From assembly GCF_014117325.1 (NCBI RefSeq), contig NZ_CP059732.1:1302001-1366000 (forward strand): a DNA stretch of 64,000 bases, in the 5' to 3' direction. Below are positions 1-64,000 of the stretch, piece by piece. The notes beneath the pieces are model-generated. The model searched no databases. It saw only the letters and a program-made list of their open reading frames with translations, and was not told where the DNA came from. Each line of letters starts with the position of its first letter. Positions within the stretch are counted from its first letter, which is position 1. A program made the position numbers and the translations under genes. The stretch comes from Spirosoma foliorum (lineage in GTDB: Bacteria > Bacteroidota > Bacteroidia > Cytophagales > Spirosomataceae).

Positions 1-1294
1 GTTTGCCAAATCGCTTCCAAACAGCCTGCATGTACGCATCCAGTGATAAGTTCCGCTGACGTAATTCCAAGTCTAAGGCCAGCGCTACGGCAGCGCCATA
101 GAAGTAATATGACGTAAACATGTTGGGATAGTTCGAGCGGTCGATAGATGTGCCGGCATCAACAAAAACAGCGTGGCAACTCGCATCAATCGGCGAATAA
201 TAGGTGCCGCCTGGGGTTAATTGTTTGCTCGAAATGATTCCCGTTAGCGTATTCATGTACTCAGGAACGGGGGTGAAACCTGCCCGAGTCAGTAGCAGTT
301 CGCCGTAATATTGCGTAAACCCTTCGGCAAACCACAACTCGTAACTCATGTTGCTTTTCTCGAAGTTGAACGGTTCCAGTGTCTTAGGACGAATACGCTC
401 AACATTCCAGCAGTGAAAAAATTCATGAGCGAATACCCCTAATACGTGCTCTGGACCAGTGAACGCAATGGGGACGGCAATCATGGTCGAGTTGCGATGC
501 TCCATGCCATCGCCCCGAACATACGGATTCAGGTTGGCCAGAAAGGTATAACTCCCGTAATCGTAACTGGGAAATTCGCCATAAACGGCCTTGGCCTGAT
601 CGACGATACGGGCTATTTTCTTCGCAAAGCCATCAGCAGTAGAATCCGCTACTGCAGCTTCCAGAGCTACCCGAAACGTGATGGATTTGCCGTCGGTGTT
701 GGTGCGTTGCCACTCCTTCACGGCTAGCTTTCCAATCTTCGTAGGAGAATCCATGAAATACTGAAGGTTGGGAGCCGTGTACGTGTACTTGTCGGCCGTG
801 GGCACTAGCTGAGTAGCCACCACACCCATGTTCTCGCTGGGAAGGTTGAATTTGACCTCAATAGAACGTTGATCGAAGCCTTTGATCCACATGAATGTAG
901 CAGGCATGTTGATATGAATGCTTTGCGGATCGATACCCATGTAGGTACCATCGGGATAGTTGCCGAATAGCGTGTATGTAAGTTTAATGGTCCCTTTGTG
1001 AACGCCCACCGTATAAACATCGCCATCGGTTCGGGTGACGACCAGCGGCTGATTCTGTTCATCGACTGCCCGAACGTTATAGACATTCTTGCCGAATTCG
1101 TGGGTAGCGTACCGACCAGGCGACGAACGACTCATGCGAAACGTTGCCGCTTGCTTTGGCAATTCCGAAACAGTCAGTGTAATCTGGGCTTCGTGGTGGA
1201 TGGCGTTCGGAAAGGATACGTCGTACTTTATGGTCTGGGCGTTGCCGAAGTGAACAAACAGACAGGAAAGGAAGAGGAGAAATTGGGTTTTCAT
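1..1294 (-). CDS. M61 family metallopeptidase (glycyl aminopeptidase type), partial
   Basis: The reading frame is open from a start at 1294 to the window edge, so the C-terminus is missing. The N-terminus begins MKTQFLLFLSCLFVHFGNAQ, a signal peptide, so the enzyme is exported. The M61 zinc site is clear: HEFFHCWNVERIRP (near 393-434) carries both His ligands and the catalytic Glu, and WFAEGFTQYYGELLLTRAG follows with the third ligand. M61 enzymes are zinc aminopeptidases that often prefer Gly or Ala at the N-terminus. A PDZ domain usually follows the catalytic domain and would lie outside the window. The frame has no stop. It lies in the same direction as the next two hydrolase genes, but palindromic spacers separate them, so separate transcripts are likely. 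Confidence 0.9.
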   Translation of the reverse strand, partial: MKTQFLLFLSCLFVHFGNAQTIKYDVSFPNAIHHEAQITLTVSELPKQAATFRMSRSSPGRYATHEFGKNVYNVRAVDEQNQPLVVTRTDGDVYTVGVHKGTIKLTYTLFGNYPDGTYMGIDPQSIHINMPATFMWIKGFDQRSIEVKFNLPSENMGVVATQLVPTADKYTYTAPNLQYFMDSPTKIGKLAVKEWQRTNTDGKSITFRVALEAAVADSTADGFAKKIARIVDQAKAVYGEFPSYDYGSYTFLANLNPYVRGDGMEHRNSTMIAVPIAFTGPEHVLGVFAHEFFHCWNVERIRPKTLEPFNFEKSNMSYELWFAEGFTQYYGELLLTRAGFTPVPEYMNTLTGIISSKQLTPGGTYYSPIDASCHAVFVDAGTSIDRSNYPNMFTSYYFYGAAVALALDLELRQRNLSLDAYMQAVWKRFGK

Positions 1295-1311
1295 AGTGAT
1301 GATACGGTAAA

Positions 1312-1395
1312 TTTTCTTTGACAGGATTTACAGGATAAACAGGATTTCAAGAGCATACTAAAATCCTGTTCATTCAGTAAATCCAGTCGAAAAAA
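1312..1395. repeat. Imperfect palindrome of iterated ACAGGATT words
   Basis: The left arm repeats ACAGGATT/ACAGGAT about three times and the right arm repeats the complement AAATCCTG with a few point changes. T-rich and A-rich ends flank the arms. It fills the gap between the M61 gene and the esterase gene. A cleaner copy of the same family is at 62926-63010. It could act as a terminator. Confidence 0.75.
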
Positions 1396-1400
1396 CGCAG

Positions 1401-2234
1401 TTACTTTTTGAAACGCTCAAAGGCTTTGTAGACGGCCAGATGAAAAATGGTCGCGTGGTTTTCATCGGCAAAGTAGTGGAAATCGGATTTAAGGGTGCCC
1501 ACGGGTGCTTTTTTCAACATATCCATCAATCGGCCCGAGTCGGTTTCCATAATTTTACCTTCTTTCCCAACAGCGACAAAGACCATTGTCTTTTGGTGAA
1601 AACCAGCTTGGAGAAAGGCGGGCTGATGAGCCAGTAACGATTCGTTATCCCACCACAGACTTGGGCTGACAATGATATATTGATTGAATAAATCAGGCTT
1701 CTTAAATAGAATTTCAGTTGCTAAAAGCCCGCCCAGCGATTGACCAATGATGGTTTTATTGGGGTTGCTACTGTACTTCTTTTGAATGTACGGTTGTAGT
1801 TCCTTCTCGAGAAACGCGATAAATTTTTGCGAATGTCCGGTTGTTGGATAATCCTTTTTATCCTTCTCAATAGTGGTCGGGTAGGTGAAGTCGCGTCGTC
1901 TATCCACATTCGCAATGCCGACAACGATTGATTTGGGAAGTAAATTAACCCAGGAGAAATTAGCAAACTGAACCAACCCGGCTATATGGATGAAGTCTTC
2001 ATCGGCCGAACCATCCAGTAGGTAAATGACTGGATAGTTGGCCATCGAGTCTTTCGAATAGCCATCCGGTAAGTAGATGTTCAGCGTTCTGGTTTCCCCT
2101 AACTCCTTCGATTGAATGGCGTCGATTACTCCTAATACAAAAGGCTTTGTAGCTGGTGTACTTTGCCCAAGCGAAGGGTTGGCTAGAGCTGCGAACAGGC
2201 AAATGAGAAAGACAAAATGAAAGAATTTGGTCAT
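1401..2234 (-). CDS. Secreted alpha/beta-hydrolase, IroE/Fes-like esterase
   Basis: The 277-residue protein starts with a signal peptide ending near ANPSLGQ. It belongs to the esterase D/IroE-like alpha/beta-hydrolase group (PF00756, COG2819). The nucleophile elbow is GQSLGG with Ser166. A late His, in ENHATIFH near residue 260, is the likely catalytic His. Family members cleave ester bonds of siderophores, acyl sugars or small acyl esters in the periplasm. No siderophore genes are nearby, so the substrate cannot be named. Length is normal for the family. The upstream gap holds a nested palindrome, which argues against tight coupling with the M28 peptidase gene behind it. Confidence 0.85.
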   Translation of the reverse strand: MTKFFHFVFLICLFAALANPSLGQSTPATKPFVLGVIDAIQSKELGETRTLNIYLPDGYSKDSMANYPVIYLLDGSADEDFIHIAGLVQFANFSWVNLLPKSIVVGIANVDRRRDFTYPTTIEKDKKDYPTTGHSQKFIAFLEKELQPYIQKKYSSNPNKTIIGQSLGGLLATEILFKKPDLFNQYIIVSPSLWWDNESLLAHQPAFLQAGFHQKTMVFVAVGKEGKIMETDSGRLMDMLKKAPVGTLKSDFHYFADENHATIFHLAVYKAFERFKK

Positions 2235-2243
2235 GTCGAAGTC

Positions 2244-2358
2244 TGGCGCGGGTATTTACCCGTGCCTTTTAATTTAGTCAGCATTCGCTGACCACGAATT
2301 CTTGGTGCGCCAGTGAATACTGGCGATATAAAAAGGCACGGGTGAATACCCGCGCCAG
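2244..2358. repeat. Nested palindrome with arms CTGGCGCGGGTATT
   Basis: The outer arms start ctggcgcgggtatttacccg and pair with the complementary sequence ending at 2358, with a few mismatches. Inside are smaller hairpins (gtcagcattcgctgac; gccagtgaatactggc). Each outer arm also contains its own short inverted repeat (cgggtatttacccg). The whole can fold as a cruciform or branched RNA. It fills the gap between two minus-strand genes. Confidence 0.8.
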
Positions 2359-2370
2359 TAATCTATTAAT

Positions 2371-3933
2371 TTACCTAGCTACTTGTGCAGCAACGGCCTT
2401 TCTTGGAATTTTCTGATCCCGCATTGCTGCGTTGTAGACAAAGCTGGCAACAACTGTAGCGGCCTGTTTCAGATCATCGGGTTGTAGGTGATCGTAGGTA
2501 TCCATGTTCGTGTGGTGCGTACGCGTGTTGTACTCAATTCGGTCCTGAATAAACTGGAAACCTGGCAAGCCTACCCGGTCGAAAGACTGGTGATCCGTTC
2601 CGCCCGTATTTGCAGGTGTGATGGTTGTGGCACCCAGATCGTTAAAGGGTTTCAGCCATTGCTGAAAAATGGGACCAGCGGCCAGATTGCCCTGCAAATA
2701 GATTCCCCGAATTTTACCTGTACCGTTATCGACGTTAAAATAAGCAGCTATGTTCTCACCCTCTTTGGTCAACTTGTTGGTAGCCTTATCGACTAAATGA
2801 TTTGCTACGTAATTTTTGGAACCGTGTAATCCCTGCTCTTCACCGCTCCAGAGCGCAATCCGAATGGTTCGTTTGGGTTTTGCGCCAATGGTATTCAGAA
2901 TCCGAACGGCTTCCATCATGACCGAACTGCCAGCCGCATTATCGGTAGCGCCTGTGGCCGCATGCCAGGAGTCGAGGTGGGCACCGAGCATGACCACTTC
3001 GTCTTTCAGTTTAGGATCGGTGCCCGGAATTTCTGCCAGTACGTTATAGCCTTTGGTGTCGTCTTTGTAAAATTTGGTTTTTACATCTAGCTCCAGTTTT
3101 ACCGGAATACCGGCTTTCATGAGTCGGCAGAGCGTCATATAGTCTTCAACGGCTATCGAGAGATCGGCAAGATCATCGGGAGTTGCGCCCAGAGCCGCAT
3201 TAGCATAATCGCCACTGACGAACAGCGTTCCATCTTTACTAGTCTGTGTTGTGTTGAGCATCCCAATTGCCCCTTCCTGTTTCGCCAGTTTCCGCATTTT
3301 CTGATTAAATGCATTCTGCGTACGCATCGCCATAATCCGACTGCGGAAGGTCGTATCATTGGCTCCTCGTTGGGCTGGTGGCGCTTCATTCGCCATTTTC
3401 AGCAGGTCTTCATCGGTAAACCGATCGGCATCCGCTTTGAACGAAGGCATACCCTTGAACGATTGATCGAGCAGAATAACCTTGTTCTTAAGTTTAGTCC
3501 GGTAGCTTTCCAGCGCTGTCGTGTCGTTTGAACTGATATATAGAATATCGGCAGACTGTAGTTTGTTGGTGCTGCCACTCCAGGCTCGTGGTACGGCGAT
3601 GATTGTTTTGTAATAAGGAGCAGTCATTGCCAGATAGGAATGTTCCACTCCCCATCCTTGTCCCCATTCGCCCCAGGCTTCCAGACGGGAGTTCTGTAAT
3701 CCCCAGCTATTAAGTTTTGTTTTCGCCCAGTTAGCGGCTTTCAGGAAACCAGGGCCTTGCAAACGGGGACCGTTGACATCGGTTAGGTAGAAAGCTGTTT
3801 CCATAACCTGCGAGTGTTCCAGACCTTCTGTCCGAATTTTCTGGATCATGGTCATATCCAGTTTATCATCCTGTCCGTAGCTAAGCAGGGCAGTGCCAAG
3901 GAATAGACTGGTTAAGAGTAGTTTGTGATGCAT
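2371..3933 (-). CDS. M28 family zinc peptidase, secreted
   Basis: The 520-residue protein has a signal peptide (MHHKLLLTSLFLGTALLSYGQ). A PA-like insert may occupy the first half. The M28 catalytic core follows: GAHLDSWHAATGATDNAAG gives the first His and bridging Asp ligands, WSGEEQGLHGS gives the catalytic and ligand Glu pair, and GGTDHQSFD gives the last His. The fold is that of co-catalytic di-zinc aminopeptidases, usually periplasmic or surface enzymes releasing N-terminal residues. Length fits plasma glutamate carboxypeptidase-like members. All metal ligands seen are intact. The neighbouring M61 and esterase genes suggest a run of secreted hydrolases. Confidence 0.92.
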   Translation of the reverse strand: MHHKLLLTSLFLGTALLSYGQDDKLDMTMIQKIRTEGLEHSQVMETAFYLTDVNGPRLQGPGFLKAANWAKTKLNSWGLQNSRLEAWGEWGQGWGVEHSYLAMTAPYYKTIIAVPRAWSGSTNKLQSADILYISSNDTTALESYRTKLKNKVILLDQSFKGMPSFKADADRFTDEDLLKMANEAPPAQRGANDTTFRSRIMAMRTQNAFNQKMRKLAKQEGAIGMLNTTQTSKDGTLFVSGDYANAALGATPDDLADLSIAVEDYMTLCRLMKAGIPVKLELDVKTKFYKDDTKGYNVLAEIPGTDPKLKDEVVMLGAHLDSWHAATGATDNAAGSSVMMEAVRILNTIGAKPKRTIRIALWSGEEQGLHGSKNYVANHLVDKATNKLTKEGENIAAYFNVDNGTGKIRGIYLQGNLAAGPIFQQWLKPFNDLGATTITPANTGGTDHQSFDRVGLPGFQFIQDRIEYNTRTHHTNMDTYDHLQPDDLKQAATVVASFVYNAAMRDQKIPRKAVAAQVAR

Positions 3934-4183
3934 AAGCTTTAATTGTTAGGGGAGAACCCGAAGTTAACCGATTTACAGAAAGTGGTTGATTCTTCATCCT
4001 TATTTCTCACATTAATCAATATGGATTCATAGAAAAATCCTGTTTGTTGCTAATCAACCACTTGATTGACAAATGACTGAGAACGGGAAAAGACGAAGGT
4101 AATCGTAGGGTGTAGTTGAAAGATGATAACTTAGCAGCTTTTTAACGGTGGAATGGTAGCCTGAATGGACCGTTTTTGCACAC

Positions 4184-4732
4184 ATGAACACAACTGAAAA
4201 CCCCTGGCAGACGCTGAATTCGTCGGTCAAATATGAAAATCCTTGGCTGTCTATTCGGCACGAGGATGTGGTAACGCCTGCTGGTACTCCCGGTATTTAT
4301 GGTGTCGTTAGTTTTAAAAATAAAGCTGTAGGCGTGATTCCGATCGATGCCGACGGTAACACCTATCTCGTTGGCCAATATCGCTATCCACTGAACGAAT
4401 ATTCGTGGGAAATTCCCGAAGGTGGCTCGCCATTAGGAACCGATCCGCTTGATTCGGCCAAACGCGAATTGAAAGAAGAAACAGGTTTAGAGGCTCAGAA
4501 ATGGACAAAAATTGCCCGCATCCACACATCCAACTCTGCCACCGACGAAGAAGGTTTTCTATACATTGCTGAGGACTTAGTTCAGGGCGAACACGCTCCC
4601 GAAGAAACCGAAGATCTGCGCGTCTGGAAACTTCCTTTAGCCGAAGCGATTGAGATGGTAATGACTAGCCAAATTACCGATTCACTCAGTGTGAGTGGCC
4701 TGATGATCGTAGCCCGTTTGCGGGGAATCTAA
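4184..4732 (+). CDS. Nudix hydrolase, ADP-ribose pyrophosphatase type
   Basis: The 182-residue protein carries a Nudix box starting at PEGGSPLGT and ending in RELKEETGL. The RExxEExG core that binds Mg2+ is intact. The first Glu of the classical GX5E part is Thr here (GGSPLGT), a variation outside the catalytic REUXEE core. Such enzymes hydrolyse nucleoside diphosphates linked to another group, most often ADP-ribose or ADP-sugars, in the cytoplasm. It is divergent from the M28 peptidase gene and followed by the LysE gene after a palindromic spacer. Confidence 0.88.
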   Translation: MNTTENPWQTLNSSVKYENPWLSIRHEDVVTPAGTPGIYGVVSFKNKAVGVIPIDADGNTYLVGQYRYPLNEYSWEIPEGGSPLGTDPLDSAKRELKEETGLEAQKWTKIARIHTSNSATDEEGFLYIAEDLVQGEHAPEETEDLRVWKLPLAEAIEMVMTSQITDSLSVSGLMIVARLRGI

Positions 4733-4733
4733 C

Positions 4734-4833
4734 AGTTATAGAGTTATATAGTTGTAAAGTTATAGAGCAAGGGTTCATAATTACCACTTGTCAACAACTA
4801 TATAACGTTAAGGACTGTACAACTTTATAACTT
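4734..4833. repeat. Palindrome of iterated TTATAG/ATATAGTTG words
   Basis: The left arm (agttatagagttatatagtt…) and the right arm (…acaactttataact) are made of near-tandem copies of the word AGTTATA and its complement, separated by about 30 bases. It begins two bases after the Nudix stop codon and ends just before the GTG start of the LysE gene. A terminator or 5' leader hairpin is possible. Confidence 0.7.
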
Positions 4834-4840
4834 AAAATCT

Positions 4841-5479
4841 GTGTTCTTACCTATTCTATTTGGTTTTTTATTAGGCGTAGGCCTTTGTCTGACATTTGGG
4901 ACGGTGTTTTTTGCGCTGATTCAAAACAGTGTCGACAACGGTTTCCGCTCGGGGATGAAAATTGTTTTTGGGGTTATTGTCGGCGATATTCTGTTTGTAA
5001 CGGCGGCCTTACTGGGTACGGCTTTCATTCCCAAGGTTCAGGGATTTGAGAATATTATGGCTGCGGTAGGGGTGATATTTCTGGTCGCGATGGGACTGGT
5101 CAATATTCTGAAAGGTACGCCCCGCCTGGCCTATCCGAAAACACGATTCGGAAATTTTGTCTATTATTTCACAACCGGCTTCTTTCTGAACGCCCTCAAT
5201 CCAGTCAACTTTGTCGCCTGGGTAGCTATTGTGGCCTATATTCGTTCGCACCTGCACTACACCGATGCGCAACAATATGGATTCATGATTGCGGCTTTGG
5301 TTGGGGTATTTGCCACCGAAAGCGCGCTGGCTTATTATGCCAACCGACTCAAACGACTCTTTACTCCCCGTGTTGTCTTGATCTTCAATCGCGTAACGGG
5401 CGTCGTCTTCCTCATCGGGGCCGTTAATATTGCCTATACTCGTTTGCTGGAACCGCTCCAGAAAGCACTGAATTGGTAG
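4841..5479 (+). CDS. LysE/RhtB family amino-acid exporter
   Basis: The 212-residue protein has about six hydrophobic segments and the LysE-type N-terminus (GFLLGVGLCLTFGTVFFALI). A conserved segment FFLNALNPVNFVAW matches the NP-containing loop of LysE/RhtB translocators, which export amino acids or their analogues across the inner membrane. The start is GTG at 4841; no ATG lies close by in frame. Its stop is two bases before a perfect 37-base palindrome shared with the convergent GH3-type gene. The transported substrate cannot be told from sequence. Confidence 0.88.
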   Translation: MFLPILFGFLLGVGLCLTFGTVFFALIQNSVDNGFRSGMKIVFGVIVGDILFVTAALLGTAFIPKVQGFENIMAAVGVIFLVAMGLVNILKGTPRLAYPKTRFGNFVYYFTTGFFLNALNPVNFVAWVAIVAYIRSHLHYTDAQQYGFMIAALVGVFATESALAYYANRLKRLFTPRVVLIFNRVTGVVFLIGAVNIAYTRLLEPLQKALNW

Positions 5480-5481
5480 AG

Positions 5482-5571
5482 AAAGAGGTATGAAGTATGA
5501 TATAGGATGTATGATGTAGCTGACGCGAAAGCAATACATCATACATCCTATATCATACTTCATACCTCTTT
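5482..5571. terminator. Perfect 37-bp-arm palindrome of ATGATGTA words, bidirectional terminator
   Basis: Left arm 5482-5518 and right arm 5535-5571 are exact complements. Both consist of near-repeats of ATGATATA/GATGTATGATGTA. The loop is about 16 bases. It lies between two convergent genes, and the right arm contains the stop codon and last codons of the GH3-type gene, so it could terminate both. A diverged relative is at 7112-7180. Confidence 0.85.
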
Positions 5572-7104
5572 TAAAAAATTCTCCCACTCCTTAATCATGC
5601 CCTTTTTCAATACTCTCGGGAATTTGTTCTGACCGCCCATTTTGCCTTTAGATTGCATCCAGGCGTAAAAGGTCTGGTTGGGCAATACAGTCACGGTAAT
5701 GTCTTTGAGGGCGTGCCGACGTTCGACGGCGTAATCGTCGTTTAGCTCTTTAAGCTTGGCATCGATACGATTACGGAGGTCGTTGGCATCTACTTTATCG
5801 TCGGTACCGATATACCAGTTATGGGCAAACAACGTATCGTGCGTTACGCCTGCCACGGTAAACTCGCGAATCGAGATGCCCAGATCTTCCGAAACCATCT
5901 CGATGGCTTTGTTCATGTTATCGACCGAGAGGTGTTCTCCACACAAACTTAAAAAGTGTTTTGTACGACCAGTAATGACAATTTCGGCCCGTTTTTTATT
6001 GACGAATCGAATCGTGTCACCAATCAGGTAACGCCATGCTCCGGAGCAGGTCGACAGCAGAAGAGCGTATTCTTTACCCTCTTCTACTTCGCTGATCATC
6101 AGGGTTTTAGGTTTATCAACCAGTTCGCCATCGGGTGAGAAATTCTGTTCGTTGAACGGAATAAATTCGAAAAATAGCCCGTTGTTCAGGACCAGCTGCA
6201 TACCTTCGGCACTGGGGTGTGTTTGATAAGCAATAAATCCTTCGGAGGCCAGGTACGTCTCAATATAGGTAATGGGGTGGGAGAGGAGTTTCTCGAAACC
6301 CGCCCGATATGGCTCAAACGACACCCCCCCGTGGCAGAAAACCATCAGGTTGGGCCAGATATCATGAATCGTTTTGACCTTGTATCGGGCAATAATTTTC
6401 TCCATCAGCAACTGAATCCAGGCCGGTACGCCCACAACATAGCCAATGTCCCAGCTTGCGGCTTGTTCCGTGATTTCATCCAGTTTCAGCGCCCAGTCTT
6501 TTTCCTGGGCAATGTCGCGGCCGGGCTTGTAAAATCGTTCGAACCATAGGGGAATTTTACTGGCGGTAATGCCGCTAAGGTCGCCCTCGTAGTGACCTTC
6601 TCGTGCATTCAGATCGGTACTGCCGCCCAACATCAAACAGCCTTTTTCGTAGAGTGTTGAGGGGAGATTCTGGTACTTACCAAGGGTTAGAATTTGCCGA
6701 ATGCTCGTTCGTTGAATGGCCTTCGACATCGACTTCGTAACCGGGATGTACTTTGTCGAGGCTTCAGACGTCCCCGAGCTAAGAGCAAAATATTTTACCT
6801 TACCCGGCCAGGCCACGTTTTTTTCGCCAGCCAGCGTTTGTTTCCACCAGCCATCGAACATTTTGTTGTAGTCGTGGATCGGGACGTGCTGTTTGTATTT
6901 CTGATAGAATTCGCCCTCACTACCAAACTCAACCGAGCGGAGCAACTCATCGAAATGATAAGCCGTTCCGAATTTTGTGAACTGCGCTTTTCGGATGAGT
7001 TTACGGAAAACTTTGCGTTGCTGGCGAAGCGGATTAAACTGCCGAAGCCGAACGACATTCGATAAGCGAATGCCGTTTTTGAGCATACTACCTAATAGTG
7101 CCAT
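5560..7104 (-). CDS. GH3 family acyl-adenylating enzyme
   Basis: The 514-residue protein matches the GH3 auxin-responsive family in its bacterial form, a branch of the ANL adenylating superfamily. The ATP-binding P-loop-like motif SSGTSEASTKYIPVT lies near residue 110. Further conserved blocks are YLASEGFIAYQ and the hinge region YLIGDTIRFV. Plant members conjugate amino acids to acyl hormones; bacterial members adenylate unknown carboxylic acids. Length is normal. The last three codons and the stop lie inside the right arm of the downstream palindrome. SurE follows on the same strand after another palindrome of the same word family. Confidence 0.9.
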   Translation of the reverse strand: MALLGSMLKNGIRLSNVVRLRQFNPLRQQRKVFRKLIRKAQFTKFGTAYHFDELLRSVEFGSEGEFYQKYKQHVPIHDYNKMFDGWWKQTLAGEKNVAWPGKVKYFALSSGTSEASTKYIPVTKSMSKAIQRTSIRQILTLGKYQNLPSTLYEKGCLMLGGSTDLNAREGHYEGDLSGITASKIPLWFERFYKPGRDIAQEKDWALKLDEITEQAASWDIGYVVGVPAWIQLLMEKIIARYKVKTIHDIWPNLMVFCHGGVSFEPYRAGFEKLLSHPITYIETYLASEGFIAYQTHPSAEGMQLVLNNGLFFEFIPFNEQNFSPDGELVDKPKTLMISEVEEGKEYALLLSTCSGAWRYLIGDTIRFVNKKRAEIVITGRTKHFLSLCGEHLSVDNMNKAIEMVSEDLGISIREFTVAGVTHDTLFAHNWYIGTDDKVDANDLRNRIDAKLKELNDDYAVERRHALKDITVTVLPNQTFYAWMQSKGKMGGQNKFPRVLKKGMIKEWENFLKEV

Positions 7105-7111
7105 GTTTGTT

Positions 7112-7180
7112 GATATATGATGTAAGATGTATGATGTAGGCAGTAACGTTACTTTATATATCCTACATCATATATGATAC
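7112..7180. repeat. Imperfect palindrome of ATGATGTA words
   Basis: The sequence gatatatgatgtaagatg and the later cctacatcatatatgata form an imperfect inverted repeat around gtaacgttac. It shares its words with the perfect palindrome at 5482-5571, so the GH3-type gene is bracketed by two members of one repeat family. Confidence 0.7.
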
Positions 7181-7184
7181 ATAG

Positions 7185-7961
7185 TTAAAGTTTCCAATTC
7201 GTTAATTCGTCTAGCATGCCGTAGGCCGTCAGGTCATATTGGCATGGAACAATTGAGGTATAGTTATTGGCCAGGGCATATTCATCCGTGTCTTCGGCGT
7301 GGGTGTCGAAGTTGACAAAATCACCGGCAAGCCAAAAATATCGACGACCGTGCGGATCGCGTCGTTCATCGAAAACTTCCTGCCATTTGGCATTCGCCTG
7401 TCGACAAATACGGATGCCTTTCAGCGGCTCAGCCGTACGGGCCGGAAAGTTAACGTTAAGCGCTGTTCCTGGCTTTAGCCCTTTTTCCAGTACGTTGCGG
7501 GCAATGGCCAGAATGTGCTCATGCGTATGCGAAAAATCGGCCTGACGAGTGAAGTCGTTGAGGGAAAATCCGATGGCCGGAATTCCTTCAATAGCTCCTT
7601 CGATAGCCGCCGACATCGTTCCCGAATACAGAATGCTGATTGACGAGTTGCTGCCGTGATTAATACCGCTTACGACCAAATCGGGAGCACGGTCTTTTAG
7701 AATATGGTGTTTGGCTAGCTTCACGCAATCGGCAGGTGTGCCAGAGCATTCATAAGCAGGTATATCGCCGTAAATATCGGATGGGTAAAGGCGGATCGGG
7801 TTGGCAATCGTAATGGCGTGACCCATACCTGATTGTGGGCTGTTGGGGGCAACGACTACCACCGAACCCAATTGTTTCATTAATTCGGCAAGTGTGCGAA
7901 TGCCGTGGGCAGTAATGCCATCGTCGTTCGTAACTAATATTAAGGGCTTCTGATCAGACAT
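7185..7961 (-). CDS. surE: 5'/3'-nucleotidase SurE
   Basis: The 258-residue protein has the SurE metal-site signature: VTNDDGITAHGI at the N-terminus supplies the two Asp ligands, PQSGMG the Ser, and SGINHGSNSS the Asn. The following stretch YSGTMSAAIEGAIEGIPAI is strongly conserved in SurE. The enzyme removes phosphate from nucleoside 5'- and 3'-monophosphates and short polyphosphate in the cytoplasm, and is linked to stationary-phase survival in other bacteria. It precedes the GH3-type gene on the same strand, but the palindromic gap makes co-transcription uncertain. Confidence 0.96.
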   Translation of the reverse strand: MSDQKPLILVTNDDGITAHGIRTLAELMKQLGSVVVVAPNSPQSGMGHAITIANPIRLYPSDIYGDIPAYECSGTPADCVKLAKHHILKDRAPDLVVSGINHGSNSSISILYSGTMSAAIEGAIEGIPAIGFSLNDFTRQADFSHTHEHILAIARNVLEKGLKPGTALNVNFPARTAEPLKGIRICRQANAKWQEVFDERRDPHGRRYFWLAGDFVNFDTHAEDTDEYALANNYTSIVPCQYDLTAYGMLDELTNWKL

Positions 7962-8063
7962 AAAAATAAGTCAATAGTCATCAGTCGCAAGTTGAGCATC
8001 CTTCCGACTTTTCCTATGCAATACTACACAAATACGGGTGAAGATGTTGGGAGAAAGTCCAGA

Positions 8064-8909
8064 TCACTCTCGATGTCGCTTCTTAAACTGAAGAGGATTT
8101 TCGCCCGTAACACGCCGAAAAATCTTGTTGAAGTACGACAAACTCTCAAACCCACTGGCAAAACAGGCTTCGGTTACGTTATGGTCGAGCAGTAGTAGTT
8201 TCTGAGCCTGATTGATGCGGTACTGATTTAGAAACTGCGTGAATGTCAGTCGAGTCATCCGTTTCACATAACGACAAAAAGCGGCCGTGGTCAGGTTTGT
8301 TAACGCAGCTACTTCAGCCAGCTCAAATTTGCGTTGGTAATTATCCTCAATAAATTGATACAGCCGTTTCAGGCGTTGTTGTTCGCTCAAATTATACGCG
8401 TTTGTAATCGGTTTTCCATGTAGAGAAACAGCTTCCTGGCTCGTGGCTAACTGCTGAAAAATGAGTAGCAAGGCCATCAGTCGTTCAAAGGGCGGGCGAT
8501 TCGGAAGGCTTTCCAGTTGCTCACCAACCAGCCGTTTTGTTTCTCCATGAAAAGAAATGCCCGCGCGTGCCAGCTCGAATAGGCGAGCAATCGCGGCAAA
8601 CTCCGGTGCCTGCCCAAATAGGTCACCCAGAAACGTTTCTTTCAGTTGCACAACCACTTTTCGGTGCTCAGTTGTCACGCCATAATCGAAGTTGAGATGC
8701 GGAATATTAGGGCCAATAAAGACCAGATCGCTCCCCTCATAGCGCGAAATGTGATCGCCTACATGCCGGGTACCGTTGGCCCCAGTGATGTATACAATTT
8801 CATATTCGGGATGGTAGTGCCACAAAAAAACATCGTTTAATCGGGGCGTTTCCAGAATGTGAAATGAACTGTCAGCGTCAGGGCTGATTTGTTCCAGAGC
8901 GATCTTCAT
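8064..8909 (-). CDS. AraC family transcriptional regulator with cupin-like N-terminus
   Basis: The 281-residue protein has an N-terminal cupin-like sensor (WHYHPEYEIVYITG) and a C-terminal AraC/XylS DNA-binding domain of two helix-turn-helix units. These are LAEVAALTNLTTAAFCRYVK and, further on, NVTEACFASGFESLSYFNKI followed by the typical GENPLQFKK end. It is divergent from the phytanoyl-CoA-type dioxygenase gene across a gap holding a 31-bp-arm palindrome, so that gene is the natural candidate target. The inducer is unknown; the cupin pocket suggests a small molecule such as a sugar. Confidence 0.9.
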   Translation of the reverse strand: MKIALEQISPDADSSFHILETPRLNDVFLWHYHPEYEIVYITGANGTRHVGDHISRYEGSDLVFIGPNIPHLNFDYGVTTEHRKVVVQLKETFLGDLFGQAPEFAAIARLFELARAGISFHGETKRLVGEQLESLPNRPPFERLMALLLIFQQLATSQEAVSLHGKPITNAYNLSEQQRLKRLYQFIEDNYQRKFELAEVAALTNLTTAAFCRYVKRMTRLTFTQFLNQYRINQAQKLLLLDHNVTEACFASGFESLSYFNKIFRRVTGENPLQFKKRHRE

Positions 8910-8935
8910 AAGGGTTTTGATTCAATAGCGAAGCG

Positions 8936-9029
8936 TTTTTGTCATGCTGACGATAGGAAGCATCTTGAGGTATCCTATTAAATAAGTTGGGGTAATTTAA
9001 GATGCTTCCTATCGTCAGCATGACAAAAA
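8936..9029. repeat. GTCATnCnGACG-family palindrome, copy 1
   Basis: Arms 8936-8966 and 8999-9029 are perfect 31-base complements, starting with five T and ending with five A. The arm reads ttttt-gtcatgctgacgat… The same design recurs at 14382-14465 and 32512-32597 with different but internally compensated bases. It sits between the divergent AraC and dioxygenase genes, so here it is not at a gene end on either side. Confidence 0.88.
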
Positions 9030-9184
9030 ATATACTCGAATTTGCTCGTAACTCTATTCTTAGGTCATCAACTTAATGATTCAAGAGCAATATAGTGCAA
9101 AAAGTGGACATCATTGTTGTGGAAATAGGCTTATCGGGTCAACTATCTTTGTTACAACAAAATCAGCAAAACATCCTAACGAAT

Positions 9185-10180
9185 ATGGAAACGATGCAGC
9201 CCACAGGTACGCCTGCCGCAATGGCCCCTACCATGATTCCTGATAATGCGCATAAAGACATTCCAGGCAATCCATCGACAGCTACCAGTAGCAAAATCAG
9301 TTTAAATGACCGATCCAACGGAAACAAATTGCGTGTTTTGTCAGAAGAAGACTGGCAATTTTGGAAGCACAACGGCTACATCGTTATCAAGCAGGCTGTG
9401 CCCAAAGAACAGGCCGACCGGCTCGCCAATTTCCTGTGGGAGTTTGAAGAAAAAGACCCCAATGATCCAACCACCTGGTACGCACCACCTCGCGCCGAAA
9501 TGAAAATGAAAGAGTTGACCAATAGTGGTATGGTCGAACTCTACAATCACCAATATGAGTGGGATAATCGCCAATATCCGCGTGTGTACGATGCCTTCGT
9601 CGATATCTGGGGCACGGAGAAATTGTGGGTAACCATCGATCGGGCCAATCTGAATTTTCCGGTTCGACCAGGCCACGAATTCAAGGGGTTCATTCACTGG
9701 GACTATGATCCTGAAACGCGTCCGCAAAATGTACAGGGTGTATTGGCACTGGCCGATCAAACTGACGAAAACATGGGTGGCTTTCAGTGCATTCCTGAAC
9801 TCTATCGGACGTATGACACCTGGAAACTGACCCAGCCTGCCGACCGAAATCGGTTTCAGCCTGATACGACTGGCTTCGATTTCGTAAAGGTGAAAATGGA
9901 AGCAGGCGATCTGCTGATTTTCAATAGTACCGAGCCACACGGCATCCGTCCAAATCGATCAACCGATAAAGTCAGAATAGCCCAATACATTTCGATGATG
10001 CCTGCTGAAGAAGACAACGAAGCGTTGCGTCAGTGGCGTATCACCTCGTGGCGCGATCGCCAGGCCCCCGAAGGGTATGCCTTCCCCGGAGACCCCCGCA
10101 ATTGGGAAAAGGAGCGTTATCAAACCGCCGAGCTGTCGCCGTTGGGCAAAAAGCTGCTGGGTTTGGATAGTTGGGAGTAA
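9185..10180 (+). CDS. Phytanoyl-CoA dioxygenase (PhyH) family protein
   Basis: The protein is a 2-oxoglutarate/Fe(II)-dependent oxygenase of the PhyH family. Counting from the ATG at 9185, the iron ligands are His171 and Asp173 (IHWDYDP) and His252 (STEPHGIRPN). The Arg after the last His fits the 2-oxoglutarate salt bridge. I chose ATG 9185 over an in-frame GTG at 9095 because the extra 30 residues look unlike any domain. That gives 331 residues, with a low-complexity Pro/Thr-rich N-terminus. PhyH members hydroxylate lipids, amino acids or natural products; the substrate here is unknown. The divergent AraC gene may regulate it. Confidence 0.85.
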   Translation: METMQPTGTPAAMAPTMIPDNAHKDIPGNPSTATSSKISLNDRSNGNKLRVLSEEDWQFWKHNGYIVIKQAVPKEQADRLANFLWEFEEKDPNDPTTWYAPPRAEMKMKELTNSGMVELYNHQYEWDNRQYPRVYDAFVDIWGTEKLWVTIDRANLNFPVRPGHEFKGFIHWDYDPETRPQNVQGVLALADQTDENMGGFQCIPELYRTYDTWKLTQPADRNRFQPDTTGFDFVKVKMEAGDLLIFNSTEPHGIRPNRSTDKVRIAQYISMMPAEEDNEALRQWRITSWRDRQAPEGYAFPGDPRNWEKERYQTAELSPLGKKLLGLDSWE

Positions 10181-10252
10181 GATTTTTTTGCGGGTATTAT
10201 ACGTGTGGTAATTCGTGAATTAAATGGTGAGGTTACCAGGTCTATCTAGGGT

Positions 10253-10325
10253 GTATGACCCCTTCAGGGTCAGATGTTTATAGTTAAATCTGTGCTATAA
10301 ATATTTGACCCTGAAGGGGTCATAC
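10253..10325. terminator. Palindrome GTATGACCCCTTCAGGGTCA, putative terminator
   Basis: Left arm 10253-10274 and right arm 10306-10325 are complementary over about 20 bases. Each arm contains a smaller inverted repeat (gaccccttcagggtc). It lies about 75 bases after the dioxygenase stop and is the first unit of a 500-base run of hairpins. Confidence 0.65.
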
Positions 10326-10578
10326 GCATCCTCGGTCTGTGTTTGCATCTAGAGAATATACATATCTTTTCGGCATGTTCGAAACTCCGTAAGGAGTGGC
10401 CTGTTAATAGAAAACAAAGGATTGGACGTACCCCAAAGCACCGTAGGTGCGACCTGATTCTGTTCATATCGGTCGCACCTACGGTGCTTTGGGTTCCTAC
10501 TAAGCGAGAATACCTATTGACAGGTCGCCCTTACAGGGCTGAGTAGCCTGCGTCAGAAATGTGTGTATCCTCGGTCTG
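10326..10578. repeat. Composite hairpin element, copy A
   Basis: This stretch aligns base by base with 33631-33887. Shared blocks in order are a gtatcc…gtctgtg end, gaaactccgt…aggagt, cctgttaatagaa, a 23-base-arm hairpin with caccgtaggtgcgacc, ctattgacagg, cgcccttacagggct and gtcagaaatgt. The central hairpin (10431-10493) differs from copy B by paired changes that keep the stem. No start-to-stop frame is shared by the copies, so it is a non-coding dispersed element or RNA. Confidence 0.8.
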
Positions 10579-10645
10579 TGTCCGCACAGAACGCTTTAAT
10601 TGATGCTGATTTATGGGCGTTCCGTACGGACACAGACCGAGGATA
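10566..10645. repeat. Palindrome TATCCTCGGTCTGTGTCCG
   Basis: Arms 10566-10584 and 10627-10645 are perfect 19-base complements around a 42-base loop. The word atcctcggtctgtg also occurs at 10328, so the composite element is bracketed by copies of it. The remaining bases up to 10809 hold no further feature I can support. Confidence 0.75.
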
Positions 10646-10809
10646 GTGAACAGATAAACTGTGCCGGGTTTTAATCTGGTGAAAATGAAAATACCCTGAA
10701 GGGGCATACCAAATTATATCTTCTTAATCTGGACAGCTACGAAAAGTAGTTTAGGGAATCCGTAAAGCTTTGTAGGCTATCAACCATTGTTAGACCCTAC
10801 AGATCAACC

Positions 10810-11955
10810 ATGAAGAAGGCACAATATTGCTTTTTCCTTATTTTCTGCCTGTTAGCCCTGTCATTTACGCTTCAGGCGCAGCAGCGTCTACCTCCCATCA
10901 AATCCCCGGAAGTAGCAGACGGTGGACTAACCTTCCGGCTTCGAGCCCCTAATGCCAAAGAAGTTATCCTGGACATTGAAGGCATTTCGAAGGAGACGAT
11001 GGTGAAAGACGATCAGGGCGTTTGGAGCTTTACCAAAAAGCTTGATCCTGATGTCTATGATTATGCTTTTGTTGTCGACGGGCTTCGCATTCCCGATCCG
11101 GCCAATCCGGTTGCCAAACCGTGTTATCAATGCAACGGGCAGAGTCTGGCGCATATGCCAGGGCCTGCTTCACTGAGCTGGGAGATTAAAGATGTTCCGC
11201 GTGGAGCAGTCAATCATCAGGTATATCGGTCGGCGGTTATGGGCGAAGATCGGGATTACTACGTGTACCTACCACCGAATTACGATCCGAAACGCAAAGA
11301 GCCTTATCCGGTATTTTTCCTGTTGCATGGCGCTACTGGCACAGCTTTGTCGTGGATTGTGAATGCGCAGGCCAATATCATTCTGGATAACCTGATTGCG
11401 GAAGGCAAGGCCAAGCCCATGATTATGGTAAATACCCTGGGTTATGGAGGCAATGATAAATACGCTACAGAGGTGATTCAGGAAATCATCCCGCAGGTTG
11501 AGAAAACCTACAACGCAGCTAAAGATAGGACCCAGCGGGCTATTGTGGGCTTGTCGATGGGGGGCGGAACGGCTTACTATACTGGTCTTAATCACCTCGA
11601 TCACTTTGCCTATGTAGGCGGCATGAGCAGTGCTGTAGGCATGGGTGGCCCTCGTCCGCCAGCATCGACGACGTCCAGTCCAGCCACAACGGCGTCTTCC
11701 ACCGAGCAAGCAACGGCTATGATGGATGTTTTTGCCAAGACATACCCTAAGCTGGACGAAAAGGCGAATTCTCAGCTTAAGCTGTTATGGGTTGCTTGTG
11801 GGGTCGATGATTTTCTGTATCAGAATAATAAATACTTCCGGGAATATCTGAGCTCGAAAAATGTAAAGTTTACCTATCACGAAACACCCGGTGGCCACAC
11901 CTTTATGGTATGGCGTAGAAATCTGACCGATCTCGCTCCGCTGCTGTTTCGATAA
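10810..11955 (+). CDS. Secreted esterase with N-terminal E-set (CBM48-like) domain
   Basis: The 381-residue protein has a signal peptide (…LALSFTLQAQQ), then an E-set domain at about residues 30-110 like those in feruloyl and acetyl-xylan esterases. A PF00756 esterase domain follows. The nucleophile is Ser249 in GLSMGGG, and GGHTFMVWRRNL near the end supplies the catalytic His. A Pro/Ser/Thr-rich insertion (PPASTTSSPATTASS) interrupts the domain after residue 275 and is probably a surface loop. Enzymes of this design remove feruloyl or acetyl groups from xylan. Only a regulator follows, so its link to glycan use rests on family alone. Confidence 0.88.
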   Translation: MKKAQYCFFLIFCLLALSFTLQAQQRLPPIKSPEVADGGLTFRLRAPNAKEVILDIEGISKETMVKDDQGVWSFTKKLDPDVYDYAFVVDGLRIPDPANPVAKPCYQCNGQSLAHMPGPASLSWEIKDVPRGAVNHQVYRSAVMGEDRDYYVYLPPNYDPKRKEPYPVFFLLHGATGTALSWIVNAQANIILDNLIAEGKAKPMIMVNTLGYGGNDKYATEVIQEIIPQVEKTYNAAKDRTQRAIVGLSMGGGTAYYTGLNHLDHFAYVGGMSSAVGMGGPRPPASTTSSPATTASSTEQATAMMDVFAKTYPKLDEKANSQLKLLWVACGVDDFLYQNNKYFREYLSSKNVKFTYHETPGGHTFMVWRRNLTDLAPLLFR

Positions 11956-11969
11956 AAAAAGCTTTCGGT

Positions 11970-12006
11970 TAAGCCGTGCCACGGTTCAAAACCATGGCAC
12001 GGCTTA
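11970..12006. terminator. Hairpin TAAGCCGTGCCACGGTT, terminator
   Basis: Arms 11970-11986 and 11990-12006 pair with one mismatch around a three-base loop. It lies 15 bases after the esterase stop. The same stem sequence (gccgtgccacggtt) recurs at 52731-52814. Confidence 0.75.
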
Positions 12007-12031
12007 TGTAATACCTAAATAGGCTCCTATT

Positions 12032-12937
12032 ATGCTTTCGTCCCGCCACCTGATTTTTATGGAAGTGGCTCGTTTACTAAGCTTCACCAAAGCCAGCCAA
12101 ACGTTATTTCTGAGCCAGTCAGCGATTAGTAAGCAGATTAAATCGCTGGAATATTTTTACAAAACGGGCTTGTTTGAGCGGCATGGTACAACGATCAGTT
12201 TAACCCAGGCCGGGCAGGCCCTATACACCAAGTTGCTCGAAGCGGGACAGTTACAAAACGAACTGTATCAGGAATTACAGCAACTTAACGAAGACTTTTT
12301 TCCGCCAACCAAATTGGCCATTGGTGCCAGTACAACTATTAGTTTGTACGTTCTACCACCTGTTCTTTCTGCCTATCTGCATCGCTACGATACCATTCAG
12401 GTGAGCGTATTGAACCGTAACTCGAACAATATTCAAAATGCCTTGCTGGCCCACGACATTGACGTCGGAATTGTTGAAGGGCTAACGCAACTAAATACGC
12501 TGGTATATACCCCCTTCATGACGGATGATGTCCTGGCGGTCTGCTCGGCGAGGAGTCCCTTACGCGATCGGGTGCTAACCGTAGCCGATTTGCCCACGAT
12601 TCCCTTGGCGGTTCGGGAAATCGGTTCAGGAACACTGGCAGTAGTTGAAGATGAACTCAGCAAGAAAGGGATAGGTATTTCCTCGTTACGGATTCTGATT
12701 CGGCTGGGAGGTACCGAAGCGCTGAAAAACTTTGTACTGGCCGATACTTGTCTAGCCTTTCTGCCGAAGCGGGCTATTTTGAAAGAGCTGACTGCAGGTG
12801 AGTTAGTAGAAGTGCCTATTCGCGGTTTGACCCTTCAACGCACCTTCTATTTTATCCAGCGAAAGGGAACCGAAAACAATCGACTCGTCTCTACATTTAT
12901 TCAGTTTACGAAACGGCATTATTCCATTACGGAATAA
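12032..12937 (+). CDS. LysR family transcriptional regulator
   Basis: The 301-residue protein has the LysR N-terminal winged helix: FMEVARLLSFTKASQTLFLS followed by QSAISKQIKSLE. A LysR substrate-binding domain fills residues of about 90-295. Its stop codon is three bases before an ATG in the frame of the threonine synthase gene, so the two are probably co-transcribed. LysR genes next to biosynthetic enzymes usually sense a pathway intermediate; the ligand here is unknown. Confidence 0.92.
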   Translation: MLSSRHLIFMEVARLLSFTKASQTLFLSQSAISKQIKSLEYFYKTGLFERHGTTISLTQAGQALYTKLLEAGQLQNELYQELQQLNEDFFPPTKLAIGASTTISLYVLPPVLSAYLHRYDTIQVSVLNRNSNNIQNALLAHDIDVGIVEGLTQLNTLVYTPFMTDDVLAVCSARSPLRDRVLTVADLPTIPLAVREIGSGTLAVVEDELSKKGIGISSLRILIRLGGTEALKNFVLADTCLAFLPKRAILKELTAGELVEVPIRGLTLQRTFYFIQRKGTENNRLVSTFIQFTKRHYSITE

Positions 12938-13000
12938 CTCATGCCAAAACGGTATTTGCTTCATGCGTTGGTAACCGGGACATTTCGGGAAAATACAACC

Positions 13001-14200
13001 ATGAACATTGCCATCACTTCATCACGCTTAGGAGATCTTCACTGTTCGCAATGCGGCTCCATTCACGACGCCCTAGTTCGGCAAACAATATCCACCTGTT
13101 GTCATGCACCCCTGTTATGCCAATACGTTATTGGGCCTGGTAGTGTCCAGAAATCCGATTTGTTACTACGACCTAAATCGCTGTGGCGATATGAAGAGCT
13201 TCTGCCCGTTATTCTGCCTGAAAATCAGGTTAGCTTAGGCGAAGGATTCACGCCTATTCTGGCACTCAATCGTCTGGCTAGTCGATACGATCTACGTCAT
13301 CTTTCCCTGAAAGACGAGGGACTAAATCCGACAGGTTCATTCAAAGCCAGAGGGTTAAGTCTGGCGGTGTCGAAAGCCAAAGAAAACGGAGAAAAGGCGT
13401 GTATTATTCCCACGGCTGGTAACGCGGGCGTCGCAATGGCGGCTTACTGCGCCCGAGCAGGTTTGGAGGCCGTTGTTGTAATGCCGCGTCATACGCCCGA
13501 TGCGTTTAAGGAAGAATGCATTGGCTACAATGCCACCCTTGTCGAAGTAGACGGGTTGATCAATAACTGTGCAGCCAAAGTGCAGGAGATCAATCAGAAC
13601 GGTGCTTATTTCGATGTGTCTACGCTGAAAGAGCCTTATCGCTTAGAGGGCAAAAAGACGATGGGTTTTGAGATTGCCGAGCAATTGAACTGGCAACTGC
13701 CCGATGTGATCATGTACCCAACCGGTGGCGGAACCGGTCTGATTGGTATCTGGAAGGCTTTCCACGAACTAAAAATGCTTGGATGGCTTTCTAAAAACCA
13801 AAAATTACCGCGTATGGTAGCTGTACAGGCCGAGAACTGTTCGCCCGTTGTCGATACCTATTGGGGGAAACAGGCCAACAGCAGGCAGTATGTTGGCAAA
13901 CCTACACTGGCCAATGGCTTGGCCGTTCCACGCCCTATTGGCGAACCGCTTATGTTGAATGTGTTGCGTGAATCAGGCGGCACAGCTATTGCCGTTTCGG
14001 AAGATGACATGCTGGAAGGCGTCAGTGAACTCTGCCGCCACGAAGGTATTTTTGTCGCGCCAGAAGGCGGAGCCATCTGGGCCGCCACCAAGAAACTACT
14101 GCATCAGGGCTGGCTTCAACCAGAGGAACATATTCTGTTGCTGAATACAGGTTCAGGCCAAAAGTATCTGGATAATATAAAAGGAAAGTGGGTTCGTTGA
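13001..14200 (+). CDS. thrC: Threonine synthase-like PLP enzyme
   Basis: The protein is a fold-type II PLP enzyme of the threonine synthase family, which converts O-phosphohomoserine to threonine. A short Cys-rich ribbon (CSQCGS…STCCHAP) precedes the catalytic domain, as in many thrC products. The PLP Lys is Lys115 in NPTGSFKARG; the phosphate loop is TGGGTGLIG. I chose ATG 13001 because the ribbon begins soon after it; an in-frame ATG at 12941 adds 20 residues. No other threonine genes are near. Being paired with a LysR gene, it could be a specialised paralogue acting on a related phospho-amino acid. Confidence 0.85.
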   Translation: MNIAITSSRLGDLHCSQCGSIHDALVRQTISTCCHAPLLCQYVIGPGSVQKSDLLLRPKSLWRYEELLPVILPENQVSLGEGFTPILALNRLASRYDLRHLSLKDEGLNPTGSFKARGLSLAVSKAKENGEKACIIPTAGNAGVAMAAYCARAGLEAVVVMPRHTPDAFKEECIGYNATLVEVDGLINNCAAKVQEINQNGAYFDVSTLKEPYRLEGKKTMGFEIAEQLNWQLPDVIMYPTGGGTGLIGIWKAFHELKMLGWLSKNQKLPRMVAVQAENCSPVVDTYWGKQANSRQYVGKPTLANGLAVPRPIGEPLMLNVLRESGGTAIAVSEDDMLEGVSELCRHEGIFVAPEGGAIWAATKKLLHQGWLQPEEHILLLNTGSGQKYLDNIKGKWVR

Positions 14201-14210
14201 TGAATTGTGA

Positions 14211-14289
14211 GTGGTGTCGGGTTCTCAACCCGGCACTCCAAGGTTTTGAGAAACCTCCCCTATGTCAGATGAAAGCATCTGACATCACA
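14211..14289. repeat. GTGGTGTC-ended composite palindrome, copy 1
   Basis: Begins gtggtgtcgggttctcaacc and ends gacatcac. Inside is the shared hairpin aggttttgagaaacct. It is the shortest of five copies; the others are at 22530, 23282, 25155 and 29662. It lies 11 bases after the threonine synthase stop. Confidence 0.75.
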
Positions 14290-14381
14290 TGGGCGTAGTC
14301 TGTATTTGGATCTTTAGATTAAGGTGAATAATAGATAAAACCTAAAGTTACCTGCTGATTGTTACCTATTTAGAAAGTTAT

Positions 14382-14465
14382 TTTTTTGTCATCCAGACGC
14401 CAGGAGGGATCTTCGGTAACTGGTTATTTACCGAAGATCCCTCCTGGCGTCTGGATGACAAAAAA
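14382..14465. terminator. GTCATnCnGACG-family palindrome, copy 2
   Basis: Arms 14383-14419 and 14428-14464 are perfect 37-base complements around an 8-base loop, with a T run at one end and an A run at the other. It lies between convergent genes (threonine synthase and DUF2442) and fits a bidirectional intrinsic terminator. Confidence 0.88.
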
Positions 14466-14508
14466 GCTAGTATAATCTATTCGTAAATCCTCTATAATTC
14501 ACGTTAAA

Positions 14509-14769
14509 TTAACCTTTATAACGATAATCGTCAGGGAAACCGAAGAAATCCTGTATATGATACACTTCGGAGCAATCATGCCAGATGATTGTATTCCCAT
14601 TCCCAATTGTATACTTGTTACGTCGTGCTAATGGCACCTTTTGTAGAGAAGGAAAGCGTGATACGGGTAACATGATAGACCGCCCATCCTCAAGCGAAAC
14701 TTCAAATTTGCCCCGTTTAGGGAACGTTACTTTTTTTATAACGGGTGTAGTACCGCCGTAGCCTTCCAT
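14509..14769 (-). CDS. DUF2442 domain protein
   Basis: The 86-residue protein fits DUF2442: an N-terminal KVTFPKRGKFEVSLEDGRSI beta strand pair, then LPVSRFPSLQKVPLARR. The end IIWHDCSEVYHIQDFFGFP matches the usual short DUF2442 C-terminus. The gene starts one base after the stop of the DUF4160 gene upstream, so the two are translationally linked. DUF4160 and DUF2442 genes are repeatedly paired in bacteria and have been suspected to form toxin-antitoxin-like modules; this is not shown for this pair. Confidence 0.8.
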   Translation of the reverse strand: MEGYGGTTPVIKKVTFPKRGKFEVSLEDGRSIMLPVSRFPSLQKVPLARRNKYTIGNGNTIIWHDCSEVYHIQDFFGFPDDYRYKG

Positions 14770-14770
14770 G

Positions 14771-15058
14771 TTATTTTATCTTTAATGTTATTGCCTTTAT
14801 TTTTTCGCCAGCCCTAACACGGTGAAATAAGTCTAATAGAGCCGACTGATTTTCAGTAGCGAGCTTGTTGACTAAGGCTAACTCCTTTTCTGTAAAATCG
14901 CCAATTTCCGCGAACGTTAGCGAATCTAACCATATTTTAGCAAACCGTGTATTTCGGCTTTTAGTTTTTGATACGTGCAGGTGTGGAGGTTCACCTCCTA
15001 CAGCGTCGAACATGTAAGCGAAGAACGTTAAAAACTGATAAACAGCGATTTTAGGCAT
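14771..15058 (-). CDS. DUF4160 domain protein
   Basis: The 95-residue protein shows the DUF4160 signature GGEPPHLHV, with two His residues, after a short N-terminal strand. This is followed by a helical segment rich in Glu and Lys. The family is small and of unknown function; the PPH-x-HV motif may bind metal. It is the first gene of a two-gene unit with DUF2442. The unit sits alone between two palindromes and the sigma-factor locus, an accessory-like position. Molecular role is unknown. Confidence 0.8.
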   Translation of the reverse strand: MPKIAVYQFLTFFAYMFDAVGGEPPHLHVSKTKSRNTRFAKIWLDSLTFAEIGDFTEKELALVNKLATENQSALLDLFHRVRAGEKIKAITLKIK

Positions 15059-15300
15059 ACTATACTCAGGTTTGACCTAGTGCTAGTATGACGAATGAGG
15101 CTCTATAAAGTCAATAGCTAAGTGTATTTATTGGTATATTTTGTCTATTAATGATAGCTGTTTATCGTTATAGGGAAGTTGACTACGTTTATCATCTGAT
15201 TCTAGCCTCAACTCTTTCATACAAACTAATTGTATTTTGCGTATCTATAATTAAGTTTATCCAATTATAGCTTTATGCCGTAAAGGGAACTTAATTAACA

Positions 15301-15918
15301 GTGGCCAGTCTACAATCTTCCTGGAGCAATTCCACCGACCAGCAACTTTGGCGAAGCCTTCGCGAAGGGGATGAGTCGGCATTTACGGCCATTTTCGAAC
15401 GGTACCACCGAACGTTGTATAACTACGGTAGCAAACTTGTTACTGATTCGACCTTGGTTGAAGATGCTGTTCAGGAAGTCTTTATCGATGTTTGGCGAAT
15501 GAGGGCCACATTGTCCGAAGAAATTGGCTCCATTAAATTTTACCTATATCGTTCCCTTCGTCGCCGGATTCACCGAATGCAGGGCAAATACCAGACTGGC
15601 GAAACAATAGACGGGCTAGTTGATGATGACACAACGCCAACGTCAGGCCCAGAGGAGACGACGCAGATTGAGCAGGAGTCCCGAGACTTGTTGAGCCGGC
15701 GCATTCAGGAGTTGCTCACTCACTTGCCTAAACGCCAGGTTGAAGCCCTTACCTTATATTACTACGACGAATTCAGCATAAGTGAGATCGCCCAACTGAT
15801 GGATGTCAACGAGAAATCAGTTCGTAATTTCATTCACAGGGCCATCACATCGCTTCGTCAGAATCGCAACTGGCTTATCGGCTCATTGCTGATTTTCTGG
15901 CTGTTATGTAGTCTGTAG
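15301..15918 (+). CDS. ECF RNA polymerase sigma factor (FecI-like)
   Basis: The 205-residue protein has sigma-70 region 2 (AIFERYHRTLYNYG… VEDAVQEVFIDVW) and region 4 (LPKRQVEALTLYYYDEFS, then ISEIAQLMDVNEKSVRNFI). It ends in a hydrophobic tail (WLIGSLLIFWLLCSL) that could touch the membrane. The start is GTG at 15301. The order sigma, FecR, STN-containing SusC, SusD is the classical Bacteroidota trans-envelope signalling arrangement: substrate binding to the SusC frees the sigma factor from FecR, and the sigma factor then drives the susC operon. Confidence 0.93.
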   Translation: MASLQSSWSNSTDQQLWRSLREGDESAFTAIFERYHRTLYNYGSKLVTDSTLVEDAVQEVFIDVWRMRATLSEEIGSIKFYLYRSLRRRIHRMQGKYQTGETIDGLVDDDTTPTSGPEETTQIEQESRDLLSRRIQELLTHLPKRQVEALTLYYYDEFSISEIAQLMDVNEKSVRNFIHRAITSLRQNRNWLIGSLLIFWLLCSL

Positions 15919-16032
15919 AAATTTTCGAAAAAATTTTCCCTAAAAAAAGAGGTCAAACAACCGCTAGCTGCTTCTTTCTTAGTAAAGGGAATAATTCTAT
16001 TACTTCTTGCGTAGGTACTCTTTTGTCCAGCT

Positions 16033-17163
16033 ATGAAACAAGCCCTCTACGAACTAACAGACTTCCTGGAAGACCCCGATTTTATCCGCTGGGTTAAGCA
16101 TCCTGATACAACTCAGGATGCCTATTGGCAGCAGTTTCTGGATGCTCATCCTGAGAAGAAGCTGGTAGTGGAGATGGCGCGTCAGTACGTTCTGATATTT
16201 GCTGAGCAAACGGGGCAGCATCAACCAACGGCCGCCCAAAGCGAGCTGATGCGCCAGTACATTCAGAAGCATGTTCAGGCCGAAAAGGGCGAAGTAATCG
16301 CCACTCCGTTTACGCGCACAGTTGGAACAAATTGGAACTGGTTACGCATGGCTGCGTCCATAGCGCTGGTCATAAGTATTGGGTTGGGAGCATATTGGTA
16401 TAGCCAAACACAGGGCGTCCCGCCTGAAAGTTATCAGCAGTTTAAAAAGGCAAATTCGGTTGGAACGACCTTGAAAGAAACCCGGAACGATACCGACAAA
16501 CCGTTGACCGTTTTACTGAGCGATGGGAGTTCGGTGGTACTTCAACCCGACAGCCGATTGAGCTACCCCGACAAGTTTCAGCAACGGGAAGTCTATTTAA
16601 CAGGAAAAGCTTTTTTTGAAATTGTTAAAGATCCTACGCACCCATTTCTGGTATATACGCGCGGCATTGCGACTAAAGTATTGGGAACCAGCTTCATGGT
16701 TGATGCGCCCGCAACTGGCCAGCCCATAAAAGTAGCTGTAAAAACGGGTCGAGTGGCGGTATATGCTTTGGAGGAATCGGCATCGGTTCGGCAAAAAGCC
16801 AGTAACCCCGAGTTGGAGGGACTTGTGTTGACACCGAATCAGGGCGCTGAATACTCGGTTGAAAGCAAGCGCCTGGTTCGGATGCCGGGTAGCGTATTTA
16901 CACAACCCGAAACCCAGGTGGTTGCGAAACAGTCGTTTGATTTTGATGAAACGCCTGTTTCAGAGGTATTTAGTATGCTCGAAAAAGCATACGGAGTTCA
17001 CATTGTTTACGACGAAACAATGCTGGGTAAATGCTCTTTATCGGCATCGCTGGTGGGGCAGCCTTTTCATGATAAACTGGCTATTGTTTGCAAAGCACTT
17101 GAAGCTCAATATGCTATTCAGGGCAATCAGGTGACGATTACCGGTGGCCAACGTTGCCAATAA
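16033..17163 (+). CDS. FecR family anti-sigma factor with DUF4974
   Basis: The 376-residue protein has a cytoplasmic N-terminal part, one membrane segment (SIALVISIGLGAYWY, about residue 113), a periplasmic FecR domain (VLLSDGSSVVLQPDSRLSYP … REVYLTGKAFFEI) and a C-terminal DUF4974 domain with the STN-like fold (VSEVFSMLEKAYGVHIVYD). It should hold the adjacent sigma factor inactive and receive the signal from the STN domain of the downstream SusC. It starts 114 bases after the sigma-factor stop. All expected domains are present. Confidence 0.93.
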   Translation: MKQALYELTDFLEDPDFIRWVKHPDTTQDAYWQQFLDAHPEKKLVVEMARQYVLIFAEQTGQHQPTAAQSELMRQYIQKHVQAEKGEVIATPFTRTVGTNWNWLRMAASIALVISIGLGAYWYSQTQGVPPESYQQFKKANSVGTTLKETRNDTDKPLTVLLSDGSSVVLQPDSRLSYPDKFQQREVYLTGKAFFEIVKDPTHPFLVYTRGIATKVLGTSFMVDAPATGQPIKVAVKTGRVAVYALEESASVRQKASNPELEGLVLTPNQGAEYSVESKRLVRMPGSVFTQPETQVVAKQSFDFDETPVSEVFSMLEKAYGVHIVYDETMLGKCSLSASLVGQPFHDKLAIVCKALEAQYAIQGNQVTITGGQRCQ

Positions 17164-17370
17164 TGACTATTCCTAACGCTTAACTCTTGCTAACCTATGC
17201 TTAAGATTACTCCCCTCCAGTAAAAAAGATCAGCCATGTTGACGCATAGCTGACCTCCGAATTGTCCCCCTTATTTTCTGACCTGACAAGCCGTGCCATT
17301 CACTGACAATGAATGGGTTGGGGGGATTTTGTTGAATTTTTTTGCTCACCCAACAAAACATGACAAATGT

Positions 17371-20300
17371 ATGCAAAAACTACGCTTTGTAGATGAAAGG
17401 CTTTTAAGAATTATGCGTATAACCCTCCTCCAATGGTTTCTGGTCTGTGCACTAGCCGGAATTTCGTGGGCACGTGATGGGAAAGCCCAACAACTTCTCG
17501 ACCAGAAGATTACACTTTCGGTAGAGAGTCAGAATGTGAAAAAAGTACTGCATCAGATTGAAAAACAGGTTGATGCCCGTTTCGTTTTTAGCTCACAAAT
17601 TATTCAGTCAGATCGCAAAATATCGGTTAAAAGCCAATCAGAACCGCTTTCTCAGGTATTGATTAAGTTGCTAAAACCACTCCAGCTCGTGTATGAAGTG
17701 AGTGGCAATATGATTATTATCCGACCCGATCGGCCCGCTAAATCCGTTCCCATCGAGGTTGATCAGGCCGCTATCGTGGCGCCAATCGAACAGGTTGCGC
17801 GATCTATATCCGGTACGGTGAGTGATCAGACCGGCGTAACGCTTCCCGGTGTAAACGTCGTGATCAAAGGCACACAAAAAGGTACCACGACCGACGCACA
17901 GGGGCAGTTTAAACTGGAACTTCCCGATACAGAAACTACGCTGGTTTTCAGCTCGGTTGGGTATCTGCCTAAAGAAGTGATTGTTGGCAATGAAACGATT
18001 CTGACCATAACGCTAACTGCCGATACAAAAGCACTGGGCGAGGTTGTGGTGGTGGGCTACGGAACGCAGAAACGCGCCGATGTAACAGCGGCCATTGCCT
18101 CCGTTCCGATGGGCGAAATTAGAGATATGCCCGTATCGAACGTAGCGACGGCCTTGCAAGGGAAAATTCCGGGGGTTGTGATTCAACAAACTAGTGGTGC
18201 GCCGGGTAGCACGCCCGCCATTAAAGTGAGAGGATTCGGTTCGATTAGCGCCGGTACGTCACCGCTGGTGGTTGTCGACGGAAATATTGTGGGGTCGGGC
18301 GTATTTGGCTTGTTGAGTAGCGTTGATATCGAGAGCATCGATGTGCTGAAAGATGCATCTTCAACAGCTATTTATGGGTCGAAGGGTTCCAATGGCGTTT
18401 TGCTGGTCACGACCAAACGCGGAAAGCCGGGGCGGATGAACGTGAATCTGGATGTATATACGGGCTTTCAGGAAATCACGAAAAAGATAGATCTCCTGAA
18501 CTCGCAGCAGTACGCCGAATTTGCCAAAGAAGCATCGAATACCGCTTATCTGGACAATGTGCCGGGAGCCAGCGCATCTGACCCAAACAGCGTTCGACCA
18601 GCGAGTTACCTTCGCTATCGGTATCCACGCGGTGACTTGTTCGACTGGTTCAATTATGATGATCCGACCAAAGTGGCGAACCTGTCCTATACCGATTTTC
18701 AGAGCCTGATTTTCCGACGAGCCAAGATGAGCAGTTATCAACTTTCCGTTTCGGGTGGTAACGAAAAGGCGCGTTATCTGATTAGTGGGAGTTATCTGAA
18801 ACAGGACGGTATCATTCTGAAATCATCGCTGGATCGGTATATTTTTCGGGCTAATGTTGAGGTAAACCTGTTGCCGAAGTTAAAAGTTGGGATGAATCTG
18901 AACCCGTCTTTCAAGAATGTGCAGGAGGTTACGGCTGAAAACCAGTGGTTTAATCAGGGAATTATTACAGCAGCTTTGGCGGCTGTCCCGATGGCACCTG
19001 TTTACGCAGCCGATGGGTCTTATTCATCACAACTAGCGCTGGCGGCTCCTTATAATTTACCTGGCGTTACGAATCCGCTGGCCAATATCACAGAATACAA
19101 CAGCCCGTATCTGTCGGGAAATTTGCTTGGAAATATCTATGCGGACTATGGCTTCCTGAGAAACTTCAATTACCGGGCATCGGCCAATGTGAATTTCAGT
19201 GATAACCGACGCAATACGTACCGAAGTTCTAGAATGCCGCTGAGCAATCTGCTACCCCCTACAACGGCGATGGGAACGGTTTATTCAGACCAGAATATGA
19301 GTTGGCTCTTCAATCAGGTTGTTGGCTATACCAAAAACATCAATTCAGCGCACAATATCGAGGCTTTGATTGGGATGGAAGCCACATCGACCAAGTTTCA
19401 GTCGAGCAGTGCGTCGGGAAGTTCGTATGCCAACGACGTTGTTGAAACGTTGAATGCCAGCGCCAGCGGTTCGACAACAACAGCCTGGTCGTTCAAAACA
19501 GCGAATGCCTCAGTCTCTTATTTTGCGCGAGCCAACTACAGTTACAAGAGTAAGTATTTGGTAAATCTGTCGGTTCGCCGGGATGGGTCATCCGTTTTCG
19601 GGCCCGATAATCGTTGGGGTACGTTTCCTGCGGGTTCGTTGGGCTGGCGGGTGAGCGAGGAGTCGTTCATGAAAAACGTACGGGCCATTTCCGAAACCAA
19701 ACTTCGGGTTAGTTATGGTTTGTCTGGAAACAATGCCTTCTCGGATAACTATCCTTACGTAGCGCAGTTGCGAACTGATAACTACAGTTTTAACAACAAC
19801 CTAGTCAATGGGTTAGCGCCGTCGTCGCTCGGGAATTCGAAGTTGGGTTGGGAGAAAAATCAGCAGTTCGATGCGGGTATCGACCTCGGTCTGATCAATA
19901 ATCGTATCTACCTGAGTGTCGATTATTACCACCGGATCACTAAAGACCTGCTGTTGTCGGTTAACGTGCCTTCGCTCACGGGCTTCACGTCGGCGTATAA
20001 GAACATCGGGAAGATGGAGAATAAAGGGATGGAGTTTGCTCTCAATACTCGCAACATGACCAAAGGGTTCATCTGGAATACGACAATTAACCTATCGTAC
20101 AACCGAAACAAAGTGCTGGAACTCGGCCCTACCGGTGACCCTATCCGTACCGCTAGTGGCAGCCTTGCGGATTTGACCATTACCCAAATTGGGGCACCCA
20201 TCGGTAGTTTCTACGGCTATAAACAGCTCGGCATTTTTCAGAATCAGGCCGATTTAGATGCGAATCCGCACGATGTTACGTCTCGGCCGGGCGATGTGAA

Positions 20301-20871
20301 ATATGCTGACATTGATGGTGATGGTAAAATCACGGCAAACGACCGGACGATTTTGGGGAATAACCAGCCCGATTTTATTTACGGCATCACCAACTCGTTT
20401 AGCTATAAAGGATTTGATCTGAACGTTTCCATTCAGGGTACACAAGGCGGTAAAATTCTTAACATAGGTCGCCGGTATTACGACAATATGGAAGGGAATC
20501 AGAACCAGTTGACAACGGCGCTGCGTCGCTGGCGCTCAGCCAGTGATCCGGGCGATGGCATTACCCCACGTGCTAATGAGCGTACTAGCGGAAACAACAA
20601 CGCCGTATCGTCAAGATGGGTAGAAGACGCCAGTTATGTGCGAATTCAGAATGTCAATCTAGGGTATCGACTGCCAACCAAGCTGTTGAACAAGATCAAG
20701 ATTCAGCAACTGCGTGTGTATGTATCGGCCCAGAATCTCTATACCTGGACAAAATACCTGAACTATAATCCTGAAGTAAGTAACTACGAAAGTCCTTTAT
20801 CGGCAGGTATCGATTACGGTGCCTACCCACTCGCCAGAACTTACACGTTTGGAATAAACGTGGGATTTTGA
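17371..20871 (+). CDS. SusC/RagA TonB-dependent receptor with STN signalling domain
   Basis: From ATG 17371 the protein has about 1166 residues. A signal peptide (LLQWFLVCALAGISWA) is followed by an STN domain (VESQNVKKVLHQIEKQVDAR…), a carboxypeptidase-like D2 domain (SISGTVSDQTGVTLPGVNVV), a TonB plug (GKIPGVVIQQTSGAPGSTPA) and a 22-strand-type barrel ending in a terminal aromatic-rich strand (TYTFGINVGF). The in-frame GTG at 17293 adds 26 residues without signal-peptide character. SusC imports glycan fragments across the outer membrane with its SusD lid. The STN domain shows it is also the sensor for the FecR/sigma pair upstream. Confidence 0.95.
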   Translation: MQKLRFVDERLLRIMRITLLQWFLVCALAGISWARDGKAQQLLDQKITLSVESQNVKKVLHQIEKQVDARFVFSSQIIQSDRKISVKSQSEPLSQVLIKLLKPLQLVYEVSGNMIIIRPDRPAKSVPIEVDQAAIVAPIEQVARSISGTVSDQTGVTLPGVNVVIKGTQKGTTTDAQGQFKLELPDTETTLVFSSVGYLPKEVIVGNETILTITLTADTKALGEVVVVGYGTQKRADVTAAIASVPMGEIRDMPVSNVATALQGKIPGVVIQQTSGAPGSTPAIKVRGFGSISAGTSPLVVVDGNIVGSGVFGLLSSVDIESIDVLKDASSTAIYGSKGSNGVLLVTTKRGKPGRMNVNLDVYTGFQEITKKIDLLNSQQYAEFAKEASNTAYLDNVPGASASDPNSVRPASYLRYRYPRGDLFDWFNYDDPTKVANLSYTDFQSLIFRRAKMSSYQLSVSGGNEKARYLISGSYLKQDGIILKSSLDRYIFRANVEVNLLPKLKVGMNLNPSFKNVQEVTAENQWFNQGIITAALAAVPMAPVYAADGSYSSQLALAAPYNLPGVTNPLANITEYNSPYLSGNLLGNIYADYGFLRNFNYRASANVNFSDNRRNTYRSSRMPLSNLLPPTTAMGTVYSDQNMSWLFNQVVGYTKNINSAHNIEALIGMEATSTKFQSSSASGSSYANDVVETLNASASGSTTTAWSFKTANASVSYFARANYSYKSKYLVNLSVRRDGSSVFGPDNRWGTFPAGSLGWRVSEESFMKNVRAISETKLRVSYGLSGNNAFSDNYPYVAQLRTDNYSFNNNLVNGLAPSSLGNSKLGWEKNQQFDAGIDLGLINNRIYLSVDYYHRITKDLLLSVNVPSLTGFTSAYKNIGKMENKGMEFALNTRNMTKGFIWNTTINLSYNRNKVLELGPTGDPIRTASGSLADLTITQIGAPIGSFYGYKQLGIFQNQADLDANPHDVTSRPGDVKYADIDGDGKITANDRTILGNNQPDFIYGITNSFSYKGFDLNVSIQGTQGGKILNIGRRYYDNMEGNQNQLTTALRRWRSASDPGDGITPRANERTSGNNNAVSSRWVEDASYVRIQNVNLGYRLPTKLLNKIKIQQLRVYVSAQNLYTWTKYLNYNPEVSNYESPLSAGIDYGAYPLARTYTFGINVGF

Positions 20872-20873
20872 GG

Positions 20874-21010
20874 AAATGGAAAATGTATAACGGACAATGA
20901 ATAATGAGTAATGGAATGCACCATAAGTTCCAATGAATCAGCAGTTTTTGTGGGATATCTTTCTCTGCTTATCTGTCATTATTAATTCTCCATTTTTCAT
21001 TATCCATTCA
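20874..21010. repeat. Imperfect palindrome of iterated AATGGATAATGA words
   Basis: Left side has aatggaaaatg…aatgaataatgagtaatgg; right side has tcattattaattctccat…tcattatccattca. Both are built from variants of one word and its complement. It lies between susC and susD and may attenuate expression between the two genes. Confidence 0.6.
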
Positions 21011-21040
21011 ATCACCTAACCGTTTTAATCAGTTTCAACA

Positions 21041-22492
21041 ATGAAGATATATAGAATCCTTGCGCCTGTGCTGATGCTGGTTTTGATCAGTTCGTGCAGC
21101 CAGCAATACCTGGACCTAAAACCAATATCGAATGCCACCAGTGATAATTTCTACAAAACGGCTGACGATATTAAAAATGCCCTCAGCGGAAGTTATGCCG
21201 CCTTACAAGCCGATGGAATTGCGGGTAATAGCTACGTATTCGGCGATATCGCGTCGGATAATACAATTCCGGTAGCCTCCGGTTCCATCACCGACCAGGA
21301 CGAGTTTGATCGCTTTTACATCAAAACAACCAATCCCTACATTTCGGGTCGCTGGAATGACTGTTACTCCGCTATTGCTCGTTTTAATACCATTCTGGAT
21401 AAAATTGATGGTATTACGATGGATGCTGCCGTCAAGAGCCGCTACATCGGGGAAGTGAAATTTTTGCGGGGCTGGATTTATTTTATTCTGGTGCAGACCT
21501 ACGGCGATGTGCCGCTGGTGACCAAGTCGATTAATAACCCGGATGATGGATACGCGTATAGCCGTAACCCTAAAACGGAAGTGTATACCCAGATTGAAAA
21601 GGATTTGTCGGAAGCGGAAGCTGCCTTGCCCGCTACGTATACAGGCGTCGATGTAGGTCGGGCAACGAAGGGGGCGGCTAAATCTATGCTGGGTAAAGTT
21701 TACCTGACGCAGAAGAAATACGCGCAGGCAGTGGCCAAACTGAAAGAGGTGATCGACCTGAATGTGTACGCTATTTTACCCAACTATGCCGACGTGTTTA
21801 AGGTGAGCAACAAAAACCACAAAGAGTCGGTGTTTGATGTGCAGTACAAATCGGGTGGAGCCGCTGAAGGAAACCCCTGGCCGAACTTGTTTGCCCCGCA
21901 AAGCTCTGGTAACTCGGTTATTGCGTTTAGTGGTGGGGGCAATAATCAACCCACTGAAGACCTCTACAAAGCTTACGAAACCGGCGATGTCCGTAGAGAT
22001 ATTTCGATGGCCATCTCGTACGTTAATGCCAGCGGCCAGGTTGTTCCGGCGAATTTTGTCAAGAAGTACTACGATACGCCCGCAACGAATAATGATAACG
22101 GAAACAACATCCCAATTATCCGGTATGCCGATGTGTTGCTGATGTATGCCGAGAGTGTAAATGAAGTTGGGTATCAGGCTAGTGGCGAAGCGTTTACCTA
22201 CTTGAATCAGATTCGCACTCGGGCCGGGCTGAAAGCGAAAACAGCTACCGATACGCCTGATCAGGCATCATTCCGGTTGGCTATAGAGCAGGAGCGCCGG
22301 GTCGAGCTGGCGTTTGAATGCCACCGTTGGTATGATCTTGTGCGTACAGGCCGGGCCATTCCCGTCCTGAATGGCAAAAAAGATCAGATTCGGTTAGTCA
22401 ACGCATTGACAGAGAATAATTTGGTCTTTCCAGTTCCTCAGGCGCAGATTGATGTCAACAAAGACAAGATCAAGCAAAATCCAGGGTATTAG
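21041..22492 (+). CDS. SusD/RagB family outer-membrane lipoprotein
   Basis: The 483-residue protein has a lipoprotein signal ending LISSC with Cys19 as the lipidation site, then the SusD motif YLDLKPISNATSDNFYKT. TPR-like helices and the typical late segment IPIIRYADVLLMYAESVNE follow, and the C-terminus is the RagB/SusD type (VNKDKIKQNPGY). It forms the substrate-binding lid on the preceding SusC. Glycan specificity is not readable from the sequence. Confidence 0.95.
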   Translation: MKIYRILAPVLMLVLISSCSQQYLDLKPISNATSDNFYKTADDIKNALSGSYAALQADGIAGNSYVFGDIASDNTIPVASGSITDQDEFDRFYIKTTNPYISGRWNDCYSAIARFNTILDKIDGITMDAAVKSRYIGEVKFLRGWIYFILVQTYGDVPLVTKSINNPDDGYAYSRNPKTEVYTQIEKDLSEAEAALPATYTGVDVGRATKGAAKSMLGKVYLTQKKYAQAVAKLKEVIDLNVYAILPNYADVFKVSNKNHKESVFDVQYKSGGAAEGNPWPNLFAPQSSGNSVIAFSGGGNNQPTEDLYKAYETGDVRRDISMAISYVNASGQVVPANFVKKYYDTPATNNDNGNNIPIIRYADVLLMYAESVNEVGYQASGEAFTYLNQIRTRAGLKAKTATDTPDQASFRLAIEQERRVELAFECHRWYDLVRTGRAIPVLNGKKDQIRLVNALTENNLVFPVPQAQIDVNKDKIKQNPGY

Positions 22493-22529
22493 ATAATGAG
22501 TGCTAATGCCTTTTATGACTGTATTTGAC

Positions 22530-22655
22530 GTGGTGTCAGACGGTCGGCCGCAGCCGTTCTTCAACCTGACACCACGAGGATTCTCAAAACCGAACGCCAG
22601 ACACAATAGGTTTTGAGAAACCTTACTATGTCGGATTTGAGAATCCGACACCACG
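22530..22655. repeat. GTGGTGTC-ended composite palindrome, copy 2
   Basis: Begins gtggtgtcagacgg and ends ccgacaccacg. Inner hairpins include aggttttgagaaacct and tcggatttgagaatccga. It fills the gap between susD and the small oxidoreductase subunit. Confidence 0.8.
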
Positions 22656-22705
22656 CTAAGAAAACGGCCCTTTTTTTATAGTAGCCAAACGTAATTAAGA
22701 AGCAA

Positions 22706-23266
22706 ATGAACAGACGGGAAGCCGTAGCAAGAGTGGCCTGGTTGATGGGAGGGACCCTGTCGACGCCAACACTAATGGCCATGAGCCAGTGGGGACAAAC
22801 TGCTGACAAGCAATCGAGTGGGCTTTCTAAAGCCGATTCGCTTCTGGATGATAGCCAGCGCGAAATTGTAGCTCGCGTTTCCGACATCATCATTCCCCGA
22901 ACCGACACACCGGGCGCGATTGATGCAGGTGTTCCCGCATTTATGGATGTGATGCTCCGTGACTGCTACAAAAAGCCTGCGCAAGATGCCTTCGTAGCGG
23001 GTGTGCGTAATCTGGAAAGCAAAAACTTCCTGGCGCTTAAACCCGATCAGCAGACAGAGATTCTGAAGCAGGTTGAAGCCAGCGCTACGCCCAGTGCTAC
23101 CAGTCCGTCGTTCTGGCAGATTGTTAAAGAGGTTACGTTGCTAGGTTACTTTACCTCAGAAGCAGGCATCAAAGCCTCGTTCGATTATCAGCCGATTCCC
23201 GGCCGGTTCGAGGTTATTAAGATCAAACCCGGCCAGAAAGATTTTATGTACGGAAATCAGGTGTGA
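22706..23266 (+). CDS. Gluconate 2-dehydrogenase subunit 3-like protein (oxidoreductase small subunit)
   Basis: The 186-residue protein starts with a Tat-type leader (MNRREAVARVAWLMGG). The mature part matches gluconate 2-dehydrogenase subunit 3: DDSQREIVARVSDIIIPRTD, then TPGAIDAGVPAFMDVML. In known enzymes this subunit pairs with a GMC-type flavoprotein and helps it fold and leave the cytoplasm through the Tat path. The GMC gene lies directly downstream, which supports such a complex. A separate cytochrome c subunit, present in classical three-subunit gluconate dehydrogenases, is not visible anywhere in the locus. Confidence 0.88.
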   Translation: MNRREAVARVAWLMGGTLSTPTLMAMSQWGQTADKQSSGLSKADSLLDDSQREIVARVSDIIIPRTDTPGAIDAGVPAFMDVMLRDCYKKPAQDAFVAGVRNLESKNFLALKPDQQTEILKQVEASATPSATSPSFWQIVKEVTLLGYFTSEAGIKASFDYQPIPGRFEVIKIKPGQKDFMYGNQV

Positions 23267-23281
23267 AGCAGGTTGGAGAAT

Positions 23282-23391
23282 GTGATGTCGGGTACTTATA
23301 CCCGACAACTGAGGTTTCTTAAAACCTCGTGTAGCTCTCTTTAAAGGTTTTGAGAAACCTTGCTGTGTCAGGTTGAAGAACCTGACACCAC
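23282..23391. repeat. GTGGTGTC-ended composite palindrome, copy 3
   Basis: Begins gtgatgtcgggtacttatac and ends cctgacaccac. Inner hairpins are gaggtttcttaaaacctc and aggttttgagaaacct. It lies between the two oxidoreductase subunit genes, where RNA processing or partial termination could set subunit ratio. Confidence 0.8.
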
Positions 23392-23425
23392 TAGTATTCA
23401 ATTTCTAATTCAATCATTGTAAAAT

Positions 23426-25135
23426 ATGAATCTGAACATAAAATCGGAAAAGGCACAAACCTACGACGCCATAGTTGTCGGCTCAGGCATGACAGGTGGG
23501 ATGGCTGCTAAAGAACTGACCGAACGAGGGTTAAAAGTATTAATGCTCGAACGGGGCTATGAAGTTAAACACGTTGAAGATTACAAAACCGCCATGAAAG
23601 ACCCCTGGGAGTTTGAGCACCGGGGTAAAATAACCAACGTGGCGGCCGAAGAACATTATGCCAGCATGTACTTCTCGGCCAAAGAAGGCACGCAATATTT
23701 ATACACCAACGACAAAGAGAATCCGTACATCCAGAAACGGCCGTTTAACTGGATTCGGGCCTATCATACCGGTGGAAAGTCATTGTTATGGGGCAAGCAA
23801 TCCTATCGTTGGAATCGGGAGGATTTCCTTGCCAATGCCAAACAGGGACTTGGCGTCGAATGGCCGATTGGTTACGACGACCTCGTTCCCTGGTACAATC
23901 ATGTCGAAAAGTTTGTCGGCGTTAGCGGTCAGGCAGAAGGGCTGGATGTTTTGCCAGATGGACAGTTTTTGCCACCGATGGCCATGACGGCTCCTGAGCA
24001 ACACCTGAAAAAATCGGTGATGCAAAAGTTGAATCGGACCATCACGATTGGCCGTGTCGCGCACCTCACCAAGCCGCAACCCTGGCACACGGCTTTAGGC
24101 CGGGCCTCTTGCCAGTTTCGGAATCGCTGTTCGCGCGGATGTCCGTTTGGTGCCTATTTCAGTTCGTTGGCGGCTACCATCCCGGCGGCTCGCCAAACCA
24201 ACCGTCTGACGGTTGTGCATAACGCCATAGTGAAAGAGATTTTGCTGGATAGCCAGGGCCAGAAGGCAAAAGGCGTTCGGGTGATTGACCAGAACACAAT
24301 GGAGGTTCGGGAGTTTTATGCCAAAGTCATTTTCCTGAACGCAGGCACGATTGGCTCCACGTCGATTCTGATGAACTCTAAATCGTCACGTTTCCCAACC
24401 GGACTAGGCAACGATAGCGATCAACTAGGTCGGAATCTGATGGACCATCACCTCAGCGTAGGCGCACGGGCCGACATCGAAGGCTTTGAAAACGACTATT
24501 ATTTTGGTGCTCGTCCCAATGCTCTGTACATCCCACGTTTCCGAAACTGGGGCAATGATAAGCGCGGCTACCTGCGTGGCTTTGGTTATCAGGGTGGAGC
24601 CTCTCGCGCCGACTGGGCACGGGGTGGTACCGAAACAGGTTTTGGCGCTGATTTTAAAGCGAAAATGACACAACCCGGTCCCTGGAAAATCAACCTGAGT
24701 GGCTTCGGTGAAGTGCTTCCCGATCCGAATAACCGCTTCTACCTGAGCGACACCCAAACCGATAAATGGGGCTTGCCAGTTGTGGTGTTCGATGCGGATT
24801 TCGGTGAAAACGAACGTGCCATGCGCAAAGACATCATGAACGACGGCGCTGAAATGCTCGAAGCAGCTGGTTTCAAAAACGTAGTGCCTTACGACAACGC
24901 CGTGGCGCACATGGGCCTTGGAATTCACGAAATGGGTACGGCGCGTATGGGAAAAGATCCGAAAACATCGGTACTCAACAAATTCAATCAGGTTCACGCC
25001 TGCAAAAACGTATTCGTGACCGATGGCTCTGCCATGACCTCAGCCTCGAACGTAAATCCGTCGATTACCTATATGGCACTTACCGCTCGGGCCGCCAAGT
25101 ATGCTGTTGATCAGTTGAAAGCGCGGAGTCTTTGA
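23426..25135 (+). CDS. GMC-family FAD oxidoreductase, gluconate/glucoside dehydrogenase type
   Basis: The 569-residue flavoprotein has an FAD Rossmann motif (VVGSGMTGG, Gly19/21/24). The C-terminal GMC part has HEMGTARMG (His501) and NVNPSITYM (Asn544), which align with the catalytic His pair region of glucose oxidase. A Cys group, Cys229/235/239 in CQFRNRCSRGCPFGA, resembles the Fe-S-binding stretch of bacterial FAD glucose and gluconate dehydrogenases. There is no signal peptide, consistent with export carried by the Tat-signal small subunit upstream. Known relatives oxidise gluconate at C2 or glucosides at C3. The substrate is unproven; the SusCD context favours a glycoside or sugar acid. 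Confidence 0.9.
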   Translation: MNLNIKSEKAQTYDAIVVGSGMTGGMAAKELTERGLKVLMLERGYEVKHVEDYKTAMKDPWEFEHRGKITNVAAEEHYASMYFSAKEGTQYLYTNDKENPYIQKRPFNWIRAYHTGGKSLLWGKQSYRWNREDFLANAKQGLGVEWPIGYDDLVPWYNHVEKFVGVSGQAEGLDVLPDGQFLPPMAMTAPEQHLKKSVMQKLNRTITIGRVAHLTKPQPWHTALGRASCQFRNRCSRGCPFGAYFSSLAATIPAARQTNRLTVVHNAIVKEILLDSQGQKAKGVRVIDQNTMEVREFYAKVIFLNAGTIGSTSILMNSKSSRFPTGLGNDSDQLGRNLMDHHLSVGARADIEGFENDYYFGARPNALYIPRFRNWGNDKRGYLRGFGYQGGASRADWARGGTETGFGADFKAKMTQPGPWKINLSGFGEVLPDPNNRFYLSDTQTDKWGLPVVVFDADFGENERAMRKDIMNDGAEMLEAAGFKNVVPYDNAVAHMGLGIHEMGTARMGKDPKTSVLNKFNQVHACKNVFVTDGSAMTSASNVNPSITYMALTARAAKYAVDQLKARSL

Positions 25136-25154
25136 TAAGAGATTATACAATGGC

Positions 25155-25265
25155 GTGATGTCAGGTTCTGAACCTGACAAATGAGGTTTCTTAAAACCTC
25201 TTTCTAAGCCTATTAATTAGGTTTTGAGAAACCTTGCTGGTGTCGGGTTCTAAACCCGACACCAC
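25155..25265. repeat. GTGGTGTC-ended composite palindrome, copy 4
   Basis: Begins gtgatgtcaggttctgaacc and ends aaacccgacaccac. Inner hairpins gaggtttcttaaaacctc and aggttttgagaaacct are nearly identical to copy 3. It overlaps an upstream in-frame TTG/ATG-like extension of the next gene, which is one reason to start that gene at 25282. Confidence 0.8.
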
Positions 25266-25281
25266 TTGTAAGCTATTCCAG

Positions 25282-27453
25282 ATGCAACGACAATACACTA
25301 TTTTCTGGCTATTTATACTGATCGGTCAGTCGGCCTTCGCGCAGTTAACAAGCGGGAAACCCCAGCTTGTTATTGCGTTCGATACGGCCAGTAAGCCAAT
25401 TCAATTTGGGGTAAGTCGTTTAGAGAGAGCACTTCAGAAAGTTGGGCAAGCGCTTAAAAAAGAGCCGATTAGGTCGAATACACAATCAACGGGTATCCTT
25501 GTTTCGGTTCAACCCGCTCAAGGTGAACAGTTTATTCGGGAAGAGGGCTATCGGATTAGTTATCAGAATAATAGCCTGCTGATTACGGCGGTTAATGATG
25601 CCGGGGCGATGTATGGCGTGCTGGACATAGCGGAGCAGATTCAGATGGGGAAAAGTTGGAAAACGCTGACACCTAAGGCCGTAAATCCACACTTTACTGT
25701 TCGGGCGCTGAAAGTCAATTTGCCCTGGTCATCGTATCGGTCGGGTCCGGCAATGGAGGTGCATAGGGAGATATGTCGTGACCTTGCCTACTGGCAGCGA
25801 TTGTTGGATCAGATGGCCGAAAATCGGTTTAACGTCCTGTCCCTCTGGAATGTCCATCCGTTCTCCTTTATGGTCAAGCCGACGAATTTCCCGGAAGCGA
25901 ACAGTTTCTCAGCTAGCGAAATGGCTGACTGGAAACACTTCTGGACAACCCTGTTTCGGATGGCGAAAGAGCGGGGTATCGAGCCGTATATTGTAAACTG
26001 GAACATTGCTGTATCGCCTGAGTTTGCAAAGGCGTATAATGTGAAGGAACGAAACGATACATCGGCAGTTGTGAAACGGTACACCCGCGAAGTGGTTACG
26101 CAGGTTATTAACGAGTATCCAGATTTGGCGGGCATCGGTATTACGTTGGCCGACTGGATGAGCAATTTCAGCGGGACGAATTCGGCATTACCGGAGATGA
26201 CGCCCAAAGATCGTGAGGATTGGTTGGAGGAAACCATCATAACGGGTATTAAAGCAGCTAAACGCCCTGTGAAGCTCATTCACCGTTCGGTGCTCTCCGC
26301 CGATCCGGGCGAAATGCGACGCGTGATTAACGACGCTCAACTGCCCGATACAACGCTGGTCGAGATAAAATTCAACTGGTCGCACGGGCACTCGACACCC
26401 ACATTGGCCTTAACGCATGACTCCCATTCAGGCAAGCGTGACGATGGCTACTGGAATCCACTGCCATCGAATTACCGTGTTCAGTGGATGATTCGGAACG
26501 AGGTTTTTTTCATTCTTCGCTGGGGACAGCCCGATTTCATTCGTCGGCACATCGCGCAGAATACGGCCCCTTATGTCAATGGCTATTTTGTTGGTTCTGA
26601 GGGATATATTCCAGCGAAAGACTATTCGCATGTGAAAAGCGATCATCAGACCTGGGACTATGCCTTTGAGAAACAATGGCTTTTTTACCAACTCTGGGGT
26701 CGATTGCTTTACGATCCAACCACACCTGACGCCGTGTTTGAAGATTCCTTCGCGAATCGCTATGGACTGAAATCGGGAAAACCGATGCTCGAAGCCTATT
26801 CGGCAGCTAGTCAAATGCCATTGCGTCTTGCTTCATTCTACGGCTCAACCTGGGATTACACCTTGTATTCCGAAGGTTTTCTAGCGCCCTTTTCGGCGAG
26901 CAAAGGTTTTCAGGATAATGTGTCGAGTTTTATTTCGATCAACGAACTAATCGACCATTCGACCTTAGAGCCGACTTATCTGTCGATCAAAGAATATGTG
27001 AACCAGACTTTGGCAAAGAAGGGGATTCCAAAGGCCAAACTTAGTCCATTAAAACTGGCTGATTTACTGGATGCCGATAGCAAAACGGTGCTTCAACGGC
27101 TAGAGCAAGTACGTTCGGGCGCTTCACCCACCCTAACCTGCGAACTGGCTGATCTGGAAACCTGGGCTTATTTGAGTCGCTATTTTGCGGATAAACTGCG
27201 CGCGGCTGTATCGCTTCAAACCTACCGACTTACCAAGGATAAAACGCATCAACAGAAGGCAATCACTTACCTGAATCAATGCGTAACTCACTGGCGGAAG
27301 GTCAGCGAAATAACGGGCAGTCATTATCATGAAGTGCCTTATACTGAAGGCTATATCTCGAAAGAGACTGCCTATAAAGATTCCCAACGCTTCTTGTGGA
27401 GTAACTATTTGCCGCAAGTAGAGCACGACATTGCCCTCGCGCAAGAAGATTAA
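25282..27453 (+). CDS. Secreted glycosidase-like protein (GH20/GH67-type N-terminal domain plus TIM barrel)
   Basis: From ATG 25282 the protein has 723 residues, with a signal peptide (TIFWLFILIGQSAFAQ). Residues of about 20-130 resemble the small alpha/beta domain found before the catalytic barrel in GH20, GH67 and related enzymes (EEGYRISYQNNSLLITAVND, then AGAMYGVLDIAEQI). A TIM-barrel-like region follows (FNVLSLWNVHPF, ERGIEPYIVNWN, GIGITLADWMS). I cannot assign a GH family or catalytic acids with confidence; alpha-glucuronidase-like activity is one option. The start at 25282 avoids translating the upstream palindrome. It is 18 bases upstream of the next gene, so the two are one operon. 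Confidence 0.75.
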   Translation: MQRQYTIFWLFILIGQSAFAQLTSGKPQLVIAFDTASKPIQFGVSRLERALQKVGQALKKEPIRSNTQSTGILVSVQPAQGEQFIREEGYRISYQNNSLLITAVNDAGAMYGVLDIAEQIQMGKSWKTLTPKAVNPHFTVRALKVNLPWSSYRSGPAMEVHREICRDLAYWQRLLDQMAENRFNVLSLWNVHPFSFMVKPTNFPEANSFSASEMADWKHFWTTLFRMAKERGIEPYIVNWNIAVSPEFAKAYNVKERNDTSAVVKRYTREVVTQVINEYPDLAGIGITLADWMSNFSGTNSALPEMTPKDREDWLEETIITGIKAAKRPVKLIHRSVLSADPGEMRRVINDAQLPDTTLVEIKFNWSHGHSTPTLALTHDSHSGKRDDGYWNPLPSNYRVQWMIRNEVFFILRWGQPDFIRRHIAQNTAPYVNGYFVGSEGYIPAKDYSHVKSDHQTWDYAFEKQWLFYQLWGRLLYDPTTPDAVFEDSFANRYGLKSGKPMLEAYSAASQMPLRLASFYGSTWDYTLYSEGFLAPFSASKGFQDNVSSFISINELIDHSTLEPTYLSIKEYVNQTLAKKGIPKAKLSPLKLADLLDADSKTVLQRLEQVRSGASPTLTCELADLETWAYLSRYFADKLRAAVSLQTYRLTKDKTHQQKAITYLNQCVTHWRKVSEITGSHYHEVPYTEGYISKETAYKDSQRFLWSNYLPQVEHDIALAQED

Positions 27454-27471
27454 CTATATCCTTCCTTAACT

Positions 27472-29649
27472 ATGGAACGAAGAGATTTTATTAAAACCAC
27501 TGGTATACTAGGAAGCGCTTATGCCCTGTCTGGACCGTCTGCTCTGGCGAATTCGTCGACCAATGTACTAGCTCCGACTGACGGCTTTTGGCTCGATGGC
27601 CCGATGCGATGGGCGCAGCTTGCTTTTGTTGAACGAGACCCCGGTCATTATGACCCCGATTTCTGGCTCAACTATTTTAAACGGATTCATGCCGATGGGG
27701 CACTGCTGAGTGCGGGTGGTATTGTCGCCTTTTATCCGACTAAAATTCCGCTACATCATCGCAGCGATTTCATGGGCAATTCCGATACGTTGGGATATCT
27801 GGTAGAAGGCTGCAAAAAACAGGGCATGAAAATCATGCTTCGCACCGATCCGCATGCTGCCCGGCAGGACGTTTACGACGCACACCCCGACTGGATTGCG
27901 GTAACCGTTGATGGAAAACCGCGCCGTCACTGGGCCAACCCGGAGTTATGGGTCACCTGCGCACTTGGGCCTTACAACTTTGATTTCATGACGCAGGTGA
28001 ATCAGGAAATCATGGAGAAATTTCAGCCCGAAGGAATTTTCTCGAATCGCTGGCATGGTCATGATATCTGCTATTGTGAGCATTGTACGAGTAACTTCAA
28101 AAAAGCATCCGGCCTTGAATTGCCCAAAACGGCGGATAAACTCGACCCAACTTACCGCAAATGGGCCGACTGGCGAATGAAACGCCTACGGGAAGTCTGG
28201 GCGGTTTGGGATGCGGGTATCCGCAAACAAAAACCGACAGCGCGCTTCATTCCCAATGGCTTCCCCGATAAAGTAATGACCGGCAAAGAAGCCGATCTGT
28301 TCTTCGCCGATCAGCAGGCACGACGTGGCCTTACGGCTCCCTGGGCAAATGGAAAAGGGGCTAAGGAACTGCGCTCTACGCTGGGAATGAAGCCATTGAT
28401 CGGGATATTTAGTATTGGGATTGAAGAAGAGTTCAGATGGAAAGATTCGGTGCAGAGCGACGCCGAAATTCGAATTTGGGCAGCCGAAGGTACAGCCAAT
28501 GGTATGCGTCCCTGTTTTGTGAAGTTTGGGGGCGACATCTACGACAAGCGCTGGATGGAGGCTGTAGCCAAGCTCTATGAAGGTTATTATAAAAACGAAA
28601 AATACCTTCGTAACACGGCGTCGATGTCACGCGTTGGCGTCGTCTATTCGGAACAAACCGACCGTAATTACGGTGGCAAACCCTGGCAGCAAAAAAGCAG
28701 CGATCATCTGGACGGCATGTATCATGCCTTGGTAGAGAGCCGCATTCCGTTCGATATGGTCAATGATCGGCTACTGACGCCCGATGCGCTAAAACGGTTC
28801 AAGTTGCTGATTTTGCCTAACATTGCAGCTCTCTCTGACGCGCAATGCAAACAGATTCAAGCGTTTGTAGACAATGGCGGCAGCATTGTGTCGACTTTCG
28901 AGACGTCGTTATATGATGAAGAAGGCAAGCAACGATCTGATTTCGGGCTGGCGAGTCTGTTCGGTGTGTCGTACGATCAGAAAGTAGAGGGGCCAATGCG
29001 AAACAGTTATTTGCAGTTACGCAACGATGCCAAAAACAGCCAGACGCAATTGATTCTGAAAGGGTTGGACGATACCCCGCGTATTATCAATTCGATTTAT
29101 AAGGTCAATGTAAAACCAACGACCACGTTCCCAAGTCCGATCACACTGATTCCTACGTATCCCGATTTGCCGATGGAAGATGTGTATCCGCGTGTCGCTG
29201 AGACAGATACGCGGGAGCTATACCTACGGCAGATTGGCAAAGGGCGCGTGGCCTACATTCCCGGTGATCTGGATCGTTCGTTCTGGCAAATGCTGGGTAC
29301 CGATCATGGACAACTGCTGAGCAATGTTGTGAACTGGGCGCTCGATGAAGAACCCATTGCCGCCATAACGGGGCCGGGTGTAATCGACGTCAATGTCTGG
29401 CGACAGGCTAATTCCATGACTGTTCACCTGGTAAACCTGACAAACCCAATGATGATGAAAGGGCCATTCCGGGAGCTAATTCCGGTCGAGGCCCAGGTGA
29501 GTATTGCGGTTCCTTCGGGTGCCAAAGTGACTGGCGTTAAATTGCTTATGAGCGATCAGAAACCAAAATATGAGCTGAAAGGTGGTAAAGTAACCGTATC
29601 TGTGCCCAAGATTCTCGACCACGAAATTGTTGCGCTGGATTTAGCCTAG
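27472..29649 (+). CDS. GH42-like glycosidase with trimerisation-type domain and Tat leader
   Basis: The 725-residue protein begins MERRDFIKTTG, a twin-arginine motif followed by a hydrophobic stretch, so export is likely by Tat. The first half is a TIM barrel (MKIMLRTDPHAARQDVYDAH; FQPEGIFSNRW). The Cys group CYCEHC matches the zinc-binding cluster of GH42 beta-galactosidases. The middle part (LKLLILPNIAALSDAQCKQI…) matches the beta-galactosidase trimerisation, glutamine-amidotransferase-like domain. The catalytic Glu residues are not assigned, so activity is open. Its spacing of 18 bases to the gene before suggests co-translation and a shared substrate. Confidence 0.78.
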   Translation: MERRDFIKTTGILGSAYALSGPSALANSSTNVLAPTDGFWLDGPMRWAQLAFVERDPGHYDPDFWLNYFKRIHADGALLSAGGIVAFYPTKIPLHHRSDFMGNSDTLGYLVEGCKKQGMKIMLRTDPHAARQDVYDAHPDWIAVTVDGKPRRHWANPELWVTCALGPYNFDFMTQVNQEIMEKFQPEGIFSNRWHGHDICYCEHCTSNFKKASGLELPKTADKLDPTYRKWADWRMKRLREVWAVWDAGIRKQKPTARFIPNGFPDKVMTGKEADLFFADQQARRGLTAPWANGKGAKELRSTLGMKPLIGIFSIGIEEEFRWKDSVQSDAEIRIWAAEGTANGMRPCFVKFGGDIYDKRWMEAVAKLYEGYYKNEKYLRNTASMSRVGVVYSEQTDRNYGGKPWQQKSSDHLDGMYHALVESRIPFDMVNDRLLTPDALKRFKLLILPNIAALSDAQCKQIQAFVDNGGSIVSTFETSLYDEEGKQRSDFGLASLFGVSYDQKVEGPMRNSYLQLRNDAKNSQTQLILKGLDDTPRIINSIYKVNVKPTTTFPSPITLIPTYPDLPMEDVYPRVAETDTRELYLRQIGKGRVAYIPGDLDRSFWQMLGTDHGQLLSNVVNWALDEEPIAAITGPGVIDVNVWRQANSMTVHLVNLTNPMMMKGPFRELIPVEAQVSIAVPSGAKVTGVKLLMSDQKPKYELKGGKVTVSVPKILDHEIVALDLA

Positions 29650-29661
29650 GTGAGTAATACT

Positions 29662-29766
29662 GTGCTGTCAGTTTCTTAAAACTGACATGTAAGGTTTCTC
29701 AAAACCTATAGTCACACAGAAGGTTTTGAGAAACCTCACTCGTCGAGTTTAAGAACCCGACGCCAC
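29662..29766. repeat. GTGGTGTC-ended composite palindrome, copy 5
   Basis: Begins gtgctgtcagtttcttaaaa and ends cccgacgccac. The inner inverted pair aaggtttctcaaaacct and aaggttttgagaaacct is complementary, so the two inner hairpins could also pair with each other. It lies between the glycosidase-like and permease genes. Confidence 0.78.
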
Positions 29767-29804
29767 GGAGGATTGAAAATCAATTCATTAACTGAATACA
29801 TCCC

Positions 29805-31574
29805 ATGATTTGGAAACAAGTTACTGATCCGCTTAACAATATCGCTTTGTCCGTTTTCGTAGCGGCTGTGCCTATTCTGTTTATATTCTGGGCGCTGATT
29901 ATCCGGAAAATGAAGGGGTATCAGGCTAGTTTGATCGCTACACTCTTGGCTGCGATCATTGCCGTTTTTGTCTATGGCATGCCCGTAAAATTGGCCTTGT
30001 TGTCAGCTACACATGGGGCTGTGTACGGACTGTTCCCTATTTGCTGGCTGGTGATCATGGCTGTATTTCTGTTCAACGTCACGGTGAAAAGCGGCCAGTT
30101 TGAGATTATCAAACACTTCATGGCGTCCATCACCTCCGATCGGCGGTTACAGGCGTTGTTAATTGCGTTTTCGTTCGGGTCCTTTCTAGAAGGAACTGCC
30201 GGATTTGGAGCACCCGTCGCCATTACGGCGGCTATGCTGGTGGGGCTGGGTTTCAATCCGTTGTATGCGTCAGGTATTTGCCTGATTGCCAACACGGCTC
30301 CCGTCGCTTTTGGGTCGATCGGGATTCCCATTACGGTTGCTTCGCAAGTATCGGGTATTCCCGAATTGCCCATTTCGCAGATGGTTGGCCGGACCTTACC
30401 GATCCTTTCGATCATGCTGCCTTTTTATCTGGTGAGTATTATTGCTGGCTTCAAAAAGGCGCAGGAAATATGGCCTGCGGTGTTAGTATCGGGCATTTCG
30501 TTTGCCTTCCTTCAGTATTTCTCCTCGAACTTTTTAGGCCCAGCGTTACCCGACGTTATTGCCGGGTTGGGGTCGATTATTTGTTTGATGGCTTTCCTGC
30601 GTTTCTGGAAACCAAAGACCATCTGGCGCTTTGCCAACGAACCTGCGGCCACGCTCAACACCGATATCAGCTATACAAATGGGCAGCTTCTTCGGGCATG
30701 GTCGCCGTTTATTGTGCTGACGATCATGGTCATTGCCTGGGGTATACAACCCATTAAAGATGTTCTGAATTCGGCAGGAATGACCCAGTTTGAGTTTCCG
30801 GGCTTACACAATGCCATTCAGGGAGAAGATGGAAATCTGCTGCCTAAAATCTTTAAATTCAACTACTTCTCTGCCGCTGGAACGGCGATTCTGATTGCAG
30901 CTCTGGTGGCCATTCCACTCGTCGGCCTGACCTATGGCGAAGGGGCTAAAGTGTTCGGGGCAACATTGAACCAACTCAAATTTCCGATTCTGACGATTGC
31001 CGCGGTATTAGGATTCGCGTACATCCTGAACGATTCGGGCATCACCCTCACGCTGGCCGACGTGCTGGCGAATACGGGGTACCTGTTCCCATTTTTTGCC
31101 CCTGTGTTGGGTTGGCTGGGCGTTTTCATTACCGGTTCCGATACCTCCGCCAATGCGTTGTTCAGTAAACTTCAATATGCTACGGCTCAATCCATCGGGG
31201 TCGATCCGGTTGTGACGGTGGCGGCCAACATATCGGGCGGAGTTGTTGGGAAAATGATTTCACCCCAATCCATCGCCGTGGCTGCGGCTGCCGGAAATCT
31301 GGTCGGTAAAGAGTCGGAGTTGTTCCGCTTCACCGTCAAGCACAGTTTCTATATGCTAAGTTTCATTTGCCTCATTGTGCTGGCTCAGGCTTATGCGGTC
31401 AAATGGATAATTCCGGTCTACGAAATGCTCGGGACTAAGAAAGCTGCAGCCGCTCCTGATTTATCCAAAGGTTACACCTATCTAATTCTGCTTGGCGTAC
31501 TGCTGGCCGGGATAGCCATTTCTGTACTGACCACCGCCAGAAAAAAAGTACAAACCCCCGATTTAGTAAATTAA
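29805..31574 (+). CDS. L-lactate permease family transporter (LctP/LldP type)
   Basis: The 589-residue protein has 13 or more hydrophobic segments and the LctP signatures FLEGTAGFGAPVAITAAMLV, GFNPLYASGICLIANTAPVA and, near the end, GVFITGSDTSANALF. It is an inner-membrane proton symporter of short 2-hydroxy acids such as lactate and glycolate. In a SusCD locus with oxidoreductases, its cargo may be a hydroxy acid made during substrate oxidation or cleavage. The next gene starts 43 bases downstream of the stop codon. Confidence 0.93.
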   Translation: MIWKQVTDPLNNIALSVFVAAVPILFIFWALIIRKMKGYQASLIATLLAAIIAVFVYGMPVKLALLSATHGAVYGLFPICWLVIMAVFLFNVTVKSGQFEIIKHFMASITSDRRLQALLIAFSFGSFLEGTAGFGAPVAITAAMLVGLGFNPLYASGICLIANTAPVAFGSIGIPITVASQVSGIPELPISQMVGRTLPILSIMLPFYLVSIIAGFKKAQEIWPAVLVSGISFAFLQYFSSNFLGPALPDVIAGLGSIICLMAFLRFWKPKTIWRFANEPAATLNTDISYTNGQLLRAWSPFIVLTIMVIAWGIQPIKDVLNSAGMTQFEFPGLHNAIQGEDGNLLPKIFKFNYFSAAGTAILIAALVAIPLVGLTYGEGAKVFGATLNQLKFPILTIAAVLGFAYILNDSGITLTLADVLANTGYLFPFFAPVLGWLGVFITGSDTSANALFSKLQYATAQSIGVDPVVTVAANISGGVVGKMISPQSIAVAAAAGNLVGKESELFRFTVKHSFYMLSFICLIVLAQAYAVKWIIPVYEMLGTKKAAAAPDLSKGYTYLILLGVLLAGIAISVLTTARKKVQTPDLVN

Positions 31575-31617
31575 CGATTGCACCTGAATTGATATGAATG
31601 CACCGCTTTGTAACTAC

Positions 31618-32505
31618 ATGAAAGTGGGCCTGGTCCATTTTATGGCATTTCCCGAGACCATGAAAGGAGAAGGCCCCGTGTTGGAAACCATTAAAAAAGT
31701 TGTGTTGGATGAGTACTTCACAGCTATAGAAATCACGACCGTTAAAGACCTTGACGTTCGTCGAAAAGTAAAAAGCTTACTTGATTCTTCGCACATGACG
31801 GTGGCCTATGCCGCCCAACCCCGACTATTAACCACGGGCCTGAATCTGAATGATACCAACGAAGAAGGCCGACAACGGGCGCTTGCCAATGTAAAAGAAG
31901 GTATTGACGAGGCCTATGAACTAGGTGCTACAGGCTATTCATTTCTGAGCGGAAAGTATGAAGAAGCCCGGAAAGAAGAAGCTTTTGACCTGCTTGTAAA
32001 ATCGACAAACGAAATCTGCGCTTATGCAAAAAGCAAAGGCGATATGAAGATTTCGCTGGAAGTGTTTGATTATGATGTCGATAAAAAATCATTGATCGGT
32101 CCTGCCGATTTAGCGTTACGCTATGCAAAGGAGGTTCGGAAAGAACACGACAATTTCGGCTTAATGGTCGATTTAAGCCATATCCCCCTGATTCATGAAA
32201 CAATTGAGGAATCGTTGTTGCCCGTTAAGGATTACATCACCCACGCCCATATCGGCAACTGCGTCGTCAAAAGCCCAGACATGCCTGCTTATGGTGATGT
32301 TCATCCTCGATTCGGTTTCCCAAACGGTGAAAACGATGTGCCCGAAGTAGCGCATTATCTGAAAGTCCTGCTGGACATTGGCTATCTGAATACCGAAAAT
32401 CCACCTATCGTCAGTTTTGAAGTAAAACCGTTTGGTGATGAAGACCCGGATGTCGTAATTGCCAACGCCAAACGGACGCTGAATGCAGCCTGGGCACAAG
32501 TTTGA
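31618..32505 (+). CDS. Sugar isomerase/epimerase-type TIM-barrel enzyme
   Basis: From ATG 31618 the protein has 295 residues; an in-frame ATG at 31594 adds eight. It belongs to the xylose-isomerase-like TIM barrel (AP endonuclease 2) family. Likely metal ligands are the Glu in ISLEVFDYD, Asp and His in GLMVDLSHIPLIHE, the His pair in ITHAHIGNCV, and the late Glu in VSFEVKPFGDEDPD. Members act as ketose epimerases, inosose dehydratases and, in some Bacteroidota and other bacteria, in cleavage of 3-keto-glycosides. Cytoplasmic, as no signal is present. Its place beside a GMC/small-subunit pair makes the last role worth testing. Confidence 0.82.
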   Translation: MKVGLVHFMAFPETMKGEGPVLETIKKVVLDEYFTAIEITTVKDLDVRRKVKSLLDSSHMTVAYAAQPRLLTTGLNLNDTNEEGRQRALANVKEGIDEAYELGATGYSFLSGKYEEARKEEAFDLLVKSTNEICAYAKSKGDMKISLEVFDYDVDKKSLIGPADLALRYAKEVRKEHDNFGLMVDLSHIPLIHETIEESLLPVKDYITHAHIGNCVVKSPDMPAYGDVHPRFGFPNGENDVPEVAHYLKVLLDIGYLNTENPPIVSFEVKPFGDEDPDVVIANAKRTLNAAWAQV

Positions 32506-32511
32506 TTTTAG

Positions 32512-32597
32512 TTTTTTGTCATTCCGACGACAGGAGGAATCTCAGGCTTCTCGTTTAGGAAATTTGAGATTCCTCCTGTCGTCGGAATGACAAAAAA
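32512..32597. terminator. GTCATnCnGACG-family palindrome, copy 3
   Basis: Arms 32512-32544 and 32565-32597 are perfect 33-base complements with terminal T and A runs. It starts seven bases after the TIM-barrel gene and ends 29 bases before the dehydrogenase gene, so it could end the upstream transcript. Confidence 0.88.
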
Positions 32598-32626
32598 AGA
32601 AGCGATAAAACAAAGAAAAACTAATA

Positions 32627-33586
32627 ATGAAGATTGTCGTATTAGATGGCTACACTCTAAATCCGGGCGATTTGTCCTGGGAAGGTTTAGAAAAACTCGG
32701 TGACCTGACGGTATATGACCGGACTCCTGCCGATCAGGTGGTGGAGCGGGCAAAAGATGCTGAAATCATTTTTACCAATAAAACACCCCTTGGCGAAGAT
32801 CTGTTAACCCAGCTACCTGCGTTGAAATTCATTGGCGTGCTCGCCACGGGTTATAACATTATCAATACAGAATTCGCCAAGCAGCGAGGAATCGTTGTTT
32901 GCAATGTACCTGGCTATGGAACCGCTTCGGTTGTTCAGTTGACCTTTTCCCTGTTACTTGAATTGACTCAACAGGTTAAACATCATAGCGATGCCGTACG
33001 GGAAGGCAGATGGGCTAAATCGATAGACTGGTGTTTCTGGGATTACCCATTGGTTGAACTGGCTGGCAAAACCATCGGGATTATTGGATTTGGCAGTATT
33101 GGCGAGAAAGTGGGCGACATCGCTACGGCCTTTGGTATGAACATCATCGGCTCAAAGCGACACCAAACGGACCAATCGCATCGGACTAATTTCCGTTGGG
33201 CCGATGTTCCTGAGCTGCTGGCACAATCGGATGTTGTAAGTATTCACTGTCCGTTGACGCCTGAAACGCAGGGGCTTATCAATAAAGAAAATCTGGCGTT
33301 AATGAGGCCAACGGCGTTTCTCTTAAATACGTCCAGAGGCCCAATTGTTGTTGATCAGGATTTGGCTGATGCCTTGAATACAGGTGTCATTGCCGGAGCC
33401 GGTATCGATGTACTCTCAAAAGAACCGCCCGCTGCCGACAATCCATTATTTACGGCCAGGAACTGCCTGATAACCCCGCACATCGCCTGGGCAACTATCG
33501 AAGCGAGAACTCGCCTAATGGATATTACCATCCAGAATCTGGCTGCTTTTTTGGAGGGTCAGCCCGTTAATGTGGTGAATAAGTAG
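32627..33586 (+). CDS. D-2-hydroxyacid dehydrogenase, glycerate dehydrogenase type
   Basis: The 319-residue NAD(P)-dependent enzyme has the Rossmann motif GIIGFGSIGEKVG. The catalytic residues are the Arg in NTSRGPIV, the Glu in DVLSKEPP and the His in ITPHIAWAT. The N-terminal pattern VLDGYTLNPGDLSW is typical of glycerate dehydrogenase/hydroxypyruvate reductase. It would interconvert a 2-keto acid and a D-2-hydroxy acid in the cytoplasm. It closes the carbohydrate locus and could process the product carried by the lactate-type permease, although a palindrome separates it from the gene before. Confidence 0.9.
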   Translation: MKIVVLDGYTLNPGDLSWEGLEKLGDLTVYDRTPADQVVERAKDAEIIFTNKTPLGEDLLTQLPALKFIGVLATGYNIINTEFAKQRGIVVCNVPGYGTASVVQLTFSLLLELTQQVKHHSDAVREGRWAKSIDWCFWDYPLVELAGKTIGIIGFGSIGEKVGDIATAFGMNIIGSKRHQTDQSHRTNFRWADVPELLAQSDVVSIHCPLTPETQGLINKENLALMRPTAFLLNTSRGPIVVDQDLADALNTGVIAGAGIDVLSKEPPAADNPLFTARNCLITPHIAWATIEARTRLMDITIQNLAAFLEGQPVNVVNK

Positions 33587-33630
33587 GATTAACACAGAGA
33601 CGCAGAGAACACAGAGATGCTAGTTTTTTT

Positions 33631-33887
33631 CGTATCCTTTGTCTGTGAGGACACCTATAGTATGTACACATCTTTTTGGGTTGTTTGAAACTCCGTTAGG
33701 AGTGTCCTGTTAATAGAACACAGAGGGTTGATCATAATCCAAAGCGCCGTAGGTGCGACCTAATTCTATCCAAATAGGTCGCACCTACGGCGCTTCGGGC
33801 CCTTACTAAGCAATAATATCTATTGACAGGACGCCCTTACAGGGCTAATTAGCCTATGTCAGAAATGTATATATACTCTAGGATACG
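33631..33887. repeat. Composite hairpin element, copy B
   Basis: It aligns along its whole length with 10326-10578. It is bounded by cgtatcct and aggatacg, an 8-base terminal inverted repeat. The central stem (near 33739-33796) pairs cgccg with cggcg where copy A pairs caccg with cggtg. A simple acacagagacgcagagaac tract lies just before it. The gap 33587-33913 holds nothing else visible. Confidence 0.8.
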
Positions 33888-33913
33888 GGTCATAAAAATC
33901 AGCGTTCTATACC

Positions 33914-34885
33914 TTATAGTGCCACATCAACCTTTTGCCCTTGTCGGCTTTTGTAGCCCTGAATAGGGGAGTAGCTCTGGGTTTGTTTGCCGTAATAACC
34001 CGTTCCGTTATAAGGACGTAGGTTTGGGTCTTCCTTGCAGGCATCGGAACAGGTACCAATGTGTTCATTACCACAATCTTCGCAAAGCGTAACGTGGTTG
34101 TTACAAACAGGGCTTGCGCAGTTGATCATGCGGCTGGTAGATGTGCCGCACCGATAGCAGGTCGATACGACAACCGGATTGATGTGATTGACCGGCACCG
34201 TTACACGGTTATCAAATACATAGCATTCGCCGTCGAAATCTTCGCCCCCCGATTCGATACCGTATTTGATAATGCCGCCATGAAGCTGGTACACATTTTC
34301 AAAACCCTGCGAAAGGAGATAAGCGGAAGCTTTCTCGCACTTGATGCCGCCCGTGCAATACGTCACAATCTTTTTGCCTGATCCTTTCAAGTGCTCGATT
34401 TCGGCAATGTGTTCGGGCAGCTCGCGCAGGTTATCCATGTCGAACGTAATGGCTCCTTTGAACTTGCCTACCTCATGTTCGTAGTTTGACCGCATATCGA
34501 CCAGCACAACATCCGGGTCATTTTTGAGTTGCTTAAACTCCTCGGGTTCGAGATGGATACCTGTTTGCTTGAGTGGATCGACACCCAAATCGGAGTGAAC
34601 AATCTCGGCCTTTACCCGAACGTGTAATTTTTGAAACGCATGCCCTTCGCTTTCGTCAATCTTAAACTCGGTATGCGCAAAACGAGGGTCGGCCTGAAGC
34701 GCTGCCATGTACGCTTCGCAGTCTTCCGTCAGGCCCGACACGGTTCCATTCAAGCCTTCAGGGGCTACAATGATGCGCCCGAGTAAGTTGAGCCGTAGGC
34801 AAAGCAAATGATGTTCTTCCCGATATTGCTCCGGGTTTTCGATGGGTGAATAAATATAGTACAGAAGAACGCGGTACGGTTTCAT
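33914..34885 (-). CDS. trhO: tRNA uridine-34 hydroxylase TrhO (rhodanese family)
   Basis: The 323-residue protein matches TrhO (YceA). An N-terminal UPF0176 acylphosphatase-like domain (VLLYYIYSPIENPEQYREEH…APEGLNGTVSG) precedes a rhodanese domain with the active Cys in TYCTGGIKCEKAS. A Cys-rich C-terminal segment (CYRCGT … CVNNH-like pairs) is present. The enzyme hydroxylates U34 in some tRNAs toward 5-methoxyuridine in the cytoplasm. It is convergent with the carbohydrate locus across the composite repeat. Length is normal. Confidence 0.93.
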   Translation of the reverse strand: MKPYRVLLYYIYSPIENPEQYREEHHLLCLRLNLLGRIIVAPEGLNGTVSGLTEDCEAYMAALQADPRFAHTEFKIDESEGHAFQKLHVRVKAEIVHSDLGVDPLKQTGIHLEPEEFKQLKNDPDVVLVDMRSNYEHEVGKFKGAITFDMDNLRELPEHIAEIEHLKGSGKKIVTYCTGGIKCEKASAYLLSQGFENVYQLHGGIIKYGIESGGEDFDGECYVFDNRVTVPVNHINPVVVSTCYRCGTSTSRMINCASPVCNNHVTLCEDCGNEHIGTCSDACKEDPNLRPYNGTGYYGKQTQSYSPIQGYKSRQGQKVDVAL

Positions 34886-34997
34886 TTTTTAAGAGCGAAA
34901 GACCGGGTCGCCGTTGCGATGAATGAGCGAAATTGTGTTGCCCGATGTCCAGTTTCAATTACAAAATTAAATTAAAACAATGATTAGTTCCCTGATC

Positions 34998-35028
34998 TTG
35001 GTCAGGAGTCGTTGACTGCCTACATTTA
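34998..35028 (+). promoter_or_regulatory. Possible Bacteroidota-type promoter for the deoxynucleoside kinase
   Basis: A TTG at 34998 is followed after 20 bases by TACATTTA at 35021. The Bacteroidota consensus is TTG, 17-23 bases, then TAnnTTTG; only the last base of the -7 box differs. It lies 52 bases before the kinase start. This is a sequence match only. Confidence 0.3.
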
Positions 35029-35079
35029 TTGATTAAAAACTGCCCTGCAAACACGTAACTGTCGATTAACGATTTTAGA

Positions 35080-35730
35080 ATGCACATTGCTATTACAGGA
35101 AATATTGGGGCTGGCAAAACAACGCTGGCCGAATTACTAGCCGCTCATTACGGCTGGGAAGTACTTTACGAAGCAGTTGACGGAAATCCTTATCTGGCTG
35201 ATTTTTATGGTGATATGCCCCGGTGGGCATTCAATCTGCAAATCTTTTTTCTGAATAGCCGCTTCGCCCAGATGAAAAAAATCATGCAGCGTCGCCAGGA
35301 GGACCCGGTTGCATTTGGGACGCATGCCCACACGATGGTGCAGGATCGGACTATTTATGAGGATGCGGCCATTTTTGCCCGTAATCTTTACCAGGATGGA
35401 ACCATGCCCGAGCGCGACTATTTTACCTACCGACACTTGTTTGAGAATATGATGAGCATGGTTCGTCCACCCGATCTGATGATTTACCTGCGGGCCGATT
35501 TGCCCAAACTTCGCAAACAGATTCAGAAACGGGGGCGCTCGTTCGAACAGGGTATTAGCGAAGAGTATTTGATCAATCTAAACCAGCTATATGAAGAATT
35601 TGCCGGGGCTTATAAACTCGGTCCGCTGCTAGTGCTGGACGTGAACAAGCTGGACTATGTAAATAAGCCGTCTGACTTCGCGACTGTGATTCGTCAGATT
35701 GATGACTGGCTGAGCACTTCTGAAAAATAA
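35080..35730 (+). CDS. Deoxynucleoside kinase (deoxyadenosine/deoxyguanosine type)
   Basis: The 216-residue protein has a P-loop at the N-terminus (TGNIGAGKTTLAE), the substrate-site Glu after it (YEAVDGNPYLADFY), the DR-containing motif QDRTIYEDA and a lid arginine region (KRGRSFEQGISEEYL). It phosphorylates purine deoxynucleosides for nucleotide salvage in the cytoplasm. Length is normal. A clear intrinsic terminator follows within 20 bases, so it is a single-gene unit. Confidence 0.93.
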   Translation: MHIAITGNIGAGKTTLAELLAAHYGWEVLYEAVDGNPYLADFYGDMPRWAFNLQIFFLNSRFAQMKKIMQRRQEDPVAFGTHAHTMVQDRTIYEDAAIFARNLYQDGTMPERDYFTYRHLFENMMSMVRPPDLMIYLRADLPKLRKQIQKRGRSFEQGISEEYLINLNQLYEEFAGAYKLGPLLVLDVNKLDYVNKPSDFATVIRQIDDWLSTSEK

Positions 35731-35745
35731 GCGCTGCTCATTGGC

Positions 35746-35780
35746 AAAAAAGAGCCGGACTCATCAAGTCCGGCTTTTTT
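35746..35780 (+). terminator. Intrinsic terminator AGCCGGACT…AGTCCGGCTTTTTT
   Basis: A 9-base G+C-rich stem with a short loop is followed by six T, with A before the stem on the other side. It starts 16 bases after the kinase stop codon. Confidence 0.88.
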
Positions 35781-35885
35781 GAACTACATAATAAAGCTTA
35801 TATGTAGTTGATACGCGAAGCCAATTTGTTTCGTTGCGAAATGACCATTAATAAGTGCTTAAGATTGTTTAGGAATAGAGCGACC

Positions 35886-36044
35886 CTACTTTAGCTGTCT
35901 GATACACAGTATATAAATAATCAAAACGACGCCCGCAAAAATTAATACTTCCGGGTGCTGATACTCTAATAAATAGAATACATAGACACTGCAGAGTATC
36001 ATGAGGATACCGGCTAGAACGGTTATGACGGATGGTTTACGCAA
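35886..36044 (-). CDS. Possible small membrane protein, 52 residues, two helices
   Basis: Read on the minus strand from a TTG at 36044 to a TAG at 35886, the frame encodes MRKPSVITVLAGILMILCSV, then YVFYLLEYQHPEVLIFAGVV and LIIYILCIRQLK. This gives two hydrophobic segments joined by a short polar turn, with basic residues at both ends, as expected for a real hairpin membrane protein. The frame stays open upstream to about 36106 but has no ATG. No family is recognised. It lies downstream of the second susD gene, beyond its terminator. Its function is unknown. Confidence 0.35.
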   Translation of the reverse strand: MRKPSVITVLAGILMILCSVYVFYLLEYQHPEVLIFAGVVLIIYILCIRQLK

Positions 36045-36181
36045 GACGAGACTAATGGACGGTCGATATAGATATAAAATAGCTGTTCCGTGAGGTTGTG
36101 TTTTACTTTAGTGTGTGTATGGTATTCAATCTGAGTTATCGGTATAGAGCGAACAAGATAGACCAGTGGTCTAATTAAAAC

Positions 36182-36216
36182 AGAAATAGCCGGTCAGTCA
36201 TTGACCGGCTATTTCT
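36182..36216 (-). terminator. Hairpin AAATAGCCGGTCA…TGACCGGCTATTT, terminator
   Basis: A 15-base perfect stem with short loop and A/T-rich flanks lies 28 bases past the stop codon of the second susD gene (minus strand). It fits an intrinsic terminator of the susCD operon and is close to symmetrical. Confidence 0.8.
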
Positions 36217-36243
36217 ATTAAGCCTTAACGTTTTTGCGAACAA

Positions 36244-37929
36244 CTAATACCCATCGTTCTGCTTCAGATAACCGGGTAGGTTGGATGCGCCATCGATGGC
36301 TGTTTGCGGAATTGGGAAAATACGCTTCTTGGGGTCAGTGTTCGTTTTTTCTGTCCAAGTACCCTCGTACTTGCCAAACCGGATCATATCGGTACGGCGA
36401 AGGGATTCCCAGTATAGCTCGAATCCACGTTCCCGAAACAACAGGTCCAGGGTCATGCTGGTGAGGGCTGGGGCAGGAGCCGTAACTGTCCGGGCAGTTC
36501 TAACCGTATTCACGTCGGCTAAGGCAGAGGCCGCATCGCCACTCTTGCGGAGTTTAGCTTCGGCCCGCATCAGGTAAATATCGGCTAGTCGCAGAATCAC
36601 AATATCTGCATCGCCAAAATTCCGACCACTGGCTGATTTCTTGCTAAACTCATATTTCTCAACCCGATAGCCCGTATTATAATTGCTTCCGGCAACGGTG
36701 AAGTCAATTTGCTGGGTAAAATTAACGGGCAGCGTGGGCTTGTTCCGGGTGTCATAAAAGAGGGTCCCTACTTTATATTTACCGTCTGGACATTTTAAAA
36801 ACACACCGTTCCGCCGGATCAAGCCGTATTGCTGGCCACGTAAAATACCCCTGTTAATATTAAAATCGGCTTCTGCCACACAAGAGTCAGCCGGGTTGGA
36901 GTAGATCGTCAGATTCTGTTTGTAGAAACGAGGATCTACTGTAGGGTCTTTGGGCGCATAAGCCGTAGCCCAACTCTGATAATAATCAGGGGTAATACCT
37001 GGCCCATCGGTGCCGTTAGCGGCCGGGTAGGCGGGTATGGGGAACTGATCGCCCGAAATAGAGAAGTAAGCCATCCGGTTTGTACCATTCAGGTCGGCCC
37101 GTTGATCGACGGCAAAAATTAGCTCTTTATTGTCATGGTTGTCGGAGTTGAAAATCGAGAAGAAGTCTTTCGACAGTGCGTATTGCCCTGACGAAATGAT
37201 CTTGTCGCAGTACTCAACCGCCTTATCCATATCTTCTGGCTTGAACGTAAACTGGGTTGCATACCGATCCCGGTAAACGGCCGCGTTCATGTACAAACGA
37301 GCTAACAACCCCCAGACCGCACCTTTTGTCAGCCGACCAGGTCCTACAGTTGTTTCCAGATTGGGTTCTACGGCAAGAAATTCGGCTTTGATATACTCAA
37401 CGGCCTGATCGCCCCGAAGAATGGTTGATGTAGCGCCCAGATCGTCTTTCACAAATACCAGTCCGAACAGGTCTAACGTCATCATGGAATAGTAAGCACG
37501 CATCCCTCTGGCTTCAGCCAGGTAAGTTTTCGTCACCGGATCTTTCAGCGTAGGCAGTGTATTGATCGCCGTAATGGATCTTGATACACCCTGCAAAATC
37601 AGATTCCAGGTGCTGTTCAGGTTTGGATCGGTACTGATCGTCGTATGCTGGTGCATAGCCAGATAGATACCGTTGTCGCCCCAGTCGGTGCCTCCCCGAT
37701 ACGGGAGAATGGCTTCGTCGGTGGAGATTTCCTGAATATTGAAGTAGTTGGTATGCAGGAAGATATCCGGCAATCGGGCATAAACAGGGGCGATAATGCC
37801 ATCGGCTGCCTGCCGATCGGAAAGTCCCGAAACCGAGGCTTCGTCCAGCACGTTTTCGGCCAGATTGGTGCAACTATATATAAAGAGCGTGCCAACCAGA
37901 GCCAGCGCGGAAATGAGTTTCTTTTTCAT
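36244..37929 (-). CDS. SusD/RagB family lipoprotein, second pair
   Basis: The 561-residue protein has a lipoprotein signal (LALVGTLFIYSC) with the Cys near residue 20, the N-terminal SusD helices, the segment ADIVILRLADIYLMRAEAKL and a C-terminus of the family type (IPQTAIDGASNLPGYLKQN). It is the surface lid for the SusC encoded just upstream on the same strand, 10 bases away. It shares little with the first SusD (21041) beyond family motifs, so a different substrate is likely. No degradative enzyme gene accompanies the pair. Confidence 0.94.
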   Translation of the reverse strand: MKKKLISALALVGTLFIYSCTNLAENVLDEASVSGLSDRQAADGIIAPVYARLPDIFLHTNYFNIQEISTDEAILPYRGGTDWGDNGIYLAMHQHTTISTDPNLNSTWNLILQGVSRSITAINTLPTLKDPVTKTYLAEARGMRAYYSMMTLDLFGLVFVKDDLGATSTILRGDQAVEYIKAEFLAVEPNLETTVGPGRLTKGAVWGLLARLYMNAAVYRDRYATQFTFKPEDMDKAVEYCDKIISSGQYALSKDFFSIFNSDNHDNKELIFAVDQRADLNGTNRMAYFSISGDQFPIPAYPAANGTDGPGITPDYYQSWATAYAPKDPTVDPRFYKQNLTIYSNPADSCVAEADFNINRGILRGQQYGLIRRNGVFLKCPDGKYKVGTLFYDTRNKPTLPVNFTQQIDFTVAGSNYNTGYRVEKYEFSKKSASGRNFGDADIVILRLADIYLMRAEAKLRKSGDAASALADVNTVRTARTVTAPAPALTSMTLDLLFRERGFELYWESLRRTDMIRFGKYEGTWTEKTNTDPKKRIFPIPQTAIDGASNLPGYLKQNDGY

Positions 37930-37939
37930 GACTTCAGAA

Positions 37940-40900
37940 TTAAAAAGTAAGGTTCAGGCCAAAAACAAACGTTTTCGCTTTCGGATAGCTGAGGTAGTCG
38001 ATACCGTACGACGAAATCCCGTTGATGTTACGGTCAGTTACGTTTACCTCTGGGTCATAGCCATCATATTTGGTGATCACGAACAGATTCTGACCCGTAG
38101 CCGATAAGCGAATCCCCTGAATCCACTTGCCCATACCAATGAGTTTTGGGCTAAGGTTATAGCCTAACGACAGGTTATTCAACCGAAGGAAAGCCCCATT
38201 TTTCAGGTATCGGCTCGAAACGGGCGCCGAGTTGTTGATCGACTCGTTTGGCATAGCAATTGCCTCTGGCGTAACGTTCAGCCCTTTCGACAACCGCAAC
38301 TTGTAAAAGTTGGCATTGGCGGTATTGTCGTAGATTTTGTTGCCAGATACGCCATTGAAATTGACCGATAAATCGAATCCTTTATAGGCAAAATTCGTGT
38401 GGAAGTTGAACTGCTTAGTTGGCAGAGCACTTCCAACGGCCAGACGGTCTTTATCCGTGATGATGCCGTCGCCATCCACATCCTGAAACTTACTGATTCC
38501 CTTATCATCAAGGCCAATGAAGTTTTTTAGGAAGAACGTACCGATGGGTTGACCGTTGATATAGCCGTTGATCGTAGCCGATGTCAGGCCAGAACCCGAC
38601 GCGTTCCCGGAAGGAATAACGGTATAGGGCGAGTTATTAACCACATTGTCGATGAACGTAATATTGCCGCCAACATCGAATCGGAAGCCACTCAGACTCG
38701 CATATCGGTAATTCAAATCCACTTCAACACCCTGGTTGGTGATGGTCATATTCGGAACGTTGGTCCAGAAAGTACCCGCTGGCTGAACAGGATCGGATGG
38801 AATAACTTCGAGCAGAATGTTGTTCGATACTTTCCGGAAGTAATCCACCGAGCCAGACAAACCACCTTTAAACAGGGCAAAATCTACCCCTAAGTCGGTT
38901 TGTGTCGATACTTCCCATTGGATGTCGGGGTTGGCAAGGCGTGTATAAGACGTTCCGGCTGGATAGGCACCCGTTGGCGATAAGGGATAACTTGCTGATG
39001 CCGATACCTGGGAGGTAAACAGGGCCTGGGTAATTTTGGACGGAATTTCCTGATTACCGGTTTGGCCCCAACCCGCCCGAAGTTTCAGGTCGGTGAATGG
39101 ACCGGATTTCATAAAGGCTTCTTCCGAAATCCGCCAGCCAGCCGAGAGCGATGGGAAAACCCCGTATTTGTTATTCGCCCCAAACTTGGATGATCCATCG
39201 GCCCGTACGGTGGCCGTCATCAGGTATTTGTCTTTGTAGTGATAGCTAACCCGCGAGAAAAACGACTGTAATTCATTCTCCGTTGCAAAGCCAGTGGGCC
39301 TATTGTTCGCTAACGTAAGTTCCTGACCTAGACCGGGATTATAAATTGGGTCGATTGGAGAGATCGGGAATTTGTTGATGCTGGAACGGCGTTCCTGCAC
39401 AAAAATTTTCTGATACGAATGGCCTAGCAACGCGGTTAAGTTATGATCCTGCTTCGCCAACGTGTAGGTGAAATAGTTCTCAACCAGAATGTTCCGATTG
39501 GTCGTGTAAATCGACTCCAGTCGCCCGTCTATTAGCGGTACCGCACTGGGCAACTGTTCGATATCCCGCGCTCCAGTAGAGTTATCAATGCCCAGATTCA
39601 GTTTATACACCAGGTCTTTCGTGAGCTTAAACGAGGGAGATAAATTGGCAATTGTCCGGTTGATGGTTGCAATATCCTTCTTCAGTGCCAGCGTGATGAG
39701 CGGATTGGTGCCCGCCTGGTATTTGAAGGGCGTTCCATCGGTATCGTAGGCGGGTATCGTTGGGTTTGTCGAGATCGCTCCACCAACCAGGTCCTCGGTT
39801 GGAGGCCGTTTGTTTAAGGTGTAGGTCGTATTGAGGTTGAAATCAACCGTCAGCCGATCATCCAGAAATTTCTGTGACACATTCAAACGACCTGTATACC
39901 GATCCAGCTTACTACCTTTCAGGATACCTTCCTGACTCTGAACGCCTACCGAGCCATAATAGGTGAGCTTATTAGCCCCGCCACTGAATGATACATTGTG
40001 GTTTTGGGTTTTGGCTGTTTGGGTGATTTCTTTTTGCCAATCGGTCGATCCTTTGAAATCTTCCAGAACACCACCGACTGCCGGAACCTGCTGGCGATAT
40101 TCATCGGCCGAGAACACAGGCAAAGCGCGAGTCAGATTCGATATGCCATAGCTAGACGAAAGCGTAAAGTTAGACGAACCTGCTTTCCCCTTTTTGGTCG
40201 TAATTAAGATAACGCCGTTCGCTCCACGTGATCCGTAAATAGCGGTGGCCGATGCGTCTTTCAAGACATCGATCGACTCAATATCCTGTGGGTTCAGGAA
40301 GTTCAGCGGATTAGTGGCTCCACCCGTACTAGAGTTATCCAAAGCAATACCATCCAGCACGAAAAGAGGAGTACTTCCTGTACGAACGCCACCCGGACCA
40401 CGAATGGTAATATTCTGGTTACCACCCGGTTCGCCACTGGTAGAAGTTACGTTTACGCCAGCTACCTTACCCTGTAAAAGCTGCTCGGGCGAGTTGATGA
40501 TACCTCGGTTGAAATCGGCGCTTTTAATCGACTTTACCGAACCCGTCATGTCTTTCTGGGATGCGCTACCGTAACCAATGACCACAACCTGAGCCAGTTC
40601 TGATGCCGATGCTTTTAGGGAAACATTGATGATCGTCTGGTTTCCCACGGGAACGTCCTGAGAGATAAAGCCAATGAAACCAAAGACCAGAACGGCATTA
40701 CCATCGGGTACAGCAATCTTGTAATCGCCATTAGCATCGGTAGTCGTTCCTTTTTGTGATCCTTTCAACACGACGGTACATCCAGCCAGTGCTTCATTCG
40801 TCGTTGCGTCGGTAACGCGCCCGCTAATGGTTATCTCTGCCTTTGACTTGTCATCCTTGAAAACAGACGTTTTTGGGCTAGCTAATAAGGGATTGTTTGC

Positions 40901-40993
40901 CGAAACTGCCAGGGAATGGAAAGCCAGTAAAAGGCAAAATAATACACTCCAGTTGCGTCTCAACGGAGGAGGAGAGGGGTAAAAAGTCTTCAT
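37940..40993 (-). CDS. SusC/RagA TonB-dependent receptor, second pair
   Basis: The 1017-residue protein has a signal peptide (SVLFCLLLAFHSLAVSA), a carboxypeptidase-like D2 domain (ISGRVTDATTNEALAGCTVV), a TonB box-like segment, a plug (GKVAGVNVTSTSGEPGGNQN) and a barrel ending TFVFGLNLTF. Unlike the SusC at 17371 it has no STN domain, and no sigma/FecR pair is near, so it is controlled otherwise. It imports an unknown substrate with its SusD partner. A 450-base AT-rich region upstream holds its promoter. Confidence 0.95.
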   Translation of the reverse strand: MKTFYPSPPPLRRNWSVLFCLLLAFHSLAVSANNPLLASPKTSVFKDDKSKAEITISGRVTDATTNEALAGCTVVLKGSQKGTTTDANGDYKIAVPDGNAVLVFGFIGFISQDVPVGNQTIINVSLKASASELAQVVVIGYGSASQKDMTGSVKSIKSADFNRGIINSPEQLLQGKVAGVNVTSTSGEPGGNQNITIRGPGGVRTGSTPLFVLDGIALDNSSTGGATNPLNFLNPQDIESIDVLKDASATAIYGSRGANGVILITTKKGKAGSSNFTLSSSYGISNLTRALPVFSADEYRQQVPAVGGVLEDFKGSTDWQKEITQTAKTQNHNVSFSGGANKLTYYGSVGVQSQEGILKGSKLDRYTGRLNVSQKFLDDRLTVDFNLNTTYTLNKRPPTEDLVGGAISTNPTIPAYDTDGTPFKYQAGTNPLITLALKKDIATINRTIANLSPSFKLTKDLVYKLNLGIDNSTGARDIEQLPSAVPLIDGRLESIYTTNRNILVENYFTYTLAKQDHNLTALLGHSYQKIFVQERRSSINKFPISPIDPIYNPGLGQELTLANNRPTGFATENELQSFFSRVSYHYKDKYLMTATVRADGSSKFGANNKYGVFPSLSAGWRISEEAFMKSGPFTDLKLRAGWGQTGNQEIPSKITQALFTSQVSASASYPLSPTGAYPAGTSYTRLANPDIQWEVSTQTDLGVDFALFKGGLSGSVDYFRKVSNNILLEVIPSDPVQPAGTFWTNVPNMTITNQGVEVDLNYRYASLSGFRFDVGGNITFIDNVVNNSPYTVIPSGNASGSGLTSATINGYINGQPIGTFFLKNFIGLDDKGISKFQDVDGDGIITDKDRLAVGSALPTKQFNFHTNFAYKGFDLSVNFNGVSGNKIYDNTANANFYKLRLSKGLNVTPEAIAMPNESINNSAPVSSRYLKNGAFLRLNNLSLGYNLSPKLIGMGKWIQGIRLSATGQNLFVITKYDGYDPEVNVTDRNINGISSYGIDYLSYPKAKTFVFGLNLTF

Positions 40994-41448
40994 AGTGATG
41001 GTAATTGATTAAGGGTGCAAATCTCCAACCTTCTGATTGGATCTCTTTTGAGCTAGCAAAGTATTAAAAATAAATTAATGTATGTATGTCGGATTTCTAA
41101 AATGATTTGTCCCCTTCTCCTGTCGAGTATATGTTTGTAATTGTCTGTAATTTAATTGGTTGTCTTGCTTATTTTTTGCTAGTTATCTACTGATGATTTT
41201 TTTAGTTATCAATAATTGGTTTTTCGGTAAGCGGCTATATTAAAATTATATTAAGTGAAGCCGTATGGTTAATTAATCGGTGAATTGGATAAATTCAACA
41301 TAAGATGTGTTGGGGGACGTAATGGCTACCCAGGCATTCTTTATGCTTCTGTTGAGGATATGCGCCGTCGATGTGATATTTGGGTTATCCGTGGTCTTAG
41401 CTTTCGGCAAAATTTATATCAGAGTTGCGGTAAAAGAGACATTTTTCA
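40994..41448. other. AT-rich gap upstream of the second susCD operon and the shortened DJ-1 gene
   Basis: This stretch separates two divergent genes. It is AT-rich between 41040 and 41280 and must carry the susC promoter. I found no clear palindrome. A 73-codon frame at 41285-41506 has no recognisable family and overlaps the next gene out of frame. No N-terminal DJ-1 sequence is visible in any frame here. Confidence 0.5.
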
Positions 41449-41973
41449 ATGGAAAAGCTTAGAGAGCATATTGAGCAGGTTGCCCCGCTTACCGATGAAG
41501 AGCTGACGGGCAACGGATGGGTGGCTATGCAAAAGGCCAAAAAACTTTCCGACGTTGACGTTAGTGGCTATGATGCGGTGTTTGTGCCTGGCGGTCTCGC
41601 GCCTATGGTCGACATGCCGGAAAATCCATTACTGAAACAAGTGCTTGCCGATACCTATGAACGTGGGGCTGTGGTTGGAGCCGTGTGTCATGGACCGGTA
41701 TCTCTGCTGAATGTGAAATTGAGCGATGGCTCGTATGTGGTCAATGGGAAAAATATCGCTTCGTTTACTACGGACGAAGAGGATAATTATGCCAGAGCCG
41801 ATGTGCCCTTCGATCTGCAAACGGCCCTGACCGATCAGGGGGCTATTTTTCATGCCGCATCGCCCTGGTCTGCCAACAGTATTGCTGATGGCCGTGTGGT
41901 TACGGGTCAAAATCCCGCTTCGGCCAAAGGTGTTGGCGAAAAAATTGTCAACATTCTTGAAGCTCAGGCTTAA
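41449..41973 (+). CDS. DJ-1/PfpI family protein, shortened at the N-terminus
   Basis: The 174-residue frame matches the C-terminal three quarters of class I glutamine amidotransferase-like DJ-1/PfpI proteins (Hsp31-like, usually about 225 residues). VPGGLAPMVDMPENP and the nucleophile elbow AVCHGPVSLLNVKLSDG are present, with Cys in AVCHGP. The end VTGQNPASAKGVGEKI is normal. The first 55-60 residues of the fold, including the usual N-terminal strand and acidic residue that pairs with the Cys, are missing, and an in-frame TAA lies 18 bases before the ATG. It is either a truncated remnant or a reduced variant. Confidence 0.75.
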   Translation: MEKLREHIEQVAPLTDEELTGNGWVAMQKAKKLSDVDVSGYDAVFVPGGLAPMVDMPENPLLKQVLADTYERGAVVGAVCHGPVSLLNVKLSDGSYVVNGKNIASFTTDEEDNYARADVPFDLQTALTDQGAIFHAASPWSANSIADGRVVTGQNPASAKGVGEKIVNILEAQA

Positions 41974-42047
41974 CTCTTTCTTTGCCTTTTCATAAGAGAG
42001 GCTCCTTGTGAAAAGGCAATCATTACTTAGTCGAAAAACTAGTTATC

Positions 42048-42353
42048 ATGGACAATAAAGCCGTTTATATCGTTGCCAAATGGCAAGTGAAAGAAGGTCA
42101 ACTAGAAGCCGTAAAGGCACTTCTACCTGAATTGGTGAAACAGACAACTACCGAGAAAGGGAACCTGTTCTATAAGATTCATCAACGTGTGGCAGATCAG
42201 CATACACTTATTTTATTCGAAGGATATGCCGACGAAGCGGCCATGAACGAACACCGCAACTCCGCTCATTTCCAGGAGCTGGTCGTTCAACAAATTGTGC
42301 CACTACTTGAAAAGAGAGAAGTTGATATAGCCAGCGAGCTGGTGTTTGACTAA
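42048..42353 (+). CDS. Antibiotic biosynthesis monooxygenase (ABM) domain protein, YgiN-like
   Basis: The 101-residue protein is a single ABM-type ferredoxin-like domain: VYIVAKWQVKEGQLEAVKAL at the start, then NLFYKIHQRVADQHTLILFE, and HRNSAHFQELV with the conserved His residues. Such small dimeric proteins include quinol monooxygenases and heme-degrading enzymes. It follows the shortened DJ-1 gene by 74 bases on the same strand, and both families are often redox-stress related. Convergent with the FrnE-type gene across a 36-base palindrome. Confidence 0.85.
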   Translation: MDNKAVYIVAKWQVKEGQLEAVKALLPELVKQTTTEKGNLFYKIHQRVADQHTLILFEGYADEAAMNEHRNSAHFQELVVQQIVPLLEKREVDIASELVFD

Positions 42354-42384
42354 TTCCCCTCTGAGATTGCAATCGGTATACGTT

Positions 42385-42420
42385 GCCGTGGTGTCGGTTA
42401 CTGATAACCGACACCACGGC
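42385..42420. terminator. Palindrome GCCGTGGTGTCGGTTA, bidirectional terminator
   Basis: A 16-base arm and its exact complement are separated by four bases. It lies between convergent stop codons. The words ggtgtcgg and ccgacacc are those of the GTGGTGTC-ended composite palindromes, so this is a minimal relative. Confidence 0.82.
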
Positions 42421-42439
42421 ATTGATTATTGGCTAACGA

Positions 42440-43141
42440 TCAGCAGATTTCGCCGGGTGTACAGGTTGGTCCGTCAGTGGCTTCAACCGCCACAGGGTTT
42501 GCTTTTTCCCAATCCGTCCAGGCGGTGTTGAGGGCACCTAAGAAGGTTTCGGGCTGTTGAGCGCCCGAAACAGCGTACCGACGATCCAGCACAAAGAACG
42601 GAACACCGCGTGCCCCTACCTGTTGAGCTTCGTAAATATCCCGGCTAACGGCTTCGGCAAACTGATTGCTTTGGAGCAGTTGCTCAACGTCGGCAGCAGC
42701 AAGCCCGATTTCTGTACCTAGTTCGAGGAGTGTGGCATGATCGGAGGTATCGCGACCTTCGGTGAAGTAAGCCCGGAACAGCCGTTCTTCGGCGGCATCA
42801 CCTAGCCCATGTTGTTTCGCGAGTTGGATAAGCCGATGCGCATCCCAGGAGTTGGCCACCACCGCTTTATCGAAGTCGTACGTTAGGCCAACCTCACTAG
42901 CCATTGCCGTAACCCGATCGTTCATGCGCTTGGCTTCGTCCAGGCTCCAGCCTTTGATCTCGGCCAGATACTGATTAATATTTTTGCCTGGTTCTGTTTT
43001 CATATCTGGGTTCAGCTGAAAGCTTTTCCAGACAACGTTTACCTGGTCTTTGTGCGAAAATTGACTTAGTGCGTGCTCAAATTTCCGTTTGCCGATATAG
43101 CAAAAGGGGCACATGACATCACTCCATATTTCTACGTCCAT
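42440..43141 (-). CDS. DsbA family oxidoreductase, FrnE-like
   Basis: From the ATG at 43141 the protein has 233 residues and starts MDVEIWSDVMCPFCYIGKRK, as in FrnE-type proteins. The thioredoxin-fold active site is CPFC. A helical insertion follows, and the cis-Pro region GARGVPFFVLDRRYAVSGAQ is intact. It has no signal peptide, so it acts in the cytoplasm as a thiol-disulfide enzyme, as known for FrnE under oxidative stress. A longer in-frame start at 43231 adds 30 residues that do not look conserved. Confidence 0.9.
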   Translation of the reverse strand: MDVEIWSDVMCPFCYIGKRKFEHALSQFSHKDQVNVVWKSFQLNPDMKTEPGKNINQYLAEIKGWSLDEAKRMNDRVTAMASEVGLTYDFDKAVVANSWDAHRLIQLAKQHGLGDAAEERLFRAYFTEGRDTSDHATLLELGTEIGLAAADVEQLLQSNQFAEAVSRDIYEAQQVGARGVPFFVLDRRYAVSGAQQPETFLGALNTAWTDWEKANPVAVEATDGPTCTPGEIC

Positions 43142-43418
43142 CTTGATAAGCATTAGGCGGCCTGCGCTCGCTAACTGCGGGCCCAGTTCGTTCAATAGTT
43201 TCGCTGAGAGCAAGTAAAACGGCTTCAGCAAGACCAGTGTAAGGCAGACCGAATTCTTTATGTTAATTTTAGGGATAACCTCAAATCCGATTTTTTGGTT
43301 GCCCTAACGAGCCAGACAACTCAGCCACACTACGCAAGAAAGAACGGGCTAAAACTCCCGAACGCCGTTTGACGTTAACCTGATTGAAAGACGAACAAAT
43401 CGCTTACAAATAGAATCT

Positions 43419-43628
43419 ATGAATCCGGAAATGAAACCTCTACTTAGTGAGCTAATTGCTCAACTGGAAGCGCTTCGCCAGAAAGGGACCAGTTTATTAG
43501 GGCAAGTTGATGCCAATCACCCCGATGCACATCAGATTGCTGACGCAACAGAATCGATGACAAACGCGATCGACAGCCTGAAAAAAATTGGTTTTGGTCT
43601 GGAGTCTGAAATTAGCTATGACGATTAG
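43419..43628 (+). CDS. Small hypothetical helical protein, 69 residues
   Basis: The frame MNPEMKPLLSELIAQLEALR… is acidic and predicted helical throughout, with a Leu-rich first half and a second helix (ATESMTNAIDSLKKI) joined by a His/Asp-containing turn. It has no signal peptide or recognised domain. The start follows a gap shared with the divergent FrnE-type gene. It could be a small helical-hairpin protein; function is unknown. Confidence 0.55.
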   Translation: MNPEMKPLLSELIAQLEALRQKGTSLLGQVDANHPDAHQIADATESMTNAIDSLKKIGFGLESEISYDD

Positions 43629-43676
43629 TGCATAGGGTATAATCGGGCGTTCTAATGACGGTTAAGTGAACATGAG

Positions 43677-44120
43677 TCAGTGCTCGTCATTAGAATGCCT
43701 GATATCCAGAAGGGTAACGGTATCTGCCCAGTAGATTTTTAAGTTGTTCAGATACGTCTTCCAGTCCGAGAAGCTAAACGGCTTAACCGTAAATGAAGAA
43801 GCCCCAAATGTATAAGCCCGCTCCACCAGTTGAGCCGTTTTACTCGCCGACAGAACAATAACGGGCAGGACACGACCTTTGGGATGGGCCCGTAACAAGG
43901 CTAAAAAATCCAGGCCATCTACCTTATCCTGTAGGTCGATATCGAGTAAAACAATTTTTGGTCCTCTCCCTTCCAGTACCTCTATGTACCGTTTCGCATC
44001 TTCGAAAGTGCTTACATGAATAAACGAGGCCTCTGCGAAGCTTGTTTTAGCGGCTTTACTCAGAATATCGGCAACATTAGGGTCATCATCGACCAATAAA
44101 ATAGGGAACTGGCTGGACAT
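43677..44120 (-). CDS. Single-domain response regulator
   Basis: The 147-residue protein is one receiver domain with no output domain. The acidic pocket is LLVDDDPNVA, the phospho-acceptor Asp lies in VLLDIDLQDKVDG, the Ser/Thr switch is VLSAS, and the Lys is in FTVKPFSF. It lies downstream of the multi-PAS kinase gene on the same strand, 129 bases apart, so the kinase probably phosphorylates it. A stand-alone receiver implies control by protein contact or onward phosphotransfer. Confidence 0.9.
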   Translation of the reverse strand: MSSQFPILLVDDDPNVADILSKAAKTSFAEASFIHVSTFEDAKRYIEVLEGRGPKIVLLDIDLQDKVDGLDFLALLRAHPKGRVLPVIVLSASKTAQLVERAYTFGASSFTVKPFSFSDWKTYLNNLKIYWADTVTLLDIRHSNDEH

Positions 44121-44249
44121 ATTAGCTATTGATACAGATGTGATGGCTACCGATGCGTGTCGATTAACTATTCTTGGTTTTAGTGATTTATAACCTAGCG
44201 TATTTGTAGTATCAAACTAATTCTGGTCTGTGTATCGTTAAACGTGTTT

Positions 44250-46688
44250 TTATACTGGAAAATATAGGCTGAAGGTAGCACCTTGACCTGGTTTACTATG
44301 AGCAGTGATGGCCCCTCCGTGGTTAGCCACTACTTTTTCGCAGATTGCCAGGCCAATGCCCGTTCCGGCGAACTCGCTCTTACTATGCAATCGTTGGAAA
44401 ACCTGAAAGATACGATCTACATACTTTTCATCAAAACCAATTCCGTTATCTGAAACGTCAATTTGATGATAATTCGGAGTCTGACGAGTGGGTTTTACAG
44501 AAGGAGGCAACTCATTTGCCGGTACCATCCTGGTACTGACCAGAATTAATGGAGCAACGTTTGGCTGGCGAAATTTTAAGGCGTTACTCAATAAATTCTG
44601 GAACAATTGCTCCAGCTGTGATTTGTCGCCCTGAATTCTGGGTAAAGGGTCAACAGTTACCAGGGCTCCAGTTTCCAGAATACGCAAATCCAGATCACTG
44701 ATAACATTGTTGAGTACGCTGTTTAGAGAAACCAATGAGGAAGCATCCTGTCTGGTCGAAATTCGGGAGAAACTTAGCAAATCTTTGATCAGGTTCGACA
44801 TGCGGCTGGCGGCTGCCTGCATACGCTCCAGATAACCGATGCCGTCGCCGAGTTGAGCGGCATATTGACTCTTCAGTAGATCCCCAAATTGCTGCACTTT
44901 GCGCAAAGGCTCCTGTAAATCATGGCTAGCCACGTAAGCGAATCGCTGTAGGTTATCGTTGGAGCGGCTAAATAATTGATTCGCTTCTTCCAATTCTTCG
45001 TTGGTGGCGGCATATTCCTCATTAGTAGCAGCCAGTTCCTCATTGATTGACGCCAGCTCTTCATTCGCAGCTTCCAGTTCTTCGGTGCGCTCCTGTACCT
45101 GATGTTCCAGGGCAATCTGTAGCTGGCGTTGCACGGTGATATCCTGGGCGGTGCCTGTGAGCGTTATTGGCTCACCAGCGTCATCATAAAATACCTGGGC
45201 CTGTGCGCTTATAATCCGTACCTGTCCTGTTAGTCGGTTAATAATTGGATGCTCATTTCGATAAACTCCCGATGAACCCGGTTGGATAACAGCTGCTATC
45301 GCATCAGCAACCGATTGTCGATACTCGTCGGGCAGCGGATTATACGCTTCATCCATCGACTTTGTTGCTTCGGAGAAGCCGAGCCAGTCCATAAACCGCG
45401 CAGAATAGCTGAAAATGCCTGTTTTTACGTCAAGGCTCCAGGTGGCCAGCTCGGCCAGCTCAATGGCACCACGCAGTGAGGCTTCGGTTTTTTCTACCTG
45501 CTGTTTGGCCAGAACCAGATCGGTTAGCTCGGCAGCGCTGTTCATTACCCCATATATTTTGCCCGAAGCATCGTACAGAGGGGTGAAGCTATAGTTGAAA
45601 TAATAGGGTTGCAATTTGCCATCTACCATGATGTTTACACGCTGGGTCTTGGCGTGGAAAGGAATGCCAGTGGTATATACGCTATCCAGTTGCTCAAAAA
45701 TTTCCTGACCCGCCAATTCCGGCAATAGTTCCGGGTATAGTTTGCCAATGACATCATCGCCCTTGCCAAATACATCTTTAATGGATTGATTTGCCAGTTG
45801 AATCTGCATTTGACGACCTACATAAACACCAATAGGGAAGGGTGCACTCTCAACGATACTGCGCATCCTGGCTTCACTGTCTTCAAGGCGCTGTCGGGTC
45901 AGAATCTGCTCCGTAACATCGAGTACAAGGCCAACTACCTCCTGGGGCTGCCCGGAGGCATCGTTGATATATATGCCCTGAATGCGAATCCAGTGCACCG
46001 ATTCATCGGCCCAAATGAACCGAACCTCGAACCGGATTTTACCCGTCCGTAGTCCGTCGGCATAAGCTCGATCCCGAATAGGGCGATCATCGGGATGGAT
46101 GAAATTAACCAGCGTATGCTGATCAAACTGACGATTTTCCTGCCCGGTCAGAATTCTGGCCAGTTGAGGCTGGTAAACGAGGTGACCATCGGCTAGCCGA
46201 AGCTGAAAGGTTGCTACATCAGTTACTTCGGTGGCTAATTGATTAAGCCGCTCGGAGGTGGCCAAATTTTCCCGTTGCTGAACCTCTGCCGTAATATCCT
46301 GCACAATGCCCGAAAGCCGTAGGGGGGCACCTTGCTGATCAACATAAGCTTTCCCTGCGCACTGCAACCAGCGCGATGATGGATTGCTGGTATCAGAAAC
46401 ACGAAACTGAATCTCAACGAGTTCATCGGACGGTGCCGTAAGCATGTGTTGTATGAATTCGTCTACCCGTTTCCGATCATCGGGATGAACATGTTCAAAC
46501 ACGTGCGGAAGAGAAACTGTCTCCGTACCCAGGAAGCCAAATAACTCCTGGCAACGGCGGTTCCCGTAAAAAAGCTGGGATGCAGGGTTAAAATCCCAGG
46601 TGCCTATTCGGGCAGCCTGTAGCCTAAATCGTAAGCGCTCAATTTCGGCAGATAGACCTTGATCGAAGGGCTTTTGCTCGTCGGTCAT
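44250..46688 (-). CDS. Multi-PAS sensor histidine kinase
   Basis: From ATG 46688 (an in-frame ATG at 46742 adds 18 residues) the protein has about 812 residues. It carries four PAS/PAC units, then a long Glu-rich coiled coil (about residues 530-590), a HisKA domain with the phospho-acceptor His in YVASHDLQEPLRKV, and a HATPase domain with the N box LFQNLLSNALKF and G boxes DNGIGFD and GTGIGLAICEKV. It has no transmembrane segments, so it senses cytoplasmic signals. The type is common in Cytophagales and partners single-domain receivers such as the one downstream. Confidence 0.9.
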   Translation of the reverse strand: MTDEQKPFDQGLSAEIERLRFRLQAARIGTWDFNPASQLFYGNRRCQELFGFLGTETVSLPHVFEHVHPDDRKRVDEFIQHMLTAPSDELVEIQFRVSDTSNPSSRWLQCAGKAYVDQQGAPLRLSGIVQDITAEVQQRENLATSERLNQLATEVTDVATFQLRLADGHLVYQPQLARILTGQENRQFDQHTLVNFIHPDDRPIRDRAYADGLRTGKIRFEVRFIWADESVHWIRIQGIYINDASGQPQEVVGLVLDVTEQILTRQRLEDSEARMRSIVESAPFPIGVYVGRQMQIQLANQSIKDVFGKGDDVIGKLYPELLPELAGQEIFEQLDSVYTTGIPFHAKTQRVNIMVDGKLQPYYFNYSFTPLYDASGKIYGVMNSAAELTDLVLAKQQVEKTEASLRGAIELAELATWSLDVKTGIFSYSARFMDWLGFSEATKSMDEAYNPLPDEYRQSVADAIAAVIQPGSSGVYRNEHPIINRLTGQVRIISAQAQVFYDDAGEPITLTGTAQDITVQRQLQIALEHQVQERTEELEAANEELASINEELAATNEEYAATNEELEEANQLFSRSNDNLQRFAYVASHDLQEPLRKVQQFGDLLKSQYAAQLGDGIGYLERMQAAASRMSNLIKDLLSFSRISTRQDASSLVSLNSVLNNVISDLDLRILETGALVTVDPLPRIQGDKSQLEQLFQNLLSNALKFRQPNVAPLILVSTRMVPANELPPSVKPTRQTPNYHQIDVSDNGIGFDEKYVDRIFQVFQRLHSKSEFAGTGIGLAICEKVVANHGGAITAHSKPGQGATFSLYFPV

Positions 46689-46959
46689 TGATTCATCGGT
46701 GATTACATATACTTGATTGCAGCTTTTAACCAGATAGACCAAATGAAGGTTTTAGGTTTATAGAAAACTGGTCGATATTCCTTACTGCATTAGTGATTTA
46801 GTACCCTTTTACACCACCATTGGAGTGTGTTTAAGGATGACTGATAACAACCAGGGAAGGCCAGAGGAGTCAATAAAACGGATGTTAGTGTGGAAAAAAA
46901 CGGGGCCGAAAAGTGTCCCGATGCAGATTTGTTAGTCAATATAAGCAGACGTTTTAGTT

Positions 46960-48123
46960 ATGGTTTTTGATGCAATGGCGGTTGGACTCGGCGCAATGGG
47001 AAGCGCTACACTTTACCAACTCTCCAAACAAACCTCACATATACTGGGAATTGATCAGTTTGCTCCGCCCCATACCCACGGATCAACGCATGGCGAAACC
47101 CGAATTACGCGGCAGGCAATTGGCGAAGGAGCTCACTTTGTTCCACTCGCGTTGCGCTCCTATGAACTATGGCGGGAACTCGAACGAAATACCGGCGAAA
47201 ACCTATTGACCATAACGGGTGGATTGTTTGTTGGCGACGCACAGTCTAATAGCCAGATGCATCATAAACCCGACTTTCTTCGAACAACTATACAAGCTGC
47301 GGAGTCATTTGGGATCGCGCATCGACTGTTGGATACGGATTCATTACGACGAGAGTTTCCTCAGTTTCAGTTTCGTGCGAATGACGTTGGTTATTACGAA
47401 GACGAAGCCGGATTCCTGAATCCAGAGCGTTGCATATCGGCACAGCTGGCTGAGGCTCAGAGAAATGGCGCTACTATCCGTACCAATGAACGAATGCTGT
47501 CAATGGAATCGAAGGGAGATGTGGTAATCGTTCAAACCGATCAAGCGACCTATCGAACACGAAAGTTAATTCTAACAACCGGCTCCTGGATAACCGAATC
47601 CTTTCGGAATACTCCTTACCAGGATCTCCTTCGGGTGCATCGGCAGGTTCTGTACTGGTTTGCTATTCAATCTGACTATCATCTGTATACGCCCGACCGG
47701 ATGCCGGTGTTTATTCTGAGCGACCGGGAAGTATATGGGTTTCCGGCCATAGGTGGCCCTACTGGCGGGCTTAAACTGGCCACAGAAGTATACGCGCAGT
47801 CAACTTCACCCCAGACTGTGAATCGCGTGGTGAGTGAGGCCGAGACGCAGGCCATGTATGAACAACATGTGGCCCCCAATTTTGTGGGTATTGGTCCTGC
47901 GTGCGTTAAATCGGTTGTTTGTTTATACACCATGACACCCAATGGCGATTTTATTATCGATCAACATCCAACTCATCCGAATGTATTGCTGGCATCAGCC
48001 TGTTCGGGGCACGGATTTAAACACTCGGCCGCTGTGGGGCAAATTCTAGCCGAACTAGCCTTACTGGGGCAAACAGGGTTTAACATTCAGCCGTTTCAAT
48101 TAGCCCATTTTGCTGGCAAATAG
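46960..48123 (+). CDS. solA: Monomeric sarcosine oxidase / N-methyltryptophan oxidase family flavoenzyme
   Basis: The 387-residue protein begins with an FAD motif (VGLGAMGSATLYQL) and matches the MSOX/SolA group of the DAO superfamily, with the substrate-site stretch THGSTHGETRITRQA. The Cys in KSVVCLYTMTPNGDFIID fits the residue that binds FAD covalently in this family. It oxidises N-methyl amino acids with oxygen to the amine, formaldehyde and hydrogen peroxide in the cytoplasm. Exact substrate (sarcosine, N-methyltryptophan or another secondary amine) is undetermined, so the symbol is by family only. Confidence 0.85.
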   Translation: MVFDAMAVGLGAMGSATLYQLSKQTSHILGIDQFAPPHTHGSTHGETRITRQAIGEGAHFVPLALRSYELWRELERNTGENLLTITGGLFVGDAQSNSQMHHKPDFLRTTIQAAESFGIAHRLLDTDSLRREFPQFQFRANDVGYYEDEAGFLNPERCISAQLAEAQRNGATIRTNERMLSMESKGDVVIVQTDQATYRTRKLILTTGSWITESFRNTPYQDLLRVHRQVLYWFAIQSDYHLYTPDRMPVFILSDREVYGFPAIGGPTGGLKLATEVYAQSTSPQTVNRVVSEAETQAMYEQHVAPNFVGIGPACVKSVVCLYTMTPNGDFIIDQHPTHPNVLLASACSGHGFKHSAAVGQILAELALLGQTGFNIQPFQLAHFAGK

Positions 48124-48228
48124 GCACTATTCTGAATACGGTTTACTAACAAAATAAATGAGGTTACAGCACATCAGAAAGAACGTTCTTGGCATGATTG
48201 ATGATGTATTTTCAAGAAAAAGTCATTT

Positions 48229-48588
48229 ATGATTCTCGACGAACGGACAACAACAGTTTATTCTTCCATCAGCCAGCCACTTATTGGTTTCTGGGGTGCA
48301 ACTGCCAGTCAGGTAAAGGATATTTACGAGGCTTACAAAAGCTTGTGGTCGTCGACGCCCAACGAAGCCTACGCCCGAGATGTCTACGACTCACTCGTTG
48401 CTATTGCCTTGACCGAAGATATGGCCTGTCCTATTGCCTGGCTTTCGGCGGAACTACGATTTGAAGCATTTGCAGCCGCTACTGGCGATCGTAAATGGGC
48501 AGCCCTTATGGACCTAACCTACGGACCAGCTATTAAGGATGATCGAGCGCTCGATTTATATAATGAGCGTATGACGAGAGAATTGTAA
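48229..48588 (+). CDS. Hypothetical protein, 119 residues
   Basis: The frame is soluble and mixed in composition, with Trp-containing segments (IGFWGATASQVKDIYEAYKS; CPIAWLSAELRFEAFAAATG). It has no signal peptide or membrane segment and I recognise no family. It is downstream of the flavoenzyme by about 105 bases on the same strand and convergent with the VanZ-like gene. Helix-rich composition and even codon use suggest a genuine gene; function is unknown. Confidence 0.55.
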   Translation: MILDERTTTVYSSISQPLIGFWGATASQVKDIYEAYKSLWSSTPNEAYARDVYDSLVAIALTEDMACPIAWLSAELRFEAFAAATGDRKWAALMDLTYGPAIKDDRALDLYNERMTREL

Positions 48589-48629
48589 CCTGTGAACGGG
48601 CTTCTTCAGCTGAGGATAAGTCTGTTAGG

Positions 48630-49037
48630 TTATCTATTCAGTGACTTTAACTTTCTTATGCCGCTTAGCATTATAAAGGCGGTAATCAGCCCTACAAAAG
48701 CGCCTACTGACCCCCAACCAATATCTTCAAAGCTAGGATAACGGGAAGGGATCAACAATTGGCCAATTTCGGCCAGGGTGACAATACCGATCAGAATCAG
48801 CCATAATACCAGCCAATTGGATAAAGAGCGGGGAGTGGACGTGGGTAAAAAACCGGCAACAAGGCCCATAAAAACAAAGGGAATGGCGGTACGGATGTTT
48901 CCGTGGGCGTGAACATCGGTCCAGCGGGATACCCAGCCGGGAATAAACCAGATGTGTTTAAAATGATAATTGGGTTGCCAGCTTAAATACAGAATTAGGG
49001 CCGTACCAATAATGAGCATTATATAAATTAAACGCAT
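48630..49037 (-). CDS. VanZ-like membrane protein
   Basis: The 135-residue protein has four hydrophobic segments and the VanZ-type motif EIGQLLIPSRYPSFEDIGWG, with the conserved E..Q..P.R..s..D pattern. VanZ-like proteins are small inner-membrane proteins; the founder adds low-level teicoplanin resistance, most relatives are uncharacterised. It begins 37 bases downstream of the hybrid kinase on the same strand, so the pair may be co-transcribed. No glycopeptide resistance genes are near. Confidence 0.78.
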   Translation of the reverse strand: MRLIYIMLIIGTALILYLSWQPNYHFKHIWFIPGWVSRWTDVHAHGNIRTAIPFVFMGLVAGFLPTSTPRSLSNWLVLWLILIGIVTLAEIGQLLIPSRYPSFEDIGWGSVGAFVGLITAFIMLSGIRKLKSLNR

Positions 49038-49074
49038 AGAAAGTCCATAATTAGGTTGTTCGTCCCGTTACTAA

Positions 49075-51954
49075 TTAACCGATGTCTGCTAAGGCAGACT
49101 GTATGGCCGGTAGTTCTGCTTCCAGTGTTCGTATAAATTGATGAACGAGTGGTTCAATTTCACTAACGGGTTGTTTATTCGTTATTCGGGTACCTATAGT
49201 TTGACTTAATTGGACCATTTCGGTCAATCCGAACATCTGAAACGCTACTTTTTGCGCGTGAATAATTCCACCAATCGTAGTCGGTTCGTTTTTTTCGAGT
49301 GCCTGCCGAATCTGCTGAATCTCGCCTGGGGTTTGCGCCAAAAACAGCTCCATCACTTCAGCGGCAAACTCCTGGTCATCGTCTAAAGCGCTGAGTAAGA
49401 CCTCCATCGAGAAGCTTGGTTTGGGCGCTATCTCTTCCTGGGATTTAACGGATGAATGTTGCTCTGGATAATGCAGGGGCGTGTATTTTCGTAAAATGCG
49501 CTGTAGCTCCTCCACCTGGAAAGGTTTCGGCAGAAAGTCGTTCATACCAGCCTGTAAGCATTGTTCTCGTTCGCTGGCCAGGGCATGAGCGGTCATCGCA
49601 ATAATTGGCACGTTCTTGCGCAATGTATTTCGAATATAGCGGGTGGCTGTATATCCGTCCATAACCGGCATCTGAATGTCCATTAACACCAGATCGAAAT
49701 CGTTCATTTGCAGGCTGTTAATAGCCAGTTGGCCATTTTCAGCTAGCTGGGCAGCGTAGCCCAATCGTTTGAGGACCTGAAGCGCCAATTTCTGGTTCAT
49801 CAGGTTATCTTCCACAATCAGAATGCGCAGATCGGAAAGCGCTGGATTTAGAGCAACAGTTGACCTTTCGGCAATCAGATCGATTTGAGTAGCGGCTATT
49901 CGATAAGGAATCTCCAGCGTGAAACACGACCCCTCGCCAAGCGTGCTGGAAACGCTAATGGAGCCGCCCTGCATTTCGGTGAGCGATTTAACGATATTTA
50001 ACCCAAGACCTGTGCCACCGTAATAACGGGTTGTAAAATCGCTCGCCTGACGGAATCGCTCAAAAATAAAGGGGAGGATATCGGCAGCCATGCCAATGCC
50101 TGTATCCTGTACGCTAAAACGTACCTGTACGGAGTCGGCTGTTATGGCTCTTTTTTCAATGCGTACCCGAACACCACCGTGTTGCGTAAATTTGATCGCG
50201 TTGTTGAGCAAGTTGACCAAAATCTGGGTGAGTCGTGTTGGATCGCCCAGAACAACCGGTGGTAGGGTAGGGTCGGTTTCGACAAGTAACCACAGATTTT
50301 TTTCGGTAGCCGCCGAATGAAGCATCGTTCGAATCGAATCTGCCAGCGAAGGAATGCTGAACGGAATGGATTCTAGCGGCAACATGCCTGCTTCAATTTT
50401 GGAGATGTCGAGGATATCATTGACGATGCTGAGCAGATTTTTGCCTGCCGTTCGGATGAAACTGACAAACTCTTTCTGCTCCGTATCTAACGGCGTCGTT
50501 TCCAGTAGATTTGAAAAGCCCAGGATGGCATTAAGGGGCGTCCTGATTTCATGGCTCATGTTGGCCAGAAACTGCTTTTCGGTATGTCGGGCATCCTCCG
50601 CGATTTGTCGGGCCAGGGCTAGTTCTTCTTCAAGGCGCTTGCGCTCACTCAGGTCAAAGTGAATGCCCATAGACCCAACCAGCGTTCCAGTTTCGTCAAC
50701 GATAGGAACACCACTAACCAGCACCCAGATACGACTGCCATCTTTCCGCATTAAGGCCATTTCGTAGGAGCCAGTCTGGCCTTGTCCGCGTTGCACCTGT
50801 TGCCGACTAAGTTCTTCTTTAAACTCAGGGTGAACCAGCAAATTGGCCGCGTTTTTGCCGACCAGCTCATCCTGACTATAGCCCAGCATCTGACAAAAGC
50901 GATCGTAGGCTCGTAAAATTGTCTGATCGTTATCGACTTCAAGCAGGCCTAGTTCCATCGTATTCATGATGGTTCGGTACTTTTCTTCGCTTCGTCGGAT
51001 ACGTTCATCTGCCTGGTATTTCTGCGTAATATCGCCGTACTTCCAAAGTTGGCCCCGGTAATGTCCGTCCAGCCAGATTGGAATATAATCCCATTCCAGC
51101 ACTCGTCCGTCGGCCAGATGAGTTACCTGGTTCCGGATGGCGACTCGATCGTGAACAATTTCGTCCATCCGATCAAAGAACTGTTCGGCATTTGCAAACA
51201 AAAGAGCGGGAGGTATGGCTACTGAAATGAACTCCTTGCCAATCAATTCGTTGGGCGACTGGTCGATACTAAACAGATCGCAATAAAGTTGATTGGTCAG
51301 GATAATTTTTCGGTGCTCATCTTCCACCAACACCCCACTGTGTAGGTTGGTAATGAGCGATTCCAGGCGGGCCTGGGTCAATTGAAACGAATCTTCGGTA
51401 AGTTTTCGTTGGGTAATATCTCGGGCCACCGCTACCAGTTCAGGTACCTGCTGCTCGTTCTTTACCAGACCAACTGTCTGCCCAATCCAGACGGCTGTAC
51501 CATCTTTAGCGCGTATCGGAAACTCGACATAGGTAGCTTCTTGCCCGGTTTGCACCATTGTCTGGTAGAAGTTGATCACTTCAGTTCGGTAGTCCGGTAA
51601 AATCAAATGGACAAAATGTCGACCAAGTAATTCAGCTTGCGTATAGCCTAAGAAGCTCTCCACCATCGAATTGGTAAAGGTGAAGTAGCCTTCGGGCGAA
51701 ATTTTGAAGATTATATCCTGAGCCGAGTCGATCAGCTGGCGGTACTGATACTCGCTTTGCTGACCTTGCTCAAGGTTACTAGTTCGCTGTTGATTCAACG
51801 CATCGTTCAGCAGCCTTTGTTGCTCTTCCGATTGGCTAAGGCGTAACGACTTTAGTTTCAACTGCCGCTCGACCCGACGTTGTTCCTTTTTCTGGCAGAC
51901 CAACTGGCGCTTAAGACGGTTCAATCGGCGCTGGGTAGGTTCAAACGAGTTCAT
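49075..51954 (-). CDS. Hybrid sensor histidine kinase with PAS, receiver and Hpt domains
   Basis: The 959-residue protein has a basic coiled-coil start, three PAS/PAC units, a HisKA domain (FLANMSHEIRTPLNAIL), a HATPase domain (N box ILVNLLNNAIKF, G box GGTGLGLNIVKS), a receiver (LIVEDNLMNQKLA; Asp in LVLMDIQMPVMDGYTA; Lys in DFLPKPFQ) and a C-terminal Hpt-like domain (IHAQKVAFQMFGL). The Hpt His is present but the usual Gly-Ser after Lys is replaced by Val-Ala. No membrane segments are visible. It should run an internal phosphorelay toward an unlinked regulator. Confidence 0.92.
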   Translation of the reverse strand: MNSFEPTQRRLNRLKRQLVCQKKEQRRVERQLKLKSLRLSQSEEQQRLLNDALNQQRTSNLEQGQQSEYQYRQLIDSAQDIIFKISPEGYFTFTNSMVESFLGYTQAELLGRHFVHLILPDYRTEVINFYQTMVQTGQEATYVEFPIRAKDGTAVWIGQTVGLVKNEQQVPELVAVARDITQRKLTEDSFQLTQARLESLITNLHSGVLVEDEHRKIILTNQLYCDLFSIDQSPNELIGKEFISVAIPPALLFANAEQFFDRMDEIVHDRVAIRNQVTHLADGRVLEWDYIPIWLDGHYRGQLWKYGDITQKYQADERIRRSEEKYRTIMNTMELGLLEVDNDQTILRAYDRFCQMLGYSQDELVGKNAANLLVHPEFKEELSRQQVQRGQGQTGSYEMALMRKDGSRIWVLVSGVPIVDETGTLVGSMGIHFDLSERKRLEEELALARQIAEDARHTEKQFLANMSHEIRTPLNAILGFSNLLETTPLDTEQKEFVSFIRTAGKNLLSIVNDILDISKIEAGMLPLESIPFSIPSLADSIRTMLHSAATEKNLWLLVETDPTLPPVVLGDPTRLTQILVNLLNNAIKFTQHGGVRVRIEKRAITADSVQVRFSVQDTGIGMAADILPFIFERFRQASDFTTRYYGGTGLGLNIVKSLTEMQGGSISVSSTLGEGSCFTLEIPYRIAATQIDLIAERSTVALNPALSDLRILIVEDNLMNQKLALQVLKRLGYAAQLAENGQLAINSLQMNDFDLVLMDIQMPVMDGYTATRYIRNTLRKNVPIIAMTAHALASEREQCLQAGMNDFLPKPFQVEELQRILRKYTPLHYPEQHSSVKSQEEIAPKPSFSMEVLLSALDDDQEFAAEVMELFLAQTPGEIQQIRQALEKNEPTTIGGIIHAQKVAFQMFGLTEMVQLSQTIGTRITNKQPVSEIEPLVHQFIRTLEAELPAIQSALADIG

Positions 51955-52730
51955 ATTTATTCATTAACACTAACAAATTGAAGGAGGGCAACTCTTGTTC
52001 GGAACTGCCTGTGCGGATCAATGCTGGTAATGGCGCGAAAGTATGGATAATGAGTGTGCGATAATACGATATTGTTTCGTGCGTTCAATCGTGCAAAAAG
52101 GTGTTGACTGCCTGATAGTTGTCATGGTAATCGATATGGCTATTCGGCACGCCTGATTGTTGTCATTTGCCCATCTATTGATTTAAATCGAATGGCCGTG
52201 TCTATCAGGCTTTTCGATACTTAAAATTGACGATCTCCCCAATAGGTAGCAAAATAAGCAAGTAGCTCTTTTTGTTACCAAAAATATATAAAAATGACCG
52301 TTCTTTAATTTTGTGTGTTTTAATTGATATATTATTTCTTTTTAAGTTTATGTTTTGTGTCATTGTTTCCATTTTCGGGTTTCTCTAATTAGACACAATA
52401 CCGCCAACTGTTACATGACCCTACCTCCCCTTTGAGTATATCGATAGCTGCGATCGGCAAAAAGTAGACTCCTCAACGCTGCTGTGAACGGAATTGGAAA
52501 TAGTACTAAACTTCTGGTAAATAGTCTATTTTAAATTCATTAAATTAGTCCTTTAACCGAAACAGTCGGTCATATTTTCTTGCCTTTACGGTAAACTAGC
52601 AAGGGACTATACATTAATTATCTGGCTATCTGCGCCAGGAATGAATGCTAGAGAGCTTGCATGAATTGACCACGATAAACATTCGTGCTGTTGTATAAAC
52701 TAACATAGCCACTACAAGAACGCTTGCATG
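51955..52730. other. Gene-poor AT-rich region, no CDS seen
   Basis: No frame here has a recognisable product. The part 52250-52640 is strongly AT-rich. TAATTTTG at 52306-52313 matches the Bacteroidota -7 box TAnnTTTG, but the nearest upstream TTG is too far for a standard promoter. The words tgatagttgtcat and tgattgttgtcat repeat near 52110 and 52155. Nothing else is supported. Confidence 0.5.
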
Positions 52731-52814
52731 ATTAGGCCTTTCGCTTAGAGCCGTGCCACGGTTCTTTTGGGCTATGTGGCTAACCGTGGCACGGCTCTAA
52801 ACGAAAGGCCTAAT
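52731..52814. repeat. Palindrome AGGCCTTTCG…AGAGCCGTGCCACGGTT
   Basis: Arms of 33 bases (52731-52763 and 52782-52814) pair almost perfectly, with one mismatch near the middle. The stem gccgtgccacggtt is shared with 11970-12006. The right arm ends in the ATG of the next small frame. Confidence 0.82.
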
Positions 52815-53076
52815 GATTACTAAAGCTATGGGGCAGCCTAATGACGCAATAAATCCGAATGCTGATCAGCAGAGAAAGCTACTGGAGGATATGATAAAAC
52901 AGTGCGATGCGCTAATCGATGAGTTATATGAGACTATCGAGTTGTTTACCCTCGATGGTGCTTCTCCAGATGACGAGACTATGCATACCGATGCCGCTCA
53001 GGAGTTGGTGTATTATACCCGAAAGCGCATTGAGCTAGTAGAAGCGCTGCAGTTGTTGAGATCGGGGCATCCGTAG
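52813..53076 (+). CDS. Small hypothetical acidic helical protein
   Basis: The 87-residue frame (82 from ATG 52828) reads MGQPNDAINPNADQQRKLLE… and is acidic and helical, with a negatively charged loop (DGASPDDETMHTDAA) between two long helices. No domain is recognised. The first ATG falls in the arm of the upstream palindrome, so 52828 is a reasonable alternative start. The layout resembles the small protein at 43419 only in being a helical hairpin. Function unknown. Confidence 0.5.
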   Translation: MITKAMGQPNDAINPNADQQRKLLEDMIKQCDALIDELYETIELFTLDGASPDDETMHTDAAQELVYYTRKRIELVEALQLLRSGHP

Positions 53077-53113
53077 CCAGAGCGAAATGGCCTAATCGAA
53101 TACCATATTAATA

Positions 53114-53170
53114 AAATAGACATTGCCTCTCTACGTATACTATTCATACGTAGAGAGGCAATGTCTATTT
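53114..53170. terminator. Palindrome AAATAGACATTGCCTCTCTA, terminator
   Basis: Two 26-base arms are exact complements around a 5-base loop, with A/T runs at both ends. It lies 37 bases after the small hypothetical gene and fits a strong intrinsic terminator. Confidence 0.85.
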
Positions 53171-53199
53171 GGCAATACTACTAAGAAGCAATTAACTGG

Positions 53200-53531
53200 T
53201 GGCGCGGGAAAAATGCACCATTAGACCTACTCACTGCCACAGGCCATAGTCTGGCAGCATGCGTTAACTTAAATACTTTTGGGCGCACCGAAAACACAGG
53301 TGCGCAGGAATTCACAACGGAGTTAGACTGGTAGTTTCGTATTGTGCGATCAACAGAGATCGGGCCTGCCTGGCAGGCAGTGCGTACTACCCGGCTGTGT
53401 CGACGAGTAGCTTCTACGACTAAAAACGAGCAAGTATGAAGCAGCCAGCCACCATACCCTTTCCAAAGCGAACCTGTGCAGCTCACAGGTAATGAAGAAC
53501 AATATTGGCCGGGGCCATAAGAGATTTCCAT
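53200..53531. ncRNA. Possible structured RNA, strand unknown
   Basis: Five compact G+C-rich hairpins occur within about 300 bases of otherwise AT-rich DNA: ctgcca/tggcag (53234-53257), gcgcacc/ggtgcgc (53283-53305), gatc/gatc around 53348, cctgcc/ggcagg near 53375-53387, and acctgtg/cacaggt (53472-53490). A 116-codon minus-strand frame covers the same span, but its Ser/Cys/Arg-rich composition looks non-coding. No RNA family (tmRNA, RNase P, SRP, 6S) is recognised. Confidence 0.3.
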
Positions 53532-53560
53532 AGCTGTATGATGAAATAGTCGATAAAGTT

Positions 53561-53604
53561 AATTGGGTATATATTAAAATAAGATTAAGTATTTATACCC
53601 AATT
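53561..53604. repeat. Inverted repeat AATTGGGTATA…TATACCCAATT
   Basis: Eleven-base perfect arms enclose 22 AT-rich bases. It sits midway between two divergent ATGGAAAT sequences (53531 on minus, 53612 on plus), an arrangement that suits an operator or an insertion scar. The remaining stretch to 54031 has no supported gene. Confidence 0.6.
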
Positions 53605-54031
53605 TATCTACATGGAAATAAGAAGACAAAGACCCTTCAAGGCGAGAAGAAAGAGGCAGAAGGATACAAAAAGTACGGTTAGCCAGGTGACTGGCAGGAG
53701 GTAGTTTGATTTCATGAGTGCAGGTTACGATGAATGGTTGAGACAAAGGTATGTCTTTGTTATGTGTACTGACATGAAATTTATTGAGCGTAGCGAAACC
53801 TAGTTACAAGTGACTATAAAACTGTTTTTCTTTATATATTAACTGGTTGACTAGGATTTTTTAAAGATACGTTTAGGCGAAAGAGTAGCTAAGTATAAAA
53901 TGTTGTCTAGTTATTACTTTAGCAATATCGGTAACAGTAGGGTGGCCTGAAAATTTAGAACAAACAGAACAGAATTGATCAGATACTACCTAAGGGAAAT
54001 CGGGCAATGGCCACTTGTAAAGCCGACAGTA

Positions 54032-54079
54032 TTCCATGCAAAAAGCCAATCTCCAGAGAAGTTGGCTTTTTGCATGGAA
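54032..54079. terminator. Hairpin TTCCATGCAAAAAGCCAA, terminator of the metal efflux operon
   Basis: Eighteen-base arms (54032-54049 and 54062-54079) are exact complements, each with an A5 or T5 tract. It lies 61 bases past the stop of the RND pump gene on the minus strand. Confidence 0.82.
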
Positions 54080-54139
54080 CCCAAGAGCCTCATTCATGAA
54101 AACAACTACGATAAAAGCACTACTTTGTCCGTAATTATA

Positions 54140-57100
54140 CTAGTCTAAATCACTCAGTCGGTGAATGTGGTGCCGATTAAAAAGTCGGTAGATAATTGGG
54201 AAAATGAGTAGGGTTAACACCGTTGCCGTAATCAAGCCCCCGATAACGACAATAGCCAGTGGCTTTTGCGTTTCGGAGCCAATACCAGTTGAAACAGCTG
54301 CGGGCAAAAGACCAATAGCTGCCATAAGGGCCGTCATGACGACAGGGCGAATCCGTGATCGAACCCCTTCCCGAATGGCTTCGTCGAGTGGCATTCGGTC
54401 TTTTCGGTTTTGGTTGAAGACCGAAATCAGGATAACCCCATTCTGTACGCAAATCCCAAACAACGCAATGAAGCCAACCCCCGCCGAAATTCCGAAATTC
54501 ATGCCTGTTACGTGGAGAGCCAGAATACCGCCAATCAACGCAAAAGGGACATTGAACAGAACGAGACCAGCGTCTTTGGCATTGCCGAAGGTGATAAACA
54601 GAATGACGAAAATGGCGGCAATACTAATCGGAACGACTTGTCCTAAACGGCCAGTAGCCCGCACCTGATTCTCAAACTCACCAACCCATTCTACCGAGTA
54701 CCCTTTTGCGGGTTGAAGTTTGGCCAGTACTCGTTGCTGCGCTTCGGCAATAGTACTGCCTAAATCACGACCACGTACGGAGAATTTAACGCCGATGAAC
54801 CGTTTGTTAAGGTCGCGATAGATAAAGGCGGGGCCTGTAATTTGCCGGATGCTCGCGATTTCTTTTAAAGGAATTTTGCCTCCGCTCATGGTCGGTACCA
54901 TTAGGCGCATGATGTCCTCTTCGCTTTTACGGTACTCAGGCAGAAACCGAACGCGGATATCAAACTTGCGTTCGCCTTCGTACAAAATCGAGGCCGTTTT
55001 TCCGCCAATTGCCATTTCGATTACGGCCTGCGCATCGGCCGTCGAAACGCCGTAGAGAGCCATTTTGTGATCGTGAAACAGAACGCTGAGTTCAGGCTGG
55101 CCTACGTTCCGAATGATGCCCAGGTCTTTGATGCCTTCAACATCTCGAACAGCCGCCAACGCCTGGTTGGCATATTTTTCCAGTTCATACACATCTGGCC
55201 CGAAAATCTTGATGCCATTACTGGCTTTATACCCCGCTACAGCTTCAGCTACGTTGTCGATAATCGGCTGCGAGTAGTTGTAGAGAATGCCCGCATAGTT
55301 CTTCAACTTTGCATCCATTTCGTCGGTCAGTTGCTCCGTACTGATCTTCCGCGACCATTCTTCTTTCGGTTTTAGATCTACCTGAAACTGGCAGAAATAA
55401 AAGCCGTTCGGGTCGGTACCGTCGTTGGAACGACCTACCTGCGAGAGCACCTGTTTCACTTCGGGGAATGTATTCAGGTCTTGTCGAATGGTTTTGGCCA
55501 TATCGACGCTTTCGGGAAGCGACATACTCATCGGTAGCTCCGCAGTTACCCACAGAGCGCCTTCGTTGAGTTGGGGCAAAAACTCGGTTCCAAGCATTGT
55601 CGACGAAAAAAATGTAGCGATCATGAAGGCAATCGCCCCAACCAGACTAATCCGACGGTTACGGTAACACCAGCCAAAACCCGCCATCACAATTCGGTTG
55701 AAGAAGTTGACAATGGGGTTGTTCTTCTCCCGAACGTTTTTCCGTAAGAGCATGGAGCACAAGACCGGCACCAGGGTAAGGGTGAATAAGAGCGCACCCA
55801 GTAAGGCAAAACCTAATGTCCAGGCGAGGGGCGAAAACATCTTACCTTCTACTTTCTCGAACGAAAAAATGGGGAGCAGCGCCGTGATGATGATTAACTT
55901 GGAGAAGAACACCGCCTTGCCTAATTCACCACCTGTTTTTCGAATTAAGCCAAGTTTAGCCATTCGATTATAGCGCTCCATGCCCATGCGATGGGCCATG
56001 TGATCGAGTGAGACGAAAATCCCCTCGACCATAACCACAGCTCCATCGATGATAATACCAAAATCGACCGCGCCCATAGAGAGCAGGTTTGCTGACATGC
56101 CCCTCAATTTCAGGCACATGAATGCAAACAACAGCGCTAACGGAATAATGATGGACACGATGAGCGTAGTTCGCCAATCGGCCATGAACAGAAAAACGAT
56201 GACCGTTACCAGAACGATACCTTCAGTAAGGTTGTGCAAAACAGTGTGGGTACAGAACTCAATAAGGTTGTCGCGGTCGTAGAACGTTACCATCTTCACA
56301 TCGGACGGTAGGACGCGCGTGTTCAATTCCTCGATTTTTGCTTTTACCCGACCCAGAATTTCGCTGGGGTTTTCGCCTTTCCGCATCACAATGATGCCTT
56401 CAACCACATCGTCGTTGGTATCCAGACCTACTTGCCCAACACGAGGCAGGTTTGATTCCGCGACTTCGGCTACGTTTTTGACTAACACCGGATTGCCGCC
56501 AACTTCCTCAATAAGAATATTTTCAATGTCCTGAATCGACGTCAGTAACCCGATACCGCGTACCACATAGGCCTGACTGTTACGCTCAATAACATCGCCC
56601 CCCACATTGATGTTGCTGCGGGTAACGGCCTGGTACACTTCCAGGGGCGTAATATCATATTTGGTCAGTTGGGTTGGGTTGACCCGCAGCTCATAAATCT
56701 TATCGCGTCCACCAAACGCCACGATGTCGGCCACACCTGGTACACTTCGTAGCTGACGGTCAACTACCCAGTTTTGCAGCGTAAGCAATTCGCGGCTGTT
56801 GCGGTTTTTACTTTCGAGCGTATACCTGAAAATTTCGCCCGTTGGGCCGTAAGGAGGCTGTATTTCTGGGTCGACACCTTCGGGTAATGACACGTTGCGG
56901 AGCAGGTTATTGACCTGTTGTCGGGCAAAGAAATCATCAACCCCATCGTCGAAAATGATTTTCATAACCGACAACCCAAACATGGTCGTTGACCGAACAT
57001 TGCTTTTTCGCTGAACGGAGTTCATAGCCACCTCAATGGGTACGGTTACGAACCGTTCCACCTCTTCGGCAGAGCGGCCGTTCCACTCCGTTACCACAAT

Positions 57101-57250
57101 AATCTGGGTGTTGGTGACGTCGGGGAAGGCTTCGAGCGGGGTGTGTAGGTAGCTGTATATACCTGCAATGACCAACCCCAGGGTCATAAAGAAAATAAAG
57201 AATCGATTCTTAAGCGAAAACCCGACTATGTTACGAATGAATTTATTCAT
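54140..57250 (-). CDS. CzcA/CusA family heavy-metal efflux RND pump
   Basis: The 1036-residue protein is a full RND pump with 12 membrane segments and two periplasmic loops. The N-terminus (KNRFFIFFMTLGLVIAGIYS … PLEAFPDVTNTQIIVVTEW) and the proton-relay segment VDFGIIIDGAVVMVEG are typical of the heavy-metal HME-RND group. It exports metal cations such as Cu, Ag, Co, Zn or Cd, with the adaptor and TolC-type proteins encoded just upstream. The metal cannot be fixed from sequence alone. Length is normal and all segments are intact. Confidence 0.94.
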   Translation of the reverse strand: MNKFIRNIVGFSLKNRFFIFFMTLGLVIAGIYSYLHTPLEAFPDVTNTQIIVVTEWNGRSAEEVERFVTVPIEVAMNSVQRKSNVRSTTMFGLSVMKIIFDDGVDDFFARQQVNNLLRNVSLPEGVDPEIQPPYGPTGEIFRYTLESKNRNSRELLTLQNWVVDRQLRSVPGVADIVAFGGRDKIYELRVNPTQLTKYDITPLEVYQAVTRSNINVGGDVIERNSQAYVVRGIGLLTSIQDIENILIEEVGGNPVLVKNVAEVAESNLPRVGQVGLDTNDDVVEGIIVMRKGENPSEILGRVKAKIEELNTRVLPSDVKMVTFYDRDNLIEFCTHTVLHNLTEGIVLVTVIVFLFMADWRTTLIVSIIIPLALLFAFMCLKLRGMSANLLSMGAVDFGIIIDGAVVMVEGIFVSLDHMAHRMGMERYNRMAKLGLIRKTGGELGKAVFFSKLIIITALLPIFSFEKVEGKMFSPLAWTLGFALLGALLFTLTLVPVLCSMLLRKNVREKNNPIVNFFNRIVMAGFGWCYRNRRISLVGAIAFMIATFFSSTMLGTEFLPQLNEGALWVTAELPMSMSLPESVDMAKTIRQDLNTFPEVKQVLSQVGRSNDGTDPNGFYFCQFQVDLKPKEEWSRKISTEQLTDEMDAKLKNYAGILYNYSQPIIDNVAEAVAGYKASNGIKIFGPDVYELEKYANQALAAVRDVEGIKDLGIIRNVGQPELSVLFHDHKMALYGVSTADAQAVIEMAIGGKTASILYEGERKFDIRVRFLPEYRKSEEDIMRLMVPTMSGGKIPLKEIASIRQITGPAFIYRDLNKRFIGVKFSVRGRDLGSTIAEAQQRVLAKLQPAKGYSVEWVGEFENQVRATGRLGQVVPISIAAIFVILFITFGNAKDAGLVLFNVPFALIGGILALHVTGMNFGISAGVGFIALFGICVQNGVILISVFNQNRKDRMPLDEAIREGVRSRIRPVVMTALMAAIGLLPAAVSTGIGSETQKPLAIVVIGGLITATVLTLLIFPIIYRLFNRHHIHRLSDLD

Positions 57251-57357
57251 AAGAAGGAGGAAAGGGAGGAGGGAAGAAAGGGAGTAGAGGAAAAGAGAAA
57301 ACAGTTCTGATGCTGTATTCCTTTACTCCTTCCTCCCTTTCCTCCTTTCTCCTTTTT
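57251..57357. repeat. Purine/pyrimidine palindrome of iterated GGAGGAAAGGG words
   Basis: The left arm is purine-only for about 40 bases (aagaaggaggaaagggagga…) and the right arm is the pyrimidine complement. The words repeat within each arm. It fills the gap between the adaptor and pump genes and could form a hairpin in mRNA or triplex DNA. Confidence 0.75.
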
Positions 57358-58435
57358 AATTGTTGAGTGCGTTGTAGACCAGCAGTTGATTTTTGGAAAT
57401 AACCTTTTCGCCGGGTTTGATACCCTGGCTGATATAAGCCACTTCGCCCAGCGATTTGAGGACACTGACTTCACGGGTTTCAATGTCAGACCGATTCCGG
57501 AAGACCATGACATATTGCTTTGAGCGGTCGAAAATCACAGCTGCAGAGGGCACCGTTGCCAGTTTCCCGCCGTCTTCGTAGCGCAAGGTTACGGTGGCAT
57601 GCATCTCGGGCCGGAGTTTCATCCCCTTGTTGTTGAGCCGAATTCGAACCGTCATCGCCTTGGTATTGGGGTCCAGCACGGTGTAGATTTTATCAACATG
57701 GCCCTTAAAGAGTTCGTCAGGATAGCTGAGTGTTTGCACGGTCGCTTCCATACCCGTTCGTACCCGGCCGATGTCGCTTTCGTTCACATTGGCTAGTACC
57801 CACACTTCGCTAATCTGGCCAATGGTAAACAGGTTGTCGGCGTTGTCGGAGCGGAGTTGCATATCGCGGTTCACGTTCTTCTCGATGACGTAGCCGTCAA
57901 TGGGCGCTTTTACGGTGTACATCGACGCTTTGCCGATGCCATAAATGCGGAATACTTCTTTGACTCGGGTAGCTTCTGCCTGCGCTTTTTCCACCTCTTT
58001 TTGAGCGGCTACTACTTCGCGTTGCGACGTAAGTTTGGTCTCAAACAGATCCTGCGCTACCCGAAGATTTTTTTCGGCCACCAGCAAATCCGACTGGGCC
58101 TGGATTGACTGGCGTTCCAGATCAGCTACTTCGCCCGATCGGATTGCCGCCAGCGTTTGGCCTTTGCGGACGTAATCGCCCAACTCAACTTTAACATCTT
58201 CTACGTTGCCACCCACCAGCGGAAACACCTTAATGACCCGGTTCTCGTCGGCTACAACTTTGCCAACCAGGGTCAGTTCGCTTCGTACAGGCTGCGTTAC
58301 TGCACTGTCGAGACGAATACGGCGCATCATGGTATCAGAAAGCATAAAGGCTCCGGCCTCTTCTGCTGCTGGTTTGGGGGTACATGAACTAATAATAGTC
58401 AGTCCACTAAGAAATAGTAAGATGTTGATTTTCAT
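57356..58435 (-). CDS. RND efflux periplasmic adaptor (CzcB/CusB type)
   Basis: The 359-residue membrane-fusion protein has a lipoprotein-like signal (FLSGLTIISSC), a barrel-sandwich/lipoyl part (KVVADENRVIKVFPLVGGNV … VELGDYVRKGQTLAAIRSGE), an alpha-hairpin (QAQSDLLVAEKNLRVAQDLF…) and a beta-barrel (VWVLANVNESDIGRVRTG). It bridges the RND pump and the TolC-type channel. It is the second gene of the three-gene export operon, and its stop lies one base inside the downstream palindrome. Confidence 0.92.
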   Translation of the reverse strand: MKINILLFLSGLTIISSCTPKPAAEEAGAFMLSDTMMRRIRLDSAVTQPVRSELTLVGKVVADENRVIKVFPLVGGNVEDVKVELGDYVRKGQTLAAIRSGEVADLERQSIQAQSDLLVAEKNLRVAQDLFETKLTSQREVVAAQKEVEKAQAEATRVKEVFRIYGIGKASMYTVKAPIDGYVIEKNVNRDMQLRSDNADNLFTIGQISEVWVLANVNESDIGRVRTGMEATVQTLSYPDELFKGHVDKIYTVLDPNTKAMTVRIRLNNKGMKLRPEMHATVTLRYEDGGKLATVPSAAVIFDRSKQYVMVFRNRSDIETREVSVLKSLGEVAYISQGIKPGEKVISKNQLLVYNALNN

Positions 58436-58524
58436 GGTTATTGGATGAGCCCAGATCGTCGGTTCGGGCGTATGAAGAATAGGCTTGCTACTGGTGTGCT
58501 GGCCAGACAGGTGACCGGGCTTAC

Positions 58525-59790
58525 TTAAAATAAGTCTTCGCCGATGAGGTAATTGAGTTCTTCGTAAGCACTCACCCGGTCGGCCTTCAGGCGATTGAGC
58601 TGGCTGATGCTATCGTTATAGGATTCGATCAGGTCGACAAATTCAAGAAGGGTAATATTCCCTTTTTGAAAGCTGGTAATGACGCCCCGGTTCAACTGAT
58701 CGAACTGATCAGTAAACTGTTGTTCAATCGATTGTACCCTTCGTTCCACTTCCCGTACTTTTTGCAGGGATGTCGCCACTTCGTTATTCACCTGAATCGC
58801 CTTTTGACGCTGTAACTGACTTTGGTACTGAATCTGGCTACGAGCCGCCCGAATGGCTCCCTGGTTGCGATTGAACACGGGAATGTCGGCCGAAACAGAC
58901 AACCCAACGTAATTCTGAATGTAGCTTCCGGCCTGATCGTACGTTCCCCCTACGCGTAAATCGGGCGTTGCCAAAGCACGCTGGAGTGTGTGATTCAACT
59001 CGGCTTGCTTCGTTAACGATTCGGCCGCTTTTAAATCGGGCCGATTGCGCAACGCCATTTGCTGTAGCGTATCTTCTGATTGGATGGGCAGGCTGTAACG
59101 GGCCAATTTTTCATCGATAACCAGCGGCTTAATGGGCTGATCGACCGATAATAACGTGCGTAGCGCCCGTTGATCGTCGGCTAGTTGAAACACAATAGCC
59201 GTCCGGTCATTGTTGAGTTGAAACAGCAAGGCTTTCAGCCGGAGTAGCTCCCGAAGCGATACGTTGTTTCGATTGTATTGTATTTCATAAGCCGCTACGG
59301 TTGTCTGGAGGGTGGCCAGTTGCTGATCGAAGCGAGTCAGAGTTTTCTGTTGAAAATAAATGGAATAGAATCGACTCCGCAGGTCAAAACGTAGCCCGCG
59401 AACTAAATCGAGTAGTTCAAACTGAGTCAGTTGGGCCGCTTCGGAGGCCAGCGCGATTCGTTTGTTCCGTTTGCCCGCTGTGTAGAGCAATTGCTGAATG
59501 GAAACGATTTTCTGGCCCTGTTTGCCTACATCAAGTACCCGCCGTTCATCGCCGTTATACGCACTTAGTTCGAGGCTAACCGTCGGATTGTCGTATAAAC
59601 GAGCTTGTAACACCTGCGCCTGACTGGCATCGATCCGAAACCGCTCAGCCAGTAAGAGTAGGTTGTTTTTCACAAACAGACTGTCGGCCTGCCGGAGCGT
59701 TAACTGAATAGAATCCTGTTCAGTAGTAACCTGTGCCTGAAGCGATCGGGCACTGACTAAAATAAAAAGTAACGAAATTGATAACCGCAT
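58525..59790 (-). CDS. TolC family outer-membrane efflux protein (CzcC type)
   Basis: The 421-residue protein has a signal peptide (ISLLFILVSARSLQAQ) and the two-fold repeat of OEP/TolC proteins with long coiled helices (LRQADSLFVKNNLLLLAERF … LRNRPDLKAAESLTKQAELN). It forms the outer-membrane channel of the tripartite pump. It is the first structural gene of the operon; adaptor and pump follow. It lies about 240 bases downstream of the regulator gene, with a hairpin between. Confidence 0.9.
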   Translation of the reverse strand: MRLSISLLFILVSARSLQAQVTTEQDSIQLTLRQADSLFVKNNLLLLAERFRIDASQAQVLQARLYDNPTVSLELSAYNGDERRVLDVGKQGQKIVSIQQLLYTAGKRNKRIALASEAAQLTQFELLDLVRGLRFDLRSRFYSIYFQQKTLTRFDQQLATLQTTVAAYEIQYNRNNVSLRELLRLKALLFQLNNDRTAIVFQLADDQRALRTLLSVDQPIKPLVIDEKLARYSLPIQSEDTLQQMALRNRPDLKAAESLTKQAELNHTLQRALATPDLRVGGTYDQAGSYIQNYVGLSVSADIPVFNRNQGAIRAARSQIQYQSQLQRQKAIQVNNEVATSLQKVREVERRVQSIEQQFTDQFDQLNRGVITSFQKGNITLLEFVDLIESYNDSISQLNRLKADRVSAYEELNYLIGEDLF

Positions 59791-59919
59791 GAGAGACCCA
59801 ATGAATGGCTACAAAGGTCCATTGTGAAGGTTACAGCAGGCTTAAGCTAACCTTATAATATCTATAGAAAACAATTAGAAAAAGATTAGAAGCTGATTGC
59901 TTCAACAAGTGGGCAGTCG

Positions 59920-59952
59920 AAACCTATAAGGTATCAAAGACCTTATAGGTTT
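59920..59952. terminator. Hairpin AAACCTATAAGGT…ACCTTATAGGTTT
   Basis: Two 13-base arms are exact complements around a 7-base loop. It lies about 80 bases after the response-regulator gene and before the TolC-type gene (minus strand), so it may end the regulator transcript or bind a regulator upstream of the efflux genes. Confidence 0.65.
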
Positions 59953-60029
59953 GTAATAAATGAATTGGAATGTATTGACGTCTAGATTGTTATGGCGAAA
60001 ATGTGTATTTAGTAAATTTACGTAGCCAT

Positions 60030-60722
60030 CTATTCCTCTTTCAACACATAGCCCATACCGAGTCGGGTGTGAATCAGTTTGGGCTTAAAGTCGCGATCTA
60101 TTTTTTTGCGGAGGTAATTAATATAAACTTCGACGACGGTAGAATCTGGGTCATAATTGAGCGACCACACATGTTCGGCAATATCCAGTTTGGAGAGTAC
60201 TTTGCCCCGGTTACGCATCAGGTAGTCAAGCAGAGAAAATTCACGAGCTGTCAGATCTATTTTAACCTCTCCCCGGCGAACTTCTTTCGTGATAAGGTTT
60301 ACCGTCAAATTTGCGACCTGCCAAGTCTGCTCCGACTCGGTGCTTAGCCCGCTCATGTACGCCGACCGGCGAAGGCTGGTTTTCACGCGGGCAACCAGCT
60401 CCCGAAAATCGAAAGGTTTGACCAGGTAGTCATCGGCTCCTAATGCCAGTCCTTCTTCTTTATCTTCTATTTCTCCCATTGCCGACAGGATGATGATGGG
60501 CAGCGAAGGTTTAGCCGCCCGTACGCTACGGCAAACTTCGAACCCATTGATGCCGGGTAGGTTGAGATCAAGAAGTAATAAATCGACATCTGGTTTTAGA
60601 GCTACCTGCCTGCCATTAATGCCTTCATAAACGACCTCAGTTGTATAGCCTTCCTCCTGAAGTCCCCGGCTAATCATCTGGGCAATACGTCGGTCGTCTT
60701 CAATGATTACTATTTTCTTCAT
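60030..60722 (-). CDS. OmpR-family response regulator (CusR/CzcR-like)
   Basis: The 230-residue protein has a receiver domain (IIEDDRRIA; Asp in LLLLDLNLPGINGFEV; Lys in YLVKPFDFRELV) and a winged-helix output domain (LTAREFSLLDYLMRNRGKVL … VVEVYINYLRKKID). It lies directly upstream of the CzcCBA-type genes on the same strand, the place of CusR or CzcR in related systems. The expected partner sensor kinase is not adjacent on either side, so the kinase is elsewhere. Confidence 0.93.
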   Translation of the reverse strand: MKKIVIIEDDRRIAQMISRGLQEEGYTTEVVYEGINGRQVALKPDVDLLLLDLNLPGINGFEVCRSVRAAKPSLPIIILSAMGEIEDKEEGLALGADDYLVKPFDFRELVARVKTSLRRSAYMSGLSTESEQTWQVANLTVNLITKEVRRGEVKIDLTAREFSLLDYLMRNRGKVLSKLDIAEHVWSLNYDPDSTVVEVYINYLRKKIDRDFKPKLIHTRLGMGYVLKEE

Positions 60723-60868
60723 GCAATCACCCTATCGATAAAATACAAGGGATAATGTGTTAAATCCGTGGACTGGCGACTCGCGTGAGTTTCGTGAGGA
60801 GTGGAAACAGTTAAGGATCTGGTCAAACCTATCAGACGATCTGAAGCCGCTCAAGAAAGCGTGAATAG

Positions 60869-61048
60869 TTAGCAAATGCAAACCCGCATCATCGCCTGGA
60901 CGTATAACCGGGTTCTTCCCAACTGGCAAATTTTCGGACTAGCACTCGTGGCCAATACCTTATAGCCATCGGCCTTTAACGTGGCAATCGAATCGAGGAG
61001 AACCTTCGGGCAATGCGCTTCCAGAATTACGTAGTTTTGCTTTTTCAT
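60869..61048 (-). CDS. DUF1737-like small protein
   Basis: From ATG 61048 the 59-residue frame starts MKKQNYVILEAHCPKVL and continues LDSIATLKADGYKVLATSAS, ending LYVQAMMRVCIC. The pattern of a YxxLEA strand, a helix, a GYxxL strand and a final QAM strand matches DUF1737-type small domains of unknown function. It lies upstream of the response regulator on the same strand, 146 bases away, and downstream of a strong terminator. Real but of unknown role. Confidence 0.55.
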   Translation of the reverse strand: MKKQNYVILEAHCPKVLLDSIATLKADGYKVLATSASPKICQLGRTRLYVQAMMRVCIC

Positions 61049-61088
61049 CAATCACAAACGGATGCATTCTTGTCCAGGTCAAGTCTTA

Positions 61089-61129
61089 ATAATAAAAACA
61101 CCAGATTTAAACGTCTGGTGTTTTTATTA
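61089..61129. terminator. Hairpin AAAAACACCAGA…TCTGGTGTTTTT, bidirectional terminator
   Basis: A 17-base perfect stem with a short loop, flanked by A and T runs on either side. It lies between the DUF1737-like gene and the GT22-type gene and can act in both directions. Confidence 0.88.
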
Positions 61130-61317
61130 TAATCCCCTACATGACCAAATCATCAACAAAGCTACTTCCTGGTTATTAAGCCTGGTTTAGAGTAACATTA
61201 GATTTTCCTTAGATTATGCTTACAAGTGAGGGTATCTTATTCTAATGAATTGACCGTTCGCGATTTATAGAGACGAATTTTGTCTCTTCCTGCTTACCTG
61301 TTTAGGGCCACGATCCG

Positions 61318-62805
61318 TTAGTCCTTTTTATACAGCACCCAGATTTCATTGACAGTACCTATCTCCTTTGACTGTAGAAATTTATTGATGTTCCACAAAG
61401 CCGCGGATGAATAAAATTGGGGCTTAAATCCCAGGCTGTCTAAGAGAGGTAGCTTCGGCTTGGCGTCGTTGTAGGTCGTAACCACCCAGGCATTGTGTAA
61501 GTACTGGGCCGAATCAGCATCATTAATCCTGACCAGCTTCATATTGGGCGCATTTCGGCGATAGAACGTCAACGGGAGATGGCTTTCTGTTTCAAACGGC
61601 GTACGACCCAGACAATAAATCGTGGGATTCGAATCTTTAAACGTATTGGTCAGCTTTCGTGAAAACTCAACGGTTTGCGCAATAGGATTTAAAAGCAAGG
61701 CAATGAGCGTTACTACATTGAGGGCTATACTGGCATACAAGGCGTTTTTTAGAAAACGGCGAGCACCCGTTTTAGCCTGCTCGTAGTAGGTAAGCAATGA
61801 TGATAAGCCCCAGCCTGCCAGAATAGGCAGCACATTGACGACTGGATATAAAAAGCGCTCTTCTTTATGCGCGACCAAGCAATGCCCGACAATAAAAAAC
61901 ACCACAGCGAATGCTAACGGCTGACGGTATTGTTTCAGGAGACCTTTCAGACTGTAATAAAACAAGACAATACTGATCGGGGGCGTACCGATAACCAGCA
62001 GCAGCATTACCACATAATACAAAAAGCTCGCAGTCCCGAATTCAGCCGCTTTGCCTTCTGTAATGTTCACCCGGTAGTACTCGTAGGGCGTAAAAACGAA
62101 TTGGTGATAAAAGTTGGTATCTAAAACCATATTGATGGCCAGTCCGATACCAAAGCCAATGGCCATCGGTAACAATCGGGTGTATTTCCGTTCAATAAGC
62201 AGCATCCATAAACCGAAACCAATCAGACCAAAGGCGACCTGAAAACGGAAATAGAACGCCAGACTAAACAAGAACCCGATCAGAAAAACGTATAGCGTTT
62301 TAGCCCCTTTGCGTTCATACAATAAAATAGCCCCGAAAAACACCATCGACGATGCCATCTCTGAGCTGAATAAGGTACGCGTGTAGGGGAGTACCCAAGA
62401 AAAATTGATCAGTAGCAGGACTAAAAAGAGCAGCTTTTTGTCGGACTTGAAATAATATAGTCCGATTGCATTAAATAAAAGGAGTCCAGATACCCCAAAT
62501 AGGAGTCGCAGGATTAGGAGTTGTGTATAAGCGTCATTTATGTGGCAAAAACGGCAGACGTCTACAAATCCTGAAAATAAATAAACCTGTAACGTCGGGC
62601 GAATATGGCTAGTCAACTCCCAGACACTGGTAGCGCCGGTAGGTTCGCCCATCTGCCAGGACGAAAACTCAATTAACTGAAAGTGTTGATCGGGATGAAA
62701 GAAGCCTACCTGTGTAATGCAAAAAAAGAGTTGAACAAGTAGGGCTATGCCCCAAAGCCATCGTAAACGTGTATCGTTAAGCGTCTGGTATGAATTTACG
62801 TCCAT
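61318..62805 (-). CDS. GT22-type glycosyltransferase (Alg9/PIG-B mannosyltransferase family)
   Basis: The 495-residue protein has about ten membrane segments. The first loop motif GFFHPDQHFQLIEFSSW matches the HPDE region of GT22 enzymes, and VAHKEERFLYPVVNVLPI matches their conserved HKEeRF block. GT22 enzymes transfer mannose from a polyprenyl-phosphate donor on the outer face of the membrane; most known ones are eukaryotic (GPI and N-glycan assembly), with scattered bacterial members. The third acidic residue of HPDE is Gln here. No other glycan genes adjoin it. Acceptor unknown. Confidence 0.8.
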   Translation of the reverse strand: MDVNSYQTLNDTRLRWLWGIALLVQLFFCITQVGFFHPDQHFQLIEFSSWQMGEPTGATSVWELTSHIRPTLQVYLFSGFVDVCRFCHINDAYTQLLILRLLFGVSGLLLFNAIGLYYFKSDKKLLFLVLLLINFSWVLPYTRTLFSSEMASSMVFFGAILLYERKGAKTLYVFLIGFLFSLAFYFRFQVAFGLIGFGLWMLLIERKYTRLLPMAIGFGIGLAINMVLDTNFYHQFVFTPYEYYRVNITEGKAAEFGTASFLYYVVMLLLVIGTPPISIVLFYYSLKGLLKQYRQPLAFAVVFFIVGHCLVAHKEERFLYPVVNVLPILAGWGLSSLLTYYEQAKTGARRFLKNALYASIALNVVTLIALLLNPIAQTVEFSRKLTNTFKDSNPTIYCLGRTPFETESHLPLTFYRRNAPNMKLVRINDADSAQYLHNAWVVTTYNDAKPKLPLLDSLGFKPQFYSSAALWNINKFLQSKEIGTVNEIWVLYKKD

Positions 62806-62925
62806 TGAAATTCGCTGGAATTTGAGCTAGCTACCATCGTGGTAGGCTGTAAACTGCCCGCAAATGTACGGCTAAGCAGTTGCTGATTTCGAATTCAATG
62901 GGATTGTTGACGGGTGTTGTTAAAG

Positions 62926-63010
62926 TTTTTTCGATAGGATTTACAGGATGAAACAGGATTGGAGTTGTGAAAAAAAAATCCTGTTTCATCCTGTAAATCC
63001 TATCGAAAAA
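62926..63010. terminator. Palindrome of iterated ACAGGAT words, cleaner copy
   Basis: The arms tttttcgataggatttacag… and …ctgtaaatcctatcgaaaaa are nearly exact over 34 bases with terminal T and A runs. The same words form the palindrome at 1312-1395, more than 61 kb away. It lies after the Sel1-repeat gene (minus strand). Confidence 0.85.
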
Positions 63011-63026
63011 ATTAGATAAATGAAAG

Positions 63027-63938
63027 TTACTCAGATTCAGGAAACGTTCTGACTTTGAGGGCCATACTAGCCAGATTACTGCCTGAGTTGGCTGCCTTCT
63101 GGTAATACTGTAATGCCTTTTGCTTATCAATGGTGCACCCAAGCAGGCCTAAATAATAGGCTTCGGCAAGTTCATACAAGGCGGCAACGTGGTTTTGAGC
63201 CGCTGCTCTTGTCAGGTATGTATAGCTGTTTACGGTATCTAATCGGTCGTAGTAATAAATTCGAAAAGCCCGATAACTGGCTTCGGGAATACTCTGTTCA
63301 GCCGCTGCCCGATACCATTTTAGGGCTTCGTTTGTGTTCTTTTCAACGCCGTTGCCTTGTTCATATAAATTACCAAGGCATTGCATAGCGTCACCACAGC
63401 CTTCGTCGGCCGCCTTTTGATACCAGTCATAGGCGATCTGATAATTTTTGGGTACGCCTAGCCCAGCTTCGTATAAATAACCCAGGTATGTATGGGCTGT
63501 TATATTTCCGGCTTTGGCCGCTAATTGATACCAGGTTAGCGCTTCGGTATAATTTTTTTCGACTCCCATGCCATAGAAATACATGCTACCCAGTGCCCCC
63601 TGCGCTTCTGAATTTCCCTGAATAGACGCCAGGCGCATTAGGTTAGCTGCCTTAACTAAGTCTTTAGAAATTCCTTTTCCGTGGAAATAGCAAAGAGCCA
63701 GATTGTACTGGCCCCAACTGTATTTATGAGTAGCCGCCTTTCGGAAGTACTGCTCAGCCTGACTATACTCACCTGCTTTCCAATGGCATAAACCATCCTC
63801 AACTTGGGCCCGTAGGTAAGCAATGGTGGTTGTATCCTGACGATGAACTCGTTTATGGCTAAACGAGTCATCTGATTTTGCCAGGCAAGCGGTATTAATT
63901 GTGAAGGCTATGACTAGAGACGTTAGCGTGTAAGTCAT
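63027..63938 (-). CDS. Secreted Sel1-repeat protein
   Basis: The 303-residue protein has a signal peptide (SLVIAFTINTACLA) and about six Sel1-like repeats of 36 residues, each with an A..LG..Y..G.GV..N...A..WY..AA pattern; for example ALGSMYFYGMGVEKNYTEAL and CLGNLYEQGNGVEKNTNEAL. Sel1 repeats form alpha-solenoids that bind other proteins, here in the periplasm or outer surface. Partners are unknown. The first repeat region is TPR-like. Start at 63938 places the signal peptide correctly. Confidence 0.88.
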   Translation of the reverse strand: MTYTLTSLVIAFTINTACLAKSDDSFSHKRVHRQDTTTIAYLRAQVEDGLCHWKAGEYSQAEQYFRKAATHKYSWGQYNLALCYFHGKGISKDLVKAANLMRLASIQGNSEAQGALGSMYFYGMGVEKNYTEALTWYQLAAKAGNITAHTYLGYLYEAGLGVPKNYQIAYDWYQKAADEGCGDAMQCLGNLYEQGNGVEKNTNEALKWYRAAAEQSIPEASYRAFRIYYYDRLDTVNSYTYLTRAAAQNHVAALYELAEAYYLGLLGCTIDKQKALQYYQKAANSGSNLASMALKVRTFPESE

Positions 63939-64000
63939 TGGAGTAGATAGCTTGATCGATGTAGCTGAAGAGTCGGTTTTCAGTGCCTACTTTGTCGCCA

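Follow-up and report, generated by a model that had tools for sequence, protein, structure and literature searches.

Which part of a glycoside does a SusCD locus harvest when, alongside its import genes, it encodes a flavin oxidoreductase with a Tat-type small subunit, two glycosidase-like proteins, a short-acid permease and a 2-hydroxyacid dehydrogenase? SusCD loci are usually read as routes to free sugars. We addressed this question for the 11-gene block at positions 15301-33586 of a 64,000-nucleotide stretch of the Spirosoma foliorum genome (hereafter, the window). Our interpretation, which we give about an even chance of being correct, is that of a compound SusCD locus in which one block recovers a glycerate-level C3 acid and the other oxidises and trims a related glycoside.

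A composite of two adjacent catabolic blocks

According to the list of open reading frames (ORFs) in the window, all 11 genes are real and intact and lie on the + strand, with internal gaps of at most 213 bp. Minus-strand ORFs inside the block (126-190 aa) overlap these genes, and the profile scan covered the 11. Block 1 opens with an ECF sigma factor (15301..15918; PF08281/PF04542; 84% match in locus L163, discussed below), followed by a FecR-type anti-sigma factor (16033..17163; PF04773/PF16344, FecR and FecR_C), an STN-SusC TonB-dependent receptor (17293..20871; TIGR04056 at 940 bits, PF07660 for STN) and a SusD lipoprotein (21041..22492; PF07980, PF14322). The receptor is listed with a GTG start, and its true start may be further in. 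The block continues with a Gluconate_2-dh3 small subunit (22706..23266; PF13618, 9e-33), a GMC flavin oxidoreductase (23426..25135; PF00732/PF05199, N and C domains) and a GH138-like protein (25234..27453), whose gene is listed with a TTG start; an in-frame ATG at 25282 opens a signal-peptide-like stretch. Block 2 comprises a GHL6 protein with a GH42M domain (27472..29649; PF14871 at 2e-17, PF08532), an LctP-family acid permease (29805..31574; PF02652, Lactate_perm, at 596 bits), an AP_endonuc_2 TIM-barrel isomerase/epimerase (TIM; 31594..32505; PF01261) and a D-2-hydroxyacid dehydrogenase (2HADH; 32627..33586; PF02826/PF00389), kin to glycerate dehydrogenase/glyoxylate reductase. Beyond it, at 33914, lies a convergent gene of the rhodanese family. 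Sigma factor, FecR, adjacent SusC and SusD and then enzymes, all on one strand, give the locus the make-up of a SusCD polysaccharide utilisation locus. The ORF coordinates and profile matches bear out the gene list and single-strand layout given in an earlier, sequence-only reading of this DNA. Promoter-like and terminator-like sites showed no excess over shuffles, and a Bacteroidota promoter pattern gave 2 sites against 1.5 expected, with 0 within the locus.

We compared the locus with two sets of loci: 80 that have the GHL6 gene, many of them ending at contig ends, and 60 that have the LctP permease. Because the genomes are relatives of one another, the resulting counts are not independent. 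In other Bacteroidota, block 2 occurs with a different SusCD, with GMC absent from the fetched stretch (L023, L024, L026, L028 and L045). Both blocks are whole and side by side in one relative (G276; L163 overlapping L105), each with its own sigma factor, FecR and SusCD, while in L008 and L011 the GMC pair lies upstream of GHL6 with one gene between, in a run without SusCD. Taken together, these findings show that the locus is a composite of two adjacent catabolic blocks, of which block 2 is the wider-spread unit; the form in the window looks like a fusion minus the second SusCD. No paper on this gene combination was found among the literature matches listed.

LctP was present in 26 of the 80 GHL6 loci, 2HADH in 20, TIM in 12, a second GHL6-like gene in 10 and glycerate kinase in 9. 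An LctP of either subfamily was absent from 52 of the 80, including each of the 23 from outside Bacteroidota and each of the 4 from Larkinella, so the role of GHL6 need not include an acid; in L027 and L059 another LctP subfamily sits after GHL6. The GMC orthologue (at least 84%) was present in 20 of 36 genomes of the genus Spirosoma. Seven of the 26 GHL6-bearing Spirosoma genomes lacked this GMC (in 4 of them the only relative, at 67-68%, was on a different contig), and 7 of the 12 GHL6 loci with a TIM orthologue showed no GMC. Outside Spirosoma, no GMC pair was seen next to GHL6, and GMC is dispensable. The sequence-only reading had taken the locus as a single pathway, a view that would fail if relatives carried the SusCD and oxidoreductase blocks apart. 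Linkage in Spirosoma upholds part of that view, the GMC orthologue lying at most 12 kb from GHL6 in 19 of the 20 genomes that have it; against it stand the 5 loci with block 2 and no GMC, the 2 with the GMC pair and no SusCD, and the genome in which both blocks are whole.

The glycosidase-like proteins and the flavin oxidoreductase

Proteins of this GHL6 type share 54-97% identity with the one in the window, range from Spirosoma to Planctomycetota and Acidobacteriota and mostly have Tat-like starts; the start of the window protein is twin-arginine-like. The window protein matched GH151 ALfuk2 (6TVK) with a profile E of 1e-26 and GH42 beta-galactosidases with 2e-12. Residues C163, C200, C202, C205 and N192 did not vary across the 45 aligned sequences, and the zinc-type cysteines of relatives are kept in the window protein. 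In GH42 the Glu of NEYG is a catalytic residue; at the place aligned with it the 45 sequences have Arg (40) or Met (5). Assignment as a GH42 beta-galactosidase was rejected, since the places aligned with the two catalytic Glu hold other residues in all 45 (R/M at 193, F/L and S/I at 313-314, the second place being approximate). A GH151 fucosidase was rejected as well: the nucleophile of ALfuk2 is Asp D154 according to PMC10154630, and Asn replaces it in 45 of 45 sequences at N192, which aligned with ALfuk2 chain residue 183 (an offset of 29 was inferred from chain length). The ALfuk2 acid/base, Glu E235, falls outside the aligned stretches of GHL6. PMC4723247 reports Mfuc3, an active fucosidase with a match to GHL6; working hydrolases therefore do exist within the Pfam family.

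The GH138-like protein aligned with the GH138 alpha-galacturonidase BPa0997 (PDB 6hze; residues 56-698, E 3e-19) at only 72 bits, and scored 128.7 bits against NF049878, for which the cut-off is 1300. Glu294 of GH138 is catalytic; the catalytic role of Glu361 was taken from a PDB mutant name. Glu294 aligned with D307 of the window protein, and no Glu was present where residue 361 aligns, in a poorly aligned stretch. On these grounds membership of GH138 was rejected.

The small subunit starts with MNRREAVARVAWLMGG, Tat-like by eye, and its MNRREA start is conserved in the six relatives listed; GMC has no signal peptide of its own. Inspection of the starts by eye thus agrees with the earlier description of the pair. 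In the PDB, GMC matched the large subunit of fructose dehydrogenase (E 4e-41) and FAD-glucose dehydrogenase (E 6e-35), and the small subunit had no match up to E 1. GMC with PF13618 is the make-up of a gluconate 2-dehydrogenase; the cytochrome c subunit of such operons was not found, there being no cytochrome gene among the 11 scanned genes and only short gaps between them. Seven full-length GMC paralogues (48-56%) are present in the genome. The sequence of GMC does not fix which carbon is oxidised, and a glucoside 3-dehydrogenase role is only putative.

The permease, its neighbours and the acid

At 578 bits against TIGR00795 (cut-off 341), the permease qualifies by sequence for the LctP lactate permease family, and the acid carried is predicted from context. 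Relatives add to block 2 a glycerate kinase (PF02595 at 437 bits, TIGR00045 at 417 bits) and, less often, a tartronate-semialdehyde-reductase-like enzyme (best match TIGR01505, 258 and 268 bits, cut-off 341). Although the window locus holds no glycerate kinase, a second LctP copy (85%) in the same genome lies in the order GH92-GH92-LctP-GHL-TIM-reductase-kinase. Given this kinase/reductase pair and the extensions in relatives, we read the acid imported by LctP as a putative glycerate-level C3 acid; the earlier expectation that a short hydroxy or oxo acid is recovered through permease and dehydrogenase fits the neighbours in relatives. The GH92 genes next to the second LctP copy brought mannosylglycerate and glucosylglycerate into consideration as substrates; neither was linked to such loci among the literature matches listed.

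The dehydrogenase matched 5tx7 (E 2e-115), 5aov and 2cuk in the PDB. Residues E156, D193, H219 and E276 of TIM were kept in 24 of the 26 rows of its alignment; the two exceptions are a wrong gene and a distantly related sequence. Its only NCBIfam matches were IolO, at 46 of 300 bits, and psicose epimerase, at 29 of 300. TIM did not match hydroxypyruvate isomerase TIGR03234, nor did it figure among the 7 weak matches to TIGR03234 found genome-wide, none of which exceeded the cut-off. Nor did any match to glyoxylate carboligase in the genome exceed its cut-off (best 330 of 711 bits); this tells against glyoxylate as the source of glycerate, and the route was rejected.

If LctP were an ordinary lactate/glycolate permease and 2HADH acted on lactate or glyoxylate, the locus would scavenge lactate or glycolate and the acid would not come from a glycan. 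LctP scored 630 bits against L-lactate permease and 568 against glycolate permease, both below cut-off (918 and 1121, respectively), and LutABC and/or malate synthase genes were present in 10 of the 60 LctP contexts, as in L066 (GHL6-LctP-2HADH-LutABC-malate synthase). These 10, and the 32 of 60 that carry neither marker, count against the glycerate reading. However, glycerate kinase or reductase was present in 18 of the 60, with zero overlap with the LutABC/malate synthase set, and in the 28 contexts with GHL6 the respective counts were 13 and 1. Scavenging moreover leaves the adjacency of SusCD and GHL6 unexplained, and we regard it as rather unlikely. A sugar-acid pathway, in which GMC would make a 2-keto-aldonate that is imported and reduced by 2HADH in the manner of a 2-ketogluconate reductase, draws on the likeness of GMC and PF13618 to gluconate 2-dehydrogenase, on a probable 2-ketogluconate reductase among the PDB matches of 2HADH, and on enolase-superfamily genes of the sugar-acid dehydratase type that adjoin GHL6 in 7 of the 80 loci, and on two such genes in L046. 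Yet LctP occurred in 0 of these 8 loci, C2-C3 acids are the known cargo of LctP-type permeases, and the nearest solved kin of GMC are fructose and glucose dehydrogenases; we regard this pathway as unlikely.

The sequence-only reading had proposed 3-keto chemistry, whereby GMC makes a periplasmic 3-keto-glycoside that TIM or a GH-like protein cleaves. Elsewhere in the genome a GMC/small-subunit paralogue (56%) adjoins a PF06439 3-keto-disaccharide hydrolase, and non-classical cleavage would suit both the Asp at Glu294 in the GH138-like protein and the Asn of GHL6 at the GH151 nucleophile position. However, PF06439 is absent from the 11 genes, and of its 21 matches across the genome the closest to GMC is ~88 kb away. 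TIM, which has no signal peptide, would be cytoplasmic and apart from the GMC pair; it is also kept where GMC is lacking (the 7 of 12 loci above), and GMC is missing from the 7 GHL6-bearing Spirosoma genomes already described. This chemistry was accordingly dropped as the main reading and appears distinctly unlikely.

A proposed route and its comparison with known systems

Under the compound-locus reading that we prefer, SusCD would import the glycoside and the Tat-exported GHL6 would act on it in the periplasm, freeing a C3 acid (glycerate, hydroxypyruvate or tartronate semialdehyde), and LctP would bring this acid into the cell. There 2HADH, with TIM as a possible isomerase, would convert the acid to D-glycerate, which a glycerate kinase encoded elsewhere in the genome would feed into glycolysis. 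Block 1, with its sigma factor/FecR/SusCD, its Tat-type small subunit and GMC, and its GH138-like protein, would oxidise and trim a related glycoside, acting either ahead of block 2 or in parallel with it. The acid, the substrate, the order of steps, the localisation and the electron acceptor in this scheme are putative. We further suggest, as a possible but doubtful extension, that this GHL6 type may be a new class of exported enzyme for the non-classical cleavage of an acid-bearing glycoside, with a C3 oxo- or hydroxy-acid freed for import by LctP, and that periplasmic GMC oxidation may prepare the substrate in Spirosoma. A recurrent SusCD unit with a short-acid permease, joined in relatives by glycerate-pathway genes, suggests that in some Bacteroidota the harvested part of an unrecognised glycoside is its acid. 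The locus also draws attention to a conserved glycosidase-like family in which the nucleophile of the best solved relative is replaced. The module predicts co-induction with glycerate kinase genes and release of acid by GHL6.

Each part of the locus resembles a known system in some respects and departs from it in others. GHL6 keeps the C-x-C-x2-C stretch of GH151/GH42 and, by Pfam, a GH42M domain; the GH138-like protein aligns with BPa0997 over residues 56-698 but has low scores and Asp in place of Glu294. GMC aligns near end to end with membrane-bound fructose dehydrogenase/FAD-glucose dehydrogenase (8k6k, residues 10-565) and is likewise paired with a PF13618 small subunit with a Tat-like start, but the locus lacks a cytochrome subunit gene, and of the four cysteines in CCGNNNCMPIC GMC keeps three, the second being Gln. 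With the 3-keto-disaccharide pathways that use PF06439 (DUF1080) the locus shares a GMC/small-subunit pair, and one paralogous pair in this genome adjoins PF06439, whereas the window locus is without it. A further parallel is the glycerate pathway, whose families (glycerate dehydrogenase, tartronate-semialdehyde reductase and glycerate kinase) are encoded next to block 2, or next to copies of LctP, in relatives; in contrast to that pathway, the window genome has neither glyoxylate carboligase nor hydroxypyruvate isomerase over cut-off, and the module is tied to SusCD and GH-like genes.

Organization of the locus

ORF calling and family matches confirmed the 11 intact ORFs at 15301-33586, all on the forward strand, and the families named for them by the sequence-only reading. 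Block 1 (ECF sigma factor, FecR, SusC, SusD, Gluconate_2-dh3 small subunit, GMC protein and GH138-like protein) runs directly, across an 18 bp gap, into GHL6, which is followed by the remainder of block 2: the acid permease LctP, an AP_endonuc_2 (TIM) barrel and a D-2-hydroxyacid dehydrogenase (2HADH). The window represents C1:1302001-1366000, contig C1 being the whole 8.85 Mb genome (G000), and the nearest named relative among the matches listed is Spirosoma arboris (L001), whose GHL6 is 97% identical. A separate SusD-SusC pair lies soon after the locus on the reverse strand (36244-40993), listed beside deoxynucleoside-kinase-like and DJ-1-like ORFs on the opposite strand. Reverse-strand positions 5560-7104 encode a protein with GH3 domains PF03321, PF23571 and PF23572; GH3 is the family of plant auxin-conjugating enzymes.

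We annotated the best 80 of 325 GHL6 loci, applying per-gene identity thresholds. LctP was present in 26 loci, 2HADH in 20 and the TIM barrel in 12. A further GHL6-like gene (GHL6b) was found in 10, glycerate kinase and GMC in 9 each, and the GH138-like gene in 8. Since many of these loci are cut by contig ends, LctP counts by group are lower bounds: at least 15 of 16 in Spirosoma, at least 3 of 4 in other Spirosomataceae, 0 of 4 in Larkinella, at least 8 of 33 in other Bacteroidota and none of 23 beyond this phylum. The only Spirosoma stretch without LctP (L004) ends just past GHL6. A search of these 80 for GMC with no identity threshold (E 1e-8, 30% of length) returned only the same 9 Spirosoma loci.

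The order SusC-SusD-GHL6-LctP-TIM-2HADH recurs in Dyadobacter bucti (L023) and in MAGs labeled Segetibacter (L024), Bacteroidetes (L026), Williamsia (L028) and Ferruginibacter (L045), with SusC/SusD just 37-41% like those of the window and no GMC found in the fetched stretches. The GH138-like gene also occurs outside Spirosoma, as a 65% relative after block 2 in L045 and as relatives at 22-28% in L023, L024, L028, L029 and L036. Two Larkinella loci (L006, L009) have divergent SusC/SusD beside GHL6 that are closer to the block 1 type of the window (49-50% and 58-61%, the latter for SusD), and neither GMC nor LctP. In four Bacteroidales-type MAGs (L029, L035, L036, L038), the genes after GHL6 are another GHL6-like one and a member of the enolase superfamily of the sugar-acid dehydratase type.

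Both blocks are whole in G276, another Spirosoma genome, where stretches L163 and L105 overlap, the first part reading sigma-FecR-SusC-SusD-G2DH3 (small subunit)-GMC-GH138-like and the second comprising another sigma-FecR-SusC-SusD, then GHL6-LctP-TIM-2HADH-F78-GHL6b-reductase-glycerate kinase. The simplest reading of these gene orders is that the window form lost the second sigma/FecR/SusCD, fusing the blocks; the reverse direction, by insertion, could also account for them. The locus of the sequence-only reading is real and well organized but was misread in one part: two SusCD-type blocks make up a composite. Among the papers listed by our literature searches, none dealt with this combination.

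GMC linkage and the 3-keto-glycoside proposal

We surveyed 36 Spirosoma genomes at E 1e-260 for GMC (orthologues being at least 84% identical) and 1e-200 for GHL6. The GMC orthologue was found in 20 and GHL6 in 26; 19 of the former had both genes no more than 12 kb apart on one contig. They were arranged as fused GMC-GH138-like-GHL6 (G000, G282, G264, G245, G297; SusCD of G264 lies beyond the stretch), as two blocks with ~9 kb from GMC to GHL6 (G276, G294, G252, G273, G288; G294 placed by spacing and stretch L104), with GMC immediately before GHL6 (G207, G255, G258), as GMC-flavin oxidase-GHL6 (G285, G279, G059, G029, G240) or together on a short contig (G689). The exception, G215, has its GMC pair amid unrelated genes and no GHL6 match. 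Seven genomes carry GHL6 without such a GMC (G230, G177, G690, which is just 71% complete, and G249, G261, G291 and G188, which have a 67-68% GMC relative on a different contig). G303 matched in neither search and holds broken copies of several locus genes (L161); GMC, GHL6 and LctP are each split there into several ORFs, via decay or assembly errors.

These linkage counts, and the GHL6 genomes lacking the GMC, indicate that within the genus GMC is, by gene order, an accessory tied to block 2 and not a core part. G000 has 14 GMC match places (two being halves of a single split gene), which makes the pairing of GMC with a small subunit common there in its own right; seven of the paralogues are full length, with 48-56% identity. 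At C1:6798394-6800102 (L101), a GMC paralogue in two ORFs lies behind a small-subunit gene.

A twin-arginine-like start is seen in the small subunit but not in the GMC protein, which would fit joint Tat export of the pair. GHL6 has a twin-arginine-like start of its own, and an [R/K]R-x-F/R-hydrophobic motif falls inside the first 90 residues in 77 of 82 GHL6 cluster members. The proposal that the exported GMC oxidizes an imported glycoside by 3-keto-glycoside chemistry now appears improbable. PF06439, the 3-keto-disaccharide hydrolase family, is absent from 15301-33586 despite 21 matches in G000 (20 over the cut-off, one adjoining a different GMC pair), and the TIM barrel, which keeps its metal-ligand set, has no visible signal peptide and matched no hydroxypyruvate isomerase model.

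LctP contexts and the proposed fate of the acid

Block 2 neighbors in relatives include a glycerate kinase (PF02595; TIGR00045 at 417 bits, cut-off 168) and a reductase whose best model, tartronate-semialdehyde reductase TIGR01505, scores 258 bits, below the cut-off of 341, so that it is not a certified member. LutABC and malate synthase lie near block 2 genes in L066. A search at E 1e-100 found LctP in 48 of 200 genomes at family level, in 7 of 118 at order level and in 4 of 395 at class level (all four in the window's family). For the 68 match places listed, we fetched 60 contexts and viewed two of G000 separately, leaving out those of G300, G176, G126 and G163 and two of G303. GHL6 occurred in 28 of the 60 and a GH92 pair in 12, with no overlap; 18 contexts contained glycerate kinase or reductase and 10 had LutABC or malate synthase, with both sets together in none and neither in 32. 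Within the 28 GHL6 contexts, glycerate kinase or reductase occurred in 13, LutABC or malate synthase in 1 (L159), and 2HADH at 60% or above in 24.

The second LctP of G000 (85%) sits in GH92-GH92-LctP-GHL-TIM-reductase-glycerate kinase, within C1:1918001-1938000 (L097). This kinase, one of two PF02595 genes in G000, is 71% identical to the block 2-attached kinase in L003. The TIM barrel of L097 has a signal-like start, and the row of genes is followed by one divergent gene and by a SusCD pair.

In G000 the best matches to glyoxylate carboligase (330 bits, cut-off 711) and hydroxypyruvate isomerase (93 bits, cut-off 353) stayed below threshold, so a glyoxylate-to-glycerate route is not evident. 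Together with the glycerate kinase and reductase neighbors, this is best fitted by a C3 acid at the level of glycerate; the core of the composite would lead to a short acid, most likely at that level, with lactate or glycolate also possible. Some or all LutABC-type genes lie close to malate synthase and LctP in L128, L130, L132, L134, L152, L154 and L066, an arrangement that suggests glycolate (or lactate) oxidation feeding malate; no paper turned up in a literature search combining LutABC, malate synthase and glycolate.

Active-site residues compared with known glycosidases

In profile comparison, the closest match of GHL6 is the GH151 fucosidase ALfuk2 (E 1e-26), with GH42 next (E 2e-12). 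C163, C200, C202 and C205 are invariant in all 45 aligned sequences (40 GHL6, 5 GHL6b), which agrees with the GH42 zinc site. In contrast to the Asp of the GH151 DGIFLD strand, position 192 is Asn in 45 of 45, and R193 (M in GHL6b) aligns with the Glu of NEYG in GH42. The ALfuk2 paper names D154 and E235 (PMC10154630), in a numbering that would be offset by 29 from the chain. With Asn at 192 and Arg or Met at 193, the alignment gives GHL6 no support for classical chemistry of the GH151 or the GH42 type, although another acid could take the role. The GH138-like protein of the window has Asp where GH138 has Glu294, a position held by Glu in three kin of the F22 type (L023, L024, L028) and by Asn in L029.
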